Assembly (NCBI GenBank): GCA_963457665.1
Contig: OY735219.1
Location: 39,494,477 to 39,558,476, forward strand
DNA length: 64,000 nucleotides
Direction of reading: 5' to 3'
Source: Thysanoteuthis rhombus
Taxonomy: Eukaryota > Mollusca > Cephalopoda > Oegopsida > Thysanoteuthidae
Each line of letters starts with the position of its first letter. Positions within the stretch are counted from its first letter, which is position 1. This document shows, one piece after another, positions 1-64,000 of this stretch. A program made the position numbers and the translations under genes. The notes under the pieces are model-generated. The model searched no databases, was not told where the DNA came from, and saw only the letters and a program-made list of their open reading frames with translations.

Positions 1-325
1 GACCAGCAGTTACTGTGATGACAGACTAATCTACCTCCATGAGAGAAACTGTTTATTACCGATGTTTGGAGGTTAATCCGACATAATGGACATTAATGGA
101 CCAGTAGTTACGGTAAAGACAGGCTTATCAACCACCGTGAGAGAAACTGTTTCTGAATTTTCGATGGTTGAACGTCCATTCTATATAATGGACATTAATG
201 GACCAGTAGTCACGATAAACACAGGCTTATCTACCTTCATGAAAGAAACTGTTTATCAATTACCGATGGTTGTACGTCCATCTTACATAATGGACATTAT
301 TGGACCTGCAGTTGTCAATACTCAA
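1..325 (+). repeat. 102-bp tandem repeat (minisatellite), about 3.3 copies
   Basis: Three successive units begin with the same ATGGACATTA start at 86, 188 and 290, an exact 102-bp period. A fourth, earlier unit runs off the left edge and is shifted by a few bases. Shared blocks include GGACCAGTAGT and GAGAGAAACTGTTT. Because 102 is divisible by three, a frame from 86 reads two 34-residue repeats that both start MDINGPVVT, then runs on to a stop at 515-517. The leftmost unit has a stop in the equivalent frame, so the open frame may only reflect the repeat length. I do not recognise the encoded repeat. Confidence 0.85.
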
Positions 326-329
326 CGAA

Positions 330-1690
330 CCATTATGGAAAAAAGGATTGCAGCTTGTATAATGGAGAAGTTAATGCCGAATCTTAAGAAGCCCATCTTC
401 ATTATTACACTCTCATCATCTATATTGCTTGGCGTCTCAGCCAATCCATTTGCGCTCTTTCCTTATAGCATAAATGTACTATCAATTTATGGCTGCTTTT
501 CAATTCGTCGTGAATAAAAGAGAAGAAATCAGGAAGCGGACTACATTGGGACATCTCCATCTTCAGGTTAATCCAATGGATGTTTTGGAGCCATTGTTAA
601 CCCAGAAGAACCATAAGTGTTGACTTTTTCTCGACAGAATAGATCTTGGATTCAATAAATCGAAAAATGCGGAATCGCAATAAAAAAAAAACAACATGTT
701 TTTCTTTGTAAGATGAGTTGTTTTGGTTAAATATGACAATGGTTTGTCGTGGCTTTTTTTGTTGAGGGGTGAAATAAGGTTTCTTGGTGGAAGTGGGTAA
801 GTTGGCCTTAGGTTTGTCAATTTGCAATGTGAGCATCATGCTAGACTGGACCCAGATTTGTTTCTTCCTTTACGATGATCGATGCTTGATTCCCGATGCG
901 AATATTCCCTAAACTAAACCAGGAATTGGAATGTAAATTGACAGAGAACATTTAGAATATATAGATGATGTTAAACACGAATTCTGTAATTGACGTATAT
1001 GATCCTTAACGCTAAACATTAATCCCAACACTAACTAATCGAAAACAAAAACTAACCCTGAATTTCATCAGGAAAAGAGGTGGCCATTTTTTAGGTAAAA
1101 AAAAATCAGGGTCCAATTTGGGAGATGTGTGTATTGAGAGTTAAACAGGGTGGTACAGTGATAGACTCAGAGTCAGGGGCCTGGTTTGCATTGTGTGTAC
1201 ATCGTGAATCGATCACTTACTTTGGTGCCTGTTCGCTCACTTCCCCCAAGGGTGTTGCTTTCTCTCAGACGTGGAGGCGGTCTCAAATGGGCTGTTGTCG
1301 GGTTCGATTGAAGCAGTTCGTTCAGCAAGTGAAAGGTGTGTTTTTATAACAATTTTGCTAATTTAGATTTAACGAATTTATTTCCTGATAAAAATAGATC
1401 TTTCTCCCAACGTCAAGTGGTTGGAAGAGTAAGTCATGGTCGGAACTTCGATGTTGTTCTTGATGAAGAAAGGGATCATTTTTGAAGTAGCCGGTGACAA
1501 TATCATATCAATGCTTCTCCAACATCGCCTTATTGAGTTATCAGTAAGATGGAACCTAATGAAGGAGAAAAATTGTTGTGTTTTGTTATTGTTTTCCAAT
1601 TCCAAAATATCCATATTGGCGATGATGACAGTTTTTGGCCTCAGTGTCATCAAGTTTTGTTAATTCTTTAATATATATACATTAAAGGCA
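330..1690. other. No gene recognised; unassigned AT-rich DNA
   Basis: Short open frames occur on both strands but none shows a family motif. Around 540-600 a degenerate echo of the left-edge tandem repeat may persist (GGTTAATCCAATGGATG). Near 1010-1065 there is a loose run of CTAACCC/CTAATC-like words. At 1300 GGGTTCGATTG resembles a Pol III B box but has no partner A box that I can see. Confidence 0.5.
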
Positions 1691-1699
1691 GTCATGATA

Positions 1700-2290
1700 T
1701 CATCACTGATGCAGCTATCAGATGCAATCTTATTGACAACATCGAGTTTAACCGTTGACCTTATCCTTTTCAATCAAGTTTTGGGATGGTTTCGACTCTT
1801 CTTAAAAACTGCAAATTTGTCATGTCCGAATTTTTTCCCTGCATTGACAAATATAGTAATTTGAATATATCTGCAAGATAGGCAAGTCTGCCAAGCTAAA
1901 TTCAATCAATCATAAATGAAGCAAGGACTGCATAATTATCCATCAGAAACGCCGGCAGTTCCCCTCGAAGTTTGAGTACACGCTGTAATATTCTGCCACG
2001 TGAAAGCTATCGTACTTTCGCATGAAGCAAAAGGTTTGAATACTCAGCCTTCATCGCTGCACAAAGCGTAGCAAGGATACAAGAGTTCAGTGGTCTGGTT
2101 TTAATAAAGTTTGCCACTTTAATGCCACAAGACAAGACTTTGAACCATGTTTGTCCCATATTCTTTGCTGCTTGTGATTCCTGATGAATCATAGAATGTG
2201 TCACTGTTGGATACCTCTTCCTTTACACTGGAATGTTTTCCAGTCATTGACGCTGTACCATCTGAGAAAATACCAATGCAACGACCCTCC
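1700..2290 (-). pseudogene. hAT transposase relic (ZBED5/SCAND3-like)
   Basis: The minus strand encodes two adjacent pieces of a domesticated-type hAT transposase in different frames. At about 2280-2180 it reads CIGIFSDGTASMTGKHSS, matching the family block C-x-G-x-x-(S/T)-D-G-A-x-S-M-x-G-K-H-S that carries the first catalytic Asp. At 2204-2007 it reads THSMIHQESQAAKN, then KVANFIKTRPLNS and LLLHAKVR, the counterparts of the family's HC-MIHR-x-ALASK, VVNFIK-x-RPLNSR and LLFHTEVRWLS blocks. Weaker similarity (LADLPILQIYSN) continues to about 1820. A frameshift separates the two pieces, and the zinc finger and C-terminal dimerisation region were not found. It is an inactive fragment. Family assignment is firm; exact ends are not. 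Confidence 0.75.
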
Positions 2291-2329
2291 TCTCTACAGA
2301 AAATTGGCCAGTTTTGAAAAGTGTTTTCT

Positions 2330-2400
2330 TTTGGTTTTTAGAAGGGGTTCTAGTTTACCACGTAGTTATAATGCTAAAATGATTTTTCTTCCACCGTACG
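2330..2400 (+). repeat. Family R fragment (degenerate)
   Basis: TTTTTAGAAGGGGTTCTA followed by a GTAGTTATAATGCTAAAATGA block aligns with the centre of family R copies such as the one at 16.4 kb (TTTTTAGTGGGGGTTCTA, then GCTAAAGTGATC). Only the middle of the unit is visible. It lies just beyond the N-terminal end of the hAT relic. Confidence 0.4.
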
Positions 2401-2459
2401 ATGCTACTGCTCCGATGAAATCGGTTAACTCCCTTGTGAAAAAAAGAATCTCACTCAGA

Positions 2460-3100
2460 ATGTGAAGAAACGAAAAGTGCAAAGCATGCAGGGAACCTTT
2501 TGCAGGAAAGTGCTATTTTAGCTTCTCAAAGGGAGGTAATTGATGTCGATAATATCGCTCACACAGTCAATGTTAAAAAAAACAAAAACGACGAACAAGC
2601 ATATAGATTACCTGAGACTGTAAAACACTAAAACAGTAAGTAAACTCTAATGCTATGAATGGAAATTTGAATGAAAAAAAAAGCTCTCCAAGATTCTGAC
2701 GAACGTGAAAAAAATGAAAAAAAGAAAATCAATATTTTTGTGAATGAACTTTCACTGAAGCCAATTGTCCTAGTTTCTCCCGTATTCATTCTAAATGAAT
2801 CTTTAAAAACATGTATTATCGAGTCGTGAAAAATTCATATTTTCATCTTTAATGGTTTCCGAAACGTGGGTGAGTTTTATGATGAATACATTTGATAAGA
2901 ACAATAGTTTTTTTTTAGGAAAAAATCATATTAGGGAAAGGCATAGAATTATTTTCAGGTGACCCGGATAGAATAAAATCTAAGATACATTCTAATTAAC
3001 AACTGATGAAGATATCTTATAAACTGGGCCTGTCTCCAAATGTATACCGTTTTTCCTTGCAACTATGGGATCCACGTTGTGAATCGCGGTGTCTAACATT
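2460..3100. other. Unassigned AT-rich DNA
   Basis: No open frame with a recognisable motif and no clear repeat similarity to the rest of the window. The stretch contains several A-runs (for example near 2575 and 2700). Confidence 0.4.
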
Positions 3101-3104
3101 TGTC

Positions 3105-3545
3105 AGCTAATCTTGCAATATAACCAGCCTATTGCCATTTAAGCTTTCTAATGGTCTCCATGATATCTCTGACTCCTGTTTTTCGTCTAACATACTGTCT
3201 TCTGATCTATCCATTTCATGATAATCTTTGTGTGTGGTTTGCATAGTTCTTAGATTGAGGGTCAATCTTTCGGTTAAGTTCCATATTTCAGCTCCATAGG
3301 TGACTATCAGGATGATGCATTGTTGTATATCCTCTTTAGCATCAGCGAAATTTTCTTTTCCTTGAAAGTTGAACTTGCCTTGCTGTAAACTTGCCAACCT
3401 AGCGCGATTCTTCGCTTGATTTCTTCTTCCTTTGAGGCTTTCATAGAGATTCGTAGTCTTAAGCAGATGTAGTGGTCTACTTTCTCCTGTTCTTTGATTT
3501 CGATTGTTGTATTTTTGTCTTCAACTAATTTGTTGTTCATGACAT
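3105..3545 (-). mobile_element. LINE family A (RTE-like) copy 1, ORF 3' fragment
   Basis: The minus strand reads, across frameshifts, the post-palm region of an RTE-type endonuclease/reverse transcriptase. First come KVDHYICLRLRISMK and EEEIKRRIALGWQ, then IVTYGAEIWNLTERLTLNLR, which matches the YGAE-x-W-L-T block shared by the other copies in this window. The extreme 3' end with its TGA tail is missing. The upstream end meets the mariner relic at about 3546 with no spacer, so one element may have inserted beside or into the other. Confidence 0.8.
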
Positions 3546-3745
3546 TATTGCTTGAAAAGATGGAGAAATTTCTGCAGGAGAAATGTCAAGTAGATATGGA
3601 GGATGCCGCAAGATTTCATACCCCGATTCGCTAAGCTTACACGCAGTCAGCTGAGATGCGAGGGGTCTGTCACTGTCATGGAGCATTTCATGCAGTTCAT
3701 GAGGAACCCATTTTCCCAACTTTCAACCTTCCATATCATCCTGCG
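3546..3745 (-). pseudogene. mariner transposase relic, internally deleted
   Basis: The minus strand reads LGKWVPHELHEMLHDSDRP and then LSESGYEILRHPPYLLDIS-P. Both halves are diagnostic of mariner transposases: the WVPHEL motif lies before the catalytic core, and the second half corresponds to HDNARPH...GYE-x-L-x-HPPYSPDL around the second catalytic Asp. In intact mariners these blocks are roughly a hundred residues apart. Here they are almost contiguous, so an internal segment with the first catalytic Asp is deleted while the frame stays open. An in-frame stop lies just upstream of the WVPHEL block. SPDL is altered to LLDI. Confidence 0.75.
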
Positions 3746-3929
3746 ATTATACGATATGGTCACTGTTGAAGTCTTTAAATCTCAATAAAAGACTTTATCT
3801 GATCTTTAGATTGACATTTGTTTCACCAGTAAAAGCCGAAAAGAATATTAGGAATATCTTTTTCAAAGAATTTCGTTTTGTTTTAAATCAATAAGACCTC
3901 AGTTACTTGGGAAAAATACCAGTTTTTAA

Positions 3930-4012
3930 AAATAATTGTTTTTAGTGGGAGGGAGTCCTATTTACGATGTAACTATAGTGCTAAATATGACAAATCCTTT
4001 TTTTCTAAATTG
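3930..4012 (+). repeat. Family R fragment (degenerate)
   Basis: TTTTTAGTGGGAGGGAGTCC, then a GATGTAACTATAGTGCTAAA block, aligns with the central part of family R. The flanks are not recognisable. It directly precedes a SINE-like copy. Confidence 0.4.
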
Positions 4013-4014
4013 TC

Positions 4015-4295
4015 GTGTTATGTAAGAAAAAAGATAACTTGATTTGAAATTACCTCCCGTTATCACACTATGAATATATCATTAGGTCTAGACAACGTAA
4101 ATAAAATAAATAGTGCAGTAGCAGGAACTGAAACTGCAACTGATAACGTGGCCGTTTCAGCGTAGCGTTACTCCTAACATTGAGGTAAACAGTCGGAAAT
4201 GGAAAGACCCGAATGACTGTTCTTACTCCAAATTCTCATCTTGTTCATTCACGGTCTATATCTGCTGTTTTTGTTTCTTTCAACGCAAACATTTT
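4015..4295 (-). repeat. tRNA-like SINE, copy 1
   Basis: This stretch aligns along its length with 6700-6945. Shared words in plus orientation are CTCCCGTTATCACAC / CTCCCGTCGTTACACA, AATATATCATT, GCAGTAGCAGGAACTGAAAC / GCTGCAGGAATCGAACC, CAAATTCTCA and TTTCTTTCAACGC / TCTCTTTAAACGC. In this copy the B-box-like sequence is mutated. The better-preserved second copy shows it should be read on the minus strand. Confidence 0.55.
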
Positions 4296-4299
4296 TACA

Positions 4300-4765
4300 C
4301 TCACACCAACATGAACATATTCATGGCCAAAAGTGATGGTAAGCCGAGGAAATAGATGTTTTAACCCTTTACACAAAGTATCAATTTCCCTACGACATCT
4401 CTTTTGACGACAACTATATATTAGTGGAAATACGTCAGAAGTCATTTATGGTTGAATGGAATCTGTAAGTAATTTTATCTAATTCAGACTATACGTCAAA
4501 TTAATCTTGAAGTGAAATGATTAACAGACAAAAATACAATATTGCTTTGAAAGTTACCACAAAAACATTTTATCTCACTTACGCCCAAACATGTCGAGAG
4601 ATAGATAATTGGTTTATCTTCAGCTAATTATTTCGTGCCAAGTACTACAAGTCAGTAAGCATTACCAATTAAAATAGTCTTTCCTTCCGTTCACAAATAT
4701 TTTTTTAAGATTCGTTTCCAATCAAATACCATCATCTTCTCAGCTACATTTGAGGTTTTAAAATA
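4300..4765. other. Unassigned AT-rich DNA
   Basis: No recognisable gene or repeat. A short open frame on the minus strand (4245-4445) overlaps the SINE and shows no family motif. Confidence 0.4.
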
Positions 4766-4770
4766 TATAT

Positions 4771-5010
4771 TAGGAACAGTCAACTAGAACTGTCACCAGA
4801 ACTGTCAACATGGGTTTCCTCAGTTTTTTTGGTTGGTCTGGCTGGCTATTTAACAAGTGTACAGACCTCACAAATGGAGCTAGAGGGCTAAATATTTCGA
4901 CGTTTGTTCATTATGTCGACCAAAAACGTTAGGTTTTTGGCGGTCTTTTGGAAATTCATCCCCAAAATGAATTTTTAGTGGGAGTTCAAGTTCTATTCAG
5001 GGTCTAACCA
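4771..5010 (+). repeat. Family R copy, 5' half
   Basis: It begins GGAACAGTCAACTAGAACTG, has the tandem AACTGTCA motif, GGGTTTCCTCAGTTTTTT, GGTTGGTCTGGCTGGCTAT and GGAGCTAGAGGGCTAAA, and ends near ATTTTTAGTGGGAGTTCAA. The 3' half is absent. Confidence 0.75.
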
Positions 5011-5690
5011 GAATATTTTTTTTGTTTCAAGATTGATTCATTATTTATTACTGTTTTGTGTCCATGAATTGGTTGGTTGCTTCTCAAGCAAAACTTGAAT
5101 GCTGTTAAATGTTTGAGATTGAAGAAAGAAATGGGGATATTTCTGCGTTGTGAGTTGTTCAGTAAGAGTGGGAAGGGATGTTTGTATCTGTGTCAAGTTT
5201 GGTCTGAAATGAAAAAGATCAATGTGAGGGTGTTTCATTCTGTGTCTTTGAGTATCAGATACAGATATAAAACATCCTCTGACACTTTTCAAGGTGTAAG
5301 ACATACTTTTCTCTAAAATTGGTTTCTGCTCACCTTCTAGATGTCATCTTTATCAACACATATATATAGTCTAGTGATTTTTTTTTAATTCTTAGATTCC
5401 TCGATTGAATATGTTAGTAGGGATATGAACTCAAAGGGGTTTTCTTGAATAACTGATATTGTTAAAGATGAATAATTAATATTTTCAAAGATATCAAGTT
5501 TTTTGACATGCAGTCCAAGATTAAAAAGACAACAGATTCAATAGACACATGAGTGAACATTCGATCGAACACAAAAACTGAGTCATATCTGTTGTTACTG
5601 ACCCCCAGCGTCAAATATGTTTTTGAGGTAACCCTGTATTCAAACTCAGTAGTTCGAAATAAGATCCGAGATATACACATGAATTTATAT
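5011..5690. other. Unassigned DNA between a family R copy and a microsatellite
   Basis: Overlapping open frames of about 80-90 codons occur on both strands at 5041-5316. Neither shows a recognisable domain or flanking splice signals. I see no support for a gene. Confidence 0.4.
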
Positions 5691-5692
5691 CG

Positions 5693-5693
5693 A

Positions 5694-5777
<84 letters not shown>

Positions 5778-5917
5778 CGTGTGTGTGTGCGTGTGTGTTT
5801 GTGTGTGTTATTTCGTGTGTATATCGATAGGTAAACATATATATGTCAATAAATGAACATGTATATATATATATATATATATATTGATATATATATGTAT
5901 TTATATATCGATATATA

Positions 5918-5966
<49 letters not shown>

Positions 5967-6117
5967 ACATGTATAATACATGTATGCATATATACATCGA
6001 TTTATGTACATATATAGACATATATATCTATAGATATTTATAGATACATATATATTAATACATATACATACGTACATATATGTATATGCACATATATATA
6101 TATCCATATATATACAT

Positions 6118-6153
<36 letters not shown>

Positions 6154-6165
6154 CGATTCATACAA

Positions 6166-6210
<45 letters not shown>

Positions 6211-6236
6211 TATATATCAATGCATATACATGTATA
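5693..6236. repeat. Compound microsatellite, (AT)n with (GT)n and (CA)n
   Basis: About 545 bp of alternating TA, TATG, GT and CA runs. A pure TA run starts at 5696, a GT run covers about 5754-5812, and CA runs lie near 6118-6130 and 6203-6211. Scattered ATCGAT words interrupt it. Long apparent reading frames rich in I, Y, H and T here are artefacts of the repeat. Confidence 0.95.
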
Positions 6237-6487
6237 TACGCCTGAAAAAGTCCAAAAAGCATGAATCTGTTCGTTCAGTGGATCCTTACTTCATCCTATA
6301 CACATATATGTAGATGAAAATGACAACTGGAAGGTGAAGAGAAAAACCCTTGAGGTACGTGTTACTCGCATCTCGAATTTTTTTTATCATTATTCCGTGG
6401 GCATAGTTCGATGCATTTTGATGGGGGCCAGCCATTTTTTTTTCAGAGAAATATATTTGCAGCGATTAGCAAAGGAAAATTTGCTGC

Positions 6488-6520
6488 ATATATACACATA
6501 TATATACACCTACAAATACA

Positions 6521-6553
<33 letters not shown>

Positions 6554-6618
6554 GTATACATACTCACACATATATATACATGTATACATACTCACACATA
6601 TATATACATGTATACTAA

Positions 6619-6660
<42 letters not shown>
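6488..6660. repeat. Compound microsatellite with a short tandem unit
   Basis: A CT run (about 6521-6535) passes into TA repeats. Then CATACTCACACATATATATA with TACATGTAT occurs in near-identical tandem copies of about 37 bp (6558, 6585 and a part copy at 6615), followed by a long CA run at about 6621-6650. Confidence 0.9.
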
Positions 6661-6661
<1 letters not shown>

Positions 6662-6699
6662 TCAAGAAATGGACATATTTGGTTGGGTAGAATAAATCA

Positions 6700-6945
6700 T
6701 AGGTTGTATTGTATTATACAGAATTTTAAAAAAATGATCTCCCGTCGTTACACAGTTAATATATCATTCAATTTTGACGATGCAAATAGAGTAAACAATT
6801 ATAGACGTTGAGGCTGCTGCAGGAATCGAACCTGCCAACGATAGGGTAGCTGCCTTAAACAGACAACAGTAATACAATGGACAAATAATTGCTTTCAACC
6901 CAAATTCTCACCTGTCTATTCTCGGCCTGTTCGTCTCTTTAAACG
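6700..6945 (-). repeat. tRNA-like SINE, copy 2
   Basis: Read on the minus strand, 6832-6822 gives GGTTCGATTCC, a perfect Pol III B box, preceded by GCAGCTACCCTATCGTTGGCA as in a tRNA anticodon/T-arm region. No convincing D arm or acceptor stem remains, so it is not a functional tRNA gene. It is repetitive: it aligns with 4015-4295, and its plus-strand left part is repeated again at 6957-7095. Confidence 0.6.
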
Positions 6946-6956
6946 CGAGGGTTATG

Positions 6957-7095
6957 TATTTAAGAAATGAACATACTTAGTCCGACAGAATGAATCATAA
7001 ATTGCGTTGCGTTATATAGAAATCAATTTTGAATTGATCTCCTGTTTTTACATGGCTAATATATCACTCCATTTTACATACATGAATTTGCGAAA
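6957..7095 (-). repeat. Partial duplicate of the SINE-bearing segment
   Basis: TTTAAGAAATGAACATACTT, GAATGAATCATAAATTG and GATCTCCTGTTTTTACATGG here repeat, with about 20 percent divergence by eye, the order seen at 6660-6800 (TTCAAGAAATGGACATATTT, GAATAAATCATAGGTTG, GATCTCCCGTCGTTACACAG). The B-box part is missing. The two segments form a direct repeat about 297 bp apart. Confidence 0.6.
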
Positions 7096-7129
7096 AATGT
7101 AAACATCAACGAAAGAGGTATAGAAATAA

Positions 7130-8300
7130 TCAAACACTAGACGGACGGTTGAGTTCAACAATCAAGAGCAATGGATAAAATAAAACTGACGTCTGCAGTT
7201 TTGATGATTCTATGGGTAGTCTCGATTCAGACGAGGTGTCAGACCTGATATATAGTTTGTATAACCTCGTCAGAAAACTAAACACTAAAAATATAGGACT
7301 GTACAGGGGCGATGGCCCACTGATTATAGAAATCAACAACGCGCAAAGATGTGAAAAATTGGAAATACCTCATAAAACTTGAACTTTAAAGTTGAAATTA
7401 AGGCCAATTTAAAAATTCTATATTCTTTTGATGTCACTTTCAATTTAAAAACTAATACCCACTGACCATACAGAAGAGAAAAATCTGTAATTACGTACAT
7501 CAACGCAAGTTTTAACCACTCAAATCAAATCATTAAAAATATCCAAAAACCGATAGAAACCATACTAATATATCATTCCTCAAATGAAACAATATTCAAC
7601 GATATTAGAAATGAATATACTAAAGCCCTAAAGGACAGCAGGTTTACTGAAACTAACTTTAAATATGATGTAAGAGTAGAACCCAACAGAGTAAAACGAG
7701 CAAGAACAAAAAACATAGAAGCAGGAAAATCATCTGGAAGATACCGACATTTAACCTACTTGTAAAATTATCTACAGTTGTACAGATAATTCTAATAAGT
7801 TTATAATCAAACATAATAAAGTAATTAGAAATAATACTAAGGAGAAAGCATAACATGAGCACATTGCAATTGTACCGACAAAAATAGATACCCTTTGCAA
7901 AACAGATGTCTCAAATCGAATATTATCTACCTAACCAAAATATCAACCCAAGAGAAATCCTTTGAAATAAGATATATGGGAATATTGAAAACACTCTTTC
8001 AACTTGGATTAGCTTACCATGTATCATTTTTCACGAATGAAAAATATGAAGATAGTACATCACTGTCGACATTTTATTGGAGATTGATTGATAGCAAATT
8101 TAAACGTACATTAGAATAGAAAATATTAGAACAAACATACGTATGCCACAATATTGATACCCTATGTTACCTACTCCAAAATGAAAAATTTCAAATTCTC
8201 ACTTTTACCAATAGAACGAAAAAAAAAACAATTAAAAAGAAATTGAAAAAGCGTTGAAATGCCAACATCCCTCGATATTTCAATCAACAAACAGAAACTC
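7130..8300 (+). pseudogene. Penelope-like element, C-terminal half (RT catalytic box and GIY-YIG domain)
   Basis: The plus strand reads, over several frames, the order typical of a Penelope-like retroelement family common in invertebrates. MGSLDSDEVSDL is the family's MGSFDGAE-V-x-L block. NIGLYRGDGPLIIE is the catalytic YRDDGLA box with the first Asp changed to Gly. FKVEIKANLKI, FDVTFNLKTNT and PYRREKS...YINASFNHSNQ are the thumb. NEYTKALKDSRF follows. After a frameshift come LQNRCLKSNIIY, RYMG, FTNEKYEDSTSLS and FQILTFTNRT, matching the Cys-rich linker and the GIY-YIG endonuclease (IIY for GIY, YMG for YIG). Stops and shifts, for example after EIPHKT and within TNTH, make it dead. The N-terminal RT half is missing. 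Confidence 0.8.
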
Positions 8301-8407
8301 AATAATCTGCTTATAGATATACTAAAAATAACCACCATTGATATGTTATTCATATAGCCACCTTGAAGAGCAATCCAATCAACATAATTATATTAGACAT
8401 GAGGAAA

Positions 8408-8410
8408 ACA

Positions 8411-8453
<43 letters not shown>

Positions 8454-8539
8454 AGACATATACATATATATTCATATATATATAAATTGATACATATACA
8501 TATGTATATTCATATATCGATAGACGCACACACGCATGC

Positions 8540-8583
<44 letters not shown>

Positions 8584-9025
8584 ACAAACCTATATATATG
8601 TATATACGTATAACATAAACATATTAACATACATATACACATATACATAAACAGGTGTACACATACATATTACATATATTCACTTATATGTACACTTATG
8701 CTTAAATTTGCATACATATATACAAATACATACATGTACATATATATGTGCATATACATGTTTATGCATATACACTCTTGCTAATAAATGTATAGAAACA
8801 CACTTATATATACATGAACACAAAAATGTATATATACACACATATATACACACATGTATAAACACATATATGAACGTATATATATATATAAACACATATA
8901 TAAACATATGTATTCACATATACATACTTATATGCACATATGTATATACACATAAACATGTATATATGTACATGAATTAGCATCTTCACATATATACATA
9001 TATATGTACACTTACTCATACATTT

Positions 9026-9071
<46 letters not shown>

Positions 9072-9316
9072 GTATATATGTACACATACCCACATATATA
9101 TGCGCGTACGTATACACATACACATACAAACACATGTGTACATATTCTTATACATATATACTTATGCACACACACACAGACATATACATATACACATATG
9201 CACATATATATATGTATATATGTATATGTATACATACATATACTCATACTCATATATGTTCATATATATATATGCATATGTATGTACACAAAACAAATAT
9301 ATGTATACGTGTGTGC

Positions 9317-9347
<31 letters not shown>

Positions 9348-9385
9348 AACACTCACACTTCTTCACATACATATATACATTTGTA
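8408..9385. repeat. Compound (AT)n/(ACAT)n microsatellite, about 1 kb
   Basis: Nearly 980 bp made of TA, TATACA, CACATA and ACAC words, with pure TA runs near 8415-8450, 8541-8580, 9032-9070 and 9317-9336. Frames rich in Y, I, H and C are artefacts. It separates the Penelope-like relic from a LINE whose 5' boundary coincides with its right edge. Confidence 0.95.
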
Positions 9386-11586
9386 TGAATTCGTTCTTTC
9401 AAAAGAAACCCAATAGAAAACGGACATGGAAGAGCCCCAACGACGAAACCAAGAACTACATACTAACAGACAAAAGCGACACCATTGAAGACATTCAAAT
9501 CTCAAATATAGGAAGTGACCACAGAATGGTAAAATGTAAGTGAACACCCATGAAGAGTACAGAAAAATGTCATCACCGAACTGCAACCGCTAAACGTACT
9601 AAAAGAACTCACCTGATTCTTCAAGCTAGAATTGAAAAATAGATTTGAAATCCTTATCGAAGAGAACAATATCAACATCAATGAACTCCACGACAAAATA
9701 ACAACCCTCTAATAGGAGTTGCCACTACATTTAAACTAAAGTGCTCACAAATCATCAGTGAACTATCAGATGATCCCAGGAAACTCATTAAAAGTGCTGA
9801 CACTCCAAGCCAACGACATCAGCAACGGAACAAAATTGAGGAGACCAAACTGAACAAAACAATAAAAAAGAAACTAAGAGAAGACAAAAGAAGGTACACG
9901 ACTGTAATCATAAAAACAACCCTCAAAAAACGTCGGGGCTTCAAAACTATAGACGAACCTCTCGGTGTTGGACAGAAACAAATAACTAGCATTCTCGAAG
10001 GAAATGGAGACCTAACAAGAGACATAGAGATAAGATTGTCGAACGCACCCAAGAATTCTACCAAAAACTCTATTCTTCAACACATGGACTACGAAACAAC
10101 AAACAAGATACGCAAGACGCGAGCAATCAGTTCGAGGATTTCCCAGAAGTTATACTATAGGAGGAAAACAAGCCATCAAACAAATAAAACAAGAACCAGA
10201 TAACATCAATATCGATTTACTCAAAAACGTTGGTGAGATCGTCACTAAAAAACTAACTATTCTATTAAACTTGTGTCTGAAACAAAGTCAAGTTCCGGAA
10301 GACTGGAACACAGCAACCAATGCTTTTATGTAAAAAGGAAACCCGAAACACCTCAACAATTACAGACCTAAAAGCCTACTCAACTGCATCTACAAACTTC
10401 TCACAAAAATCATCACCAACGGGATCACCAGAACACTAGACGAAAACCAACGAAGTGAACAAGCTGGCTTTAGAAGAAACTACTCCACCATGGACCATCT
10501 CCATTCCATAAATCAGCTGAATAGAAGCTGCAGAATATAAAATGCTACTCGCTGAAGAATTTATAGACTTCAAGAAGGCATTCGACTCAGTGGAAATCCC
10601 GATGGTCACGAAGGCCATCACTCTAAAAAGTATCGATCCTGCATACGTCAGAGTTTTGCAACATATATATCGCCTCAGCAGCTCCTTTTTCAAGCTAAAT
10701 AAAGACTTGGAGCCCCTCCAGCTCCAAAAAGGAGTAAGACAAAGTGATACCAGCTCATCCGAACTTTTCACAGCCTATCTCGAGATGAAACCCAAGACTT
10801 GGAGAATAACGGAATCAAAATAGACGGCAAATATCTGAGCAACCTCAGATTTGCAGACGACATTGCCCTTTTTCGCTGAAAACCTACACGACCTTCAACT
10901 AATGCTAGATAGAATAAACGAAGAAAGTAAGAAAGTTGGCTTACTCATGAACTTCGGCAAAACCAAGGTCATGTGCAACAACAACTATCAGGATTGAGGA
11001 CGCAAAGCAGGAAAGGTGGACCACTTCATCTACCAAGGACAACGAATCTCCATGACACCCACAAAAGATGAAGTCAAGTGGAGAATAACTTTGGATGACA
11101 AGTGTTTGGCTGAGCAACCTCAACCTTCAAAAACAAGAAAATACCATTTGTCCCAAAAAGAAGAGTATACAACCAATACATCCCCCCAATGGTCACTTAT
11201 GGAGCTGGAACATGGAACCTAACCAAGAGACTGACTCGCAAACTGAGCACCATGCAACGTATGTATAAAATAATCGCGCCCAACGTCACATGGTGAGATC
11301 ACAAGACAGCACAATATATAAGGAAGAAAACAGGAGTTCGAGACATCATAGAATCCATTAGAAAACCCAAATGGAAATGGGCTGGTTATGCTGCAAGAAT
11401 GGCAGACAACCGATCGACTGACGACATAGATCCCCAGAGATCACATGCATAACCGAGGCCGGCAGAATACAAGATGGAGAAACTAGACAACGCCCACGAT
11501 CGAGAAATGTGGCGAATCCTGGGGGAAGTTCTATGCCCAACGACGGACGATAATAGACTGATGATGATGATCATGATGATGATGAA
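9386..11586 (+). mobile_element. LINE family A (RTE-like) copy 2, 5'-truncated
   Basis: It starts inside the endonuclease (FFQKKPNRKRTWKSPN) and keeps the terminal SDHR motif (NIGSDHRMVK). It then runs through a connector and the reverse transcriptase: EQAGFRRNYSTMDHLH near 10460, FIDFKKAFDSVE (palm motif A) near 10560 and LRFADDIALF (motif C, both Asp intact) near 10850. The C-terminal region has VTYGAGTWNLTKRLTRKL, TGVRDIIESIRKPKWKWAG and HDREMWRILGE. The 3' end is (TGATGA)n at 11558-11586, the tail type seen in RTE-clade LINEs. Multiple frameshifts and stops, for example inside the linker after motif A, break the ORF. It inserted at or was cut by the preceding microsatellite. Confidence 0.92.
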
Positions 11587-11639
11587 GACATTTTTATCAT
11601 CAGGCTGCAGATTTATCGATTTACATTTATCTCTCTCCT

Positions 11640-11703
<64 letters not shown>

Positions 11704-11735
11704 GATAGATAGATAGATAGATATACATCGATTAA
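11640..11735. repeat. Compound microsatellite (CT)n-(TA)n-(GATA)n
   Basis: A CT run, a TA run and a GATA/TAGA run follow one another directly downstream of the LINE tail. Confidence 0.95.
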
Positions 11736-11739
11736 ATAC

Positions 11740-13025
11740 ATGGGTTTTCTCTTTGACAATGGTTTGCCTTCGGCTCGTTTTATCCATCTCCTCAGATGGA
11801 CAATATAGCTGTGCCTGGTCGTTTCTCATGTCCTCGGACGTTGGCTTCTGCTATGATTTGAGCTGTGACGTTTGGAATTGTTATTTGCCTTGCAGGCATT
11901 GTGTTATATTGTGTCGTTAAGATTTCTTAACTCATGTTACGTTGCAATTGCATGATTTTGCTTTCACTCTTTCTGTATTTTTTTCTCATTTGTTTGTCAA
12001 TACTCAATTTTATTTGTTTGTTAGATTAAAAGCTATCATTTTTTCAAATGAATTTTCATCTTCAACTCCCATTATCACCATTTTTCAAGCATGTTTCCAA
12101 CTTTTTTATTCATTTCTACGAAAAGAATATTTTTCTTTAATTGTTTTTGTTGTTCTAGTTTTATATATGTTCGTTATTGCCTTGTATGATTTTATTCCAT
12201 TTCAATCTTCTTTGAAGTTTTTCTTTATCGTTTTTATGCAAAGTTTCTCATTAGGTTCGGATATTTTGTGCTTAACTCCTATCATTAGTTATTGTCCGAG
12301 TTTTTAATTCTTATGTTGTTATTTCGAATTTTTTAAAAATTGTTTTCCTTTTTCTGGGGGGGGGGATTTTGTAAGCTTTACCTAGGTGTTTGGTATTTTT
12401 CATTTTCGTTTGAACGTTTTTCTTCGAGAATAAACCTCTTCCAGTGACGACATTTGACACTGATCTCTGACTTCAAATTGAGAAATTCATTTTCATCCCT
12501 AAATTTTTAAATTTGTAGTTATTATCCGAGACAGATTGCACCTTGAATTGAGATTTTTAGACAATTTCCATTCTATCCATGGATTTTTCCTCTTTTCTTT
12601 AGTTTCCAGAAATGAATGGATAATGAGATGTCGTTTTATGCTTTTCAAGATTAAAGAAGCTAATATGCTTAACTAACTTGCTCTTGAAATTTAATTCAGA
12701 GGATCCTAAAAAGTGGAAAGATGAGTATCATATGGCAGCTGTGGGCGGTGGCTAGTTATGGTGTTCAGTTAACAAGATTTCATAGAGCAATATTGTGTAG
12801 AATTTGCAAGATGAATAGTCGCTGTTCGCTCAAGTTTGGTGGAGGTTGTCTTCTGGGTGTATAAATAAATGTCAGGCACAGTTGCATTGACTATCTAATG
12901 AGAGAAATGGAGTGGAGGTGCGAAATGAAGGTGTACCATTGTCATAGATATGGTTTATGTATTTAATTGATATACTGTCTGTACTTTAAGTATTGACCAA
13001 TGTTGGAATGAAGATTATGTATACA
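11740..13025. other. Unassigned T-rich DNA
   Basis: No recognisable gene. 11942-12307 is open for 121 codons on the plus strand but is a T-rich, Phe/Ile/Ser-rich translation with no domain, and is probably chance. A run of ten or more G occurs at about 12357-12365. 12700-12960 is less T-rich and unidentified. Confidence 0.4.
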
Positions 13026-13031
13026 TATTTA

Positions 13032-13162
13032 TTTCACACACACACACATACACACACACATATATATATATATATATGTAGATATACATGGGAAGATTGA
13101 ATAGATATAAGTAGACGGTCAGGCATATACGTATACATATACATATATTACATATGATATAC

Positions 13163-13199
<37 letters not shown>

Positions 13200-13372
13200 C
13201 ATACATATGTTTATATATACACATGTGTATCCATGTATATATGTATACACATATAGATACACACACACACACATATGCACATATAGATACACAAATATAC
13301 ACATATGTATGTGTGCATACACACACCTGTATATACATATTATATGCATGTGCACATATATACATATACACT
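13032..13372. repeat. Compound microsatellite (CA)n/(TA)n/(ATAC)n
   Basis: CA runs at 13037-13058 and 13258-13272 are mixed with TA runs (for example 13162-13178). One unique stretch lies at about 13080-13125. Apparent overlapping frames on both strands are repeat artefacts. Confidence 0.92.
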
Positions 13373-13443
13373 CGCAATTAAGTTTTTTTTTCCATCATCA
13401 GGTCGTAGATTTATTGATTTGTCCATGCTTATATATGTGTTTG

Positions 13444-13560
13444 GAGCTATCAGAAAATTGACAAGTTGAGAGGACCAGCCTGTACTTTTTAACAAAAAGC
13501 AAAATAGTTTAATTCTTTCAAAACTATCAATGTTAGAAGAATCTGCCTCCAACCAAAAGA
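13444..13560 (-). repeat. Direct duplication, unit 1
   Basis: Aligns with 13879-13995: AGCTATCAGAAAAT, GGACCAGCCTGTACTTTT, AACAAAAAGCAAAATAGTTT and AATCTGCCT recur in order. On the minus strand both units are open and share a peptide pattern (LEADSSNIDSFERIK / LKADPYDINSFEGIK, then FLLKS-x-G-x-SS). The origin is unknown. Confidence 0.6.
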
Positions 13561-13878
13561 GATCCCAGTCCGGTCCAGATAAGTGCTGCTCCCAAGTTTC
13601 ATTTCTTATCTTATATTCTGCTGTAAGAAATGTAGTTTTTCTCTCTCTCAAAAACATACACAAAAAGGAAGAGAGATTACAAAGGCTTTTACTGTATTGT
13701 AATATGTCACTAACTCCGTATACATTGAATGTAAAAAGTAACTTCAGAGATTCTATCCAAAGCTAAGCTAGTGTCCCTACCCTCGCCTGAGGTGGCCATA
13801 AAACAAACTACGGTCAAATCTTCTCATAAATAAATATCTAGAGGACGACTACTACAAACGATAAGGAAGTGAATCGTA

Positions 13879-13995
13879 CAGCTATCAGAAGATAGACTGG
13901 ACCGGCCTATACTTTTCAACAAAAAGTCAAATGGTTTAATTCCCTCAAAACTATTAATATCATAAGGATCTGCCTTCAAACAAAAGAGAAGTTCT
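13879..13995 (-). repeat. Direct duplication, unit 2
   Basis: Second unit of the pair described at 13444-13560. It lies about 435 bp downstream in the same orientation, with roughly 75-80 percent identity by eye. The shared minus-strand reading is LKADPYDINSFEGIKPF followed by FLLKSIGRSS. Confidence 0.6.
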
Positions 13996-14465
13996 TCATT
14001 TTCCTTAGAATGCAACTTCTGCAGACTTTATGTTAAAAACTTTAAAAAATAAGGAAGATGTATGACAACGCACAAATTACCAATCTAGATACTTGTAACA
14101 TGAATTAGTAGGACCGGTTGGTAAATCACTCACTCAATAAAATTCGATCCCTATATGAATTCAAATATGCCAAGGTAGACATGCTCAGCTTACCTCTTGT
14201 TCCAATACTTTGATACATATGAGTCGACAGACGTGGAGAACACGGATATACCACATTTAAAAAAAAATTCTCTTGCTGTCCCATATCGGATTTTTATCCC
14301 CTACAGCACTGCAAACACCCATATCCACCTATCAAGAGCAGATAGAATTAGTGCTAAGAGCTGATGGGGCCCTAATGCCACTTTGATCGACATCAGCTGT
14401 GACCAGTCCACCAGACCCCCTTCAACACCTGTGCCAGCCGGGCAGGACACAACCAAACACTTCCC

Positions 14466-15755
14466 ATGAGAATTATACTGGCTACTCCTGCTGGGTTATC
14501 AGTCCCAAAAGGCCCAGCCACAATATTTGCCTTGGGTGGGAGTGATGTTCTACAACAGCGAATACCCAAACAAAACCCCAAAACGTTCACCAAGAGAACA
14601 ACATTATACATTGGCACTTACAACGTCAGAAGACTGTCCACAGAGATGCACTTAAACGATCTAGAAAATGGAATACAGAAACATCAAATTGGACATTGTA
14701 GGCATTAGCGGAATAAGAAGACCAGAAGAACTAATCGAACTAGAGAGCAAACATCTTCTTTACAAGCACGGAGAAGAGAAAGTAAAACGAAGCGGAATAG
14801 ACTTCCTCATCGGAAAGGAACTGAAAGTCAACGTGGTGGGCGTTAAAGCTGTCTCTGGCCACATAGCCAGTGTCACTATTCAACTCTCAAAGAGGTATAA
14901 ACTGAATTTAATCCAAGTCTACGCTCCTATTTTGCAGTCAACCAAAGAGGAAATAGACTACTACTATGTTGACTCAAACTCCCTACTCCAAAATACTAGA
15001 AAATATTTGAATGTCATCATTGGAGATTTCAACGCACAGGTAGGACAAAGAAAAGCATGTTGCGTCGGCGAGTTCGGATATAAAGTACGGAACAAGAGAG
15101 GTGAAGATCTTGAAAACTTTACAATTGCAAATGGTTTCAAAATCATGAACACCATCTTCAAGAAGAAACCCAATAGAAAATGGACTTGGAAGAGACTCAA
15201 CCGTGAACGAAGAACGAAGAAAAATGTTCCACACAATATCTAAACGTATAAAAAGAGCTTACTCAATCCTTCAAGCTTGAAATGAAAAACAGATATAACA
15301 TTCTTACCGAAGTAGAGGAAAAAGAAATCAGCAAGCATAAACGAATGAAACAAAACAACAGCCTCTCTTATTGAAGTCGCCACTATATTTAAACCATTAG
15401 TAAAATTCCAGATGAAACAAAGAACCTCATTGAAAAATGCAGAAATCCCAAGCCACCGACAAGAGAAAAAACTGAAGCAACCAAACCGAATAAAACAATC
15501 CAAAAGAAACGAAGAGAAGACAAAAGGAAATATACGACAGCATCCATCGAAACAATAAAACTGTAATCAAAGCTCTCGGTACTGGACGGAAACAAATATC
15601 ACATGCGTAAGCGAGGCCGGCATAATACAAGGTGAAGAGACAAATGAGATTAATTACGAAAGTACTGGTTCTGCGATGCCCATGATAGAGAGGTGTTACG
15701 AATCCAGGCGGAAGTTCTATGTCCAACGACGGACATTAAAAGACTAATAATGATG
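14466..15755 (+). mobile_element. LINE family A copy 3: endonuclease kept, reverse transcriptase deleted
   Basis: This is the only copy with the start of the AP-type endonuclease. IGTYNVRRLS begins near 14609. After a frameshift near 14668 there is an open frame to 15240 with LDIVGISGIRRP, LNLIQVYAPILQS, VIIGDFNAQVGQ, YKVRNKRGEDLENF and FKKKPNRKWTWKRLN. The usual catalytic Glu of the GISE-x-R block is Gly here. SDHR is lost. After a connector (ALGTGRKQ) the sequence jumps at about 15598 to the far C-terminal block (CVSEAGIIQ, then QRRTLKD) and a short TGATGATGA tail. Compared with copy 2, about 1.4-1.5 kb covering the whole reverse transcriptase is missing. The GC-richer upstream 14340-14460 may be its 5' UTR. 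Confidence 0.9.
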
Positions 15756-15884
15756 ATGACGTAGTTATTTGTTAGTTGTAGGGCCATGGGATGAGGAAGG
15801 AATAATCAGATCTGCGGGAAGATCGAGGCATTTATTTTTGATTGAGAGATATTTTCCTGTTTATTTTTCATTCATTTATATATT

Positions 15885-15985
15885 CGCTTATGTCTGTCCA
15901 CGTTATATCTCAAAAAGTTCTCATTGAATTTCAATTAAATTTTGTGGAGGGGTAGGCAGTAGAGCCAGGAAGAAGTTAGTGTACA
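15885..15985 (+). repeat. Dispersed repeat family S, copy 1
   Basis: TTGAATTTCAATTAAATTTT, then GTGGAGGGGTAGGCAGTAG and GGAAGAAGTTAG, align with 19700-19770 and more weakly with 22920-22975. Non-coding. Confidence 0.5.
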
Positions 15986-16207
15986 GCATTGGTTTGTGTG
16001 TGCGCTGTGGGTGCTTCCTTGTTCTTTTTTGTGTGAGTAGGTACATACATTAGAGGTAATAATGCAACTCGACGAAAGTTACAGGAAGTAACTGACTAAA
16101 TTAGTCTGGAGAAAGAATTTTCTAAGTTAGGTGATCAGCTTGTAAAATAGAATTGAAACTATGTAATGTGATCGAAATTTGGTTTTGGATTTATAAAAAC
16201 TTCTAAT

Positions 16208-16618
16208 CAAAAGCATCAATCTAAGTTTCTTCAGTTTTCAAGTTGGTGTGTTTGGTTTTGTTTATCACGCATATAGGCCGCATAAATTGAGCTAAAGGGC
16301 TAAAAAAAATTCAATCTTCAGTCCTTATCATGTCTAGAAGGAAACTTTACTTTTACCCTTGAGAATGAAGTCCTTGGATATTTTTTTAGTGGGGGTTCTA
16401 TTTGCAATGTAACTCAGTGCTAAAGTGATCTCTCAGTTTACGTTAGGCAGCATTCACAACTGTTTTTTTGAAAATGTTCAGTGATCACAGTCAAACAAAA
16501 GGAGAGACAATTAACTTGTTCATTGATCACCCTTTTTTTAAATTGATCACTCTCAACACGACATGCTGCCAAAAGACGTTGGTCACATCATTAAGTTACC
16601 GACCAGACCTGTTAATTT
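16208..16618 (+). repeat. Family R copy
   Basis: Near full length. It has AAGTTTCTTCAGTTTTCAAG, GAGCTAAAGGGCTAAA, TTTTTTTAGTGGGGGTTC, GCAGCATTCACA, CAGTGATCACAGTC, CATTGATCACCC, ACATGCTGCCAAAAGACGTT and ACCGACCAGACCTGT at the end. Open frames inside it have no domain. Confidence 0.8.
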
Positions 16619-16619
16619 C

Positions 16620-17290
16620 TTTCTTTTTTTCCAGAAAACTTAATATATTTCTCCTTGCTTTTAACGCTTCTACCTTTTTCCACGTGAAATCTCGAGAAGA
16701 TCTCAGCAGAAAAAGATCTACTTCCTATTCATTCGATTGCTTCTAGTTGTCTGTGAGGCCACAAAAAGTTCCTTTCCAACGGGTATTGACAAGATTTAGG
16801 CCGGTGATTTTTTGTTCTTCTGGGTATATGTGCATTCCAAAACATCATCATCATCTTTGTTTCAAACGTCTCGAGCTCTTATTTTCATCGTCGATGTAGT
16901 CACGGCGTTCCAGCTGATTCATTTATACGGCGCTCTCCCTACTGTTTTGTTGTTGTTTTGAAGATACCAGAAGAAGAGGCCAATTGGAGAGACTCTCATT
17001 CCATACGGATATTACAAATTTTTTACTGATAAAGGCAGTAGAAATGAATCAGCCGAAACGTCTTCACTATATCTAAGATGACGAGAAGAGGTAGAATTGT
17101 CTGAAACGGAGTTAGTATGTTAATGACTCTTCTCAAAGTTATAGCTAAAATGAAATTGAATGGAAAAAAATCCCCAAAATCAAAGACCGTACTGCGCTGG
17201 TAGACAGAGGCTCTCTTTTCATTTCGCAACCATACTTTCGGATATAGGAAAGCGTGACTTAATTTCCAATTCTTCCCACCCTATAGCTTA
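16620..17290. other. Unassigned DNA
   Basis: No recognisable gene or repeat. It contains short open frames only. Confidence 0.4.
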
Positions 17291-17334
17291 GGGTATACTC
17301 AGCTTCTGAGTGTACTGGGGGAATTGTCCTTGTA

Positions 17335-17440
17335 AAGACTTTTCTACACTCTTCGCTCATACTGGGAATCGAACCCGGATCCTTCTCCGTGTCAAGGGAG
17401 CCGTATTTACTATTACAACATCTAAATCTCATGCTCACAA
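17335..17440 (-). repeat. tRNA-like sequence (tRNA pseudogene or SINE head)
   Basis: On the minus strand CCGGGTTCGATTCCCAG is a T arm with a perfect B box. It is preceded by CTCC-x8-GGAG, which resembles an anticodon arm of the Val/Asp/Glu type (CCCTTGACACGGAGAAGG). The D arm and a pairing 5' acceptor strand are not convincing, so I do not call a functional tRNA. Downstream on the minus strand comes a unique-looking body ending near 17260. Confidence 0.5.
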
Positions 17441-17559
17441 AGTAATTCCAACACAAAATCACGTATTGCGACCGCTCTTCCGACAGATCTTTTATTTAAT
17501 ACGATTCTGTTTTTTCTTCAGAGGAAAAAATAAAGTAAGAACCGAAGAAATACATAATA

Positions 17560-18012
17560 AATCTGGTTTGTCACTCAATACAAACCGTCACGTGACCAGC
17601 GTCTCTTAGCAGCTTGTTGGTGATCAATTAAAAATTTGAAAAAAAATTATTTGGTTCTCTCTATTTTTTGCCTTTTGTTTGGCAACGATCACTAAAAAGT
17701 CTAAACATAAAATTGAAAAACAAAAACAAACAAACATGAGTGAATGCTGCCAAACACAAATCAAGAGATCATTTTTGCATAAACTTACATTGCAAATTGA
17801 AACTCAACAAAAACAATAGGGAGTATTCTAAAAACACATGTCTTAACTAGAGATATTAAGCAGTAAATATTTGAATTTTCAGCCTTTTAGCACCATTTAT
17901 GCGGTTTTCACCCGTGATATATACATAGCCAGTCAACCAGTCAGACCAACTTGAAAACTGAAAGAAACTCATGTTGACAGTTTTGATGACAGTTTTGTTT
18001 GACGGTTTCTAG
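17560..18012 (-). repeat. Family R copy
   Basis: Full-length unit on the minus strand. In plus orientation it opens with TCTGGTTTGTCACTCAATAC and the ACCGTCACGTGACC block. It contains TGATCAATTAAAAATTTGAA, GATCACTAAAAAGTC, GAATGCTGCC, TTACATTGCAAATTG and the CAGTCAACCAGTCAGACCAA microsatellite-like site. It closes with CATGTTGACAGTTTT and GACGGTTTCTAG. Confidence 0.85.
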
Positions 18013-18333
18013 ATTCTACCCGGGACGAAATTTCGATCACTCACAGCACGTGCATATGATAATAAGCAGCGTGTAGATGTCTCCTGTCAGGCTTACGTCA
18101 TTAGTGAAGTCTGTTGACGTAAGTTAGTAGAAATAGAATTTTATCCTTCGTTAAACTCGACATTAAAAGAAGGCCAAAGAATTGTGCCCCGAGAATAACA
18201 AAACGATTCTAAGCGAGAAATTTTGTGAGGTTCCCTAATTTAGTTTGAAAACGACGTTGACCAGCAAGACCGAAATGTCCCCCCGAAAAATGAAATGAAG
18301 AACTATATTTGCCGAAAAGGAAAACGAATATAT

Positions 18334-18779
18334 CGTCATCAGTCTTTTATCGTCCGTCGTTGGACATAAACCTTCCCTAGGATTCACTGCATCCCTCTGT
18401 CGTGGACGTCACGGAGCCAATATTTTCTGAACTTGTCCAGTTCATCTCGCCATCTCATATTCTGCTGACCTCGGTTCTGCATTTGATTTTTGGGTGTCAA
18501 TATTGTGGGTCTTGATATCCAATGGTTGTCTGCCATTCTTGCACTATAACCAGCCCATTGCCCTTTGAGTTTCCTATTGGATTCTATGATGTCTCGGACT
18601 CCTGTTTTCCCCTTATATATTATGCTGTCTAATTTCCACATGATGTTGAGCATGATTCTTTCATGTCCACGTTGCATGATTTTCAATTTGCAGGTCAGTC
18701 TCTTGGTTAAGTTCCTTGTTACAGCTCTATAGGTGACTATTGGGAGGATATTATTATTACTGTTCTCTAAAGATGTCAC
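18334..18779 (-). mobile_element. LINE family A copy 4, 3' fragment
   Basis: A single open frame on the minus strand reads IVTYRAVTRNLTKRLTCKLK, RGHERIMLNIMWK, KTGVRDIIESNRKLKGQWAG, ARMADNHWIS and WRDELDKFRKYWLRDVHD. It is followed by the conserved GTCCAACGACGGACG-like end and a TGATGACG tail at 18334. Only the last 150 or so codons are present, as in a typical 5'-truncated LINE insertion. Confidence 0.9.
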
Positions 18780-18789
18780 CGAAACAGTT

Positions 18790-19670
18790 AAATTCGATGG
18801 ATTGTATCTTCTCCTAATTTCACCTTTTGATTCGATGTTCAGGAAGTATTGAACGTAAACAAGAAAATGCAGAGCAACACAATATTTTGGATATTTTATA
18901 AGTACGATGCAGTTACAAAATTACTTAAATATTTCCTTCATTCTTTGAGGGCCTGGGTACACCAGTAGATTATCATGCATCTTGTAACGTAAGCAAATTT
19001 CCTTAACTATTTAACTTACACATCGATATTCCTGCTATCTTGAATAGTGCTGTAGTTTGCATTATCTTAATTCTACGTCTGAATGATTACCATTCTCTTG
19101 TCAAGTGTCGTTGGGACTGTTCCAAGTGCTATTGTTATTCTCTCTTCATGCCATTGTTAAATGGTGGGTTTTGAAGAAAGCTTAGTGAGACAATGTCGTG
19201 GGCGTTCCAGCAATTTTCTTAACATTTTTGTTGTAAAAATATTCAGTGTCTTTCAAAATACATCTATGATGAATCATTTTCCATTTTCCATGGCGTATAA
19301 GATTCCTGATTGATTTATGTATGGGAAGCTGGGAAGAAAGATTCTTAAAGATCGTGGTATTAGATGTCATACCTTTGGCTTCTATAAGTTGATGGATAGT
19401 GTATTGATGAGTTGTGATTGAATTAAGATGGACGATGAATAAGCGTGTGTTTAGATAGAAGACATATTTGATACTGTGTGATGTGAAGATAGGTTACGTC
19501 TCAATCAAGGGCCATAATTGTCTTTTTAGTTTTAGTATTATTAGTTGTTGTTAGAAGCAGTAGTAGCTTTATTGGTTAGTTGGAGTATAGAAATGTTTTG
19601 GTATCAGCAGCTAAAATACCTCTTCCAACGAAGTTGGAGTTGTATATGTATTAACCCCTGTCTTTCCCCA
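18790..19670. other. Unassigned DNA
   Basis: No recognisable gene. Short open frames show no motif. The composition is more balanced than in the flanking repeats but nothing identifies it. Confidence 0.35.
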
Positions 19671-19679
19671 CCCCCAGCT

Positions 19680-19815
19680 TTCCGTCTGACTGTCTACAAT
19701 CCACAAAAGTACTCGATGAATTTCAATGAAATTTTGTGGAAGGTTGGGTCATAGAGTAAGAAAGAAGTGATTAGATTTGGGGGTGGATCCAGGAATTATT
19801 TATTGATTGAGTTAG
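19680..19815 (+). repeat. Dispersed repeat family S, copy 2
   Basis: GATGAATTTCAATGAAATTT, TGTGGAAGGTTGGGTCATAG and GGGGGTGGATCCAGGAATTA define the unit. The first part matches 15885-15985 and 22920-22975. Confidence 0.5.
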
Positions 19816-19847
19816 TTTAAGACGTTGGCAGTGAGTGTTTAGAAACC

Positions 19848-20150
19848 GTCAACCAAAGCTGTCACTAAAACTGACAAAATAGGTTTCTTCAGTTTGTCTT
19901 GTAGGCTGGCTATGCACAAAGCTAGAAAGTTTCAACATTTACTTTTTATTATCTCTAAAAAGAATTTTTTCTAAAGCTTCCCTTCCAAAATAGGTTTTAG
20001 CAGAAGGAGTTAATTTGCAATGCAAATTTAAGCTAGATTGATCCCTCAGTTTGTGCCCGGTAGCATCACGCTTTTAAAAAAAATTCAGACATTTTTTTCA
20101 TCAACCCGAATACAACATACTTCAAAAAGGCATTGGTTTCTATTGTTTAG
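19848..20150 (+). repeat. Family R copy, internally shortened
   Basis: It opens with AGAAACCGTCAACCAAAGCT and has AGGTTTCTTCAGTTTGTCTT, a GGCTGGCTATG site, TAAGCTAGATTGATCCCTCAG and AAAATTCAGACATTTTTT. It then jumps to a 3' piece with GGCATTGGTTTCTATTG. The GATCACTGCCC part is missing. Confidence 0.75.
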
Positions 20151-20332
20151 TTAATTTCACTGCTATGCAGCGAAATAACTTTGCATACGCAAAAGGGCAA
20201 AACAAGCTTTGAAAGATCAACTGTACAACTGATTATACACATAAACTCTCATACTCAAACATTCTGTGGGAAATATTCCTTAAAGTACACGCCTACGCCA
20301 GATAAGAGCTCAAGCTTAGATCGCAGCTGATG

Positions 20333-20551
20333 ACAGAAAAATGATCCCTTTGTTCTGATGATGAGTTGGTTTCCCTTAGAAACAAGCAATATACATATAT
20401 ATATGTATATCATATAAAATCTTGAAAAGTCTTTGAACTTTTGTGAAGAATCATTCTTTATAGACATTCCGATGGCGTCTTCAAAAAAATTATTTTCAAT
20501 CGCGTTGTCGTAGCTAATGACTGTAAAGCGATCCCTTTTTTCTGATGATGA

Positions 20552-20604
<53 letters not shown>

Positions 20605-20650
20605 CTGAAAAATCCGAGAATTTTTTGTAAAGAATCACATACCTGTCAAG
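20333..20650 (+). repeat. Two-unit tandem duplication, each unit carrying its own (AT)n
   Basis: GATCCCTTTGTTCTGATGAT at about 20344 and GATCCCTTTTTTCTGATGAT at about 20531 start two units about 187 bp apart. Each continues with an ATATAT run (short at 20391-20410, long at 20556-20600), then AATCTTGAAAAGTC / AATTCTGAAAAATCC and a GTGAAGAATCAT / GTAAAGAATCAC block. A linker word, ATGGCGTCTTCAAA at about 20472, recurs at about 21018 (again ATGGCGTCTTCAAA), hinting at a third, degenerate unit. Confidence 0.65.
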
Positions 20651-21129
20651 TTTCAATGTCAAGTATGAGTAACAATCGTGTTATCCTCTCCAGTCCCCAT
20701 TTTTTTCCGAGCACAAGGAGAAAAATTTGTTTTGGCTCTCTAGGAAACATTGAAAATTATCTGATAATTGCGTTTCAGGGCATATCAGCCCCCCAAATTA
20801 AGTGTTGTCTACAAGTCTGTTTAAAACATGGTTCATCTAAGACAAGATTTTGATCAGATATCTGAACTAATTCAATAATTCAAACTCTTCAAGAAAAATG
20901 CATGAGAATTTTCTTCTCGTATGTGTGAGTAAGAGAAGGTATCAAAATGCGTGTGTCTCACACAAAATGCAAGAGACTTGGAAGGTCTGAAATCAATGTT
21001 TGTGGACAAGTACATGGCGTCTTCAAACAAGCTATTTTTAGTAAATTTTTCAACATTTTTCAAGATCAAGACCCTCCGTATGCCATGTCCGAGGAGTGTG
21101 CTATCGGAAAAATAAAACTCTCTTTTTAA

Positions 21130-22080
21130 AAATCTACCCGAAATGAATCGTCTTCGTAGAAATTTGATTCGAAGAAAATAGGTGTATTTGATGATTGTCT
21201 GGATTTGTAAAAATATTGCTTACTTTTTATTCGAAATAGACTGAAAATAGATAATTATGTTGCAGTTGAAGTATGAATTAGCAAAGATAACAATTTTCTG
21301 GAAAAGTTTTGATATTCATTCATTCATTACTGAATTTATTCATGAAAAGTGAATTTTGAGAGAACTATTCGTGGAAATATCATTTCTAATGTTAGTCAAT
21401 CCCAGCCTTTATTTCTGTCCATAAAATATTTCAGAAACGGCTTGAACCGTTAGTTTTAGAATCTTAATTTTCAAAGAAATTTGATGCAACCCCAGGCTTT
21501 TTTTTTTCTAAGACTTGAGAGGAATAGTTGAATTACCCTCCCTATAGACAGGTGTAAATCTGTTGCTAAAAAGTGTAATACCAAACATAAGCGGCATAAA
21601 TTTGCAATTTTAATTTATTAATTTATTTACTTCTGTCTTACTTTTATTGATTCTCTTATTTTTACTGAAGTGTGCCATTTTTAACATTGAGTGACCATGG
21701 GTGTGAAATCTAATAGTTTACAATTGGGATCACGTTCTCTTTACGTACAGAAATATAAGTTTATTTACAACTTCACTATCGTAAACTTTCATAGAACAAA
21801 AAAGTGATGGAGTTTAATTTGAGTTGAGATATTCACACAGATTTCCATAATCGACGATTTGCTATACATTGTTTTTAATAAAAAAAAAGAAATAATAATG
21901 ATAATAAATGAATAAATGATTAAATGATATAAAAGATCGGTAGATCGCTAGAGAGCAGATATTAATTTTTTTTTAATCAATCGAGTTTATTGCAATGTGT
22001 ACAATAAACACCTCTCATCCTCTCTTTTAAAAAAAAATATGATGTATTTGTATCTTTGATAGAGAGGGGGTGAGTAAGAG
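21130..22080. other. Unassigned AT-rich DNA
   Basis: No gene motif on either strand. There is a simple AATAATAATGAATAAATGA-type stretch at about 21885-21925. Confidence 0.4.
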
Positions 22081-22082
22081 CC

Positions 22083-22138
22083 GACGTCCTGAGAGATAGA
22101 GAGGTAGAGGTAGAGAGAGAGAGAGAGAGAGAGAGATT
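22083..22138. repeat. (GA)n microsatellite
   Basis: An imperfect GAGAGATAGAGAGGTAGAGG lead passes into a pure GA run to about 22134. Confidence 0.9.
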
Positions 22139-22139
22139 A

Positions 22140-23545
22140 AACACAACCTCCTCTAAGTGCCATGCTAAATTTAGATCGTCAGCCAACAGCCAATGCAGCA
22201 GTATGGAAAAAGTGACCATTTTAGACAGAGTTTGAATTGTAAGATGAACAGTATTATTAAGTTATAGATTTTTGCCATCAGAGAGAGTATGAAAAAAAGG
22301 GAATATCAAGTTGAAATGTAATTAGAAAAGCACTCAAGCGGATTCTCAAACACGTCTTGTCTTCGCAAATTGATAGCTGCGAATGAAAGCCAGACATGGT
22401 TGATTAAGAAACATAATCAAAATTGTTTCTAACAATCTTCCATACATCTGAATCGCATAACTTCAGTTAAAAATAATCAATATTCTTTGAAAGAAAAAAA
22501 AATATAAACTGTCCATTGAATTTGATGAAACTTTACATTTCTCAATTATCGAAACACTGTTATTATTAACAATGTTTCAGAATATTCTACGGAACATAAT
22601 GATGAATAATTATAAAACATTAAAAAACATTAACTATCTAATTATGAAATTGAAAATGATTTTTTTTTTTAAATAATTTTTCATTGGATTTTTTACACAA
22701 CCAAAAAAATCTACGCTGTAGTGTATAACTAAAGAATAAAACATTTCTGAATTCTGAAAATTCACAACTGTAGCTGGTATTGTAAAGGATAAACCCACAT
22801 TACGAAAAAAAAAGAGATTAATTAATTGTAATTTTGTTCCCGGTGGAAAGAAGCCGTGGATTATCATTCATTATAGGCATTTGTCGTCGTCGTTATTTCG
22901 TTTTTTTCTCTATTTGATATCTCTGTTATCCCTTCATATATTTCAATGAAATTTTGTATGTTGGCTTGTTAGGAAAGTCTACCCGGGGGATGTTGGGATA
23001 TGGCTGATCCGATTATTTGTTTACATTTTAAAAGAAAAAAAAATTGTTTACAATTGGGAAACTTTCTCAAATCCTGACGAATTTTTGCTGAAGTTTGGCA
23101 AAAATCTTGACAAAACCCAACGAATAGGGTTTAATGTCAATCTGTTTGCTGATACGTAAATAACGATTTGTAAGCATGCAAAATATTGAATTTGGGAACT
23201 GCTGAACGGATTAGAAAGGAAATGGTTTTATTGGTTCTTGGGCTCCTAATTACTGAAAATATAAAAGGATTTTATTGTATAAATCAAAAAAAAGATCTGG
23301 TATCTCGGAGTTAACGATCCAAACAAACAACTAGTTACCTCTCAGTTTCTCTCAATTGTTTTCTGCCAGCGACATTTATATTTCTAAGACTTCTTTATAT
23401 TATCTCTTGTGGTTAATATTGTTAATAGTTAATAATGTTCTATGGAAATTTTGTAGAGAAATTCTATTAAATTTTAGTGAGCGACACTTTTGAGAGTTAT
23501 CGAGTTGAGCATTATTGTTTTTTCTCCGGGTTTTTTGTTCTAACC
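22140..23545. other. Unassigned AT-rich DNA with a family S remnant
   Basis: No gene is recognised. 22920-22975 (TTTCAATGAAATTTTGTATG, then GTTGGCTTG) resembles family S. The rest is unique-looking within this window. Confidence 0.4.
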
Positions 23546-23549
23546 AGCA

Positions 23550-23935
23550 AAAAATGAACATTAGTCTTCTATCGTCTGTCATTGGACAGAGACCTCCCCC
23601 AGGATTCACCAGACCTCTATGCCATGGGTATCAAGGAGCCAATACTTTCTGAACTTGTCTATTCCGTCTCTCCATCTTATATTCTGTCGACTTTGATTAC
23701 GCATGTGATCTCTGGGGATCCATGCTGTAAGTCGTAGTGTCCATTGGTTTTCTGCCATTCTTGCAAAATTACCAGCCCATTACCATTTTAGTTTTCTAAC
23801 GGATTCTATGACCCAGGTTGGGTCTACACATTGTAGAGTGTTAGTCTCAATGACCATGGGGATTTCCACTTCCTGAAGTTGATAAATGCTACAACGTGGC
23901 ATTTTGTATTCTGCTGCTTGAAGAATTACTCATAA
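23550..23935 (-). mobile_element. LINE family A copy 5, internally deleted
   Basis: The minus strand reads AAEYKMPRCSIYQLQ-EVEIPMV near 23930-23870, the palm motif A neighbourhood with the F-x-KAFD codons themselves lost. After VDPTW the sequence jumps at about 23813 to the C-terminal ESV-RKLKW block. It then continues through the conserved end (GGACAGACGATAGAAGAC) at 23560. About 800 bp relative to copy 2 is missing. Confidence 0.8.
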
Positions 23936-23948
23936 ACCCCCCTTCTAC

Positions 23949-24036
23949 TCATCAGCATCGCCATGAGCCTTTTAGCATTCATCATTGGACTAAGACCTTC
24001 CTCAGTATTCACCAGACCTCTCCATCATTAGCGTTT
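23949..24036 (-). mobile_element. LINE family A, isolated 3' end
   Basis: TTGGACTAAGACCTTCCTCA and ATTCACCAGACCTCTCCATC in plus orientation are the reverse complement of the family's last 80 bp, with a CATCAGCATCG tail remnant at 23949. Confidence 0.75.
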
Positions 24037-24094
24037 AAATTCTTGGTTGTTTTTGGAAAATCCATTTAAATAAAAGGAGTCTTTGGTAAAATTA

Positions 24095-24178
24095 AGGTTA
24101 CAGAGAATCATGGCGGATCTTGGGGAAGGTCTATGTCCAACGACGAACATTAAAAGACTGGTGATGATGATGATGATA
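24095..24178 (+). mobile_element. LINE family A, isolated 3' end
   Basis: GAATCATGGCGGATCTTGGG, then GGAAGGTCTATGTCCAACGA and a (TGA)n tail at 24160-24178: the last 80 bp of the family on the plus strand, facing the preceding minus-strand end. Confidence 0.85.
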
Positions 24179-24330
24179 CGGTAAGGCTGTGACTGGTGGC
24201 TGTCCATGTTGCTGTTACCATGAAGCGACCCTAATGATAGCTAAAAAAATGAAATTGATAAGTTGGTATATACCATGCCCTGGCGTACATCCCCTATCTC
24301 ATTTCTGATGCTTACATATTTGGATCAATC

Positions 24331-24712
24331 AAGAGATAGACCTGCAAACAGAGAAGTATGCAACGTGCGCATGAGTGAATCATGCTCAACCTTACATGGA
24401 GAGATCACAAGACAGTACAGTATATAAGGAAGAAAACGGGTGTCCGTGACATCATAGAAACTATTAAAAAACTCAAATGGCAATGGGCAGGCCATGTTGC
24501 AAGAATGAAAGACAACTGATGGACATCACATTTCACAACATGGATCCCCGGAGATCACATAAGAAACCAAGGCTGACAGAACACAAGATGGAGAGATGAA
24601 CTAGACAGATTCAGGAAATACTGGCTCTGCGACACCCATGATGAAGAATTGTGGCGAATCCTAGGGAAGGTCTATATTCAACGACGGACGTTAAAAGACT
24701 GATGATGATATC
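24331..24712 (+). mobile_element. LINE family A copy 6, 3' fragment
   Basis: A 5'-truncated copy with AAGAGATAGACCTGCAAACA at its start, ATGCTCAACCTTACATGGAG, GATCACAAGACAGTACAGTA, TGACATCATAGAAACTATTA, a CTGGCTCTGCGACACCC block, and a GGACGTTAAAAGACTGATGA tail. It contains in-frame stops. Confidence 0.9.
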
Positions 24713-24807
24713 AGAAAAAAAGGTAAATAATTCCGGAATCAAGTCACAATGAATTAATTAATTCCCAGTAAAATGTCTGATATCATTTCCCTTTCATTTT
24801 ATCATTC

Positions 24808-25470
24808 AACATCATCAGCCTTTTATTGCTGGTCATTGGACGTACACCTTCCCCAAGATTTGCCGTCTAGTTCATTACGGCATCTTATTTTCCGGCGACT
24901 GCAGGGCGATCCACGTTATATCCAGCGATTATCTGACATTCTTGCAACTTCCAGTTTTCTAATGAATATCTTCTATTTTGATACTTTCTCACTCTCACAA
25001 ACATGAAAGGACAATTCTGAAATCTTAACATTGAAATTTGACAGGTATGCTTTAGGATCTTACGATATCTCTGACTCCTGTCTTTTCTCTATTCTGTTGT
25101 CTTGTCTTATGATCTCTCCTTGTGATGTTGAGCAGGATTTTCTCCCGTGCACGTTTTATGGGTCTCAGTTGGAGTGTCAGTCTTTCGTTTAGGTTTCATT
25201 TTTCAGCTCTATATATGATTATCGGGAAGATGTATTGGTTACATACCTCTCTTCTGAGGACTAATTGGATTTTATTGTTCTCGAAGATTGAACTTGCTCT
25301 ACTGAAAGCTTGCTAAGAATGATTCTTCGCTTGATTTCTTCTCTTTTTGAGGATTTCATAGAGATTCATTGTCCCAAGTAGATGAAACGGTCCATCTTCT
25401 TCATCTCTGCGTTTTCGATTCTGACTGCTGTGTCTTTCTCTTCAAAGTGATTGTTGTATGACATTTCATT
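24808..25470 (-). mobile_element. LINE family A copy 7
   Basis: The minus strand runs from the K-D-x-x-V-x-IENAE-like block near 25430 through the PIIIYRAEK-like tail of the palm (25225-25180), the HERIML-like and MRDHKTR-like parts at 25140-25060, to the TTGGACGTAC end at 24840. A segment at about 24985-25050 (CACTCTCACAAACATGAAAG region) has no counterpart in other copies and looks inserted or shuffled. Confidence 0.8.
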
Positions 25471-25479
25471 AATTTGAAT

Positions 25480-27990
25480 AATTGCTTCAGTAAGGCGAAT
25501 AGATTTTTTCTTTTGTAATTTTAATTCTGTTCAATTAGTTACGTTTTGCAGAAGTATGGCTTCTTGCTGATTCTTGTTAAATTCCCTTTACGATGAAATA
25601 CCCCTTCCCCCATGAAGAGTGAAAGCAACTGACGTTAAAACACCCTCCTGAGTCCAATAAGTATGCATACAAAATTTGGAAGCTCTACCTCAAATTGCTT
25701 AGCCGTCTATAGAAGACAAACAAACCGCTTTTTGTATACTGAGGACAGACAAAGAAACTCTTCTCAGTTTGATGTTCATCTATCAATATACACTACCTGA
25801 AATCGCCTAGCTGTCTATTGAGGACGTCATAGGTCGTTGATATAGATCCATCAATATACTCCATAGTAATTAATTGAACGACACAATCTTATATAGGCTA
25901 ACTCCTTTGACAATACAATTGAGAGAAAGAAGTACACAAAATCGCATATTCTCACTTTAAAAAGAAAAATTTACAAAATCAAATTTGACATCTCACCCCA
26001 ACGCATTATTGAAAGGGTTAGAGACGGTGCATAGGATATTGTAGATACGCTCAATCAAAAAGAAACTGAATGGTAAAGAGAAATCTTAGGAGATCGTTCA
26101 TCACAAGATAACTTAATTTATGTTTGCATGATAATAGGCAGTTGAACGCATAACAGTGTTTCTAAGGAGAAAGACGGGCTGGCTGAGAATGTACCGATAG
26201 TTTCAAACAAGCAAGTAGAGGGAGTGGCATATATATATATATATATAGTTGAATGATGATTGCTGGGCGACGACATCTCTAACTTGCTAGCGTAAATGGA
26301 GGTTTGTTTTAACTGAGTTACGTTGCCAGTACGCAAGCCGTGTGTTTTTGTATGTAGATTTTACACTTCACTGTGAATTGCTTGTCATCATTCGTTGATG
26401 TTACGTGACTAAAAGGAAAGAGTGAAAGAGAAAATTCAATTCAGATTTACGTTCGTTTTTTGCTCATAGGACTAAGTTTAAAACATCGAGTTCATTTTTT
26501 CTCCTTTTTAAAAGGAAATTGAGTTTTGGGCATTTGTAATAAGTGAATTAAGAAAAATGAGTAAAATAAGTTAGGGAAAATTAGCTTAATATTCAGAAGA
26601 ATACAAGCTCTGGAGCCTAGTGAAAAAAATATTGCCTTCTATTAAAAAAAAACAAAACTAGAATCTTAAAAATCGAATTAAGCAAAGGTAAAAAGGAGTA
26701 CTTTATTTTACATTCTGCAATTTTCTCTTCCATTTCTTTAACTTTTTACAGATATATTCTTGTGTTTTATGCTTCTAAAAAAGTATTTATATCCAAATAC
26801 GTGTATACACATACACACACGTGTAGAAAGGTTCACCAAAAGATGTATCTCTGGTCTCTCAAAGCAATCAAGGAATCAGAGGTTTTAAAAAATACATTAT
26901 TGACCAAAAACATTTTACTGAAATAGAAACAAACAAAATTTTACACAGCATTTATTAAAATATTAATATAAGAATTAAATGTGCTCTCACTTATATATAT
27001 AAAAAAGTATGTCGATAATAAGGTAATAACTACTGATCAATGTTACCTCCCTTTCGACTAAGGGTGTATTTTTAATCTATTTTTTTTTAGTCCATTTGAC
27101 ATGATAAAGTCAAGGATCTCTGTCTCCTCCACTGAAAGCACTCAGCTGTCAATTGGAAGCAGCATCAATTGGTTTATTGCATTTGGGAATTATCAAACGA
27201 AAAATGAATCGAAGTTGTCTCCCTTGAGGGAGTACTGATTCTTGCAATATTTCATGTAGAATATCAAAGACTGATGAATGCAGGATAGCTGGATAGGATA
27301 TATGTTCCAGCAGATGCACTGATTGTTTTTAAAGCTGAAATAATCTGAAAGCTCATTAATTCAAAATTATTTGACCAATTATATTATGAGAAGAGTCATT
27401 GACATCCAAATCTTAGTTTGGACAATTCAACTCATTTAATTCTTAAATTCATCAAAGAAAAATTAATGCCATTATCGAGGGAAATAAATCATGATTTAAA
27501 ATATCCCCCTTTGACCATTTAGTGAATTTCAATTAAGAATTTCAATCTGATACTCTTAAAAGTTCTATTATTTTAAAAATTCTATTCACTGAAGAGTTCC
27601 ACTTTCAATACAAGCCGTTACAAGCAGTCCATGGATTTAAGGGTTAATTCCATTATTATGTAATTACGATAGAGTTTCAAACAACCCATTCTACAGCCTT
27701 CTTTAGGTGTACAGTCCATAAGGTAAGGAAAAGTTTGTGCGTTTGTCTATTATTGCATTACCAAGAAGATGAGTTCACCGAAGTTGTCTACCAGTGAGGT
27801 GAGTCAAGCTTTGTTAAAAGAGTATAGGGTTTTTTTTCCATTTTTCTAGAAAGTAGAAACCTGCGATTTATCTCAAAATAAATAAGTTGCCCTACACCAA
27901 GCGCCAAGCTGAAAATAATTTAAGAACAATTTGACCAAAAGAATGATTTGTACATTAAAAAAAAACCCAACTTGTTTGCATATAAGTTTT
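25480..27990. other. Unassigned DNA with short repeat remnants
   Basis: No gene recognised. A (TA)10 run lies at 26229-26248. 25655-25745 (ATGCATACAAAATTTGGAAG, CCGTCTATAGAAGACAAACA) reads like a short dispersed repeat seen in many invertebrate genomes, but it has only a partial echo in this window at 25800-25830. 27380-27440 and 27665-27715 share words with 46345-46470 (AGAAG-x-GTCATT, CCCATTCTACAGCCTTCTT / CCATTCTACAACCTTCTT). Confidence 0.4.
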
Positions 27991-28249
27991 GGCAAGGTTC
28001 ATATGGCAAAATATATGGTAATAGCTGTCCATGCAAATATTAAATCCTCAAATTAGTGGAATTTAACAAAGTTTCCACCCCCCAAAAAGGAGTGCCAACT
28101 CACATAGAAAAAAGCTTGATTTACCATGATGAGTTTACACCTATGTACCTAGAAGCTTGACTCCGATAGGTTGAAAGATTTGGTTAATTAAAAATAAAAA
28201 AGCAGCAAGTGCCAGCCGCTGGTATTACCTTTTGGTTCCATGAGACTAT

Positions 28250-28450
28250 CTAAGATCCATTGCTTGTAATCTCTTCTTTTTAGGATTAATGGAATTTCCT
28301 CATTCTTGAAGGCTGAGCTTCCACTCTCAATGAAAGTTGAACTTTTACTGAAATTTTGCCAACCTAGTGTGATTTTTTGCCTGAGTTCTTCTTTGGGGGA
28401 TTTCATGGAGATTCATTGTTGTAGGTAGATTTAATTGTCTACTTTCTTCA
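28250..28450 (-). mobile_element. LINE family A copy 8, small internal fragment
   Basis: The minus strand reads SPKEELRQKITLGWQNFSKS and then EEIPLILKRRDYKQWILDS, the region just after the palm that corresponds to KRRVYNQCIL in other copies. An extra repeat of the STF-like segment is present. Both ends are lost. Confidence 0.75.
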
Positions 28451-28459
28451 GCACTGCAA

Positions 28460-29465
28460 TATAGGAGAGCCCTATGGGATTCAAAAAAATGTATTGAAAG
28501 TATAGTAATTGATTCATTTCTTGTTGCTCTCATCCAGGCCAGACAGAGGGTTGGGGTTGGTGGGAGAAGAGCGGGCTTTTTGCCGGCATCATTGAGTGTA
28601 GTGTTGTGATTGGTCTCCTAGGACAAATAATAGAATTGCCATGAGAGGCTATCTATCTGGTATACCACATTGCTCACTTATCTAGATACTGACTGGGCTT
28701 GATGTTGCTTCATTCCAGTAATCACACTAGAACTGGTATATTCAATGCTATTTGGCCACAACAGTACAGTTATAGAAGTTATGGTTGTAATGTTCAGAGC
28801 TAAAAGATGCTTTCTTTTAGTTATACTGATGAAAGTCACCATATGCTGTAAATACTGCATATACCAGTAGGTATTTAATTGAAAAAGCTTAACTATGCAA
28901 ATATTACACTGCATCCAATGCTCTGGTATTATGACTAGGTAATTGTCTATTAAAGTTAGGTACGGGCATTTATAGGTCAGGGCTCAGTTGCAATGAGTGG
29001 TAGTCTCCCAAATTCCCTTGTTAATCATTTGTTATAGTCCGATATGTACAGTATCCACACTAAATATAAACACACACAACTCCTTCATTGCCATGTATGA
29101 CTAAATATACTGTATACACGCACACACACACTATCCACACAATGAAGAAACATGAGGTAAAATTCAATATATTTCTTCTGTAGTTTTTATGTTTTTTCTT
29201 TTCAATATAACTGAATCTTCATAATTCTTGTAAGAAACTTTTTATCTATGCCATGTTTGTTAAGTTTGAATAATAAAATAAAAAGACCTTCAGTTTCTGA
29301 TACTTTCAATATCCAGTCTTTATTAAACAGTATCTTTTCCATCATCTTTCTTCTCTCAAGAAAGAACACAAGCCTTTTCTTAGATGACTTATTTCTGTGG
29401 ATGATTCAATTTCCATTCCTTCTATGTTGTAGATATAATTCAACGTATTTTTGTTTGGACTGACA
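28460..29465. other. Unassigned DNA
   Basis: No gene motif on either strand. There are short CA runs near 29067 and 29118-29130. The segment looks single-copy within the window. Confidence 0.4.
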
Positions 29466-29471
29466 ATATTT

Positions 29472-29540
29472 AAGAAACCTGGGTTTCTTCAGTTCTTGAG
29501 TGATTCTAGTTGGCTGGCTATTCATATATCTATATCATAA
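29472..29540 (+). repeat. Family R fragment, 5' end
   Basis: AAGAAACCTGGGTTTCTTCA, then GTTGGCTGGCTATTCATAT, corresponds to the first 70 bp of family R. The rest of the unit is not recognisable. Confidence 0.55.
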
Positions 29541-29544
29541 GTAT

Positions 29545-30000
29545 TCACTGAATTAGACCTTCTCATTTAGGATGAGGGGGTTTGAAATTTAGAACTGTAT
29601 AGTCAATAAAGGAAAATGGTACTGTAGAATAGTATTATGTTATCGAAATTTAATATACCTATGTAGAGAGATGGTATTATTCCTTGCTGGTAACAATCAT
29701 ATTCAAAATATATTTGGACTCCACTGGTGGTAGATGATTTTTTGATAGATCAAAAACATCTAGAGAATCTACATGTTATTATTAAAAGTGTTAAAATTAG
29801 GTCCCTGGAAGATAAAAAAAAGCTTTTTTTCTCTCCAAATAACCTTGTTAAAAGGCAGTCTAGTGGAGTACTGATGCCAATTTTCAAGTCTGTTGACAAA
29901 ACAGTATAGCCAGGAGTGCTGGAACACACAAACACACAAACATACATGAAAAAATGAAGAAAACTCTTTGCCATTTTTTCATGGCGACAGTTGTTCAGTT
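29545..30000. other. Unassigned DNA
   Basis: Nothing recognisable. Overlapping 60-75 codon frames on both strands near 29730-29970 carry no motif. Confidence 0.35.
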
Positions 30001-30004
30001 GGAA

Positions 30005-30412
30005 TAGGTTTTGTTAATCATTCAATAAAAATCCTTGTACAACCAAAGTCTTTTGGCAGCACACTGTGTTGGGGTTAATCAATGGATAAATTACTTCTCT
30101 CGCTTTTTGTTGTGCAGTGATCACTGAAAAAAGTCTGTATTTTCATAAAACAAAGGGATCAATTTAGCACAAACTTACTTTGTAAACTGAAGCCCCACTT
30201 TAAAAGAGTATTTGGGGGGGTGAATTTTGGAAAAACAAAAAAACTTCCCTTCTAGGCATAATGGATAAATGCTGAAAATTTCAGTCCTCTAGCCCCATTA
30301 GTGTGACCTGTTCCCATGATACAAACAGACATTGCCAGCCAGCTAGCAAGCAAGATCAACTTAGAAATGAAAGGAGCCTATGGTGACAGTTTTGGTTGAC
30401 GTTTTCTAATAA
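30005..30412 (-). repeat. Family R copy
   Basis: Minus-strand unit. In plus orientation it has AGGTTTTGTTAATCATTCAA, CAAAGTCTTTTGGCAGCACA, TTACTTCTCTCGCTTTTTGT, CAGTGATCACTGAAAAAAGT, TTTAGCACAAACTTACTTTG, the CCAGCCAGCTAGCAAGCAAG site, and a GACGTTTTCTAAT end. Confidence 0.85.
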
Positions 30413-30419
30413 ATAAAAC

Positions 30420-31080
30420 AATTTTATTTGATCCCTGTAGCATTTTCCAAGAAAGAAAATCAGTAAATTTATTTTTTTTATATTACTATATATTTTTGAA
30501 TATAAGTCAACCATGAGACAAGTTCTGAATTGAGCATAAGATTTCAGAAAATCAACTGACTCAAAATATATGCCTAGTTCATTATTTTGCAATAACATTG
30601 TTACCGGCTTACGCCTTTCTTATTCATGGTATTTGTTTGGCTGTCACCAAAACATGAATTTTTTTATCTTCAAAATGTCGATTGGTGTATTTGAGGCAAT
30701 GTCAGCTAAAGTATTCTTAATAGAATTTACCGAATGCCAACTGACAATAAATTAAATTTGGCCTGTAAGGTAAAGTCTCCAATGCAGAGGTTGTATGCCT
30801 CAATCTAAAAATCACTGTAAATAATCGGCTCACTGGTAGGATAGCGAGAGACTAAGACTCTCGTCTTAACCGAAGAACGTGAGGAAAGACAAAATAAATA
30901 AATCAGAAACACTGATATTGTGTAACAATGTAGACTTTATTTTGAAGCAACAAATTAGTGAAAGAAATATTAGTCGGTCAACGATCTGATGTCTGGAGTT
31001 AATGTTTGAAGAACACAGGGAAACACAATGAAAGTTCCACACAGTTGTGACTTGAAAAGTTCCAATAATTATTTTGATAA
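30420..31080. other. Unassigned DNA
   Basis: No recognised gene. 30835-30900 (GATAGCGAGAGACTAAGACT, CTCGTCTTAACCGAAGAACG) is GC-richer than its surroundings and may be an unrecognised repeat. Confidence 0.35.
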
Positions 31081-31082
31081 GG

Positions 31083-31575
31083 AGACAAATTATATTTTCT
31101 TTCAAAAATAAGACGATCCCAATAATCCTAAAAAGAAGAGTATACAACCAATGCATCCTCCCAATAGTCACTTATGGGGCTGAAATATGGAACTTGAACA
31201 AGAGGCAGACCTGCAAACTGAGAAGCATACAACTCGCACATGAGAGAATCATGCTCAATCTTACATGGAGGGATCACCAGATAGCACAGTATATCAGGAA
31301 CAGAATGGGAGTCTGAGACATCATAGAATCTATCAGAAAACATAAAAGGTAGGTCATGTTGCAAGAATGGCAGACAACCGATGGACATCAACCCTCACAA
31401 CATAGATCCCCGGAGATCACTTGTGAAACCGAGGCCGACAGAATACTAAATGGAGAGATAAACTGGACAAATTTAGAAAATACTGGCTCTGTGACACCCA
31501 TGATAGAAAAGTGTGGTGGATCCTGGAGAAAGTCTATATCCAACAATGGACGTTAAAAGACTGAGGATGATGATA
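31083..31575 (+). mobile_element. LINE family A copy 9, 3' fragment
   Basis: Open from 31074 to 31316: FKNKTIPIILKRRVYNQ, CILPIVTYGAEIWNLNKRQ, RSIQLAHERIMLNLTWRDHQ and TAQYIRN-like IAQYIRNRMGV. A stop follows, then RQTTDGH-like and CETEADRILNGEI blocks in shifted frames, and a GGACGTTAAAAGACTGAGGA tail. 5'-truncated right after the palm. Confidence 0.92.
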
Positions 31576-31579
31576 GTTT

Positions 31580-32340
31580 GTAAAGTGATAATGGTTTAGG
31601 AAGAAGGCAAAGAAGACAAAAGAATGTGTGCATAGAGTGAAGTGATGTCCATGTTTGCTCACCTCGAGGATTTGCTATTCAATGTACTTTTTTTATCTGC
31701 ATTTTTTTTCTGTTAGGCCTAGTTTAACCTTTTCAATGAATTAATCTCATTGAGTCTGGTGACTTGGTTTTGCTGTAGTTGGCTTCACATCCAAGGCTTA
31801 GTTTTTAAACGGACGGCACCTTTGCATTGAGCTTGGCACAGAGCCAGAGCGATTTCTTCAGATGTCTCACAATTGATAGGTGTTTGCTGGCAAAGAAAAT
31901 GGGCATTTAGTTTTTCCATATTTATTTTCAAAAAATGAAAAAAAATATGATACTTGGTTGAAAATGCTGGTTTGGGATTTGGGAAGGTCTACTCTGTCCT
32001 TACAATAACTTTGCTGACCCAATCTTATTTCAGTATTCCTTTCACAAAACAATACATTTTTCTGAATATTTCTTTCATTCAACATTTATCACAATGCCAG
32101 AGCTTCTCTGTTATGATGATTCTGCCTGAAAAAAATGGTTTACATAGAGAGCAGAGTAAAGTACCTACGTAGCTTTTCATACAATACCATGGTAATGAGT
32201 TGAGATAAAACCACAGGCATTATTGCTCATTAGTATGCATTATGCCTATCAATGCTGTATTCATATGGGAAAAAAGTACTGGCTAAATTTGAGTGACTTA
32301 CCTACCTATAAGTTGAACTGACATTTTTTCAGTGAAAAAA
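31580..32340. other. Unassigned DNA between two LINE copies
   Basis: No gene motif; short frames only. Confidence 0.4.
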
Positions 32341-32344
32341 AACT

Positions 32345-34975
32345 TTGGCTTACATTAAGATGAGAAGACCTGGAGATGAACCAATCAAATTGAAACGTAA
32401 ACATCTCCTTCATAATAATAGAAAAGAGAAAGTAGAAGAAAGCAGAGTAGGCTTTCTCATTAATACGGAACTCAAAGACAACGTGATAGGATTCAAAGCT
32501 GTCCTTGACCACATAGCCAGCATCAACATACAACTCTCAAAGAGATACAAACTGAATATAACCCAAGTTTACATTCACACTTTGCAGTCAACCAAAGAAG
32601 AAATAAACGACTTCTATGATAATTTGAATTACGTACCGTAAGATACCAGAAAATACTTCAATGTAATCATGAGAGACTCCAATGCACAGGTAGGACAAAG
32701 AAATGAATGTTGTGTTGGTGAGTTCAGATATAAAGTACAGAACGAGTGAGGTGAAAATCTTGTAACCTTCACAACTGCAAATGGGTTCAAAATAACAAAT
32801 ACCCTCTTGAAAAAAAAATCAATAGAAGATGGACTTGGAAAAGCCCTAACCATGGAACAAAAAGTGAAATAGGCTAGATCTTAATGGACAAAAGCGACAC
32901 TATTAAAGACATTCAAGTCCTTAATCAAGTTAATGTAGAAAGCGACCACAGAATTATACAACGTAAAATTCAAATTAATTTCAATGAAAAAAACACAAGA
33001 AAATGTTCAATACCAAACCACAACCAATAATTGTGCCAAAAGAGCTTACCCGATACTTAGAGCTTGATTTGAAAAACAGATATAAAATTCTTACCAAACC
33101 AGAAGGAAACGACACCAACATCAAGAACAAAAAATAACAGCCTCCCTAAGAGAACTCGCTACTACATTTAAACCAACGAGCACACAAACCATTTGTAAAA
33201 TCTCAGATGAAACCTGAGAATCTTGTGGAAAAACACAAAAACCTCAAGCCACCGACAACAAGAAAGAAAATTGAAGAGGAAATAGAGAGAAGACAAAAGA
33301 AGATTCACAACAGCAATCACTGAAACAATTCTCAAAAAAGATTGGGGCTTCATAGCTATGAACAAAGCTCTCAGTACAGGACAGAAACAAAGTAGCATAC
33401 TTGAGGAAAATGGAGACTTAACAATTGACAGAGACCAGATTGTCAAATGTGCCCGAAATTCTACCAAAAAATCTATTGTTTCAGACAAAGAGTACAAAAA
33501 AAAATGGACAGAATACTTGAGAAACGCACAATTAATTCGTAAGAAGTAAAACAGGCCATCAAACAAGCAAAGAAAGGGAAGGCCCCTGGATTAGATAACA
33601 TCACCATTGACCTACTCAAAAAAAATAGTAAGATCATCCTAGGGGAACTAGCTTCAACTTATGCCTAAAAAAAGTAAAATCGCAGAGGATTGGAACACTG
33701 CAGTCATAATGCTTTTATATAGAAAAGGAAACGCAAGAGACCTCAACAACTACAGACCTATAAGCCTACTCAACTGCTTATACAAACTTTTCACAAAAAT
33801 CGTCACTAACCGAATCACCAGAATGCTGGATGAAAACCAACAACAACAGTAAGCTGACTTTAAAAGAGGCTATTCAACCATTGACCATCACCATTCAATC
33901 AATTACCGAAAAAGGAAAGCAGCAGAATACAAAATGTCACTCACTGTAGCATTTATCAACTTCAAGAAGGCCTTTGACTTGATGGAAATTCCCATGGCCA
34001 TGAAGGCGATCACTCTATATGGTGTAGACTCAATATACATCAGCATACTGCTACAAATATACAGTCATGGCAGCTCCTTTATCAGGCAACATAAAGACTT
34101 GGAGTCCTTTCAGCTCCCAAAAGGGATAGAATAAGGTGATACCAGCTCACCCAAACTCTACACAGCCTACCTCGAGATGATCATCAGAAATGTAGACTAG
34201 AAAAATAAAGGAATCAGAATAGATGGCGAATATCTGAGCCACCTCAGATTTGCTGATGGCATCGTCCTTTGTGCAGAGAACCTACTTGACCTCCAACTAA
34301 TGATTTCCATAAAACAAAGGTTATGTGCAACCATCACGTCGGAAATAAACACTCAATGATCAAAATCAAGAATGCAAAACTGGAGAAAGTAGACGACTAC
34401 ATTCATCAAGGACATGAAATCCTCAAAAGAAGAAGAAATCAAGTAAATAATCAATCTAGGATAGCAAGTATTTGGCAGAGCAAGCTCAACCTTCAAAAAC
34501 AAGATGATCCCATTAATCCTATAAAGAAGAGGAGACAACCAATGCATCCTCTCGATAGTCACTTATGGAGCTGAAACATGGAACCTAACCAAGAGAAGGA
34601 CCTGTAAACTGAGAAGCATGCAGTATACACATGAGAGAATCATGCTCAAGCTTACATCGAGAGATCACAAGACAGCATAATATATCAGGGTGAAAATTGG
34701 AGACCGAAACATCATAGAATCCATCAAGAGACTCAAATGGCAATGGGCTGGTTATGTTGCATGAATGGCAGACAACCAATGGACATCATGACTCACAACA
34801 TGGATTCCGAGAGATCTCACGTACAACCAAAGCTTGCAAAAAACAAGATGGAGAGATGAAATAAAAAAATTCAGAAAATATTGGCTCTGTGAAACCCATG
34901 ATAGAGTGGTGTGGCAAATCCTGGGGAAGATCTATATCCAACAACGGATGCTAAAAAACTGATGATGATGACAAT
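32345..34975 (+). mobile_element. LINE family A copy 10, longest copy
   Basis: About 2.6 kb, lacking only the N-terminal part of the endonuclease. Blocks in order: KDNVIGFKAVLDHIASINIQ, LNITQVYIHTLQS (usual QVYAPT), MRDSNAQVGQ (usual GDFNA, with the catalytic Asp position changed to R-D-S), VESDHRIIQR (SDHR intact), KKGKAPGLDNITIDLL, RDLNNYRPISLLNCLYKLF, FINFKKAFDLMEIPM (motif A), YLSHLRFADGIVLCAENLLD (motif C with the second Asp changed to Gly), KLEKVDDYIHQG, VTYGAETWNLTKRRTCKL-like, FRKYWLCETHD-like, and a CTAAAAAACTGATGATGATG tail. Many stops, for example after NLNYVP and after QQQQ, plus active-site losses show it is dead. Confidence 0.95.
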
Positions 34976-34979
34976 GAAG

Positions 34980-35530
34980 TAAGTACCGAAATTTCAATGA
35001 AGCTTCTGCTATAAAGTTTGAACATTGTCATTGCTACATCATTTTAAGGAAGAGACATCTCATCAAGACACCTTTCTATCAAATTTCAATTAGAAGAGAC
35101 TTAAAACAGCTGAGAAAATTGATTTAAAAACACAATTTGAAAGCCATTATTGTCAGATCACATGACCCTGAATTGAAGATTTTTCTTGGTAAGGAGAATC
35201 CTCTCAAGGAACACTTTTCTACTAATTTCCAAGTAAATATGATTTTAAATAGCTAAGAAAGAATGTGGGTTCTAACATACCGACCAAATGACGGGTAGAT
35301 GGAGCGTCTCATAGAGAGGCAAAGATGCCTCTAAAAATATGCAGTTATTTTATTGCTCATCCCTTTGGGGATCTATTGGATCAAATCAGCTTTGGCATAA
35401 GATCATATTTGTTGTGTAACTAATAAACTTTCTCAGAAGGGTTTGCATGACTAGATTGTTCAATACAGGACAATCATGACTCATTCATAACAGAGGGGTT
35501 ATTGAAACAAGTATCCTCATCATTTTTTAT
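34980..35530. other. Unassigned DNA
   Basis: No gene. A degenerate direct repeat is suggested by AAGAGACATCTCATCAAGAC (35050) and GGAGAATCCTCTCAAGGAAC (35199), each followed by CA-CTTT-CTA-AATTTC. Confidence 0.35.
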
Positions 35531-35532
35531 TT

Positions 35533-35985
35533 CATGAGAAACTGTCAACCAATAACGTCAACATAAGTTTCTTCAGTTTTTTAGTTGGTCTCACTGGCTG
35601 GTTACGTGTGTATGTATAACATGTACAGACTGCATCAACAGGACTAGAGGGCTGAAATTTTCAACATTTACTCTTTACTATGTCCACAATAAACAATTTT
35701 TCATTTCTGTAAAATCTACCCCTTAAATAGATTTTTAGTAGGGACTTCAATTTGTAACATAAGTTTGAGCCTGATTGGTCCCCTAGTTTGTGTCCAGCAG
35801 CATTCACATTTGTTTTTTGACAATTCAGACGTTTTAGTGATCACTGCCCAAAAAATGTCAGAAGAAGTAACTTATTGATTGATCACCGTTTCTTCCAATT
35901 ACTATAGTAGATCACCCCCAACAAAGCATGCTTCAAAGAGAGGTTAGTCATGTGACGGTTTCTATCAGTGTCTGATTCTTATTTT
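35533..35985 (+). repeat. Family R copy, near full length
   Basis: Starts AGAAACTGTCAACCAATAAC. Has CATAAGTTTCTTCAGTTTTT, GACTGCATCAACAGGACTAG, ACTCTTTACTATGTCC, TAGTAGGGACTTCAATTTGT, GTCCAGCAGCATTCACATTT, AGTGATCACTGCCC, TGATTGATCACCGTTTC and AAGCATGCTTCAAAGAGAGG, and ends in a GACGGTTTCTATCAGTGTC variant. Confidence 0.9.
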
Positions 35986-36704
35986 ATTTTTTAGTAGTTT
36001 TAAACAATGTTTCAACTGGTTAATTCTCCAGCCGTCTTTGACTGTATTTTTCATCTAATGCTTGAACTCTTTAGAATGATAATTGAATTATTCCTTTCCA
36101 TAAGCTCAAGTTAGAAAAGGTTAAAATCTTTAATGAAATTCCTGCTCCGTTGAAAGCACTGGAATCTGAAAGTTCCTGCAAGTAAAGAAACTAACCATTA
36201 CATCATTATAATCATTGCATTTTCCTTTTTTAAAGATAGACTTAAGCTTAACCTGTTTATCTGAGCGTTCACACTCATTTATACATATATTCATACGATA
36301 AGGAATATGACTCGTAGCCTTAGAAAAAAAAATAACCGCAGACGTCAGATAATCTCTTTGCTTTACTTTTTAAGTACAGCGAGGACATGTTATCGGAGGA
36401 ATAGAATACTAATGCTCAGGTCGGTCATTAAAGAAATTCCCGTCCCAGAGTGAAAAAAAAATTTACTGATAAATGTTTTCCTGGATGTAATTTGCTTTTC
36501 TGCATAAAAAAAAAATCATCATTAAAGTTAAGGACATTATTACTACGACTGATTTCATGAGAAATGTCTAGATCATATATTTTTACAGCCAAATGCCCTC
36601 TTTTACTCTTGCATTTTGAAATTTTGAAATCTCGCAGCTGGACTAAGGCTCCTCCTGAAAGTATTCACTTCATAGCAATCTGCCAACATTGGTTCTTTTT
36701 AGAA

Positions 36705-37045
36705 TCAGTCAACAAAAACTGTCATGGAAATTATCAATGTAGGTTTCTTCAATTTTTAAGCTTGTTTGGCTTGCTGGCTATATATGAATGTATCATTTAT
36801 ACAGACTGCTCTAATCAAGCTTGGTGGCTGAAAATTTAAATATTTACTACTATTATGGTTGAAAAAAACAACTTTTAAAAAAATTCCCCCATAAAATAAG
36901 TTCTCAGTGGGAGATGGGCAATTTTCAATATAAGTGCATGCTAAATTGGTCCCTTAGTTTCTGTCCGGCAACATTCATGCTTGTTTTTAGAAATTTCAGT
37001 CTTTTTTAGGGATCAATGCTCAGCAAAACATGAAGGAAGTGGCTG
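36705..37045 (+). repeat. Family R copy, truncated by or fused to the next copy
   Basis: GAATCAGTCAACAAAAACTG, TAGGTTTCTTCAATTTTTAA, GGTGGCTGAAAATTTAAATA, GTTCTCAGTGGGAGATGGGC and TTAGGGATCAATGCTCAGC. After ACATGAAGGAAGTGG it switches directly to the GGCTGGCTATGTATGTA site of a second copy. Confidence 0.85.
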
Positions 37046-37400
37046 GCTATGTATGTATTTATGTATCATTTATGCAGACCTCACCAATGGAGCTAAAGGG
37101 CTAAAAATCTAAATGTTACACCCATTATGTCTAAAAAAAACAACTTTTTTTTATGTTTAAATTATCCCCCTTGTTTTTAATGGGGGGTTCAATTTACAAT
37201 ATGTGTATACTAAATTGGTCTCTTAGATTGTGTCGAGCAATGTTTCAGCTTGTTTTTAGAAAATTCAGGCTATTTTAGGGATTACAGCCCTACGAAACAT
37301 TAGAGGAGTGATTTATTAATTAATCAACCCCAACATGACATGCTACCAAAAAATATTGGTCACATGACAGTACTTATTGAGTGACTAACCAGACCTGTGA
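37046..37400 (+). repeat. Family R copy lacking its first 60 bp
   Basis: Begins at the GGCTATGTATGTATTTATGT site and continues GGAGCTAAAGGGCTAAAAAT, GGTCTCTTAGATTGTGTCGA, AATCAACCCCAACATGACAT, GCTACCAAAAAATATTGGTC and GAGTGACTAACCAGACCTGT. Confidence 0.88.
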
Positions 37401-37742
37401 TTAATTGTCCATTTATTCTGATTATCTGCAATGGAAGAGTTGTTAACAAAGGAATCCATCTGTTGTCATTGCTATGATTTATTCTACAATGTTCTTTCAA
37501 GATTCTGAGAAAATTGCGCTATTATTCAGAAATTCCACAAAACTTGAAGAACACTGAAAAGACATTGATTATCCCCAGTTATCATTCATTATGAAATGAG
37601 TTTTTTTTATCTTATAATTATTTTTACACTAATTAAATTTGTATCATTGGAAATACCCAATCAGCATTCTTTACAATAAAGTAAATGGTACCATAGTGAT
37701 CACCCAAGGTTATCATTGTTATAAATTAGGCTTTGATATAAG

Positions 37743-38150
37743 GGAACATCAACCAAAACTGTCTGTTTTTTTCAGTTTTTGAGCTAGTCTGGCTGTCTGG
37801 TAGACTGTCTGTCTGGTAGGCTAGCTGTCAATTTATGTATGTATCACATGTACAGGCCACATCAATGGAGTTCTTCGATTTTTGACCCCCCCCAGGTTTT
37901 TATGGGGGGTCAAATTACAATGTACATTCATACTAAATTGATCCCTAGTTTGCGTCCAGCAGTGTTTATGTTAGTTTTTTGAAAAATTAGACTTTTTAGT
38001 AACCCAACAAAAGCGAAAGAAGTAATTTATCCTTCGATCACTCCTTTTTCCGATTTTTCAATTGAGCTACCCCAACATAGCATGCCGCCAAAAGATGTTG
38101 GTCATGTAACGATTTCTAATGAGTGACTAACCAGACCCGTTTCATTTTAT
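37743..38150 (+). repeat. Family R copy with an expanded CTGTCTGG site
   Basis: AACATCAACCAAAACTGTCT, then GGCTGTCTGGTAGACTGTCT with GTCTGGTAGGC as a local expansion of the usual GGCTGGCTAT. Then ATCAATGGAGTTC, CCCTAGTTTGCGTCCAGCAG, AGCATGCCGCCAAAAGATGT and GAGTGACTAACCAGACCCGT. Confidence 0.88.
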
Positions 38151-38754
38151 ACTTTTTCTTATACTAATTACATTGTTATCGCTTGAAATACCTAATTCAA
38201 ATTCTTCACAAAACATCAAATAGTACCATAATGATCAGCCCAGGTTATCATTGTTATAAATTAGGCTTCGGTGTTATTTCTTTGTATTAAAAGTTCACAG
38301 TCGGGTTTTATTTGATTTTTTTGTTTTAATGAAATCGTAGGATTGTTTCTTAATCGATGTGTTAGTATGAATGGTTTCATGATGCGCCCAGTTAGTTCAG
38401 TGTGATTATTGGCTTTTTTGATGCCATTACAGAACTGAAAAACTTAAAACTGTAGAATTTGATGTGTTTGAAGTCTGTGTGTGTTCGTTTCATGCTGTAA
38501 TTGCCATCAGAATTGGTTGATTACTTTTTTGTGCTAATCTACTACTTATCTCTTTGGCCTGTTCATTCTGAAGCATAGCTAAAATCCAATAAACTGTGAA
38601 ATGGCTTTTGAGAACTAGATATATAGTAAAGCCTAGTTTAGGGAACTAGATATATAATGATGTCTCCATTAGCTGATATTGAGCATACAAAAAACATAGA
38701 AACTTAGAACTAGGTATACACCTTACCCTCATTTCAATCCCTTCCAGTATTTAG

Positions 38755-38885
38755 GTGAGGGAAGTGACTTATTCATTGATCAGCTCTTTTTAAAAATTTT
38801 TTAATTGATCAGCACCAACACAGAATGTTTCTAAAAAATATTATTCACAAGATGGTTTCTATTGAGTAACTAATCAGACCTGTTC
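38755..38885 (+). repeat. Family R fragment, 3' end
   Basis: GTGACTTATTCATTGATCAG, AATTGATCAGCACCAACACA, GATGGTTTCTATTGAGTAAC and TAATCAGACCTGT: the last 130 bp of the unit only. Confidence 0.8.
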
Positions 38886-38889
38886 TCAA

Positions 38890-39465
38890 ATATTATTTAG
38901 CAGTTGTTAATTGCCTTTAAACAATTTCCAGATATATTTCGATTTCTATGAGATGATTTTTTATGAAAAAAACTACGAATCTATTTCAGTAGAAGTCTAT
39001 AATCTCAAATTGAGGGTTGGAGGTATTTTCATCAGCAAAATTATTACCTTCAGATGGGAAAATCCATTGATACTGATAGAAAAAAAAACACAGAGCCCAT
39101 TATAAAGAATAGTTTAACTTAGCATCAGACCATTGATACTGAGGGATCCAATAAGGCATGAGCCCATTAACAATGGCCTGCAAGATTAATTTGCTGATTA
39201 TGGCTGAGCAACTGGCATTCTGACCCGATTTCTTTTCTCTTATGATTTATCAATTTAGCATAGTTTGGTATCAGATTTTCTATAATGGGAGAGCCATTGA
39301 GGATTGAACAAAAGCCAGCAAGATTAACTTGCTGATCACTGCAATATACAATGCATTTTGATCCGTAATTAAAAAAAAAAATGATTTACTGGGTAATGCA
39401 AAAAAAAAAAATTCATTGTTATATTTTAATTTTCCTGAGATTTCTTTTTAGAAAAAAAATACTAA
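38890..39465. other. Unassigned AT-rich DNA
   Basis: A 64-codon open frame (38911-39105) has no motif. CCATTGATACTGA occurs twice near 39063 and 39130, and CAGCAAGATTAACTTGCTGA recalls GCAAGATTAATTTGCTGA about 130 bp earlier, a weak local duplication. Confidence 0.4.
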
Positions 39466-39469
39466 ATTC

Positions 39470-39690
39470 ATTTTTTGTCAGGCAGTGATCCCTAAAAAAA
39501 TCTGAATCTCCAAAAGACAAGCGTGAATGCTGCAGGACAAAAACTAAGGAACCAATTTTGTATAAACATACATTGCAAATTGATCCCCACCCCCACTAAA
39601 AACCTATTTGAAAAAAAAAAAAAAATTTTTTCTTGATATATTAAGGAGTAAATGCTTAAAATTTCAGCTTTCTGGCTTCGTATAATTCAT
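39470..39690 (-). repeat. Family R copy, partial
   Basis: In plus orientation: GTCAGGCAGTGATCCCTAAA, GCGTGAATGCTGCAGGACAA, CTAAGGAACCAATTTTGTAT, ACATACATTGCAAATTGATC, CCCACTAAAAACCTATTTG and AAAATTTCAGCTTTCTGGC. The 3' end and the 5' 60 bp are absent. Confidence 0.8.
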
Positions 39691-39712
39691 AGGGTAATAG
39701 GAATGGCTCATG

Positions 39713-39870
39713 TTAAACCAATGGTTCCCAACCTTTTCAAGGTCGTTCCCCACTTTTGTCAATATTGTATGTCAAGATTATTAGTTTTCCCCCTTTCAGA
39801 CTTTTTTATCCACATGTGTCGCTCTTTGTCTACAGTCTGTGATAGTTGCTAATAATCTAATTATATCAAA
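39713..39870. mobile_element. Possible hAT-type DNA transposon fragment
   Basis: AACCAATGGTTCCCAACCTT followed by TTCAAGGTCGTTCCCCAC resembles the terminal inverted repeat of many hAT elements (C-A-x-x-GGTTCTCAACC type). The right part, 39800-39870, shares words with 41690-41760 (CACATGTGTCGCTCTTTGTC / CACGTGTCACCTTTTGCC; GTTGCTAATAAT / GTTGCTAATATA). No transposase was seen. TIR similarity is from memory of the superfamily. Confidence 0.35.
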
Positions 39871-39879
39871 ATAGAATTA

Positions 39880-40430
39880 CCTCAAAACCGATTCTGGGAA
39901 GCAAAAAATTTGATTGAAATTAATGAAACCAATTAACCACTATGACAAACTGCTAACACTATAACTAAATTCAAAATAATTTTAATAAACAATACAGGTA
40001 AGGAAAATTCATACCTTCGGTCGCACATCTGAAGCCAAAAACATTCATCATGACTTTTATTTTCATCTACAGTAATAGCTTTATTCTCCCTTGAATTACT
40101 GAAATTCCTCTCAGGGAAACCTGCATGGTTGTGAAATACTGCCTAAGACCTTACGGACAAAATTTCAAACTTGAATAATTTTAGCCTAAGAAGAAATAAT
40201 TTTATTGTGAAATGCTTTTATTGGTATAATTTCACCCATTTGATGCAAATATATTCAATTTGTGATTTCAAATGCATTTTCTGCCATTTAAATCTATGCA
40301 AATTTTCTCTGCAAACTCTAAGAAATACTTGAATTGTAAATCACGCTTTTATAGTCAATTCTGATGAAATATTTTTACAGATTAATGTTTTGTTTTTGCA
40401 CACAATCAATACTTAGAATATCAAACTGGA
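39880..40430. other. Unassigned AT-rich DNA
   Basis: Nothing recognisable. Confidence 0.35.
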
Positions 40431-40436
40431 TTGATT

Positions 40437-40605
40437 AGTGAACCCAAACTATCACATGAACTATCAGCATAGGTTTCTCCAGTTTTTGAGTTGGTCTGAC
40501 TGCCTAGCTATATATGTGTATATCATGCATTCAAGCTACAGCAATGGAACTAGAGAGCTGAAAATTTAAACATTTACACCTTATTATGTCTAAAAAAAAT
40601 GAAAA
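40437..40605 (+). repeat. Family R copy, 5' part
   Basis: CATAGGTTTCTCCAGTTTTT, GAGTTGGTCTGACTGCCTAG, CAGCAATGGAACTAGAGAGC and ACACCTTATTATGTCTAAAA. The remainder is lost. Confidence 0.8.
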
Positions 40606-40872
40606 ATTCAGATGAAGGTAAATAGTAATTGGAAAAATTTGGCTAGGGTCAAACTCCTTGCTTTTTTCAAAATCTAAAAAGTAAAAAAAAAAACAGAATC
40701 AATTTCTCTAAACAATATTATTCAAAAACTGCATGTCCCATTTCAACTCTTTTATTAGTATTATTATTAGTTTTGACTTGCTTTTATCTTCATTCTTACT
40801 TTCAGTTGTTTTTTATCTCAACTTTCAATCAGACCATAAATGGCATCGATTAAACAGTGGAATAAAGTGCAA

Positions 40873-40957
40873 GCCCACCATGAGAATTGAACTCACATTC
40901 TCTAGCTAGAGTTGTTGCAATATATGCTTGGCTGTTTTAACCATTCAGCCATGGGAA
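40873..40957 (-). repeat. tRNA-Ser/Leu-like SINE head or tRNA pseudogene
   Basis: On the minus strand TGGCTGAATGGTTAAAACAG is a textbook A box/D arm, and GTGAGTTCAATTCTCAT is a T arm with a near-perfect B box, spaced as in a class II tRNA of about 85 nt. CCCAT at the start can pair with GTGGG at the end (five pairs). The anticodon arm does not fold. On the minus strand a body follows, ending in AATAATAATACTAATAAAAG near 40755, which suits a SINE. Confidence 0.6.
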
Positions 40958-41079
40958 TTTCATAGATAAGCAGAAGTTAATTTTACACCTTGAACCTAAG
41001 TCCTTACGACTGATATTCCATGCTTTTTTATGTTTGCAATGGAGACTTCTTTTATTTGTTGTTTCTGTAAAAGTTTCAA

Positions 41080-41330
41080 TAAATTTTCAATCAGAGCCAT
41101 GTCTGTCTGTTACACATATAGTATTAGTAGCAGCCTTCAGCCCTTTTCCTCTCCTGCTTCCTTATCAAACTACCGAACTTTCTTTTCTTTCCTCTCCTTT
41201 CCTACTTTCTTCCTAAACTAATTTTTTTCTCCCCTCTCCCTCCCTAACCTCTCATCAAACTGCCTTTCTTTTCCCTCTTTTCCTTTTCTATTAATTAATT
41301 TACCTAACTTTTTTTCCTTCACTCATAGTA
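41080..41330. other. Pyrimidine-rich tract
   Basis: About 190 bp from 41140 is very rich in C and T on the plus strand, with repeated words such as ATCAAACTACCGAACTTTCT (41165) and CTCATCAAACTGCCTTTCTT (41251). The pattern suggests imperfect tandem duplication of a CT-rich unit of about 85 bp. The open frames here are by-products. Confidence 0.55.
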
Positions 41331-41689
41331 GGGGTTAATACTCTATGTATATACGATTCTGGAAAGTATATACCCTAGCAATTCTGATAAAACTATTTTG
41401 AGGCGCTTTTAAGACATATTGTAACAATTCAATATCTTCTTTGAAAGTTTAATTTTGGTTATAACTTCTAAAAAATAATATGAAATTAGTTGTAAAAAAA
41501 GAAGAAAAAAATACTTTAGTGTACTCGCAGAGGATTTCCATGAAGATTAATTACGTTTTTGACTGGAATTTTATTGATTTTGCCATATTTGACAGATTTG
41601 TCATTCAAAAAAATAATTTTCTCCAATCATTCTCTTATTAATAGCATAAAGATTATTTCGATAAAATTAATAGATTTCAAGTTACAGAT

Positions 41690-41765
41690 GTTTTCATCGA
41701 CACGTGTCACCTTTTGCCAAAAGTCTGTGTCAGTTGCTAATATACTTTATATAATTATATAAATT
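41690..41765. repeat. Second copy of the 39800-39870 sequence
   Basis: CGACACGTGTCACCTTTTGC, AAGTCTGTGTCAGTTGCTAA and a TATATAATTAT end match the right part of the possible hAT fragment at 39.8 kb in the same orientation. Confidence 0.45.
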
Positions 41766-41769
41766 ATTT

Positions 41770-44110
41770 ATATTTCATGAAATTATTTGATATATAACAA
41801 GGTTAATTAGTTCAGGTCTAAGTGATTAAGATCTGAATATTCATGGAATCCTTAAACTGTTTCAAGTTAGTTTATTTCTATATAGGGAGTGGTAATTGTA
41901 GTAGTAATTTTGAAGGGGTCCATTTATGATAATATGCAATGAATGATCGCAGTGATCTTTCTGGTTACTCTCTTAGTTCAGATTTTGTCCATTTCAACAA
42001 TGATTCACTGTAGATAATGAAACTGATTAAACAAAAGTATTTCTGAAACAGTTCTGGATTTAAAAATTTTGTGCAATGGTTTTTTTCCATTTTAGATTAA
42101 TGGCATTATCTCTCTTTCTCTTCCACTAAAGAGGAATTGTGATTTCAAACCTAGGAAACGTTATATCACTTACTTGGACAGGTACCAAATATTACAAATA
42201 TCTACAAATATCTACAATATCTATATGCCTCTGCTCTCAAAAATTTTATTTGAGATAAGCATTTTTTTTTGAGTAACACTAAAAATGAGCAAGATCAGAT
42301 CGTTGATCTCATGTCATGGAAGTGTTAACAGTTTGTTGAACCATATCTTGACTGCTCACCAGATAACAAGCAGGAATCTTCTTTCATCTGGTTACAGGAT
42401 TTATTTTATTGTGAATCATGCTGATGCTTCATTTATTGTGGAATAAAAAATAAAATGAAATAATTCCAAGTCCTTCAACATTTTGTACTTGAGTTTGTCC
42501 ATACCCTCCATTTTGGTTTTGTATTTTTTAAATTTCTTGCATATGATTTCTTTTCCAACGGAACGTTTCTTCCTTTACACATTTATATAGTTAAGCCAGT
42601 GATTTTTTTTGCATCTTTTTTATCTATCTACATATAAAGAGAAGAAATCGATTTACAACATCCATTTGAGATAACATTAACATGTTTTTCTTTTTTCTTA
42701 AATATATTATTCTTCCCCTTTTGGATATACTATTTTACTCTTTCTAATTTGATCATTTCAAGATATCTTCTTTGGTGGAAAAAGGTTCTGTTTCTGTCGA
42801 GGTCTGAATAGGTTATTAGACACTGCAAGAATTGATTACTTTTATGCAAAGGTTCCAAATCGAAGATTTCTTTTTGTGTAAGTCATACTTGTTATTTCTA
42901 TCAGATTCTGTGACTATGTGTTCTTCACCTAGAGTGCACAACTGTGCAAGAATTCTTCCATGTTGGAAAAGTTATTTTTTTAAGATCAGAAATCATTAGA
43001 ACATTTCTTCATGTTGATCTTGTCATTTTTCATGTGATGTTGTCATTAGGTAAACCTAGGTGGTTGCTTAAGGTGCAAAGGTCCAAGTGAATCTACCAAA
43101 TTGTTTATTTTTTCTGGTACAGAGGAGCAAAGAAGAATTTGCCATTATGCTGTTCACTTAGTTGTACGACTTTCATGGAGAAAAAATACTAAAAGATTGA
43201 AATTCAAGGCTTCATTCAACATGTAACACGCATGACTACTTTAGCAGTCCAACAGAACTATTTGAACCAGAACATATATATATTATATGAAGAATTGCAA
43301 AAAGTGATGAAATATTTTGTTGAGGGCTTTATACTAGAATATAAATATTAGAAAACTTTATGACACCTTTATCCTGATCATTAAAATCCATTCACTTCAT
43401 CTGTACATGGCACAAATCTTCTTTTGGATCACTGTTGTCCTATGAATGAACTACCCCACCACCCAGCCAATTGGGCTACAGATTCTTCTTTCTTTGCTTG
43501 TTTATGTGTGTGCGTCTTCAGGCATTCTTGGTCACGTTTTGAGGGCCAAAATATTGGAAGTTAACATGAGTATACTAGTACGCACCATTTAAAAAAGTTG
43601 GTATTTTTTTCAAATACTATTTTGAGTCTCTATGGCCATTTTGGATCCATAATGCCAAAATCTTGTGCTGGCATTTTTTTCAGATAATTTTAGATAAAAG
43701 ATCTGTTTCTTTTAGATGTCTAAAATCATTACTGAAATGTTTATTTTTCTGTTCAATATGTTAATTTTTGACGACATTATCATACACCATCTCAAAAAAG
43801 TATAATTTTTAATCCATGATGATTGATATACTTGTGTGGGTTGCGGTGATTCATTTATGTGAGGTACAGATGTTTTTATGATAGTCACTCAATAATTATC
43901 TCATCTGAGTCTCTCAGAGTGTCCAGTGTATATCATATATCGTAACTTCACATAGGAAAAATAACATACGTTAGGATCTTGGAACATGGATTGATCACTT
44001 TGCTTTCAGTCAGGAGACAAGTTTTAATTCTTGTTGACAAGAAAATCTGTCAAAATGTAGATGAGGCTGTTTCAGTTGACTGTAGAATGAAACTGAAAAT
44101 GAGGAAGTGA
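41770..44110. other. Unassigned AT-rich DNA
   Basis: The longest stretch with no assigned element, about 2.3 kb. No open frame of note, no family R or LINE similarity and no clear tandem structure. The short duplicated ACAAATATCTACAAATATCT lies at about 42195. Confidence 0.4.
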
Positions 44111-44115
44111 ACGGC

Positions 44116-44562
44116 AAGGTCTGGTTAGTCACACAATAGAAACTTTCATGCAACCAATGTCTTTTGGCCGCATATTATGTTGAGAGTGATCAATTAATAA
44201 ATTCAAAAAAGGAATGATTAATGAATAAATTACTTCTCTCAGCTTTCGTTGGGCGACAACCACAGAAAAAAGTCTGAATTTAAAAAAAACAAGGAACAAA
44301 TTCAGCAAATTCAACCACCCCAATTACAAATCTTACTTTGGAGAGATTTTAAGAAACAAAAAAATTGCTTTATTTAGACATAAAAAGGAGTAGATATTCA
44401 AATGTTTAACCCTATTGATCCCTTGGTGTGGCATGTATGCAAAATACATATACTTCCATCCATCCATTCCATACATACATCCATAGCCAGCCACACCAAA
44501 TTAAAAGCCGAAGAAACTTATGTTGACTGTTTTGGAGACAGTTGTGATCGACAGTTCCTAAT
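44116..44562 (-). repeat. Family R copy, full length
   Basis: In plus orientation it opens AGGTCTGGTTAGTCACACAA. It has GCAACCAATGTCTTTTGGCC, GTGATCAATTAATAAATTC, TTACTTCTCTCAGCTTTCGT and CATCCATCCATTCCATACAT at the microsatellite-like site, and closes TGTTGACTGTTTTGGAGACA then CGACAGTTCCTAATC. Confidence 0.9.
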
Positions 44563-44564
44563 CA

Positions 44565-44905
44565 CCAACCAATGAAAACATGATTTGAATTTAAAAAAAA
44601 GATTCAATTTTCTTCAAATGATACTTTTGTCATTATATAATGTTAAAATGTCCTTACAGACGATACCTTTATCATTTTGATGAATTGACTGTGCTAAATA
44701 TGAATAATGATTAATATTTTATCATGCTTAAAAAAGGCATTTTTTAGCAAGTAGGTTACCATTGGCCATTTTTTATCAACTTCATCTTCTCACCAAAAGA
44801 ATCTGATTTCTATAATTGACGAGCAAATAATTTGCAAATCTCTTTAAATCTGTAACTCTATACTAACTATTTTCATCATCTGCACGATTCAGTATAGTCT
44901 GTGTG
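44565..44905. other. Unassigned AT-rich DNA
   Basis: Nothing recognisable. Confidence 0.35.
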
Positions 44906-44909
44906 GTTA

Positions 44910-45332
44910 AAAACCATCAACAAAACTGTCAGAGAAGGTTTCTTTAGTTTTGAAGTTGGTTCTGCTAGCTGGCTAGATGTGTACAGCTTGCATTAAATAA
45001 AAATGTCAACATTTACTTCTTATTATGTCAAGAAAAATCATTTTTTTTGTTTTTTCAACCCCCCGCCCCAAAGAAACTGGGCTTTTAATGATGGTTTCAA
45101 TTTGTAATGTAAATATATGCTAAATTGATCACTAACTGCATTCACACTTCTTTTTTGAAAATTCGGACCTTTCAGTGATCACTGTCCAGCGAAAGGCGAG
45201 AGAAGTAACTCAATCATTGATCACCCCTTTTTTTACCCAGTTTTTTAAATTGATCACCCCCAACAGGGCATGCTTCCAAAAGACATTGGTCACAAAATGG
45301 TTTCTATTGAATGACTAACAAGATCCTTTGTA
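44910..45332 (+). repeat. Family R copy, full length
   Basis: AAAAACCATCAACAAAACTG, GGTTTCTTTAGTTTTGAAGT, TCTGCTAGCTGGCTAGATGT, ACTTCTTATTATGTCA, CAGTGATCACTGTCCAGCGA, CATTGATCACCCCTTTTTTT, GGGCATGCTTCCAAAAGACA and GAATGACTAACAAGATCC. Confidence 0.9.
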
Positions 45333-45527
45333 AATCTCTTTGAATCTTTTACACTTTACTCACTATTCTCTTCAATCTCAGAATAATATGGTCTGTATTA
45401 TCTCAACTCTTCCCAAAGATCTCTTTGAAAAATCTTTGATAAGATTTCAAAGGTTCCTAATCATTAAGGATGTAATCATCATCTTCATATGGCAAAATTT
45501 TAACAGCTCTTGGTCAAGGTTCGAATA

Positions 45528-45610
45528 TTAGAAACTCTTAACCAACACTGTCAAAAAACAGGCTGAAACATTTGAACATTTATTCCTTATTATATCAAGA
45601 GATTTCCCTT
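45528..45610 (+). repeat. Family R fragment, 5' part
   Basis: AGAAACTCTTAACCAACACT, then CAGGCTGAAACATTTGAACA and TTATTCCTTATTATATCAAG: start and middle words with the intervening 60 bp deleted. Confidence 0.6.
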
Positions 45611-45832
45611 GATATAAATATGAAATTATTAATCAAAATAATATGAATACTAGAAAAAAAAACTGATTAAAAATGGCTGCCAAAAAACAGAAAGCTTCTT
45701 GATTATCATTTCTCATTAAATTGGGTTAATCATTTTACTCTACTAAACGGATCTGATTTTTTCCAGATATATGTCAATATGTATAATGAAAAATGTAATT
45801 ATTCATCATATAATCTAAAAGTGATTAAGATG

Positions 45833-46275
45833 GATCTGGTTAATCTCTCAAAAGAAACCGTCACATGACCAATGTCTTTAGATAGCATGTTATGTTGGGG
45901 ATGATCAATTAAAAATTGGAAAAATGGGTGATCAATGAATAAGTTACTCATGGATTTTGTTTGGCAGTAATCTCTAAAATATAGTCTGAATCTTAAAAAA
46001 ACCAGCATGATAGCAGCAGGACACAAACTAAGGGACCAATTTAGCATAAACTTACATTGCAAATGGAACTTCCCCCACTGAAAACCTATTGGGAGGAGAT
46101 TTTCAAAATACCTAATAAGCTTTTTTTCTTGGCATAATGAGTAAATGTTTAAATTTTCATCTCTCCCCGCTCCTTTGATATGGTCTATATGTGTGATACA
46201 TATGTAGCCAGCCTGACAGACAGACAGACCAACTTGGAAATTGTTGATGATGACGTTTTGGTTGATGGTTCCTGA
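45833..46275 (-). repeat. Family R copy, full length
   Basis: In plus orientation: ATCTGGTTAATCTCTCAAAA, GAAACCGTCACATGACCAAT, GATCAATTAAAAATTGGAAA, ATTTAGCATAAACTTACATT, GACAGACAGACAGACCAACT at the expandable site, and TTTTGGTTGATGGTTCCTGA at the end. Confidence 0.9.
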
Positions 46276-46279
46276 TTAC

Positions 46280-46910
46280 ATTAAGTTAAAAAAGACATCA
46301 AAATTATCAATGTTACTATGAACAACTTATATCTATACTGTCCATAGTTTCAAGAAGGGTCATTCACATTCAAAGAGAGTTTTGGATAGTTCAACTCCTT
46401 ATTGTTTGTGTTTTTAATACAATGTTTTGGCTGATCCATTCTACAACCTTCTTCAGCTGTAATATCCAAATGTAATGGTGATAGAGAGAAATTTTTCTTT
46501 CAATTGTAGAAACATTTATAACATAGGATATGGATGTTTTCTTTTCTCTTCCTTGTCAGGTCTGAATTTTCATACCTTGTACCTGTTGTGTAGTGGAACC
46601 CATATCAGGTTGAACTTCACACTTGTCTGATAAACACTTTGCAGACTCCTTGATATATGCTGCTTCTTTGATTTTTCTCTGTTCCCAATGGCGTTCTCTG
46701 TCTATTATCTGGACTTCTCTTCAGACATAATACAATGTTGGCCTTTCTCTCTGTAGATATTTACTAAGTTCTGCTTGGTACAGCACAAAGCCACATTTAT
46801 ACAGCACCTAGTTAGACCAAACTCACTATAATAGTAATGATCTATGAGACTAAGTTCCTATATGCTGGTATATAGCAAAGCACTTTTATTTCCTTCTATT
46901 CTCCCTATGT
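46280..46910. other. Unassigned DNA with a short shared segment
   Basis: 46345-46470 shares words with 27380-27715 and weakly with 35995-36060 (CAATGTTTTGGCTGATCCAT, TCTACAACCTTCTTCAGCTG versus CAATGTTTCAACTGGTTAAT, TCTCCAGCCGTCTTTG), a probable old dispersed repeat. Nothing else is recognised. Confidence 0.4.
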
Positions 46911-46914
46911 ATCA

Positions 46915-47232
46915 GAAAGTGTCACCAAAACTGTTGACATAGGTTTTCTTCAGTTTTCAAGTTAGTCTGGCTGGTTGGATATCTATGTATGTTTCATATA
47001 GACAGGCTTCACCGAGCTGGAAATAGGAGGCTCAAAATTTGAACATTCACTCCTTATTATGTCAACGTTCCTTTCCTATTTTTTACCCCCCCTCCCTTTC
47101 AGTGGTGGGTTCACTTTTTCATTTATCACTCTGTTTTCCAAGTTTTTAACTGATTGCCCTTAATACAGCAAGCAGCTGAAAGAGGTTTGGTACATGACTG
47201 TCTCTGCTGAGTGACAAGCTAGACCCGTTGCT
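46915..47232 (+). repeat. Family R copy with internal deletion
   Basis: AGAAAGTGTCACCAAAACTG, CATAGGTTTTCTTCAGTTTT, CACTCCTTATTATGTCAACG, TTTCAGTGGTGGGTTCACTT, then directly ATTTATCACTCTGTTTTCC, AGCAAGCAGCTGAAAGAGG and GAGTGACAAGCTAGACCCGT. The GTCCAGCAGCATTC part is missing. Confidence 0.85.
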
Positions 47233-47505
47233 GTATAGATTTATTCATTTGAGATGTACATTCTCTTTCCATCAAAGTATTACCTACAAAGCAATAGTCT
47301 TTGATTTAAAAATGTGAATCTATCTGGAAGTTGTTACCATAGCCATACTAAGCTCATTTATTTTGTTCTTGGGACTTCCGAACTGCTCATTCTTGTGAAT
47401 TCAATTGGAACTGTTACATCTATTCATGCAAGAATCTCTAATGATTGTTACAATTTCAAGGCTTAGGATCAGTAGAGATTTTTCAAGCCAAGTTTCATTT
47501 AGCCT

Positions 47506-47730
47506 GAATCTTGATTTGCAAAACTTTGATATACATTGACTCCAGCGAGCCATCCCTGGATTCACAATTGAGCAAAATAAGCACGTGTTCAGGATATCAT
47601 GTGAAAAAAAAATGTTTATCTAGTGCTGTGGACTATGGTGCAAAAAATGTGCTTTTGTATTTGTATTTTCGCCTTATAAAAATTCCCTTAAGGAATGAAT
47701 ATGAAAATGTGTGCACTGTGTTTTCTAGGG
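47506..47730 (+). other. Weak exon candidate with a consensus 5' splice donor
   Basis: An open frame from a TTG at 47511 reads TLIYIDSSEPSLDSQLS and KCLSSAVDYGAKNVLLYLY, and runs through a TTCTAGG/GTAAGTTT donor-like site at about 47729. A TTTCATTTAG acceptor-like site lies about 10 bp upstream of the start, but an in-frame TGA sits between it and the frame. No known domain. It may be chance in AT-rich DNA. Confidence 0.15.
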
Positions 47731-48369
47731 TAAGTTTTATACACTATATATTATGTTGATTTTTTTTGTAATGTGCTACTTTATGTTGACTGGTATCCAA
47801 TTCTCATTTACTAATACTGAATGGCGGTCCCTTTATTGGATTTACGGTCATCTTTGTATTCTCAATCTAAGGTTACATTTTTTCTTACAATGTAATACTG
47901 GTGCCATGGTGTGTAAGGCAAATAAACCTTACTGTAAGTTTAGTTTCATTTTAAAAGATAAAATTCTGTTCATTTGTTTCTATTTGAATAGCATTTATAC
48001 AGATACATATAAATGGGGGCAGCATAACCTTTCCAATGCCTTTGGCTGAATCAAACCAATAATAGAGACTGGGGTATGTAAAGGAGGGAACTTATTTTGA
48101 AACTTTCTGGTGTGACATTTTAGGCATATTCTTTTCTAATATTCCTCAGGCTAATGTCATACTTGAGACATTTTGTATGCACAGACAAATTGTATATTGG
48201 ACTGAATTTAAAAAGACATGGAAATTTTAGACTTTCTTTTATTATTAAGAATATAATAAATACAACACAATCAGAAGAAATTAGACTAACAAGCAAGATT
48301 TGATTACTGGGTATCACTGAGAGGTTCCTTGATGAAACACTTGTTATCCATTAAAGGTTGATAGTAATC

Positions 48370-48892
48370 AAGCAAAGAATCACTCAAGGATGGCAAGCTC
48401 AACTTTCAAAAACCAGACGATCCCAATAATCTTAAAAAGAAGAGTATACAACCAATGCATTCTCCCGATAGTCACTTATGGAGCCAAAACATGGAACTTA
48501 ACCAAGAGACAGACTTGCAAACTGAAAAGCATGCAATGCGCTCATGAGAGAATCATGCTCAACATCACATGGAGGGATCACAAGACAGCACAGTATATCA
48601 GGAAGAAAACGGGAGTCCAAGATATAATAGAATCTATTAAAAACTTAAATGGCAATGGGCAGGCCATGTTGCAAGAATTGCAGACAACTGATGGACATCA
48701 TGACTCACAACATGGATCCCAAGAGATCACATGCGAAACCGAGGCTGGTAGAATACAAGATGGAGAGATGAACTAGATAAATTCAGGAAATACTGGCTCC
48801 ACGACACCCATGATAGAGAATTGTGGCAAATCCTGGGGAAGGTCTATGTCCAATGATGGACTTTAAAAGACTGATGATAATAATGATGATGA
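48370..48892 (+). mobile_element. LINE family A copy 11, 3' fragment
   Basis: An open frame of 128 codons from 48390: STFKNQTIPIILKRRVYNQ, CILPIVTYGAKTWNLTKRQ, KSMQCAHERIMLNITWRDHK, TAQYIRKKTGVQDIIES and EITCETEAGRIQDGEMN, with one frameshift near KNLNG. The tail is CTTTAAAAGACTGATGATAA then TGATGATGA. It is the cleanest 3' copy in the window, so probably among the younger insertions. Confidence 0.92.
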
Positions 48893-49007
48893 GTAACTGA
48901 GGCAAGCACATGGACATAAATGGATGTGAGGATGGTGGACGTATCGTTGAACTTATGGTTTTTGTTTTTCTATCAGTTTCTTTCTTTCATTTTTTTCTTT
49001 TTTAGGA

Positions 49008-49462
49008 ACCAAAACTGTCACTGAGACTATCTGCATAGGTTTCTTCAGTTTTCAAGTCGGTCTGGCTGGTTGACAGGCTATGTATGCGTGTACCAGGTGT
49101 AAAGGCCGTGCTAATTAAGCTAGAGGACTGAAAATTCAAATATTTACTCCTTATTATATCAACAAAAATTTTGTCTTTTCTTTTTATGAAATTCCTTCCT
49201 AAATGGGTTTTTACTGAAGGAGGAAGGTTCAACTCATAATGTAAGTTTCTGGTTAATTTTGTCCAGCAGCATTCACATTAGTTTTTTGAAACTTTGGGCT
49301 TTTTCTAGTGATCACTGTCCAACTAAATGCAAGAATACCAACTCATTCATTGATAACCCCTTTATCCAATTTTTCAAATTGATCACCCTTAACTCAGCAT
49401 GCCTCCAGAAGATATTGGTCATGTGATGGTTTCTATTGAGTGATTAACTAAAGCTGTCTTTT
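49008..49462 (+). repeat. Family R copy, full length
   Basis: GGAACCAAAACTGTCACTGA, CATAGGTTTCTTCAGTTTTC, GAGGACTGAAAATTCAAATA, ACTCCTTATTATATCAACAA, TGGTTAATTTTGTCCAGCAG, GTGATCACTGTCC, CATGCCTCCAGAAGATATTG and GAGTGATTAACTAAAGCTGT. Confidence 0.9.
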
Positions 49463-49827
49463 TTTTATAATTTTGATTTCTTATCTTAGTTTTGTGGCTT
49501 TTTTTTCTTTTCTCTTTATTTTTCAATATACTTTATTTATTTCGGCTTTTGTTCGTTACTTTTCTCTCCTTTTTAAGTTCTAGGTTTTCCTCTTCCTCCC
49601 ATTAAAACGTAAACCTGATCACCTGGAGGACTTGTTGGTTGATCATCGTTCTGATGATGTCTGCGGCTGTGTGGAGATTTGCACCAGTGATCTCTGCGTG
49701 AATGTTTTTAAAAGAAGGAGGGACGTTGCACTGAGATGATAGCACTTTCTTGGCTTCCAAGTTCATCTTCTATCTTCTGTGATGAGATGTCACGACAGGT
49801 GGCCTTTTTGGCGCGATTCTTTTGCTA

Positions 49828-50575
49828 GAAACCGTCAACCAAAACTGTCAACAGAATTCTGAGTTTGTCCGGCTGACTGTCGGCTATCTATGTATGGCTA
49901 TCTTTACAAAGACATATGATGTAGTAATTTTATGGCTAAAAGTGGCTAGATTGAAAAAAAACAACGTATGTTTAATTGTCAGGTGACTACATTTCATTTC
50001 CTCTGTATTAACGTTAATTTTGATTTTTAGAGTAACCAATGAAATTATCTGAGGGCCACATTTTTAATGTTCGTGTGTGAATTTTTTTGACTTATATAAT
50101 TTAAACAAGGTTAAAAACCTAGCCACTTTTAGCCATTTAAAATTAGCAATATGAAAATAGCCTATCTCGAAATGGTTACATGATGTGTCTTTACAAAGGT
50201 AGCAGTATGCATATATGTATATATCATGTATACAGGTATACCATTAGATCTAGAGATGCTAAAAATTAAAACATTTACTCCTTACTAAGTCTAGAGAGAA
50301 AATGTTACTTTTTTGTTTTCCAAAAATTCACCTCTTGAACAGATTTTTGGTTTGGATTCAATATACATTGTAAGTATGTACAATTTTGATCCTTTTGTTC
50401 CTACCTGCTCGAAAATTCTGACATTTTTAGTGATCACTGCCTGAACAAAAGGCCAGAGAAGTAACTCGTCTATTGATCACCCTTTTCTTTTTAATTGATT
50501 GCCAACAACGGAGCATGCTGCCGAAAACGTCAGTCATGACAGTTTCCATTGAGTGACTAACCAGACCTGTCTATA
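49828..50575 (+). repeat. Family R copy split by a MITE
   Basis: The 5' part at 49828-49896 (AGAAACCGTCAACCAAAACT, GGCTATCTATGTATG) continues at 50204-50575 (TATGCATATATGTATATATC, TTACTCCTTACTAAGTC, GTGATCACTGCC, CATGCTGCCGAAAACGTCAG, GAGTGACTAACCAGACCTGT). The interruption falls exactly at the GGCTATGTATGTAT site. Confidence 0.9.
49897..50203. mobile_element. MITE-like non-autonomous DNA transposon, 307 bp
   Basis: Terminal inverted repeats: the left end GCTATCTTTACAAAGACATA matches the reverse complement of the right end, GCTACCTTTGTAAAGACACA, at 17 of 20 positions, and similarity continues through an AT-x-ATG block. A second, perfect 18-bp inverted pair, ATGGCTAAAAGTGGCTAG (49932-49949) and its complement (50119-50136), lies inside. 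GTATG flanks both sides (49892-49896, and 50205-50209 after one extra A) as a possible target-site duplication. It has no coding capacity. It sits inside a family R copy and is therefore younger than that copy. Confidence 0.75.
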
Positions 50576-50777
50576 TTGAAATGTAACATGGTCCATCTAG
50601 TCATGCTGTCAGCTGACTATTACCATTCAGCGATTCTGCATTTAACCATTAGAGACCAGTCGCTCCAACTCACTGAATCATATTTCCTTGACAGCCGAAC
50701 AAAAGCAATTCCTCAAACAAAGAATTCAGAATGAAATGGCCTTTCAGTTTTATCTAGGCTTCTGTTGGACAAATAGT

Positions 50778-50925
50778 TAGAAACTGTCAACCGAAACTGC
50801 CATCGTAGGTGTCTTATATTTTTATGTTGCTCTATCTAGCTGGCTATCTAGGTGTAATGTGTACATACCACACCAAACGAGCTACGGGGATGGAAATTTA
50901 AACATTTACTCTTTATTATGTCTTT
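50778..50925 (+). repeat. Family R fragment, 5' third
   Basis: AGAAACTGTCAACCGAAACT, CTAGCTGGCTATCTAGGTGT, CGAGCTACGGGGATGGAAAT and ACTCTTTATTATGTCT. It is followed without spacer by the start of another copy. Confidence 0.85.
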
Positions 50926-51365
50926 GAAATACTGTCGACCAAAACTGTCAACACTGGCTTCTTTAGTTTTCTGGTTGGTCTGTTTGGCTGGCTATGTATG
51001 TATTACATGTACAGGCTGCACCAATGGGGCTAAAGGGCTGAAAATTTGAACTTGTAGTCATATCATGTCCGAAAAAAATGTTTTTTTGTTTTCCCAACAT
51101 TCCCCACTAAATAGATTTTCAGTGGAGAAGGGGTGAATTTGCAATGTAAGCTAATGCTGAATCAGTCATTTTGTCTGTTTCCAGCAGCATTCACTCTTGG
51201 CTTTTTGAAAGTTAAGACTTTTTTAGAGATCACTGCCCAAACAAAAGGCAAGAGAAATAACTTATTCATCAACCACCCCTTTTTCCGAATTTTTAATTGA
51301 TCACTCCAATGCAGCCAAAAGAGGTTGATCATATGAATGCATCTGTTGAGTGACTAATCAGACCT
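50926..51365 (+). repeat. Family R copy, full length
   Basis: GAAATACTGTCGACCAAAAC, TGGCTTCTTTAGTTTTCTGG, TTGGCTGGCTATGTATGTAT, GGGGCTAAAGGGCTGAAAAT, CCAGCAGCATTCACTCTTGG, GATCACTGCCCAAACAAAAG and GAGTGACTAATCAGACCTGT. Confidence 0.9.
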
Positions 51366-51369
51366 GTTT

Positions 51370-51575
51370 TGCTTAGTATTTAAAAGTATTCTACTCTGAA
51401 TCTTTCACAGTAGACCCTCAGTAATCTTGCACCACTGGGACTTGAGGCTTGCCAAATTTGTGAGAATCCTGAAATACGGTAGGATTACCCCTAGAGGATA
51501 GATGAACACCACATCTTTCAAATATCATGTAAATCAGTACAGATTAAATAATATGAGGACAGAGACATTCAATGA
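51370..51575. other. Unassigned DNA
   Basis: Short stretch between a family R copy and a LINE; nothing recognised. Confidence 0.35.
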
Positions 51576-51576
51576 A

Positions 51577-52278
51577 AAGCAGATCTCCAAATAATGCTTG
51601 TCAAACTAAACGAAGACAGCAAGAAAGTTGTCCTTCGCATCAACTTCAGTGAAACAAATGTCATGTACAACAAACTTTTTGAGGAAAAAAACAAAAATCC
51701 CAAATTGAAGATGCACACATAAAAAAAAGTAAACGATCAAATCTATTTAGGACAATAAATCTCTATGAAAATGAAAGAATCAACCGAGGTTAGCAAACTT
51801 TTGGTATAGCAAGCTCAACCTGTAAGGGTCTACAAGTATTGCATCCTCCTGATAGTAACCTATGGAGCTAAAATATGGTACACAACCCAAAGATTGATCC
51901 TCAGACTCAAAACCATGCAACATGCACATGAAAGAATCATGCTCAACCTCACATGGAGAGATCACAAAACAGCATAGTATATCAGAGAAAATAAGGAGTC
52001 TGAGATATCATAGAACCCATTAGAAAACTCAAATGGCAATGGGTTGGTCATGTTGCAAGAATCTTAGAAAATCAATGGACATCATGACTCACAACATGGA
52101 TCCCCAGAGATCATATGTGATACTGAAGCTGGCAAAATAATAAAGTGGCATCACAGACTAGACAAGTTCAGAAAGTATTGGCTGTGCGACATCCATGATG
52201 AAGAGGTATAGCAAATCTTGGGGAAGGTCTATGTCCAACAACGGATGCTAAAAAGCTGCTGATGATGATGATGAGGTG
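51577..52278 (+). mobile_element. LINE family A copy 12
   Basis: Starts just after palm motif C (GCAGATCTCCAAATAATGCT, the D-LQ-x-ML region). It has AAGAAAGTTGTCCTTCGCAT, GTCATGTACAACAAAC, AACCTATGGAGCTAAAATAT, CATGCTCAACCTCACATGGA, CATAGAACCCATTAGAAAAC and GGTCTATGTCCAACAACGGA, with a (GATGAT)n tail at 52258-52275. A deletion removes the KRRVYNQ segment after AAGCTCAACC. Many stops. Confidence 0.9.
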
Positions 52279-52279
52279 A

Positions 52280-52585
52280 AATTTCAATGAAGTAAGGTAA
52301 GGGCATAGATAAGCCTTATCTTCAATCGATAAAGTGCGATGTTTTCACAGCACGGATGTTGTTCCTCTATTCAGTTGAGCCATAACTGATGTTAAATAAG
52401 AACAAATGATATCAATAAAAGCAGGTGAACAAGCAGAAATCGTTTGGCCGTGTTTACAAGAGAGCTTTGAATGGTGAACAGATCTAATGTAACCCAAACA
52501 ATGCTCAGCAGGTTGGTGCTGTTGACTGGGAAATTTGGACTTATGGTGGCCTGGGAAATTTTGAAATCAGTGCTGAATTGATGAA
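52280..52585. other. Unassigned DNA
   Basis: Nothing recognised. Confidence 0.35.
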
Positions 52586-52587
52586 GA

Positions 52588-52961
52588 AACCACTGGTTAG
52601 TCAGTCAAGAGAAACTGACATGTGACCAATGTCTTTCATTACCTGCCATGTTGTGGTGATCTATTACAGAATTGGAATGAAGGGTGACCATTGAAAAAGT
52701 TACTTCTCCCGCCTCTTGTTGGACAGTGATATGAAAGTCAGAAATTTCAAAAAAGAAGCACGAATGCTTCAAGGCACTAACCAAGTGACCAATCTAGCAT
52801 AAACTTACATTGCAAATTGACCCCCCCCAAATATAACCAATTGAGGGGGAAATTTTCAAACATTTTTTGCAGACATAGTAAGGTATAATTGCTTGGAATT
52901 TCAGCACTGTGACTCCATCAATGCAACCTGCATTCATGAAACATAAAGGAGAGCCATGCAA

Positions 52962-52995
<34 letters not shown>

Positions 52996-53052
52996 GAACC
53001 AATTTGAAAACTGAAGAAAATTATGTTGACATTTTCGGTGACAGTTCTGTTT
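52588..53052 (-). repeat. Family R copy with (CCAG)n expansion
   Basis: In plus orientation: ACCACTGGTTAGTCAGTCAA, GAAACTGACATGTGACCAAT, CTTCTCCCGCCTCTTGTTGG and ATAAACTTACATTGCAAATT. A (CCAG)n run follows at about 52962-52995, replacing the single CCAGCCAG site of other copies. The end is TATGTTGACATTTTCGGTGA. Confidence 0.9.
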
Positions 53053-53137
53053 TTAATATCCAAAAAGCTTGTTCAACTTTTAGAATTTTGATTCTCTTTC
53101 AGTTTTTCTCAACACATGGTTTCATCCTCAGTTATTA

Positions 53138-53562
53138 GAATTTGTCAATCAAAACTTAGACCAAATCTATCGACACAGGTTTCTCCAGTTTTTGAGTTGA
53201 ACCAGTTGGCTGGCTGTGTGTGTTTGTTTGGCAATACAGGCTGCACCAGTGAAACTAAAATCTCTATAATATCTGGAAAGAACATTTTTTTTTTAAATTC
53301 TCCCCAAATATGTTTTTGTTGTGGGGGAGGGTCAATGTGCAATGCAAGTTTTTGCTAAATTGGATTGTAGTTAATGTCCTGCAGCATTCATGCTTATTTT
53401 TGAAAATTCAGACTTTTTTTAATGACCATTTCCCAGCAAAAAGTGAACTGTAACTTATTTATTGATCACCCATTTTAAATTGATCATACCTAATATGGCC
53501 TGTTGCTGCCAAGAGACATTGGTTACATGATGATTTCTATTGAGTGACTAACAAAACCTGCC
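53138..53562 (+). repeat. Family R copy, full length
   Basis: AGAATTTGTCAATCAAAACT, CACAGGTTTCTCCAGTTTTT, GTTGGCTGGCTGTGTGTGTT, TCCTGCAGCATTCATGCTTA, TATTGATCACCCATTTTAAA, GCTGCCAAGAGACATTGGTT and GAGTGACTAACAAAACCTG. It lies about 85 bp from the oppositely oriented copy at 52588-53052. Confidence 0.9.
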
Positions 53563-53564
53563 TC

Positions 53565-53765
53565 AGATCTTAAAAGACTAAAGAAGAAAAGTAAATTTAG
53601 AATGTATTTATTTGCATCTTGGTACACAGATTAAACTTTAGGCTTTTCAGCTAATATCTCAGGGCATTATTCTATCTCATTTCAACATTTATTTACTCTG
53701 GCTTTCAAAAAATGATGGCAGTATTTGTATAATTTTGCAATATTCATGATTATTTATTTACCGTT
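53565..53765. other. Unassigned AT-rich DNA
   Basis: Nothing recognised. Confidence 0.35.
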
Positions 53766-53767
53766 TT

Positions 53768-53935
53768 TTAGTTGTAGATTTCCATGTGCTCTTTTGAGTC
53801 AAAGGCTTTTTCATAGTCTATGTAAGCTAATCAGAGTGGTTTGTTGTTTTTGATTAACTGTTTTAATGTGTATTGGTGGTCTATTGTTGATTTGTCACTT
53901 CTAAAACCTGCCTCTCTGCATGGTTGGTTTTCATA
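53768..53935 (-). mobile_element. LINE reverse transcriptase fragment (fingers and palm motif A)
   Basis: The minus strand reads PCREAGFRSDKSTIDHQ, YTLKQLIKNNKPL, a stop, LAYIDYEKAFDSKEHMEIYN and a stop. These are the (Q)AGFR-x-x-(R/K)STIDH and motif A (DYEKAFDS) blocks of RTE-type reverse transcriptases. The wording differs from family A (AGFRRNYSTMDH, FINFKKAFD), so it belongs to a different subfamily, possibly the same as LINE-B at 55.2 kb. Only about 55 codons remain. Confidence 0.85.
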
Positions 53936-54124
53936 TAAAGTTTTTGTTTCCAACTAAATGTGAGATCAAGGAGAATTACATAAAAGTAATTGAGAATATA
54001 TAAGAAAACGTCACTGCAATAATTAGACCTTGATAAAGACTGGAAAAGGAGTATGACCAGAGGATATAATATCACCAAAACTTTTGAATGTGAGCCTTGA
54101 AAACGGACTGGGAAAACATGGGAG

Positions 54125-54125
54125 T

Positions 54126-54184
<59 letters not shown>

Positions 54185-54224
54185 CCACCACCACCACCAC
54201 CACCACCACCACCACCACTACCAT

Positions 54225-54255
<31 letters not shown>

Positions 54256-54257
54256 AG
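54125..54257. repeat. (ATC/CAC/CAG)n trinucleotide array in the LINE tail
   Basis: About 44 triplets on the plus strand: roughly 19 CAT/ATC units, then 13 or so CAC units with one CTA, then CAT again, then five CAG. It begins where the TGA tail of LINE copy 13 should lie and keeps its phase, so it derives from that tail. Frames give long poly-His, poly-Ile, poly-Asp or poly-Met runs, which are artefacts. Confidence 0.95.
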
Positions 54258-55140
54258 CCATTTAGCATCCGTCGGTGGACAAAGACCCTCCCCAAGATTC
54301 ACCAGACCTCTCTATCAAGGGCGTCACTGAGTCAGTACTTTCCGAAATTGTCCAGGTCATCACGCCATCTTTCTACTGGCCTCTGTTTTGCAAATGGTCT
54401 CCGGTGATCCATGTTGTGATGTCCAGTGGTTGCCTGACATTCTTGCAACTTGACCATTCCATTATCATTTGAGTTTGCTAATGGTTTTTATGATACCCCT
54501 GACTCCTGTTTTTCCTCTAATATACTGTGCTGTTTTGTGATCACTCCATGTGATGTTGAGCATGATTCTTTCCTGTGTGTATTTCATGGTCCTGAGTTTA
54601 AGGGTCAATCTTTTTATCAGGTTCCATGTTCCAGCTTCATTGGTAACTATCAAGAGGATGCATTGGTTTTATATCCTTCTTTTTGGAATGAATGGGATTT
54701 TCTTTGTCTTTGAAGGTTGAGCTTGCTCTACTGAAAGCTTGCCAACCCAGAGTGATTCTTTACTTGATTTCTTCTTCTTTAGTGGATTTCATGGAGATCC
54801 CATTGTCCTAGGTTGATGTATAGATCTGATTTTTTCAACTCAGCATTTTCGATTCTGATTGTTCTGTCTTTGTCCTCAATGTGTTTGTTGTACATGACAT
54901 TTGCTTTGCTGACGTGCACATGAAGACTTTCTTTGTTCAGTTCGTCTTGGATTATTTGGATATCATGAAAGTTCTCAGCAAAAAGGACGATGTTTATTCA
55001 ACAAATCTAATGTTTATTAGGTATTCACCATCAATCTTGTTTGCTTTATTTTCCAAGTCTAGGTTTTGGAAGGTCATATTGGGGCAAACTGTGAGGAGTT
55101 TAAATGAACTGGTAACTCCTTGTCTTACCTCTTTTTTGAG
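54125..55140 (-). mobile_element. LINE family A copy 13 with an expanded tail
   Basis: The minus strand runs from a decayed palm (NLDLENKANKIDGEYLINIR then FVE where FADD is expected, 55130-55020), through AENFHDIQIIQDELN, VMYNKHIEDKDRTIRIENAE, TNEAGTWNLIKRLTLKLRT, YTQERIMLNITWSDHK and TAQYIRGKTGVRGI to the TTGTCCACCGACGGATGCTA end. The tail has grown into a trinucleotide array (54125-54257). Confidence 0.9.
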
Positions 55141-55163
55141 CTGAAAGGGGTCTTGAGCAATTT

Positions 55164-55815
55164 AAGATACTGGGATGCTTATGCTTTGATAGCAGAAACT
55201 GCAGAGGATCTACAAAATATGTTAGGTGATCTAAACAGGGAAAGCCAAAAGATAGGTTTAAACATGAACGAATCAAAAAGATGAAAGTAATATTCAGTGG
55301 ATTAGTCTCATAAAAGACAATAAGAATAGATGTAGAAGCCTTAGAAAAATTTAAGAAATATGTTTACCTAGGTCTGGCGATAAAGCTGGAGAAAGACCAC
55401 GGAAATTAAATAAGATGGCCCATAACAAATGTATGGAAAGCTGGTAATATAAAGAACCTTGCAAAAACAAACTTGGAATAGAGTGAAGAGTAATGGAAAG
55501 AAAAATGTTGAGAATAACTCCTGATAACGGAAAAGATCAACCTGGGTCCAAGAGAGGACCAAGGTGAGGGATATCATGTACGTAATCGAGCAACAAAAAT
55601 GGAGATGTGCAGGGCAAATAGAAAGATAGATAAAACTGATGGAGTAAAAAGATAGCCGAATGAGACAGCAAACACAGTAGGAAAAGACCAGACACAAGAT
55701 GGAGAGTCAAGAAGAAAAGGTTTGTCAGAAAGACATGAAAGAGATTAGCACAATTGCAATCATCATGAGAGGAGATGAGAAAGGCTTTACCCAGCAATAC
55801 ACTTATAACGGCTGA
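55164..55815 (+). mobile_element. LINE-B (second RTE-like subfamily), 3' fragment
   Basis: Begins at palm motif C: WDAYALIAETAEDLQNMLGD (YADD-x-ALIAE-like, with the DD altered), then LNRESQKIGLNMNESK, VEALEKFKKYVYLG, a shifted VERKMLRITP-like block, TKVRDIMYVIEQQKWRCAGQ and NHHERR-ERLYPAIHL. The end is GGCTGATGACGTTGATGTTG. The order and the Q-K-W-R-x-AG-x-I block match RTE-clade LINEs common in animals, but the sequence is clearly distinct from family A. Frameshifts are frequent. Confidence 0.85.
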
Positions 55816-55924
55816 TGACGTTGATGTTGATCTATCATTTTTACAGCGAATGATGGTATCTAAATCTAAAAAATTAAATTCATAAAAAATGTTATTAGCA
55901 AGAACTTGACAAAAAAGAAACTCC

Positions 55925-56125
55925 TGAGAAAATAATTTTTCCCAAATAAGATATCATGTGCGTAAAGATGTTCCCAATGAAAACTATAATCTGAAAGAAA
56001 TATCTTGCGTGTGCAACTGTTTTTAGAGGTTTCCAGTGAAAATTGTAATTTTTTGAAAAATATTACGTGTCTACAAAATTTTTCTGGGAAAAACTGTCGT
56101 TCAAAAGTTTCCAGTGATAAACTAT
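55925..56125. repeat. Degenerate tandem repeat, about 58 bp x 3
   Basis: Units near 55958, 56008 and 56067 share CGTGTG/CGTGTC starts, (G)TTTCCAGTGAAAA-like centres (CCCAATGAAAAC, TTCCAGTGAAAATTG, TTCCAGTGATAAAC) and T-rich ends. The minus strand is open for 88 codons across it with three matching stretches (SLETFERQFF, SLETSKNSCT, HWEHLYAHDI), which reflects the DNA repeat. No known protein. Confidence 0.5.
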
Positions 56126-56334
56126 TCTTCACACTCTCCCTACTTCAGTACTTGAGTTCAGGCTGTGGTTTCACTAAGTCAGATTTACCTTGGGCACTTC
56201 TGAAATACCGCCATTATAATACAAATAGAAAAAAAAAAGGTTGATACTGTCAGAAAAATCACTCTGAAAGTTTATTTTTTATTGGATTTGATATCTGCTT
56301 TGTTGGTATTTTGTTGTAACTTTCCCCGAAGTGC

Positions 56335-56485
56335 CTTCAAAACAACAACAACCGGAACATAGACATATCATTTCTTGGAAACATATCCACGGTTGTCAGC
56401 CAACCATAGGTATGTTTTCAAAAAATATACGGTTGTTGTTGTTATGACCAACCATAGATATGTTTTCTAAGAGAAAAGTAAAAAA
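56335..56485. repeat. Mixed inverted and direct repeat
   Basis: AACAACAACAACCG at about 56341 is inverted relative to CGGTTGTTGTTGTT at about 56431. In addition CAACCATAGGTATGTTTTC (56402) and CAACCATAGATATGTTTTC (56451) form a direct repeat 49 bp apart. Confidence 0.6.
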
Positions 56486-56489
56486 AAAA

Positions 56490-57160
56490 ACGATTGTCAA
56501 ATTGAATCTCTAACTTTCCCATATTGCATCAACCACAACTATTTTATCAATTTCTTTTTCAAAATAAATGAATAAATGTTAACTTTAAAATTGCAAACGA
56601 AATCTCATCACTTCATCACGCGCAAGTCTTATTTCTCTAATTTTTTTTTCTATTTACGCCACTTAACTTAATAATCTTTAACTCAATATACATTAACTTA
56701 ATAATCGTTTTCAGACCTATATTATGATCGAGAAATATTTCCTTTGAAATTAATTTTAGTTGCTAGAAATTAGATATATGCAAATTAGCTAACTGAACAA
56801 ATTCACTTAAGCGGATTCTGTCGGAATATATTACAAATGTTAGAAGAATATTTTATATGTATCTCTACCTTATCTCACGTTGTGTTGTGTGCACTTACAT
56901 ATTGACTGGTGGACGGTTCACTGAATTCATATGAAAAGAAGATGAGCAAAGATTAATTTCTTTTTTTGTGAGGGCCCCATGCACTTGGCTCCTTAAAATT
57001 CTCACCCATTTTTATCTGTGGAGATTATAAATTATTCAAAACATGAAACTCATGCAAGGTGTCTTCAAATATAGTCTTAAATATGATCGATATCTGGAGA
57101 TTTTTATAAGTAAAATTGAAAATTTAGTTGAAGCCATATATAGTAAACTTGAAAAAAACA
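56490..57160. other. Unassigned AT-rich DNA
   Basis: CTTAATAATC occurs twice around 56666-56707 (ACTTAATAATCTTTAACTC and ACTTAATAATCGTTTTCAG), a small direct repeat. Otherwise nothing. Confidence 0.35.
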
Positions 57161-57164
57161 AACA

Positions 57165-57560
57165 TTAATCAAAACTGTCAACATGGGTTTTTAACAGTTT
57201 TCAAGTTGGTCTGGCTGGCTACGTATGTGTGATGCTACATCAATGTAGCTACAGGGCTGAAAAGCTAAATATGTGCTTATAAAGCCATGAAAAAACGTTT
57301 TTTTCTTTGTTTTTTGAAAATTCTTCCTCTACATAGGATATTAAAGGGGAGATTCAGTTTGCAATATAACTTGATGTTAAACTGACTGTTGGTGTCCACT
57401 GCTTCAAAAAAAAAATTCAGACTTATTCTAATAATCACTGTCCAGCGAAAGGTAGGATAAGTAATTTATTCATTTTTTTAATTGATCACCGGCAACCCGG
57501 CATACTGCCAAAAGATTTTGTCACATGGCAGTTTCCATTGAGTGACTAACGAGACCTGTT
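57165..57560 (+). repeat. Family R copy, near full length
   Basis: CATTAATCAAAACTGTCAAC, CAGTTTTCAAGTTGGTCTGG, GTAGCTACAGGGCTGAAAAG, CACTGTCCAGCGAAAGG, ATTGATCACCGGCAACCCGG, GGCAGTTTCCATTGAGTGAC and TAACGAGACCTGT. Confidence 0.88.
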
Positions 57561-57656
57561 TTTATAGTTTCTTTCTCAATTTCCTTTTTCTAGAAAAATC
57601 ACTGTGGTGATTCATTCTCTTTTCATCCCATGAATTGAGTTAAATACTTGAATAAA

Positions 57657-57962
57657 CTGGTCAGGTTAGTCATCCAAAAGAAACCATCTCAAAACCAACA
57701 TCTTTAAACTTTCACCACAAACTAACCTTCCACTAAAAACCTTCCAGGGGGATATTTAAAAAAAAACAAACCAAAAATGTTTTTCCAGATGTTATAAGAA
57801 CCAAAAGCTTAAATTTTCAGCCCTCTAGTTTCATTAGTGCAGCCCATAATGTGCAACAGATACACAGATAGATTGTCAGCCAACCAGCCTGTCTAAGTCA
57901 TTTGAAAACTGAAAAAACCTGTATTGCAGTTTTGGGTGACATTATTGATTAACATTTATAAT
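57657..57962 (-). repeat. Family R copy with internal deletion
   Basis: In plus orientation: GGTCAGGTTAGTCATCCAAA, GAAACCATCTCAAAACCAAC, then a jump to ACAAACTAACCTTCCACTAA, AAAACCTTCCAGGGGGATAT, GTCAGCCAACCAGCCTGTCT and TGGGTGACATTATTGATTA. Confidence 0.8.
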
Positions 57963-58142
57963 ATGCTCTCTTGGATACTTGATTAACTTAATTATTCACT
58001 GGAACATTTGTGGTCTTGAAATGACCATTAAAGTTTCGGGAAAAAAAAATTTAAAAAAGGTTATTTTGTAAAGATGAGACAAATCCTGAGAAGAACCAAA
58101 ATATTTGCATTTTTTTGTCCTGGACTAATTGAATATTCTAGA

Positions 58143-58215
58143 ACATGGGTTGGCAACCTTCTGCCCGCAGACCAGGTTCAACCCATGAAGAGTTTTTAAC
58201 TGGTCCCTTTGCAAA
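58143..58215. mobile_element. Possible hAT-type terminal repeat
   Basis: GAACATGGGTTGGCAACCTT, then CTGCCCGCAGACCAGGTTCA, resembles the GGGTCGGCAACC-x-x-x-GCCCGCGG ends of hAT (Charlie-like) transposons. No matching right end or transposase was recognised nearby. Confidence 0.35.
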
Positions 58216-58629
58216 TATTAGGATATTATGCTTACCTTTTTATGTTTAAAAATTCCTTCTGTTTTATATACTCAAAAGAAGCTTTGATTTAAATATATTG
58301 CAACTGAATTGAATTCTTTGAGTACTAATAGCCATCTTCGGTCAAGAACAAATAATTGTCTAACATACGTTATTCATTGACACGAGGCAAAATATAAGTA
58401 GATGTATTCAAATTTTATCTAATTCCCACACGTCAAGCATTCTTACAGCATTTGCTTGGCTCACTGTTTACTCATTTACATGCAAACCTGCCCACAGCAA
58501 CAGAAATGACTTCTGTCACTTCACTCAGATTATCATCTAATCTTGAAAGAATTGCTTAACTTCCAAATGTTCATTTGCTGAGTATCTGTTGGAATAGCTG
58601 GGAACTATATTTAACCATAATTACCCCAT

Positions 58630-59000
58630 AAGACAATGATCACCATGACCCAGTGGTGGAGTGCTTACCCCCAGTTTGGTAGAGTGTGGATCAATCCACC
58701 ACTGAGTTATGCCAAAGACTTTAAAATGGTACTCAGTGTTTCTCCAATAGATCAGGAGTTGAGGATCCTCTCCCATAAACCAAGGAGTTATGGAAAAATT
58801 TCATCGGATACACTAATTCTTGTAAGATTGTCCAACTTAAACGATATCAAGCTTGGTCAGTATGTAGTTTGGTGACCGTTGGGGAATACCCGGAGTTGTA
58901 AGCAGAAAATAGGTCTTAAAAATCTTGCCAATGAGTACATAACTCCGCAACGCCCTCGATGAGAGTTCAAGCCAAGAATGATGATGTAAATATACGTATA
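58630..59000 (+). repeat. tRNA-derived SINE
   Basis: GACCCAGTGGTGGAGTGCTT has the A-box pattern, and GTGGATCAATCCACCACTGA sits where a tRNA T arm and B box belong (degenerate). They are followed by GTTATGCCAAAGACTTTAAA and ATGGTACTCAGTGTTTCTCC, a body I recall from SINEs of several invertebrates. The 3' end near 58975 has AATGATGATGT, like the TGA tail of the RTE LINEs here, which suggests mobilisation by such a LINE. The 79-codon open frame over it is not a gene. Confidence 0.6.
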
Positions 59001-59044
59001 ACAAGACAAATCAATTGTACAAGCTAGGTATCTTCCCATCTGTT

Positions 59045-59770
59045 ACACTTTTCATAGCCTCTGGAAATTTCTGCAAATTCTTGCAATAACATTACTGATT
59101 GAAAAATTATCATTCTATTTCTTCAAGGCAGATTTGACAGTTTTCCATCAGCTATCGTATGTATGTTGCAGTTTTTGTGATAAGAGATGTATTGAATTTC
59201 CTTGCTCTTAGGGCATTCTATGAAAAGTGGCCATTAATGAAATATCCGGAAATGGAAAATGTCTGAAACAAGAGTGACATGCATTTCAGCAGAGAAAAAA
59301 AAGGCAAGTAAAGGGGTATAACATCATTAAACTGAAAACTTTTGGCTAAGCAATTCCGTGTCACAAACTTTGTTAGCCTTTTGCCGACACTGCAACATTT
59401 ATAGCTTGACAACTTCTAATTGAATTTCTCAAACAAGGTATTGTTACTGGTCAACTATTCTTTCAAGCTAGCGTCTGAAACTTTGTTATTTTCATTAGAA
59501 CATTTCGGGTGGTGTAATCTTTGAACTCTCCCAGGGGTATTTTCAACAGGAACCTTTTGTTTTATATGTATACACACAGCTACACATTAACTATTTCAAA
59601 AAAAATTCTCAAATCATATAAATCAAAAAAGTCCAATGAGACAGATTCACCCTAGAATTTCTTAGTAAGTTGATTAGAGCTCCTATTTGATATTCAGGGA
59701 AAAAAAAATGAATTTAAAATTAAAAAACGAGTCTGGAATTCAAGCAGCTATAGAAAAAGAAATATGAATA
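59045..59770. other. Unassigned DNA
   Basis: No gene motif or repeat similarity seen. Confidence 0.35.
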
Positions 59771-59796
59771 TATCCCTGAATTTTGTGCTTTTCTCT

Positions 59797-60055
59797 GATT
59801 GGATCAGTTTTCCTTGAAATTTTTAAAAGCTGTTATCTTTCAAAAACAAATGATTCTAAATTACTTGAAATACAAACTATGCTTATGAGAAAAGTGGAAC
59901 AGATCCTTCTTGCTGGAATCCTTTCATCAACTTTCCAGCTGAAGATTGCAAAGGTTCATCAATTATTTGTTGTAATAACGAGAAATAGTGCATTGAAGAA
60001 TCATTTCATCTCTTTGCTCTCTCTGCTGGGAATGGAAGAATCTAATTGTAACTGA
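59797..60055 (+). other. Weak exon candidate, alpha-helical peptide
   Basis: Open for 90 codons to a TGA at 60053. It contains FLEIFKSCYLSKTNDSK, LLEIQTMLMRKVEQILLAGI, AKVHQLFVVITRNSALKN and LLSLLGMEESNCN: amphipathic, Leu-rich and less repeat-like than other frames here. A GATTGGATCAG acceptor-like site precedes it. No domain is recognised and no donor is needed if it is terminal. There is no obvious poly(A) signal directly after. Confidence 0.2.
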
Positions 60056-60059
60056 TTGT

Positions 60060-60805
60060 CAGAGCTTTAGAGTTAGGAGCTTAAGGTGTAGCAAATGGAG
60101 TGCTTAACCTCGGTGAACTTTTCCTGTAATGCCGTCTCATTTTTATTTTGGGGCAGTGGTTGGTGAGATGATACGCTAATGTGAATGGCTCCAGAAATCA
60201 ACAGCTTGGTTATAGCACTGCCGATCAAAATGTGTATTGATAACATCAGATGAAATGAAAATCAGTGCAGTCGAAGGAAGTCCCACTTGGAAGTACCGAG
60301 GGGTAGTGGGCTAAAACATTGAATGAAAGAGTATGTCTTTATTTTTAGCTCACTGCAATTTATAACTTTAGTTCGGTAATGTTGAAGAAACTATTTTACT
60401 AAAATGACTGATATTTTTTCATTTTTGCAAGCAATACCAAATCAATGTATTATCAGCGGTGTACCATATAGGGGATGCAACCCCTCTTCATGCTGTTTCT
60501 GTCTGCATATTTCTTCCAGGGTTGTCAAATCAGCCATTTTTTTGGCTAGATCCGGCAGTTTTTATCCAATTTAGCTAATAAAGATATACAAATCTGGTAA
60601 GTTTAATAGAGATAAATGTTAATTTTTTGTCCTGGAATCTCAATACATAATTATTTCATTTGATAATAATTATCTTAGACATGAGGGAACAAACCAAACC
60701 AAGTATATAAATTTCTGTGTTTGATTGTTTATTAGATTAAAAACCTTTGAAACAGCTTTGCTAAGAGGTTTAGTACTTCAAACTCTAGAGTCTACAATAA
60801 AGCAA
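60060..60805. other. Unassigned DNA
   Basis: 60150-60310 is GC-richer (GGGGCAGTGGTTGGTGAGAT, GGAAGTCCCACTTGGAAGTA) and may be an unrecognised repeat. 60515-60560 (GGGTTGTCAAATCAGCC, GGCTAGATCCGGCAG) also looks repeat-like. No gene. Confidence 0.35.
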
Positions 60806-60809
60806 GTAT

Positions 60810-61067
60810 CTATTGGATTTTTATGCATTTTAGGTATCCAATTTCATCTATTTCAAGTCCTAGCTTTTCACATAATATGATGTTATTAAATATAATATTG
60901 TCTGGTTCCCAAGTAGGTACTTTAGATGTGGATGATGGAGTTCCTATTAAGCCTACTTCACACAATATCCTTTGAATATAATATTTTTTACGTATAAATG
61001 CTATATTATTTGCCGCTTTGTCAATAAGGACTATAAGAAATTTATTTTGAAGTTCTGAGAGATCTAC
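60810..61067 (-). pseudogene. Penelope-like element, N-terminal RT fragment
   Basis: Open for 85 codons on the minus strand between an upstream in-frame TAA (61068-61070) and a TAG (60810-60812). It reads VDLSELQNKFLIVLIDKAAN, NIAFIRKKYYIQRILCEVGL and IIFNNIILCEKLGLEI. IDKAANN-x-AFI-x-KKYY followed by a C-E-x-G-L block and a D-NII-x-N-N...C-E-K spacing is the conserved entry to the reverse transcriptase of the same Penelope-like family whose C-terminal half lies at 7.1-8.3 kb. The following LPKLHK block is lost. Non-functional fragment; the family call rests on this single motif region. Confidence 0.7.
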
Positions 61068-61079
61068 TTATACTTGAGA

Positions 61080-61720
61080 ATTTTTCAGCGCCAAACTCAT
61101 ACGTATAAATATAGTCTAGATAGCTTCACGGCTTTGAATACTAAACATCAAGAAACTTTTTCAAAAGTTTTTGGGTCACTTCAGTCACTTATCTGTCAAT
61201 GCAATATATGTCATTTTCTGCAGTGTTTTTTCCTCTATTTTACATATACTTTGTTGTTCTGTCATTTTATATAGGGGTGCATTGTATTGTAGTATCATTT
61301 TAAACTACACATTTTTTTTTTGAAACAGGGCTTACTTACATATGTTATACAAAAAACGTATTTTACGATGGGGGATCAGTAAATATAACAACAGACATGA
61401 CTCATTGTTCATGTCATTTCTGTTGAATGTTCCCCCATGTGAATACTAAATCCATTTTGTTGGTTTCAATTTCAGACTCTATGCAAACCAGCTTATGATA
61501 TCATCTTTAAGAATACTAATAACACAGAAAAACTTCTTCGAGTTGATTCTCTACCAATGTATTCAACCAAAATATTCAACAATTTTTTCTACTAACCTTA
61601 AAGTTAATTTTCCTATGTTGTGTACCATGAAGCTTCCATTAATTGTTTTTTTTACTTTCAGTTATCAAATAAATATCCTTGTATACATGGTTGAAACAAA
61701 ACAAAGCCACTCTCTAGTGG
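61080..61720. other. Unassigned DNA
   Basis: No gene motif. A 111-codon frame at 61495-61830 has no domain and runs through an (AT)n site. Confidence 0.35.
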
Positions 61721-61725
61721 GTAGT

Positions 61726-61745
61726 AATATATATATATATATATG
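61726..61745. repeat. (AT)10 microsatellite
   Basis: A pure TA run. GAAAGGAGATTATTGGCTCA follows, and GAACCAATAATTTC appears inverted about 130 bp further on (ATTGGCTCATTACA versus TGTAATGAACCAAT): a short imperfect inverted repeat. Confidence 0.85.
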
Positions 61746-62132
61746 GAAAGGAGATTATTGGCTCATTACAATGTGGACCACTCTGTGTCTCTGTGTCCCT
61801 TGGCTAAGATTATTCAAATGTGTCTGTTAGTCAAGAAATCTTAATTTGAAACTGAGCAGTCTACACTGTAATGAACCAATAATTTCATTGTAATATTAGT
61901 TTAACTGTTCTACTTTCAAGTATTAGGTACCTTGAAATAAAGAAATTGCAAGATATTCATGAATTTTTAACATATTTGCTATTCTCCCTATATATCTATA
62001 CATCTATATATATATAAGAACTCAATGACAAAATATACAGGTAATGCATTAATTAGATCTTAGTTTAAAAAAAAGTGCTCAATACCATCAGTTATAAAAT
62101 GAGTAATGTTTTCTTTGAATGGTTCATTGCAG

Positions 62133-62220
62133 ATTGTACACTCTGTTTCACTTGAAAAAGATTTTCAAATGAAAAGTGAGCCAGAATGTGCAATCTGTAA
62201 TGAAGCATTGAAAAAAACCT
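62133..62220 (+). other. Weak exon candidate with a C-x-x-C motif
   Basis: Directly after a TTGAATGGTTCATTGCAG acceptor-like site the frame reads IVHSVSLEKDFQMKSEPE then CAICNEALKKTLV. The first pair of a RING/zinc-ribbon-like C-x-x-C is followed by charged residues. A long (AT)n begins at 62237, so no partner exon or donor can be placed. It could be a real small exon or chance. Confidence 0.2.
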
Positions 62221-62231
62221 TAGTCTTTTTC

Positions 62232-62236
<5 letters not shown>

Positions 62237-62275
<39 letters not shown>
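62237..62275. repeat. (AT)n microsatellite
   Basis: About 19 TA units. Confidence 0.95.
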
Positions 62276-62279
<4 letters not shown>

Positions 62280-62625
62280 TAAAATATATAAAATGTAAGT
62301 GATTTTAGTCATTTCAAAAGTCAGTTTTAGCTACTGATAACAAAACATACTTAGAAACGCTGATTTCTTCCCTTATTAAACGCACACACCCACTTTATAG
62401 ACAAATCAAAGGCCTGTGTATTCACTTTGTTGGTAAATTAGAGGCCTGCAACCTCTTATGAAAATGTTAGGTATCAATATTTCCTAATTGATTTTTCACC
62501 TATATCTTTTACAAAATCCAGCGGAGTTTCAAACAGGTGAAAGAGGTGCCTGAACATTTTTTGTTCTCTTTTTTTACTCCTCAGTTTCTTTGGAGAAGTC
62601 CTCTTCATCATCTGGTTGAGCTTGC

Positions 62626-62985
62626 TCAGATTCTATTGACTCTAACATGCCCCCATCTCAATCTTGCATAGGTTGGCACAGTCACATCCTGTATCGGTGC
62701 ATAGTTAGTTGATGTATGTTCCACAAGGGTGACCAACACTTCTGTGTTCTTGGCATGATGTCCTGAGGAGGGCAATGCTGATGAGTTCTCCTTTCGCTCT
62801 CCAGCTCTGTCCAGCAAAATGCTGGTGCTTCTCCCTGATGACTTTTGATGTTGCAGGAAGAAGTATTGGTTTGTCCTGGAGGACATTTTCAACAAGCTTC
62901 TTCATTATGGCTTCACCATTAACTGTGGAATTGAGGTCAGGTGAATTTCGTGGCCATCTGCCAAATCCATTATTTCAGAAAAAGC
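62626..62985 (-). pseudogene. Tc1/mariner-superfamily transposase relic
   Basis: The minus strand reads FGRWPRNSPDLNSTVNGEAI near 62975-62915 and then MKKLVENVLQDKP. W-P-x-NSPDLN-x-x-(E/V)N is the signature around the third catalytic residue of Tc1/mariner transposases, and the following helix matches the position of the usual K-x-x-V block. The rest (RAKGELIS, TSCQEHRSVG) has no assigned match. The usual E after DLNP-x is changed (TVN). The first two catalytic Asp blocks were not found. Decayed. Confidence 0.55.
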
Positions 62986-63117
62986 ACTGCATGCATAATT
63001 GTCAATCCTGTCAGGTTACATCAAGGGCAATTGTGACCTTCCTTGTTTCAAAATGGAGATTACTCTATAGAGTGGTCAGCGCTGATGGTGAATTTGAAGT
63101 CAAAGAAGTAGACCAGA

Positions 63118-63180
63118 ATAACCCTAACCTTAACCCTAAAAATATCAACCCTCACCCTAACAATACTAATACTAAAAAAC
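63118..63180. repeat. Interstitial telomere-like repeat patch
   Basis: AACCCTAACCTTAACCCTAA, then CAACCCTCACCCTAAC and degenerate ACTAATACTAA: three to five imperfect CCCTAA units within 60 bp, far short of a telomere. Confidence 0.6.
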
Positions 63181-63390
63181 CTTAATACTGCAGCTGGTGG
63201 TAGCTATTTTGAATCAGGAAAGTTGATATTAGCCGATTCAAGAATGTGCACTCTTTTTGGAGCCAAACATTCAGCTGCAAAAACAAGCAGGTTTTATTTT
63301 GAGACACCCTTTAAAGCAAGTTCAGTTCACCTGAAACTGTGATTTTATATCCAGCAATTTAACGTAGTTCTATGTTGACTGAAACAGAAG

Positions 63391-63718
63391 ACAGGTCTGG
63401 TTAGTCACTCAATAGAAACTGTCACATGACTAACCTCTTTTGGCAGAATACAGTGTTTGAGGTGACCAATTAAAAAAAATGGAAGAAGGGATGATCAATG
63501 CACAAGTTTCTTTTCAGTAGGATCAGTTTAGCATGAACCTTAATTGGAAATTGAACCCTAACAAAAAACTTACCGGGGAGGATTTTTTTTTTCTAAAAAG
63601 AAGTTTTTCCTAGACATTATGAGTAAATGTTGATATGGCCTATACATGTGAAGTTAGCTGGATCAGCTTAAAGACTGAAGAAACCTATTTTGATAGTTTT
63701 GGTTGTCGGTTTCTAATA
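63391..63718 (-). repeat. Family R copy, internally shortened
   Basis: In plus orientation it opens ACAGGTCTGGTTAGTCACTC then AATAGAAACTGTCACATGAC, the best-preserved 3' terminus in the window. It has GACCAATTAAAAAAAATGGA, TCAGTTTAGCATGAACC and CTAGACATTATGAGTAAATG, and ends ACCTATTTTGATAGTTTTGG then CGGTTTCTAATA. The GATCACTGCCC part is deleted. Confidence 0.88.
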
Positions 63719-63719
63719 T

Positions 63720-64000
63720 TCATCTAAACTTTGGTGTCATATCTTATAAATGTAAAGTTATCAATGTCTTCATTAACTTTTCATATTTTATAGAATGAGA
63801 AATGACATAACTTACAAGACAGGTTATCCAAATTTTTACTATTTGAAACACTTAATATCTACTCAATTTAATCATCAGTTGCCAAACCTGACCCACAACC
63901 AGACATTAACTCGATATGATTGATGATTTCTAGTATATATCAGTCACTATCTGGAACCAGGACAAATTAACGAAACGTCAAAATAAACTAAGATATCTCA
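63720..64000. other. Unassigned AT-rich DNA to the window end
   Basis: Nothing recognised. Confidence 0.35.

Follow-up and report, generated by a model that had tools for sequence, protein, structure and literature searches.

The FoHeli elements of Fusarium, which belong to Helitron2, are described as autonomous fungal elements of 5-11 kb with an asymmetric terminal inverted repeat, whose 3' copy lies ~20-40 bp upstream of the terminus (PMC5148889). According to the account of their termini given there, FoHeli3-5 end in CTCCTGT without a 3' hairpin, keep a degenerate 5' hairpin and are reported to have no target preference, while FoHeli1 and FoHeli2 carry 3' hairpins, end in ATTTT and prefer TNAT before the insertion (the next base is T in the legend and A in the text), and PCR products of joined ends are reported for FoHeli1 (PMC5148889). 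The HINE/DINE-1 elements, as characterized in PMC4067079, are non-coding and very abundant, with 12-15-bp subterminal inverted repeats (subTIRs), a microsatellite and a T-rich or TT target without target modification; in DINE-1, a complementary repeat lies internally, close to the 5' end; HINEs bear a palindrome or stem-loop toward the 3' end, and their 3' subTIR is offset by 38-60 bp in mites. Among molluscs, the bivalve elements Cg_HINE and pearl are reported with 11-12-bp subTIRs, a 7-12-bp complementary inverted repeat and a 4-nt microsatellite of the GTCY type in the left flank, together with satellite-like central repeats and a 3' palindrome in Cg_HINEs (PMC7492417, PMC5139131). For Helitron1, the report on Helraiser describes a start in TC, an end in CTRR after a hairpin, insertion between A and T that duplicates no target, and head-to-tail junctions that are precise; circle formation does not depend on the hairpin (PMC4778049).

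Most Helitron software is described as relying on Helitron1 motifs and overlooking Helitron2 (PMC5148889), so that families like the one analyzed here can be missed. Uncharacterized repeats are reported to make up 39.65% of the Sepia genome (PMC13218726). Here, we describe family R, found in a 64,000-base stretch of the Thysanoteuthis rhombus genome (the window). Literature searches listed no description of R, and its terminal words turned up three papers, each with a single 12-mer and unrelated by title.

Family R in the window and in the genome

Family R is a real dispersed repeat. With a profile based on 30 genomic copies (E<=1e-3), 30 stretches of the window were matched and chained into 26 copies (Table 1), which occupy 8,733 of the 64,000 bases (13.6%) between 4,788 and 63,716 in both orientations; the preliminary description, with about 28 copies in a seventh of the window over the same span, was right. 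The profile gave 218 matches in the sequences searched and 0 in the same sequences reversed. Each of the ten words listed in that description reached, with strands summed, at least 3.7 times its frequency in five block-shuffled versions of the window. For example, GGCTGGCTATGTATGT at no more than three mismatches occurred 18 times vs. 0.2, and ATGCTGCCAAAAGACATTGG 8 times vs. 0. Taken strand by strand, GTTTCTTCAG and ACTCCTTATTATGTC were clear on the plus strand only, the minus strand giving 9 vs. 4.2 and 5 vs. 2.2, respectively. Since the copies are dispersed and in both orientations, a simple satellite was rejected.

Both ends are present in 13 of the 26 copies, the 5' end only in six, the 3' end only in five, and neither in two; such counts were taken from the window only, because the sampling of loci L001-L008 and L059-L118 used a 5'-module word as bait. 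As noted before, there is no clear tRNA head: scans of the window gave no tRNA gene and no match to an Rfam family at gathering score. One stop-to-stop frame of at least 110 aa was noticed on an R copy (158 aa), without counterpart on other R copies in the stop-to-stop list.

Table 1. Copies of family R located by profile in the window, with terminal features of one copy.
Feature	Positions	Strand	Model range and remarks
R copy	4788..4992	+	7-219, 3' part missing
R copy	16195..16613	+	4-453, both ends
R copy	17559..18010	-	4-450, both ends
5' terminal inverted repeat TAGAAACCGTCA of copy 17559-18010	18000..18011	-	
3' inverted copy TGACGGTTTGTA, inside 3' end of copy 17559-18010	17579..17590	-	
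10-bp palindrome GTCACGTGAC of copy 17559-18010	17587..17596	-	just internal to 3' inverted repeat
R copy	19839..20096	+	2-302
R copy	30003..30409	-	2-453, both ends
R copy	35536..35967	+	3-434
R copy	36700..37041	+	3-336, 3'-truncated, fused to copy 37040..37398
R copy	37040..37398	+	58-452, head-to-tail joint with 36700..37041 at microsatellite
R copy	37742..38141	+	5-453, both ends; ~130-bp direct duplication on flanks
R copy	38753..38885	+	323-454
R copy	39459..39680	-	106-337
R copy	40454..40601	+	15-162
R copy	44117..44548	-	15-450
R copy	44908..45328	+	3-452, both ends; 3' flank repeated upstream of start
R copy	45832..46274	-	3-450, both ends
R copy	46912..47229	+	both ends, internal deletion (219/337)
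R copy	49012..49458	+	6-453, both ends
R copy	49826..49896	+	3-85
R copy	50209..50571	+	69-453
R copy	50777..50929	+	2-158, 3'-truncated; complete copy 50928..51369 directly after
R copy	50928..51369	+	5-454, both ends; second of tandem pair
R copy	52593..53046	-	7-446, both ends
R copy	53155..53561	+	10-452
R copy	57161..57561	+	8-454, both ends
R copy	57654..57944	-	both ends, internal deletion (233/403)
R copy	63390..63716	-	both ends, internal deletion (247/329)

The family is old, very abundant and non-coding, with a length of about 450 bp. In the host genome of 2.73 Gb, its copy number is roughly 10^5 by a rough estimate, and its share of the sampled genome sequence is one to several per cent. 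Identity to the consensus is 80-84% in the 40 copies scored, and the Kimura distance at non-CpG sites is about 0.16, measured on copies of 380 bp or more that keep both ends (10 from the window, 20 from C1 and the 25 best). CpG states were readable by pattern in 53, 30 and 29 of 75 both-ended copies.

Ends, target sites and junctions

R is best read as TAGAAACCGTCA...GACCTGT, with TAGAAACC as its start. The ends and the inverted 11-mer reported earlier hold, the latter being refined to 12 bp: in the CpG-restored consensus, TAGAAACCGTCA stands at the 5' end and its inverted copy 22 nt inside the 3' end, and when the two end segments were shuffled 2000 times, 8 shuffles reached at least 10 bp (longest, 13). 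The right end of this consensus has 565 matches within one mismatch vs. 0 for the control, and sharp ends recur (94 at the 5' and 96 at the 3' side). Two to three AAACCGTCA boxes are present at the 5' end and one, inverted, inside the 3' end. Near the 5' end lies a 4-bp-step microsatellite, a GGCT/TATG tract spanning 20 to 49 nt, whose lengths are nearly all steps of 4 from 25 in the copies measurable by pattern (20 of 75 with both ends). The 7-bp complementary pair AGAAACC...GGTTTCT near the 5' end encloses a 22-nt loop, and 10 of 200 shuffles fold equally well (z -1.62); it is not the best fold in a longer segment. At the 3' end, no stable stem-loop was found in three right-end versions (z 0.03, 0.13 and -0.15), nor any fold in the last 30 nt (z 0.66), and the 10-bp palindrome is internal to the 3' subTIR, not after it. 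Derivatives with internal deletions and both ends kept also exist, and one R locus contains a tandem array (L085).

R insertions favor TNAT^T. Among the 64 of 97 eligible 5' ends that are anchored by a TAGAAAC-like start, AT directly precedes TAGAAAC in 36 (background 0.10) and TNAT in 19 (background 0.030). The 3' flank is T-rich over a variable length, ~18 nt counted from CCTG, and the two flanks share no common short word.

For the 48 unchained copies whose two ends and flanks are available, no target-site duplication was detected (P=0.13 and 0.19). When duplications were implanted, those of 5 bp were detected in 8 of 8 trials (P<=0.02) and those of 4 bp in 6 of 8 (P<0.05); duplications of 5-14 bp would mostly be seen, and those of up to 4 bp may be missed. 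Of thousands of uncorrected combinations with fixed offsets, the top one (2 bp, -5/+4) reached a z-like value of 3.6 and was treated as noise. Direct flank duplications occurred in 3 of 53 copies vs. 0.5 expected from other pairings, which was not counted as proof, and inverted ones in 0 of 53 vs. 0.67 expected. A genome-wide search with 12 joined flanks revealed no empty site among the best 40 candidates scored, the matches listed being 24 own flanks and 28 from one LINE-like flank (L077). For 74 joined flanks compared with the sampled sequences, five matches span the joint: one own flank, one AT-rich match, one in the duplication at 37742 and two of 60-66 bp; three of the five are candidates only.

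Exact tail-to-head junctions were found 46 times within three mismatches vs. 0 for the control, and the head-to-head 28-mer had 0 matches. In the exact-word search, a gap of 0 occurred at 7 of 56 places vs. 1.8 per gap at gaps of 3-25 (P=0.003). Such junctions could alternatively come from insertion into the T-rich end of another copy, and a head-to-head joint is a perfect palindrome and hence may be unstable. By profile, one gapless head-to-head pair was found (L003), which is one of five inverted neighbor pairs within 150 bp, beside same-orientation pairs.

Probable rolling-circle spread and rival explanations

The asymmetric ends and the end-to-end tandem copies suggest rolling-circle spread with borrowed enzymes. 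It is likely that R spread by rolling-circle transposition with the Rep/helicase of a Helitron2/Helentron-type partner, and that it works like HINE/DINE-1 and FoHeli. The preliminary description had suggested a DNA-transposon derivative with asymmetric ends, which is supported and extended by the asymmetric inverted ends, the undetectable target-site duplications and the precise tail-to-head junctions. Its statement that R could not be assigned to any class was too cautious, because the features of R are those described for non-autonomous Helitron2/Helentron elements. R probably works like such an element and is a candidate member of that class; against membership, no 3' stem-loop, no autonomous partner and no resolved empty site were found.

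We infer the Rep, the nicks, the circles and the partner as follows. The Rep would recognize the AAACCGTCA boxes at the 5' end and the inverted box inside the 3' end, nick before TAGAAACC, and displace a single strand up to GACCTGT. The displaced strand would then close into a circle and enter TNAT^T sites without target duplication. Occasional failure to stop would yield multimers joined tail to head, with truncated copies inside them, and would capture flank.

The likeness to FoHeli is one of described structure: R has the asymmetric terminal inverted repeat of Helitron2, the hairpin-less 3' end of FoHeli3-5 with GACCTGT for CTCCTGT, and the TNAT preference of FoHeli1 and FoHeli2 without their 3' hairpins and ATTTT end, but it is 450 bp long, non-coding and old (PMC5148889). 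With HINE/DINE-1, R shares the non-coding nature, the very high copy number, a subTIR of at least 11 bp, a left microsatellite of variable length, a T-rich target without detectable duplication (>=5 bp), and perhaps, as in DINE-1, an internal repeat that is complementary to the 5' subTIR; unlike HINEs, it has no stem-loop or palindrome after the 3' subTIR, which is offset by 22 nt (PMC4067079). Cg_HINE and pearl resemble R in subTIR, left 4-nt microsatellite and perhaps complementary repeat, and the tandem array of L085 is a further likeness, whereas the middle of R is usually unique (PMC7492417, PMC5139131). The absence of a detectable target duplication and the precise junctions are shared with Helitron1 as well (PMC4778049). 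However, canonical Helitron1 was rejected, since R has TAGAAACC and GACCTGT as ends, and neither 5' TC, 3' CTRR with hairpin, nor A^T insertion.

A cut-and-paste MITE, whose DDE transposase binds the AAACCGTCA boxes, which makes a 2-4-bp duplication (e.g., TT) and in which a 22-bp piece fixed at the right end made the 3' repeat internal, seems rather unlikely. The inverted repeats at both ends, the internal-deletion derivatives, the lack of noted coding capacity and the limited reach of the duplication test at 4 bp agree with it, but the 3' inverted repeat of R stops short of the terminus, its flanks differ (TNAT before, T-rich after), and exact tail-to-head junctions are unusual for cut-and-paste. 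An ordinary TIR transposon or MITE was rejected on the internal 3' repeat and the lack of a duplication of at least 5 bp. It is very improbable that R is a retroposon of the SINE type, T-rich at its 3' terminus and mobilized by a LINE, although its length and abundance, the variable T-rich 3' flank and the abundant LINE-like fragments in the window (classed by eye) would fit. No duplication appeared where those of 5-14 bp would mostly be visible, no tRNA, 5S or 7SL head was found, the similar numbers of incomplete window copies with a 5' or a 3' end show no retroposon 5'-truncation bias, and both ends carry inverted repeats; a SINE was rejected for want of head and duplication.

That R consists of solo pieces of a long, known transposon with common termini is improbable. 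R is old and fragmentary, and other repeats directly adjoin some copies (e.g., at 29867-29994 of the window and in L063), but its two sharp ends recur, and the 35 left-only and 27 right-only copies have no common continuation except for other R copies, satellite-like R arrays and the near-identical neighboring loci L004/L005. A few short continuation matches were seen (L095/L097, 103 bp; L022/window, 136 bp; L027/L069, 80 bp). A check for a longer coding element with R termini found none in the sampled sequence. In favor of the rolling-circle reading, the Helitron_like_N domain has 78 matches in the genome, seven of which show no in-frame stop within the stretch matched. Against it, no Rep-bearing element with R ends was found around 20 fetched matches, 18 of which were seen with 1.5 kb on each side and two in ten-kb stretches, so that ends farther away would escape; in L053, L057 and L119, R copies stand apart from Rep.

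Significance for cephalopod repeats

With copies on the order of 10^5 and base-exact ends, R allows part of the dark repeat fraction to be named, dated and masked. It is conceivable, though doubtful, that R typifies a large part of the "unclassified" decapodiform repeats, which would then be hairpin-less, poorly stopping rolling-circle elements that generate tail-to-head multimers, captured flank and dispersed satellite-like arrays of 5' modules, as in L085. The family also allows a natural test of whether lack of a 3' hairpin leads to poor termination, and it would place elements of the rolling-circle type among the large contributors in this lineage.

Extent and termini of R

All ten words by which the preliminary description had defined R, a non-coding dispersed repeat of ~450 bp, are found in the window in the order claimed. 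Each lies at least 3.7-fold above the mean of five block shuffles with the strands summed, the excess of GTTTCTTCAG and ACTCCTTATTATGTC being clear on the + strand only. The family was recovered by iterated profile searches, and a profile made from 30 genome copies matched 30 stretches of the window, which were chained into 26 copies in both orientations; over all sampled sequence it gave 218 matches, versus 0 in the reversed sequence. Both ends are kept in 13 window copies, the 5' end only in six, the 3' end only in five and neither in two. Internal deletions with both ends retained are common, and three in the window remove ~80 bp or more.

Profiled over 94 5' ends and 96 3' ends, R has sharp borders. 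Between the first 60 bases of the consensus and its last 70, the longest inverted match is TAGAAACCGTCA (12 bp); in 2000 runs with shuffled ends, 8 yielded one of at least 10 bp (longest, 13). This inverted repeat, earlier put at about 20 bp from the 3' terminus, lies 22 nt inward of it if that terminus is GACCTGT, and is blurred because of CpG decay: at the left CCG, 53 readable copies show CG (9), TG (27), CA (7) or other bases (10). The CpG-restored right end CACGTGACGGTTTCTATTGAGTGACTAACCAGACCTGT has 565 genome matches with at most one mismatch (61 exact), and the left 42-mer has 519 (45 exact), with controls at 0 for both. The 5' end is followed by a second AAACTGTCAAC box, by the word GGTTTCT, which is complementary to the start of R (hairpin z of -1.62 vs. 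shuffles), and by a microsatellite of GGCT/TATG units that differs in length among copies, mostly in steps of four. A 10-bp palindrome, GTCACGTGAC, adjoins the 3' inverted repeat, and folding of the 3' end gave no stem-loop better than those of shuffles.

Target sites and tail-to-head junctions

No target-site duplication was detected in the flanks of 48 copies (P=0.13 and 0.19). Implanted duplications, mutated by 15 or 22%, reached P<0.05 in 6/8 trials at 4 bp, 8/8 at 5 bp, 7/8 at 6 bp and 8/8 each at 8, 10 and 14 bp. In the 64 of 97 eligible 5' ends that could be anchored, the prevailing base at the four positions ahead of TAGAAAC is, from left to right, T (.56), T (.55), A (.66) and T (.84); AT precedes 36/64 (background 0.10) and TNAT 19/64 (background 0.030). 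On the 3' side, T makes up 67% of six bases from CCTG, a figure that counts the terminal T of R itself, and 50% of the following twelve, beyond which it is near background.

The words CCAGACCTG and TTAGAAAC, separated by 0-25 bases, occur at 27+29 places genome-wide (control, 2+4). Gap 0 accounts for seven places, gap 1 for four, all with an identical extra C, and gap 2 for three. The mean for gaps 3-25 is 1.8, and gap 0 exceeds it with P=0.003. The exact junction of GACCTGT with TAGAAACC has 17+29 occurrences at up to three mismatches (controls, 0), and a head-to-head counterpart of equal length has 0 genome-wide. At gap-0 junctions the base before the R start belongs to GT, not to the preferred AT; joined ends fit this better than a second insertion does, but such junctions may also have arisen by insertion of R into the TT of another R tail.

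Further same-orientation pairs occur at three sampled loci (L064, L069 and L091), and five inverted pairs are no more than 150 bp apart, including that of L003. The array in L085 is satellite-like and built from the R 5' module. Part of one more unit lies upstream of the duplication that brackets a window copy; either this copy sits inside a tandem array or the flank was copied along with R.

Coordinates of R pairs and arrays and of other repeats (L-numbers, sampled loci of the same genome)
Feature	Sequence	Position	Remark
Tandem R pair	window	50777-51369	3'-truncated inner copy
Tandem R pair	window	36700-37398	3'-truncated inner copy; joint at microsatellite
Head-to-head R pair	L003	1486-1664	two copies, no gap by profile match
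Tandem array	L085	128-697	five ~120-bp units, each with ~86 bp from the R start, then ~38 bp closing in a T run
Direct duplication	window	37578-37741, 38142-38270	~130 bp, 80% identical, at both ends of R copy
Dispersed family	window	11124-11577, 24102-24718, 31099-31580, 34490-34978, 48403-48890, 51824-52275	GAT-rich tail
GGTTCTATCC...TTTGTTTGTTCCAGCACTCCTGGCCAT-like repeat	window; L063; L020	29867-29994; 1-170; 543-676	second dispersed repeat; TTTG microsatellite
GGTTCTATCC...TTTGTTTGTTCCAGCACTCCTGGCCAT-like repeat	L021; L131; L009	574-690, 2171-2303; 734-829; 3047-3125	
Two-copy dispersed repeat	window	14724-15023, 32374-32673	75-77% identical
Two-copy dispersed repeat	window	10525-10788, 33917-34180	75-77% identical

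Probable class and proposed mechanism

R is a probable member of the broader Helitron2/Helentron group and would work like a HINE. It is not filed as one, because the 3' stem-loop of HINEs was looked for and R lacks it. The asymmetric inverted ends, the microsatellite behind the 5' module, the lack of a detectable duplication, the TNAT^T or T-rich target and the exact tail-to-head joints are shared with Helitron2/Helentron and HINE/DINE-1 elements, as characterized in PMC4067079, PMC7492417 and PMC5148889. FoHeli3-5, which end in CTCCTGT, likewise lack a 3' hairpin according to the last source. In PMC4778049, Helraiser without its hairpin shows more read-through and truncation and still forms circles, and head-to-tail joints of Helraiser circles are precise. 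By this analogy, the hairpin-less R is predicted to give multimers and flank duplications like those observed.

In the proposed mechanism, the Rep of a Helitron2/Helentron-type partner would recognize and nick R, and an R circle would be formed. The genome has 78 matches to Rep-like domains, seven of them free of in-frame stops within the matched stretch. No Rep element with R ends was found around 20 of these matches (18 with 1.5 kb on each side, two in ten-kb stretches), and no empty site was resolved among 12 joined flanks genome-wide (best 40 candidates scored) and 74 searched in the window and sampled loci.

Genomic setting, abundance and age

The window (C22:39494477-39558476) comes from a genome that spans 2.73 Gb in 514 contigs, about 48 of them large, and in which the molluscan hemocyanin beta-sandwich family has 52 matches. 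Compared with PDB 6r83, which we take to be a decapodiform (cuttlefish) hemocyanin, a functional unit at one locus (L133) scores 709 and 665 bits with domains 4 and 5, and no more than 377 with the other six. A doubled unit d is typical of decapodiforms, for which n~46; from the hemocyanin unit and the number of large contigs, the host is most likely squid- or cuttlefish-like. On another contig (C25:56607734-56625492), nine functional-unit matches with the same scores and frame lengths lie ~2.18 kb apart, which points to one unit multiplied in tandem, unless the assembly is at fault.

The GAT-tailed family apparently represents LINE 3' ends, presumably of the RTE class, with frames resembling endonuclease/reverse transcriptase by eye. 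The frame at 14665-15243 of the window resembles a LINE endonuclease domain, also by eye. The GGTTCTATCC...TTTGTTTGTTCCAGCACTCCTGGCCAT-like repeat begins no more than ~10 bp away from the 3' end of an R copy at two independent places, in the window and in L063.

The 16-mer GGCTGGCTATGTATGT occurs 3628+3680 times genome-wide (reversed control, 1+1). Since it is exact at two of the 22 window copies spanning that region, scaling suggests roughly 80,000 copies of R, with wide error. A second estimate, about 150,000 copies genome-wide, comes from five matches in 88.4 kb of loci baited by an unrelated domain, in a non-random sample where two ten-kb stretches overlap two three-kb loci. The share of R is 1.2% and 3.9% in such loci, 7.0% in the flanks of R-baited loci and 13.6% in the R-rich window.

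Identity to the window consensus is 80-84% (40 copies scored of 4004 candidates). The mean non-CpG Kimura distance to the consensus is 0.166 for 10 window copies, 0.163 for 20 copies on contig C1 and 0.137 for 25 of the best-scoring copies. With an octopus calibration quoted in PMC13282606 (0.2 = 56 million years), a distance of 0.165 would correspond to about 46 million years, the rate being carried across species. Judged by title, no open-access paper among those listed other than PMC4067079 treats such a repeat, although they include a cephalopod genome paper (PMC9068888); the paper found for Helentrons in cephalopods deals with bivalves, and the terminal words of R matched only papers unrelated by title. 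R may be one of the ancient coleoid repeat families treated in PMC8967140.
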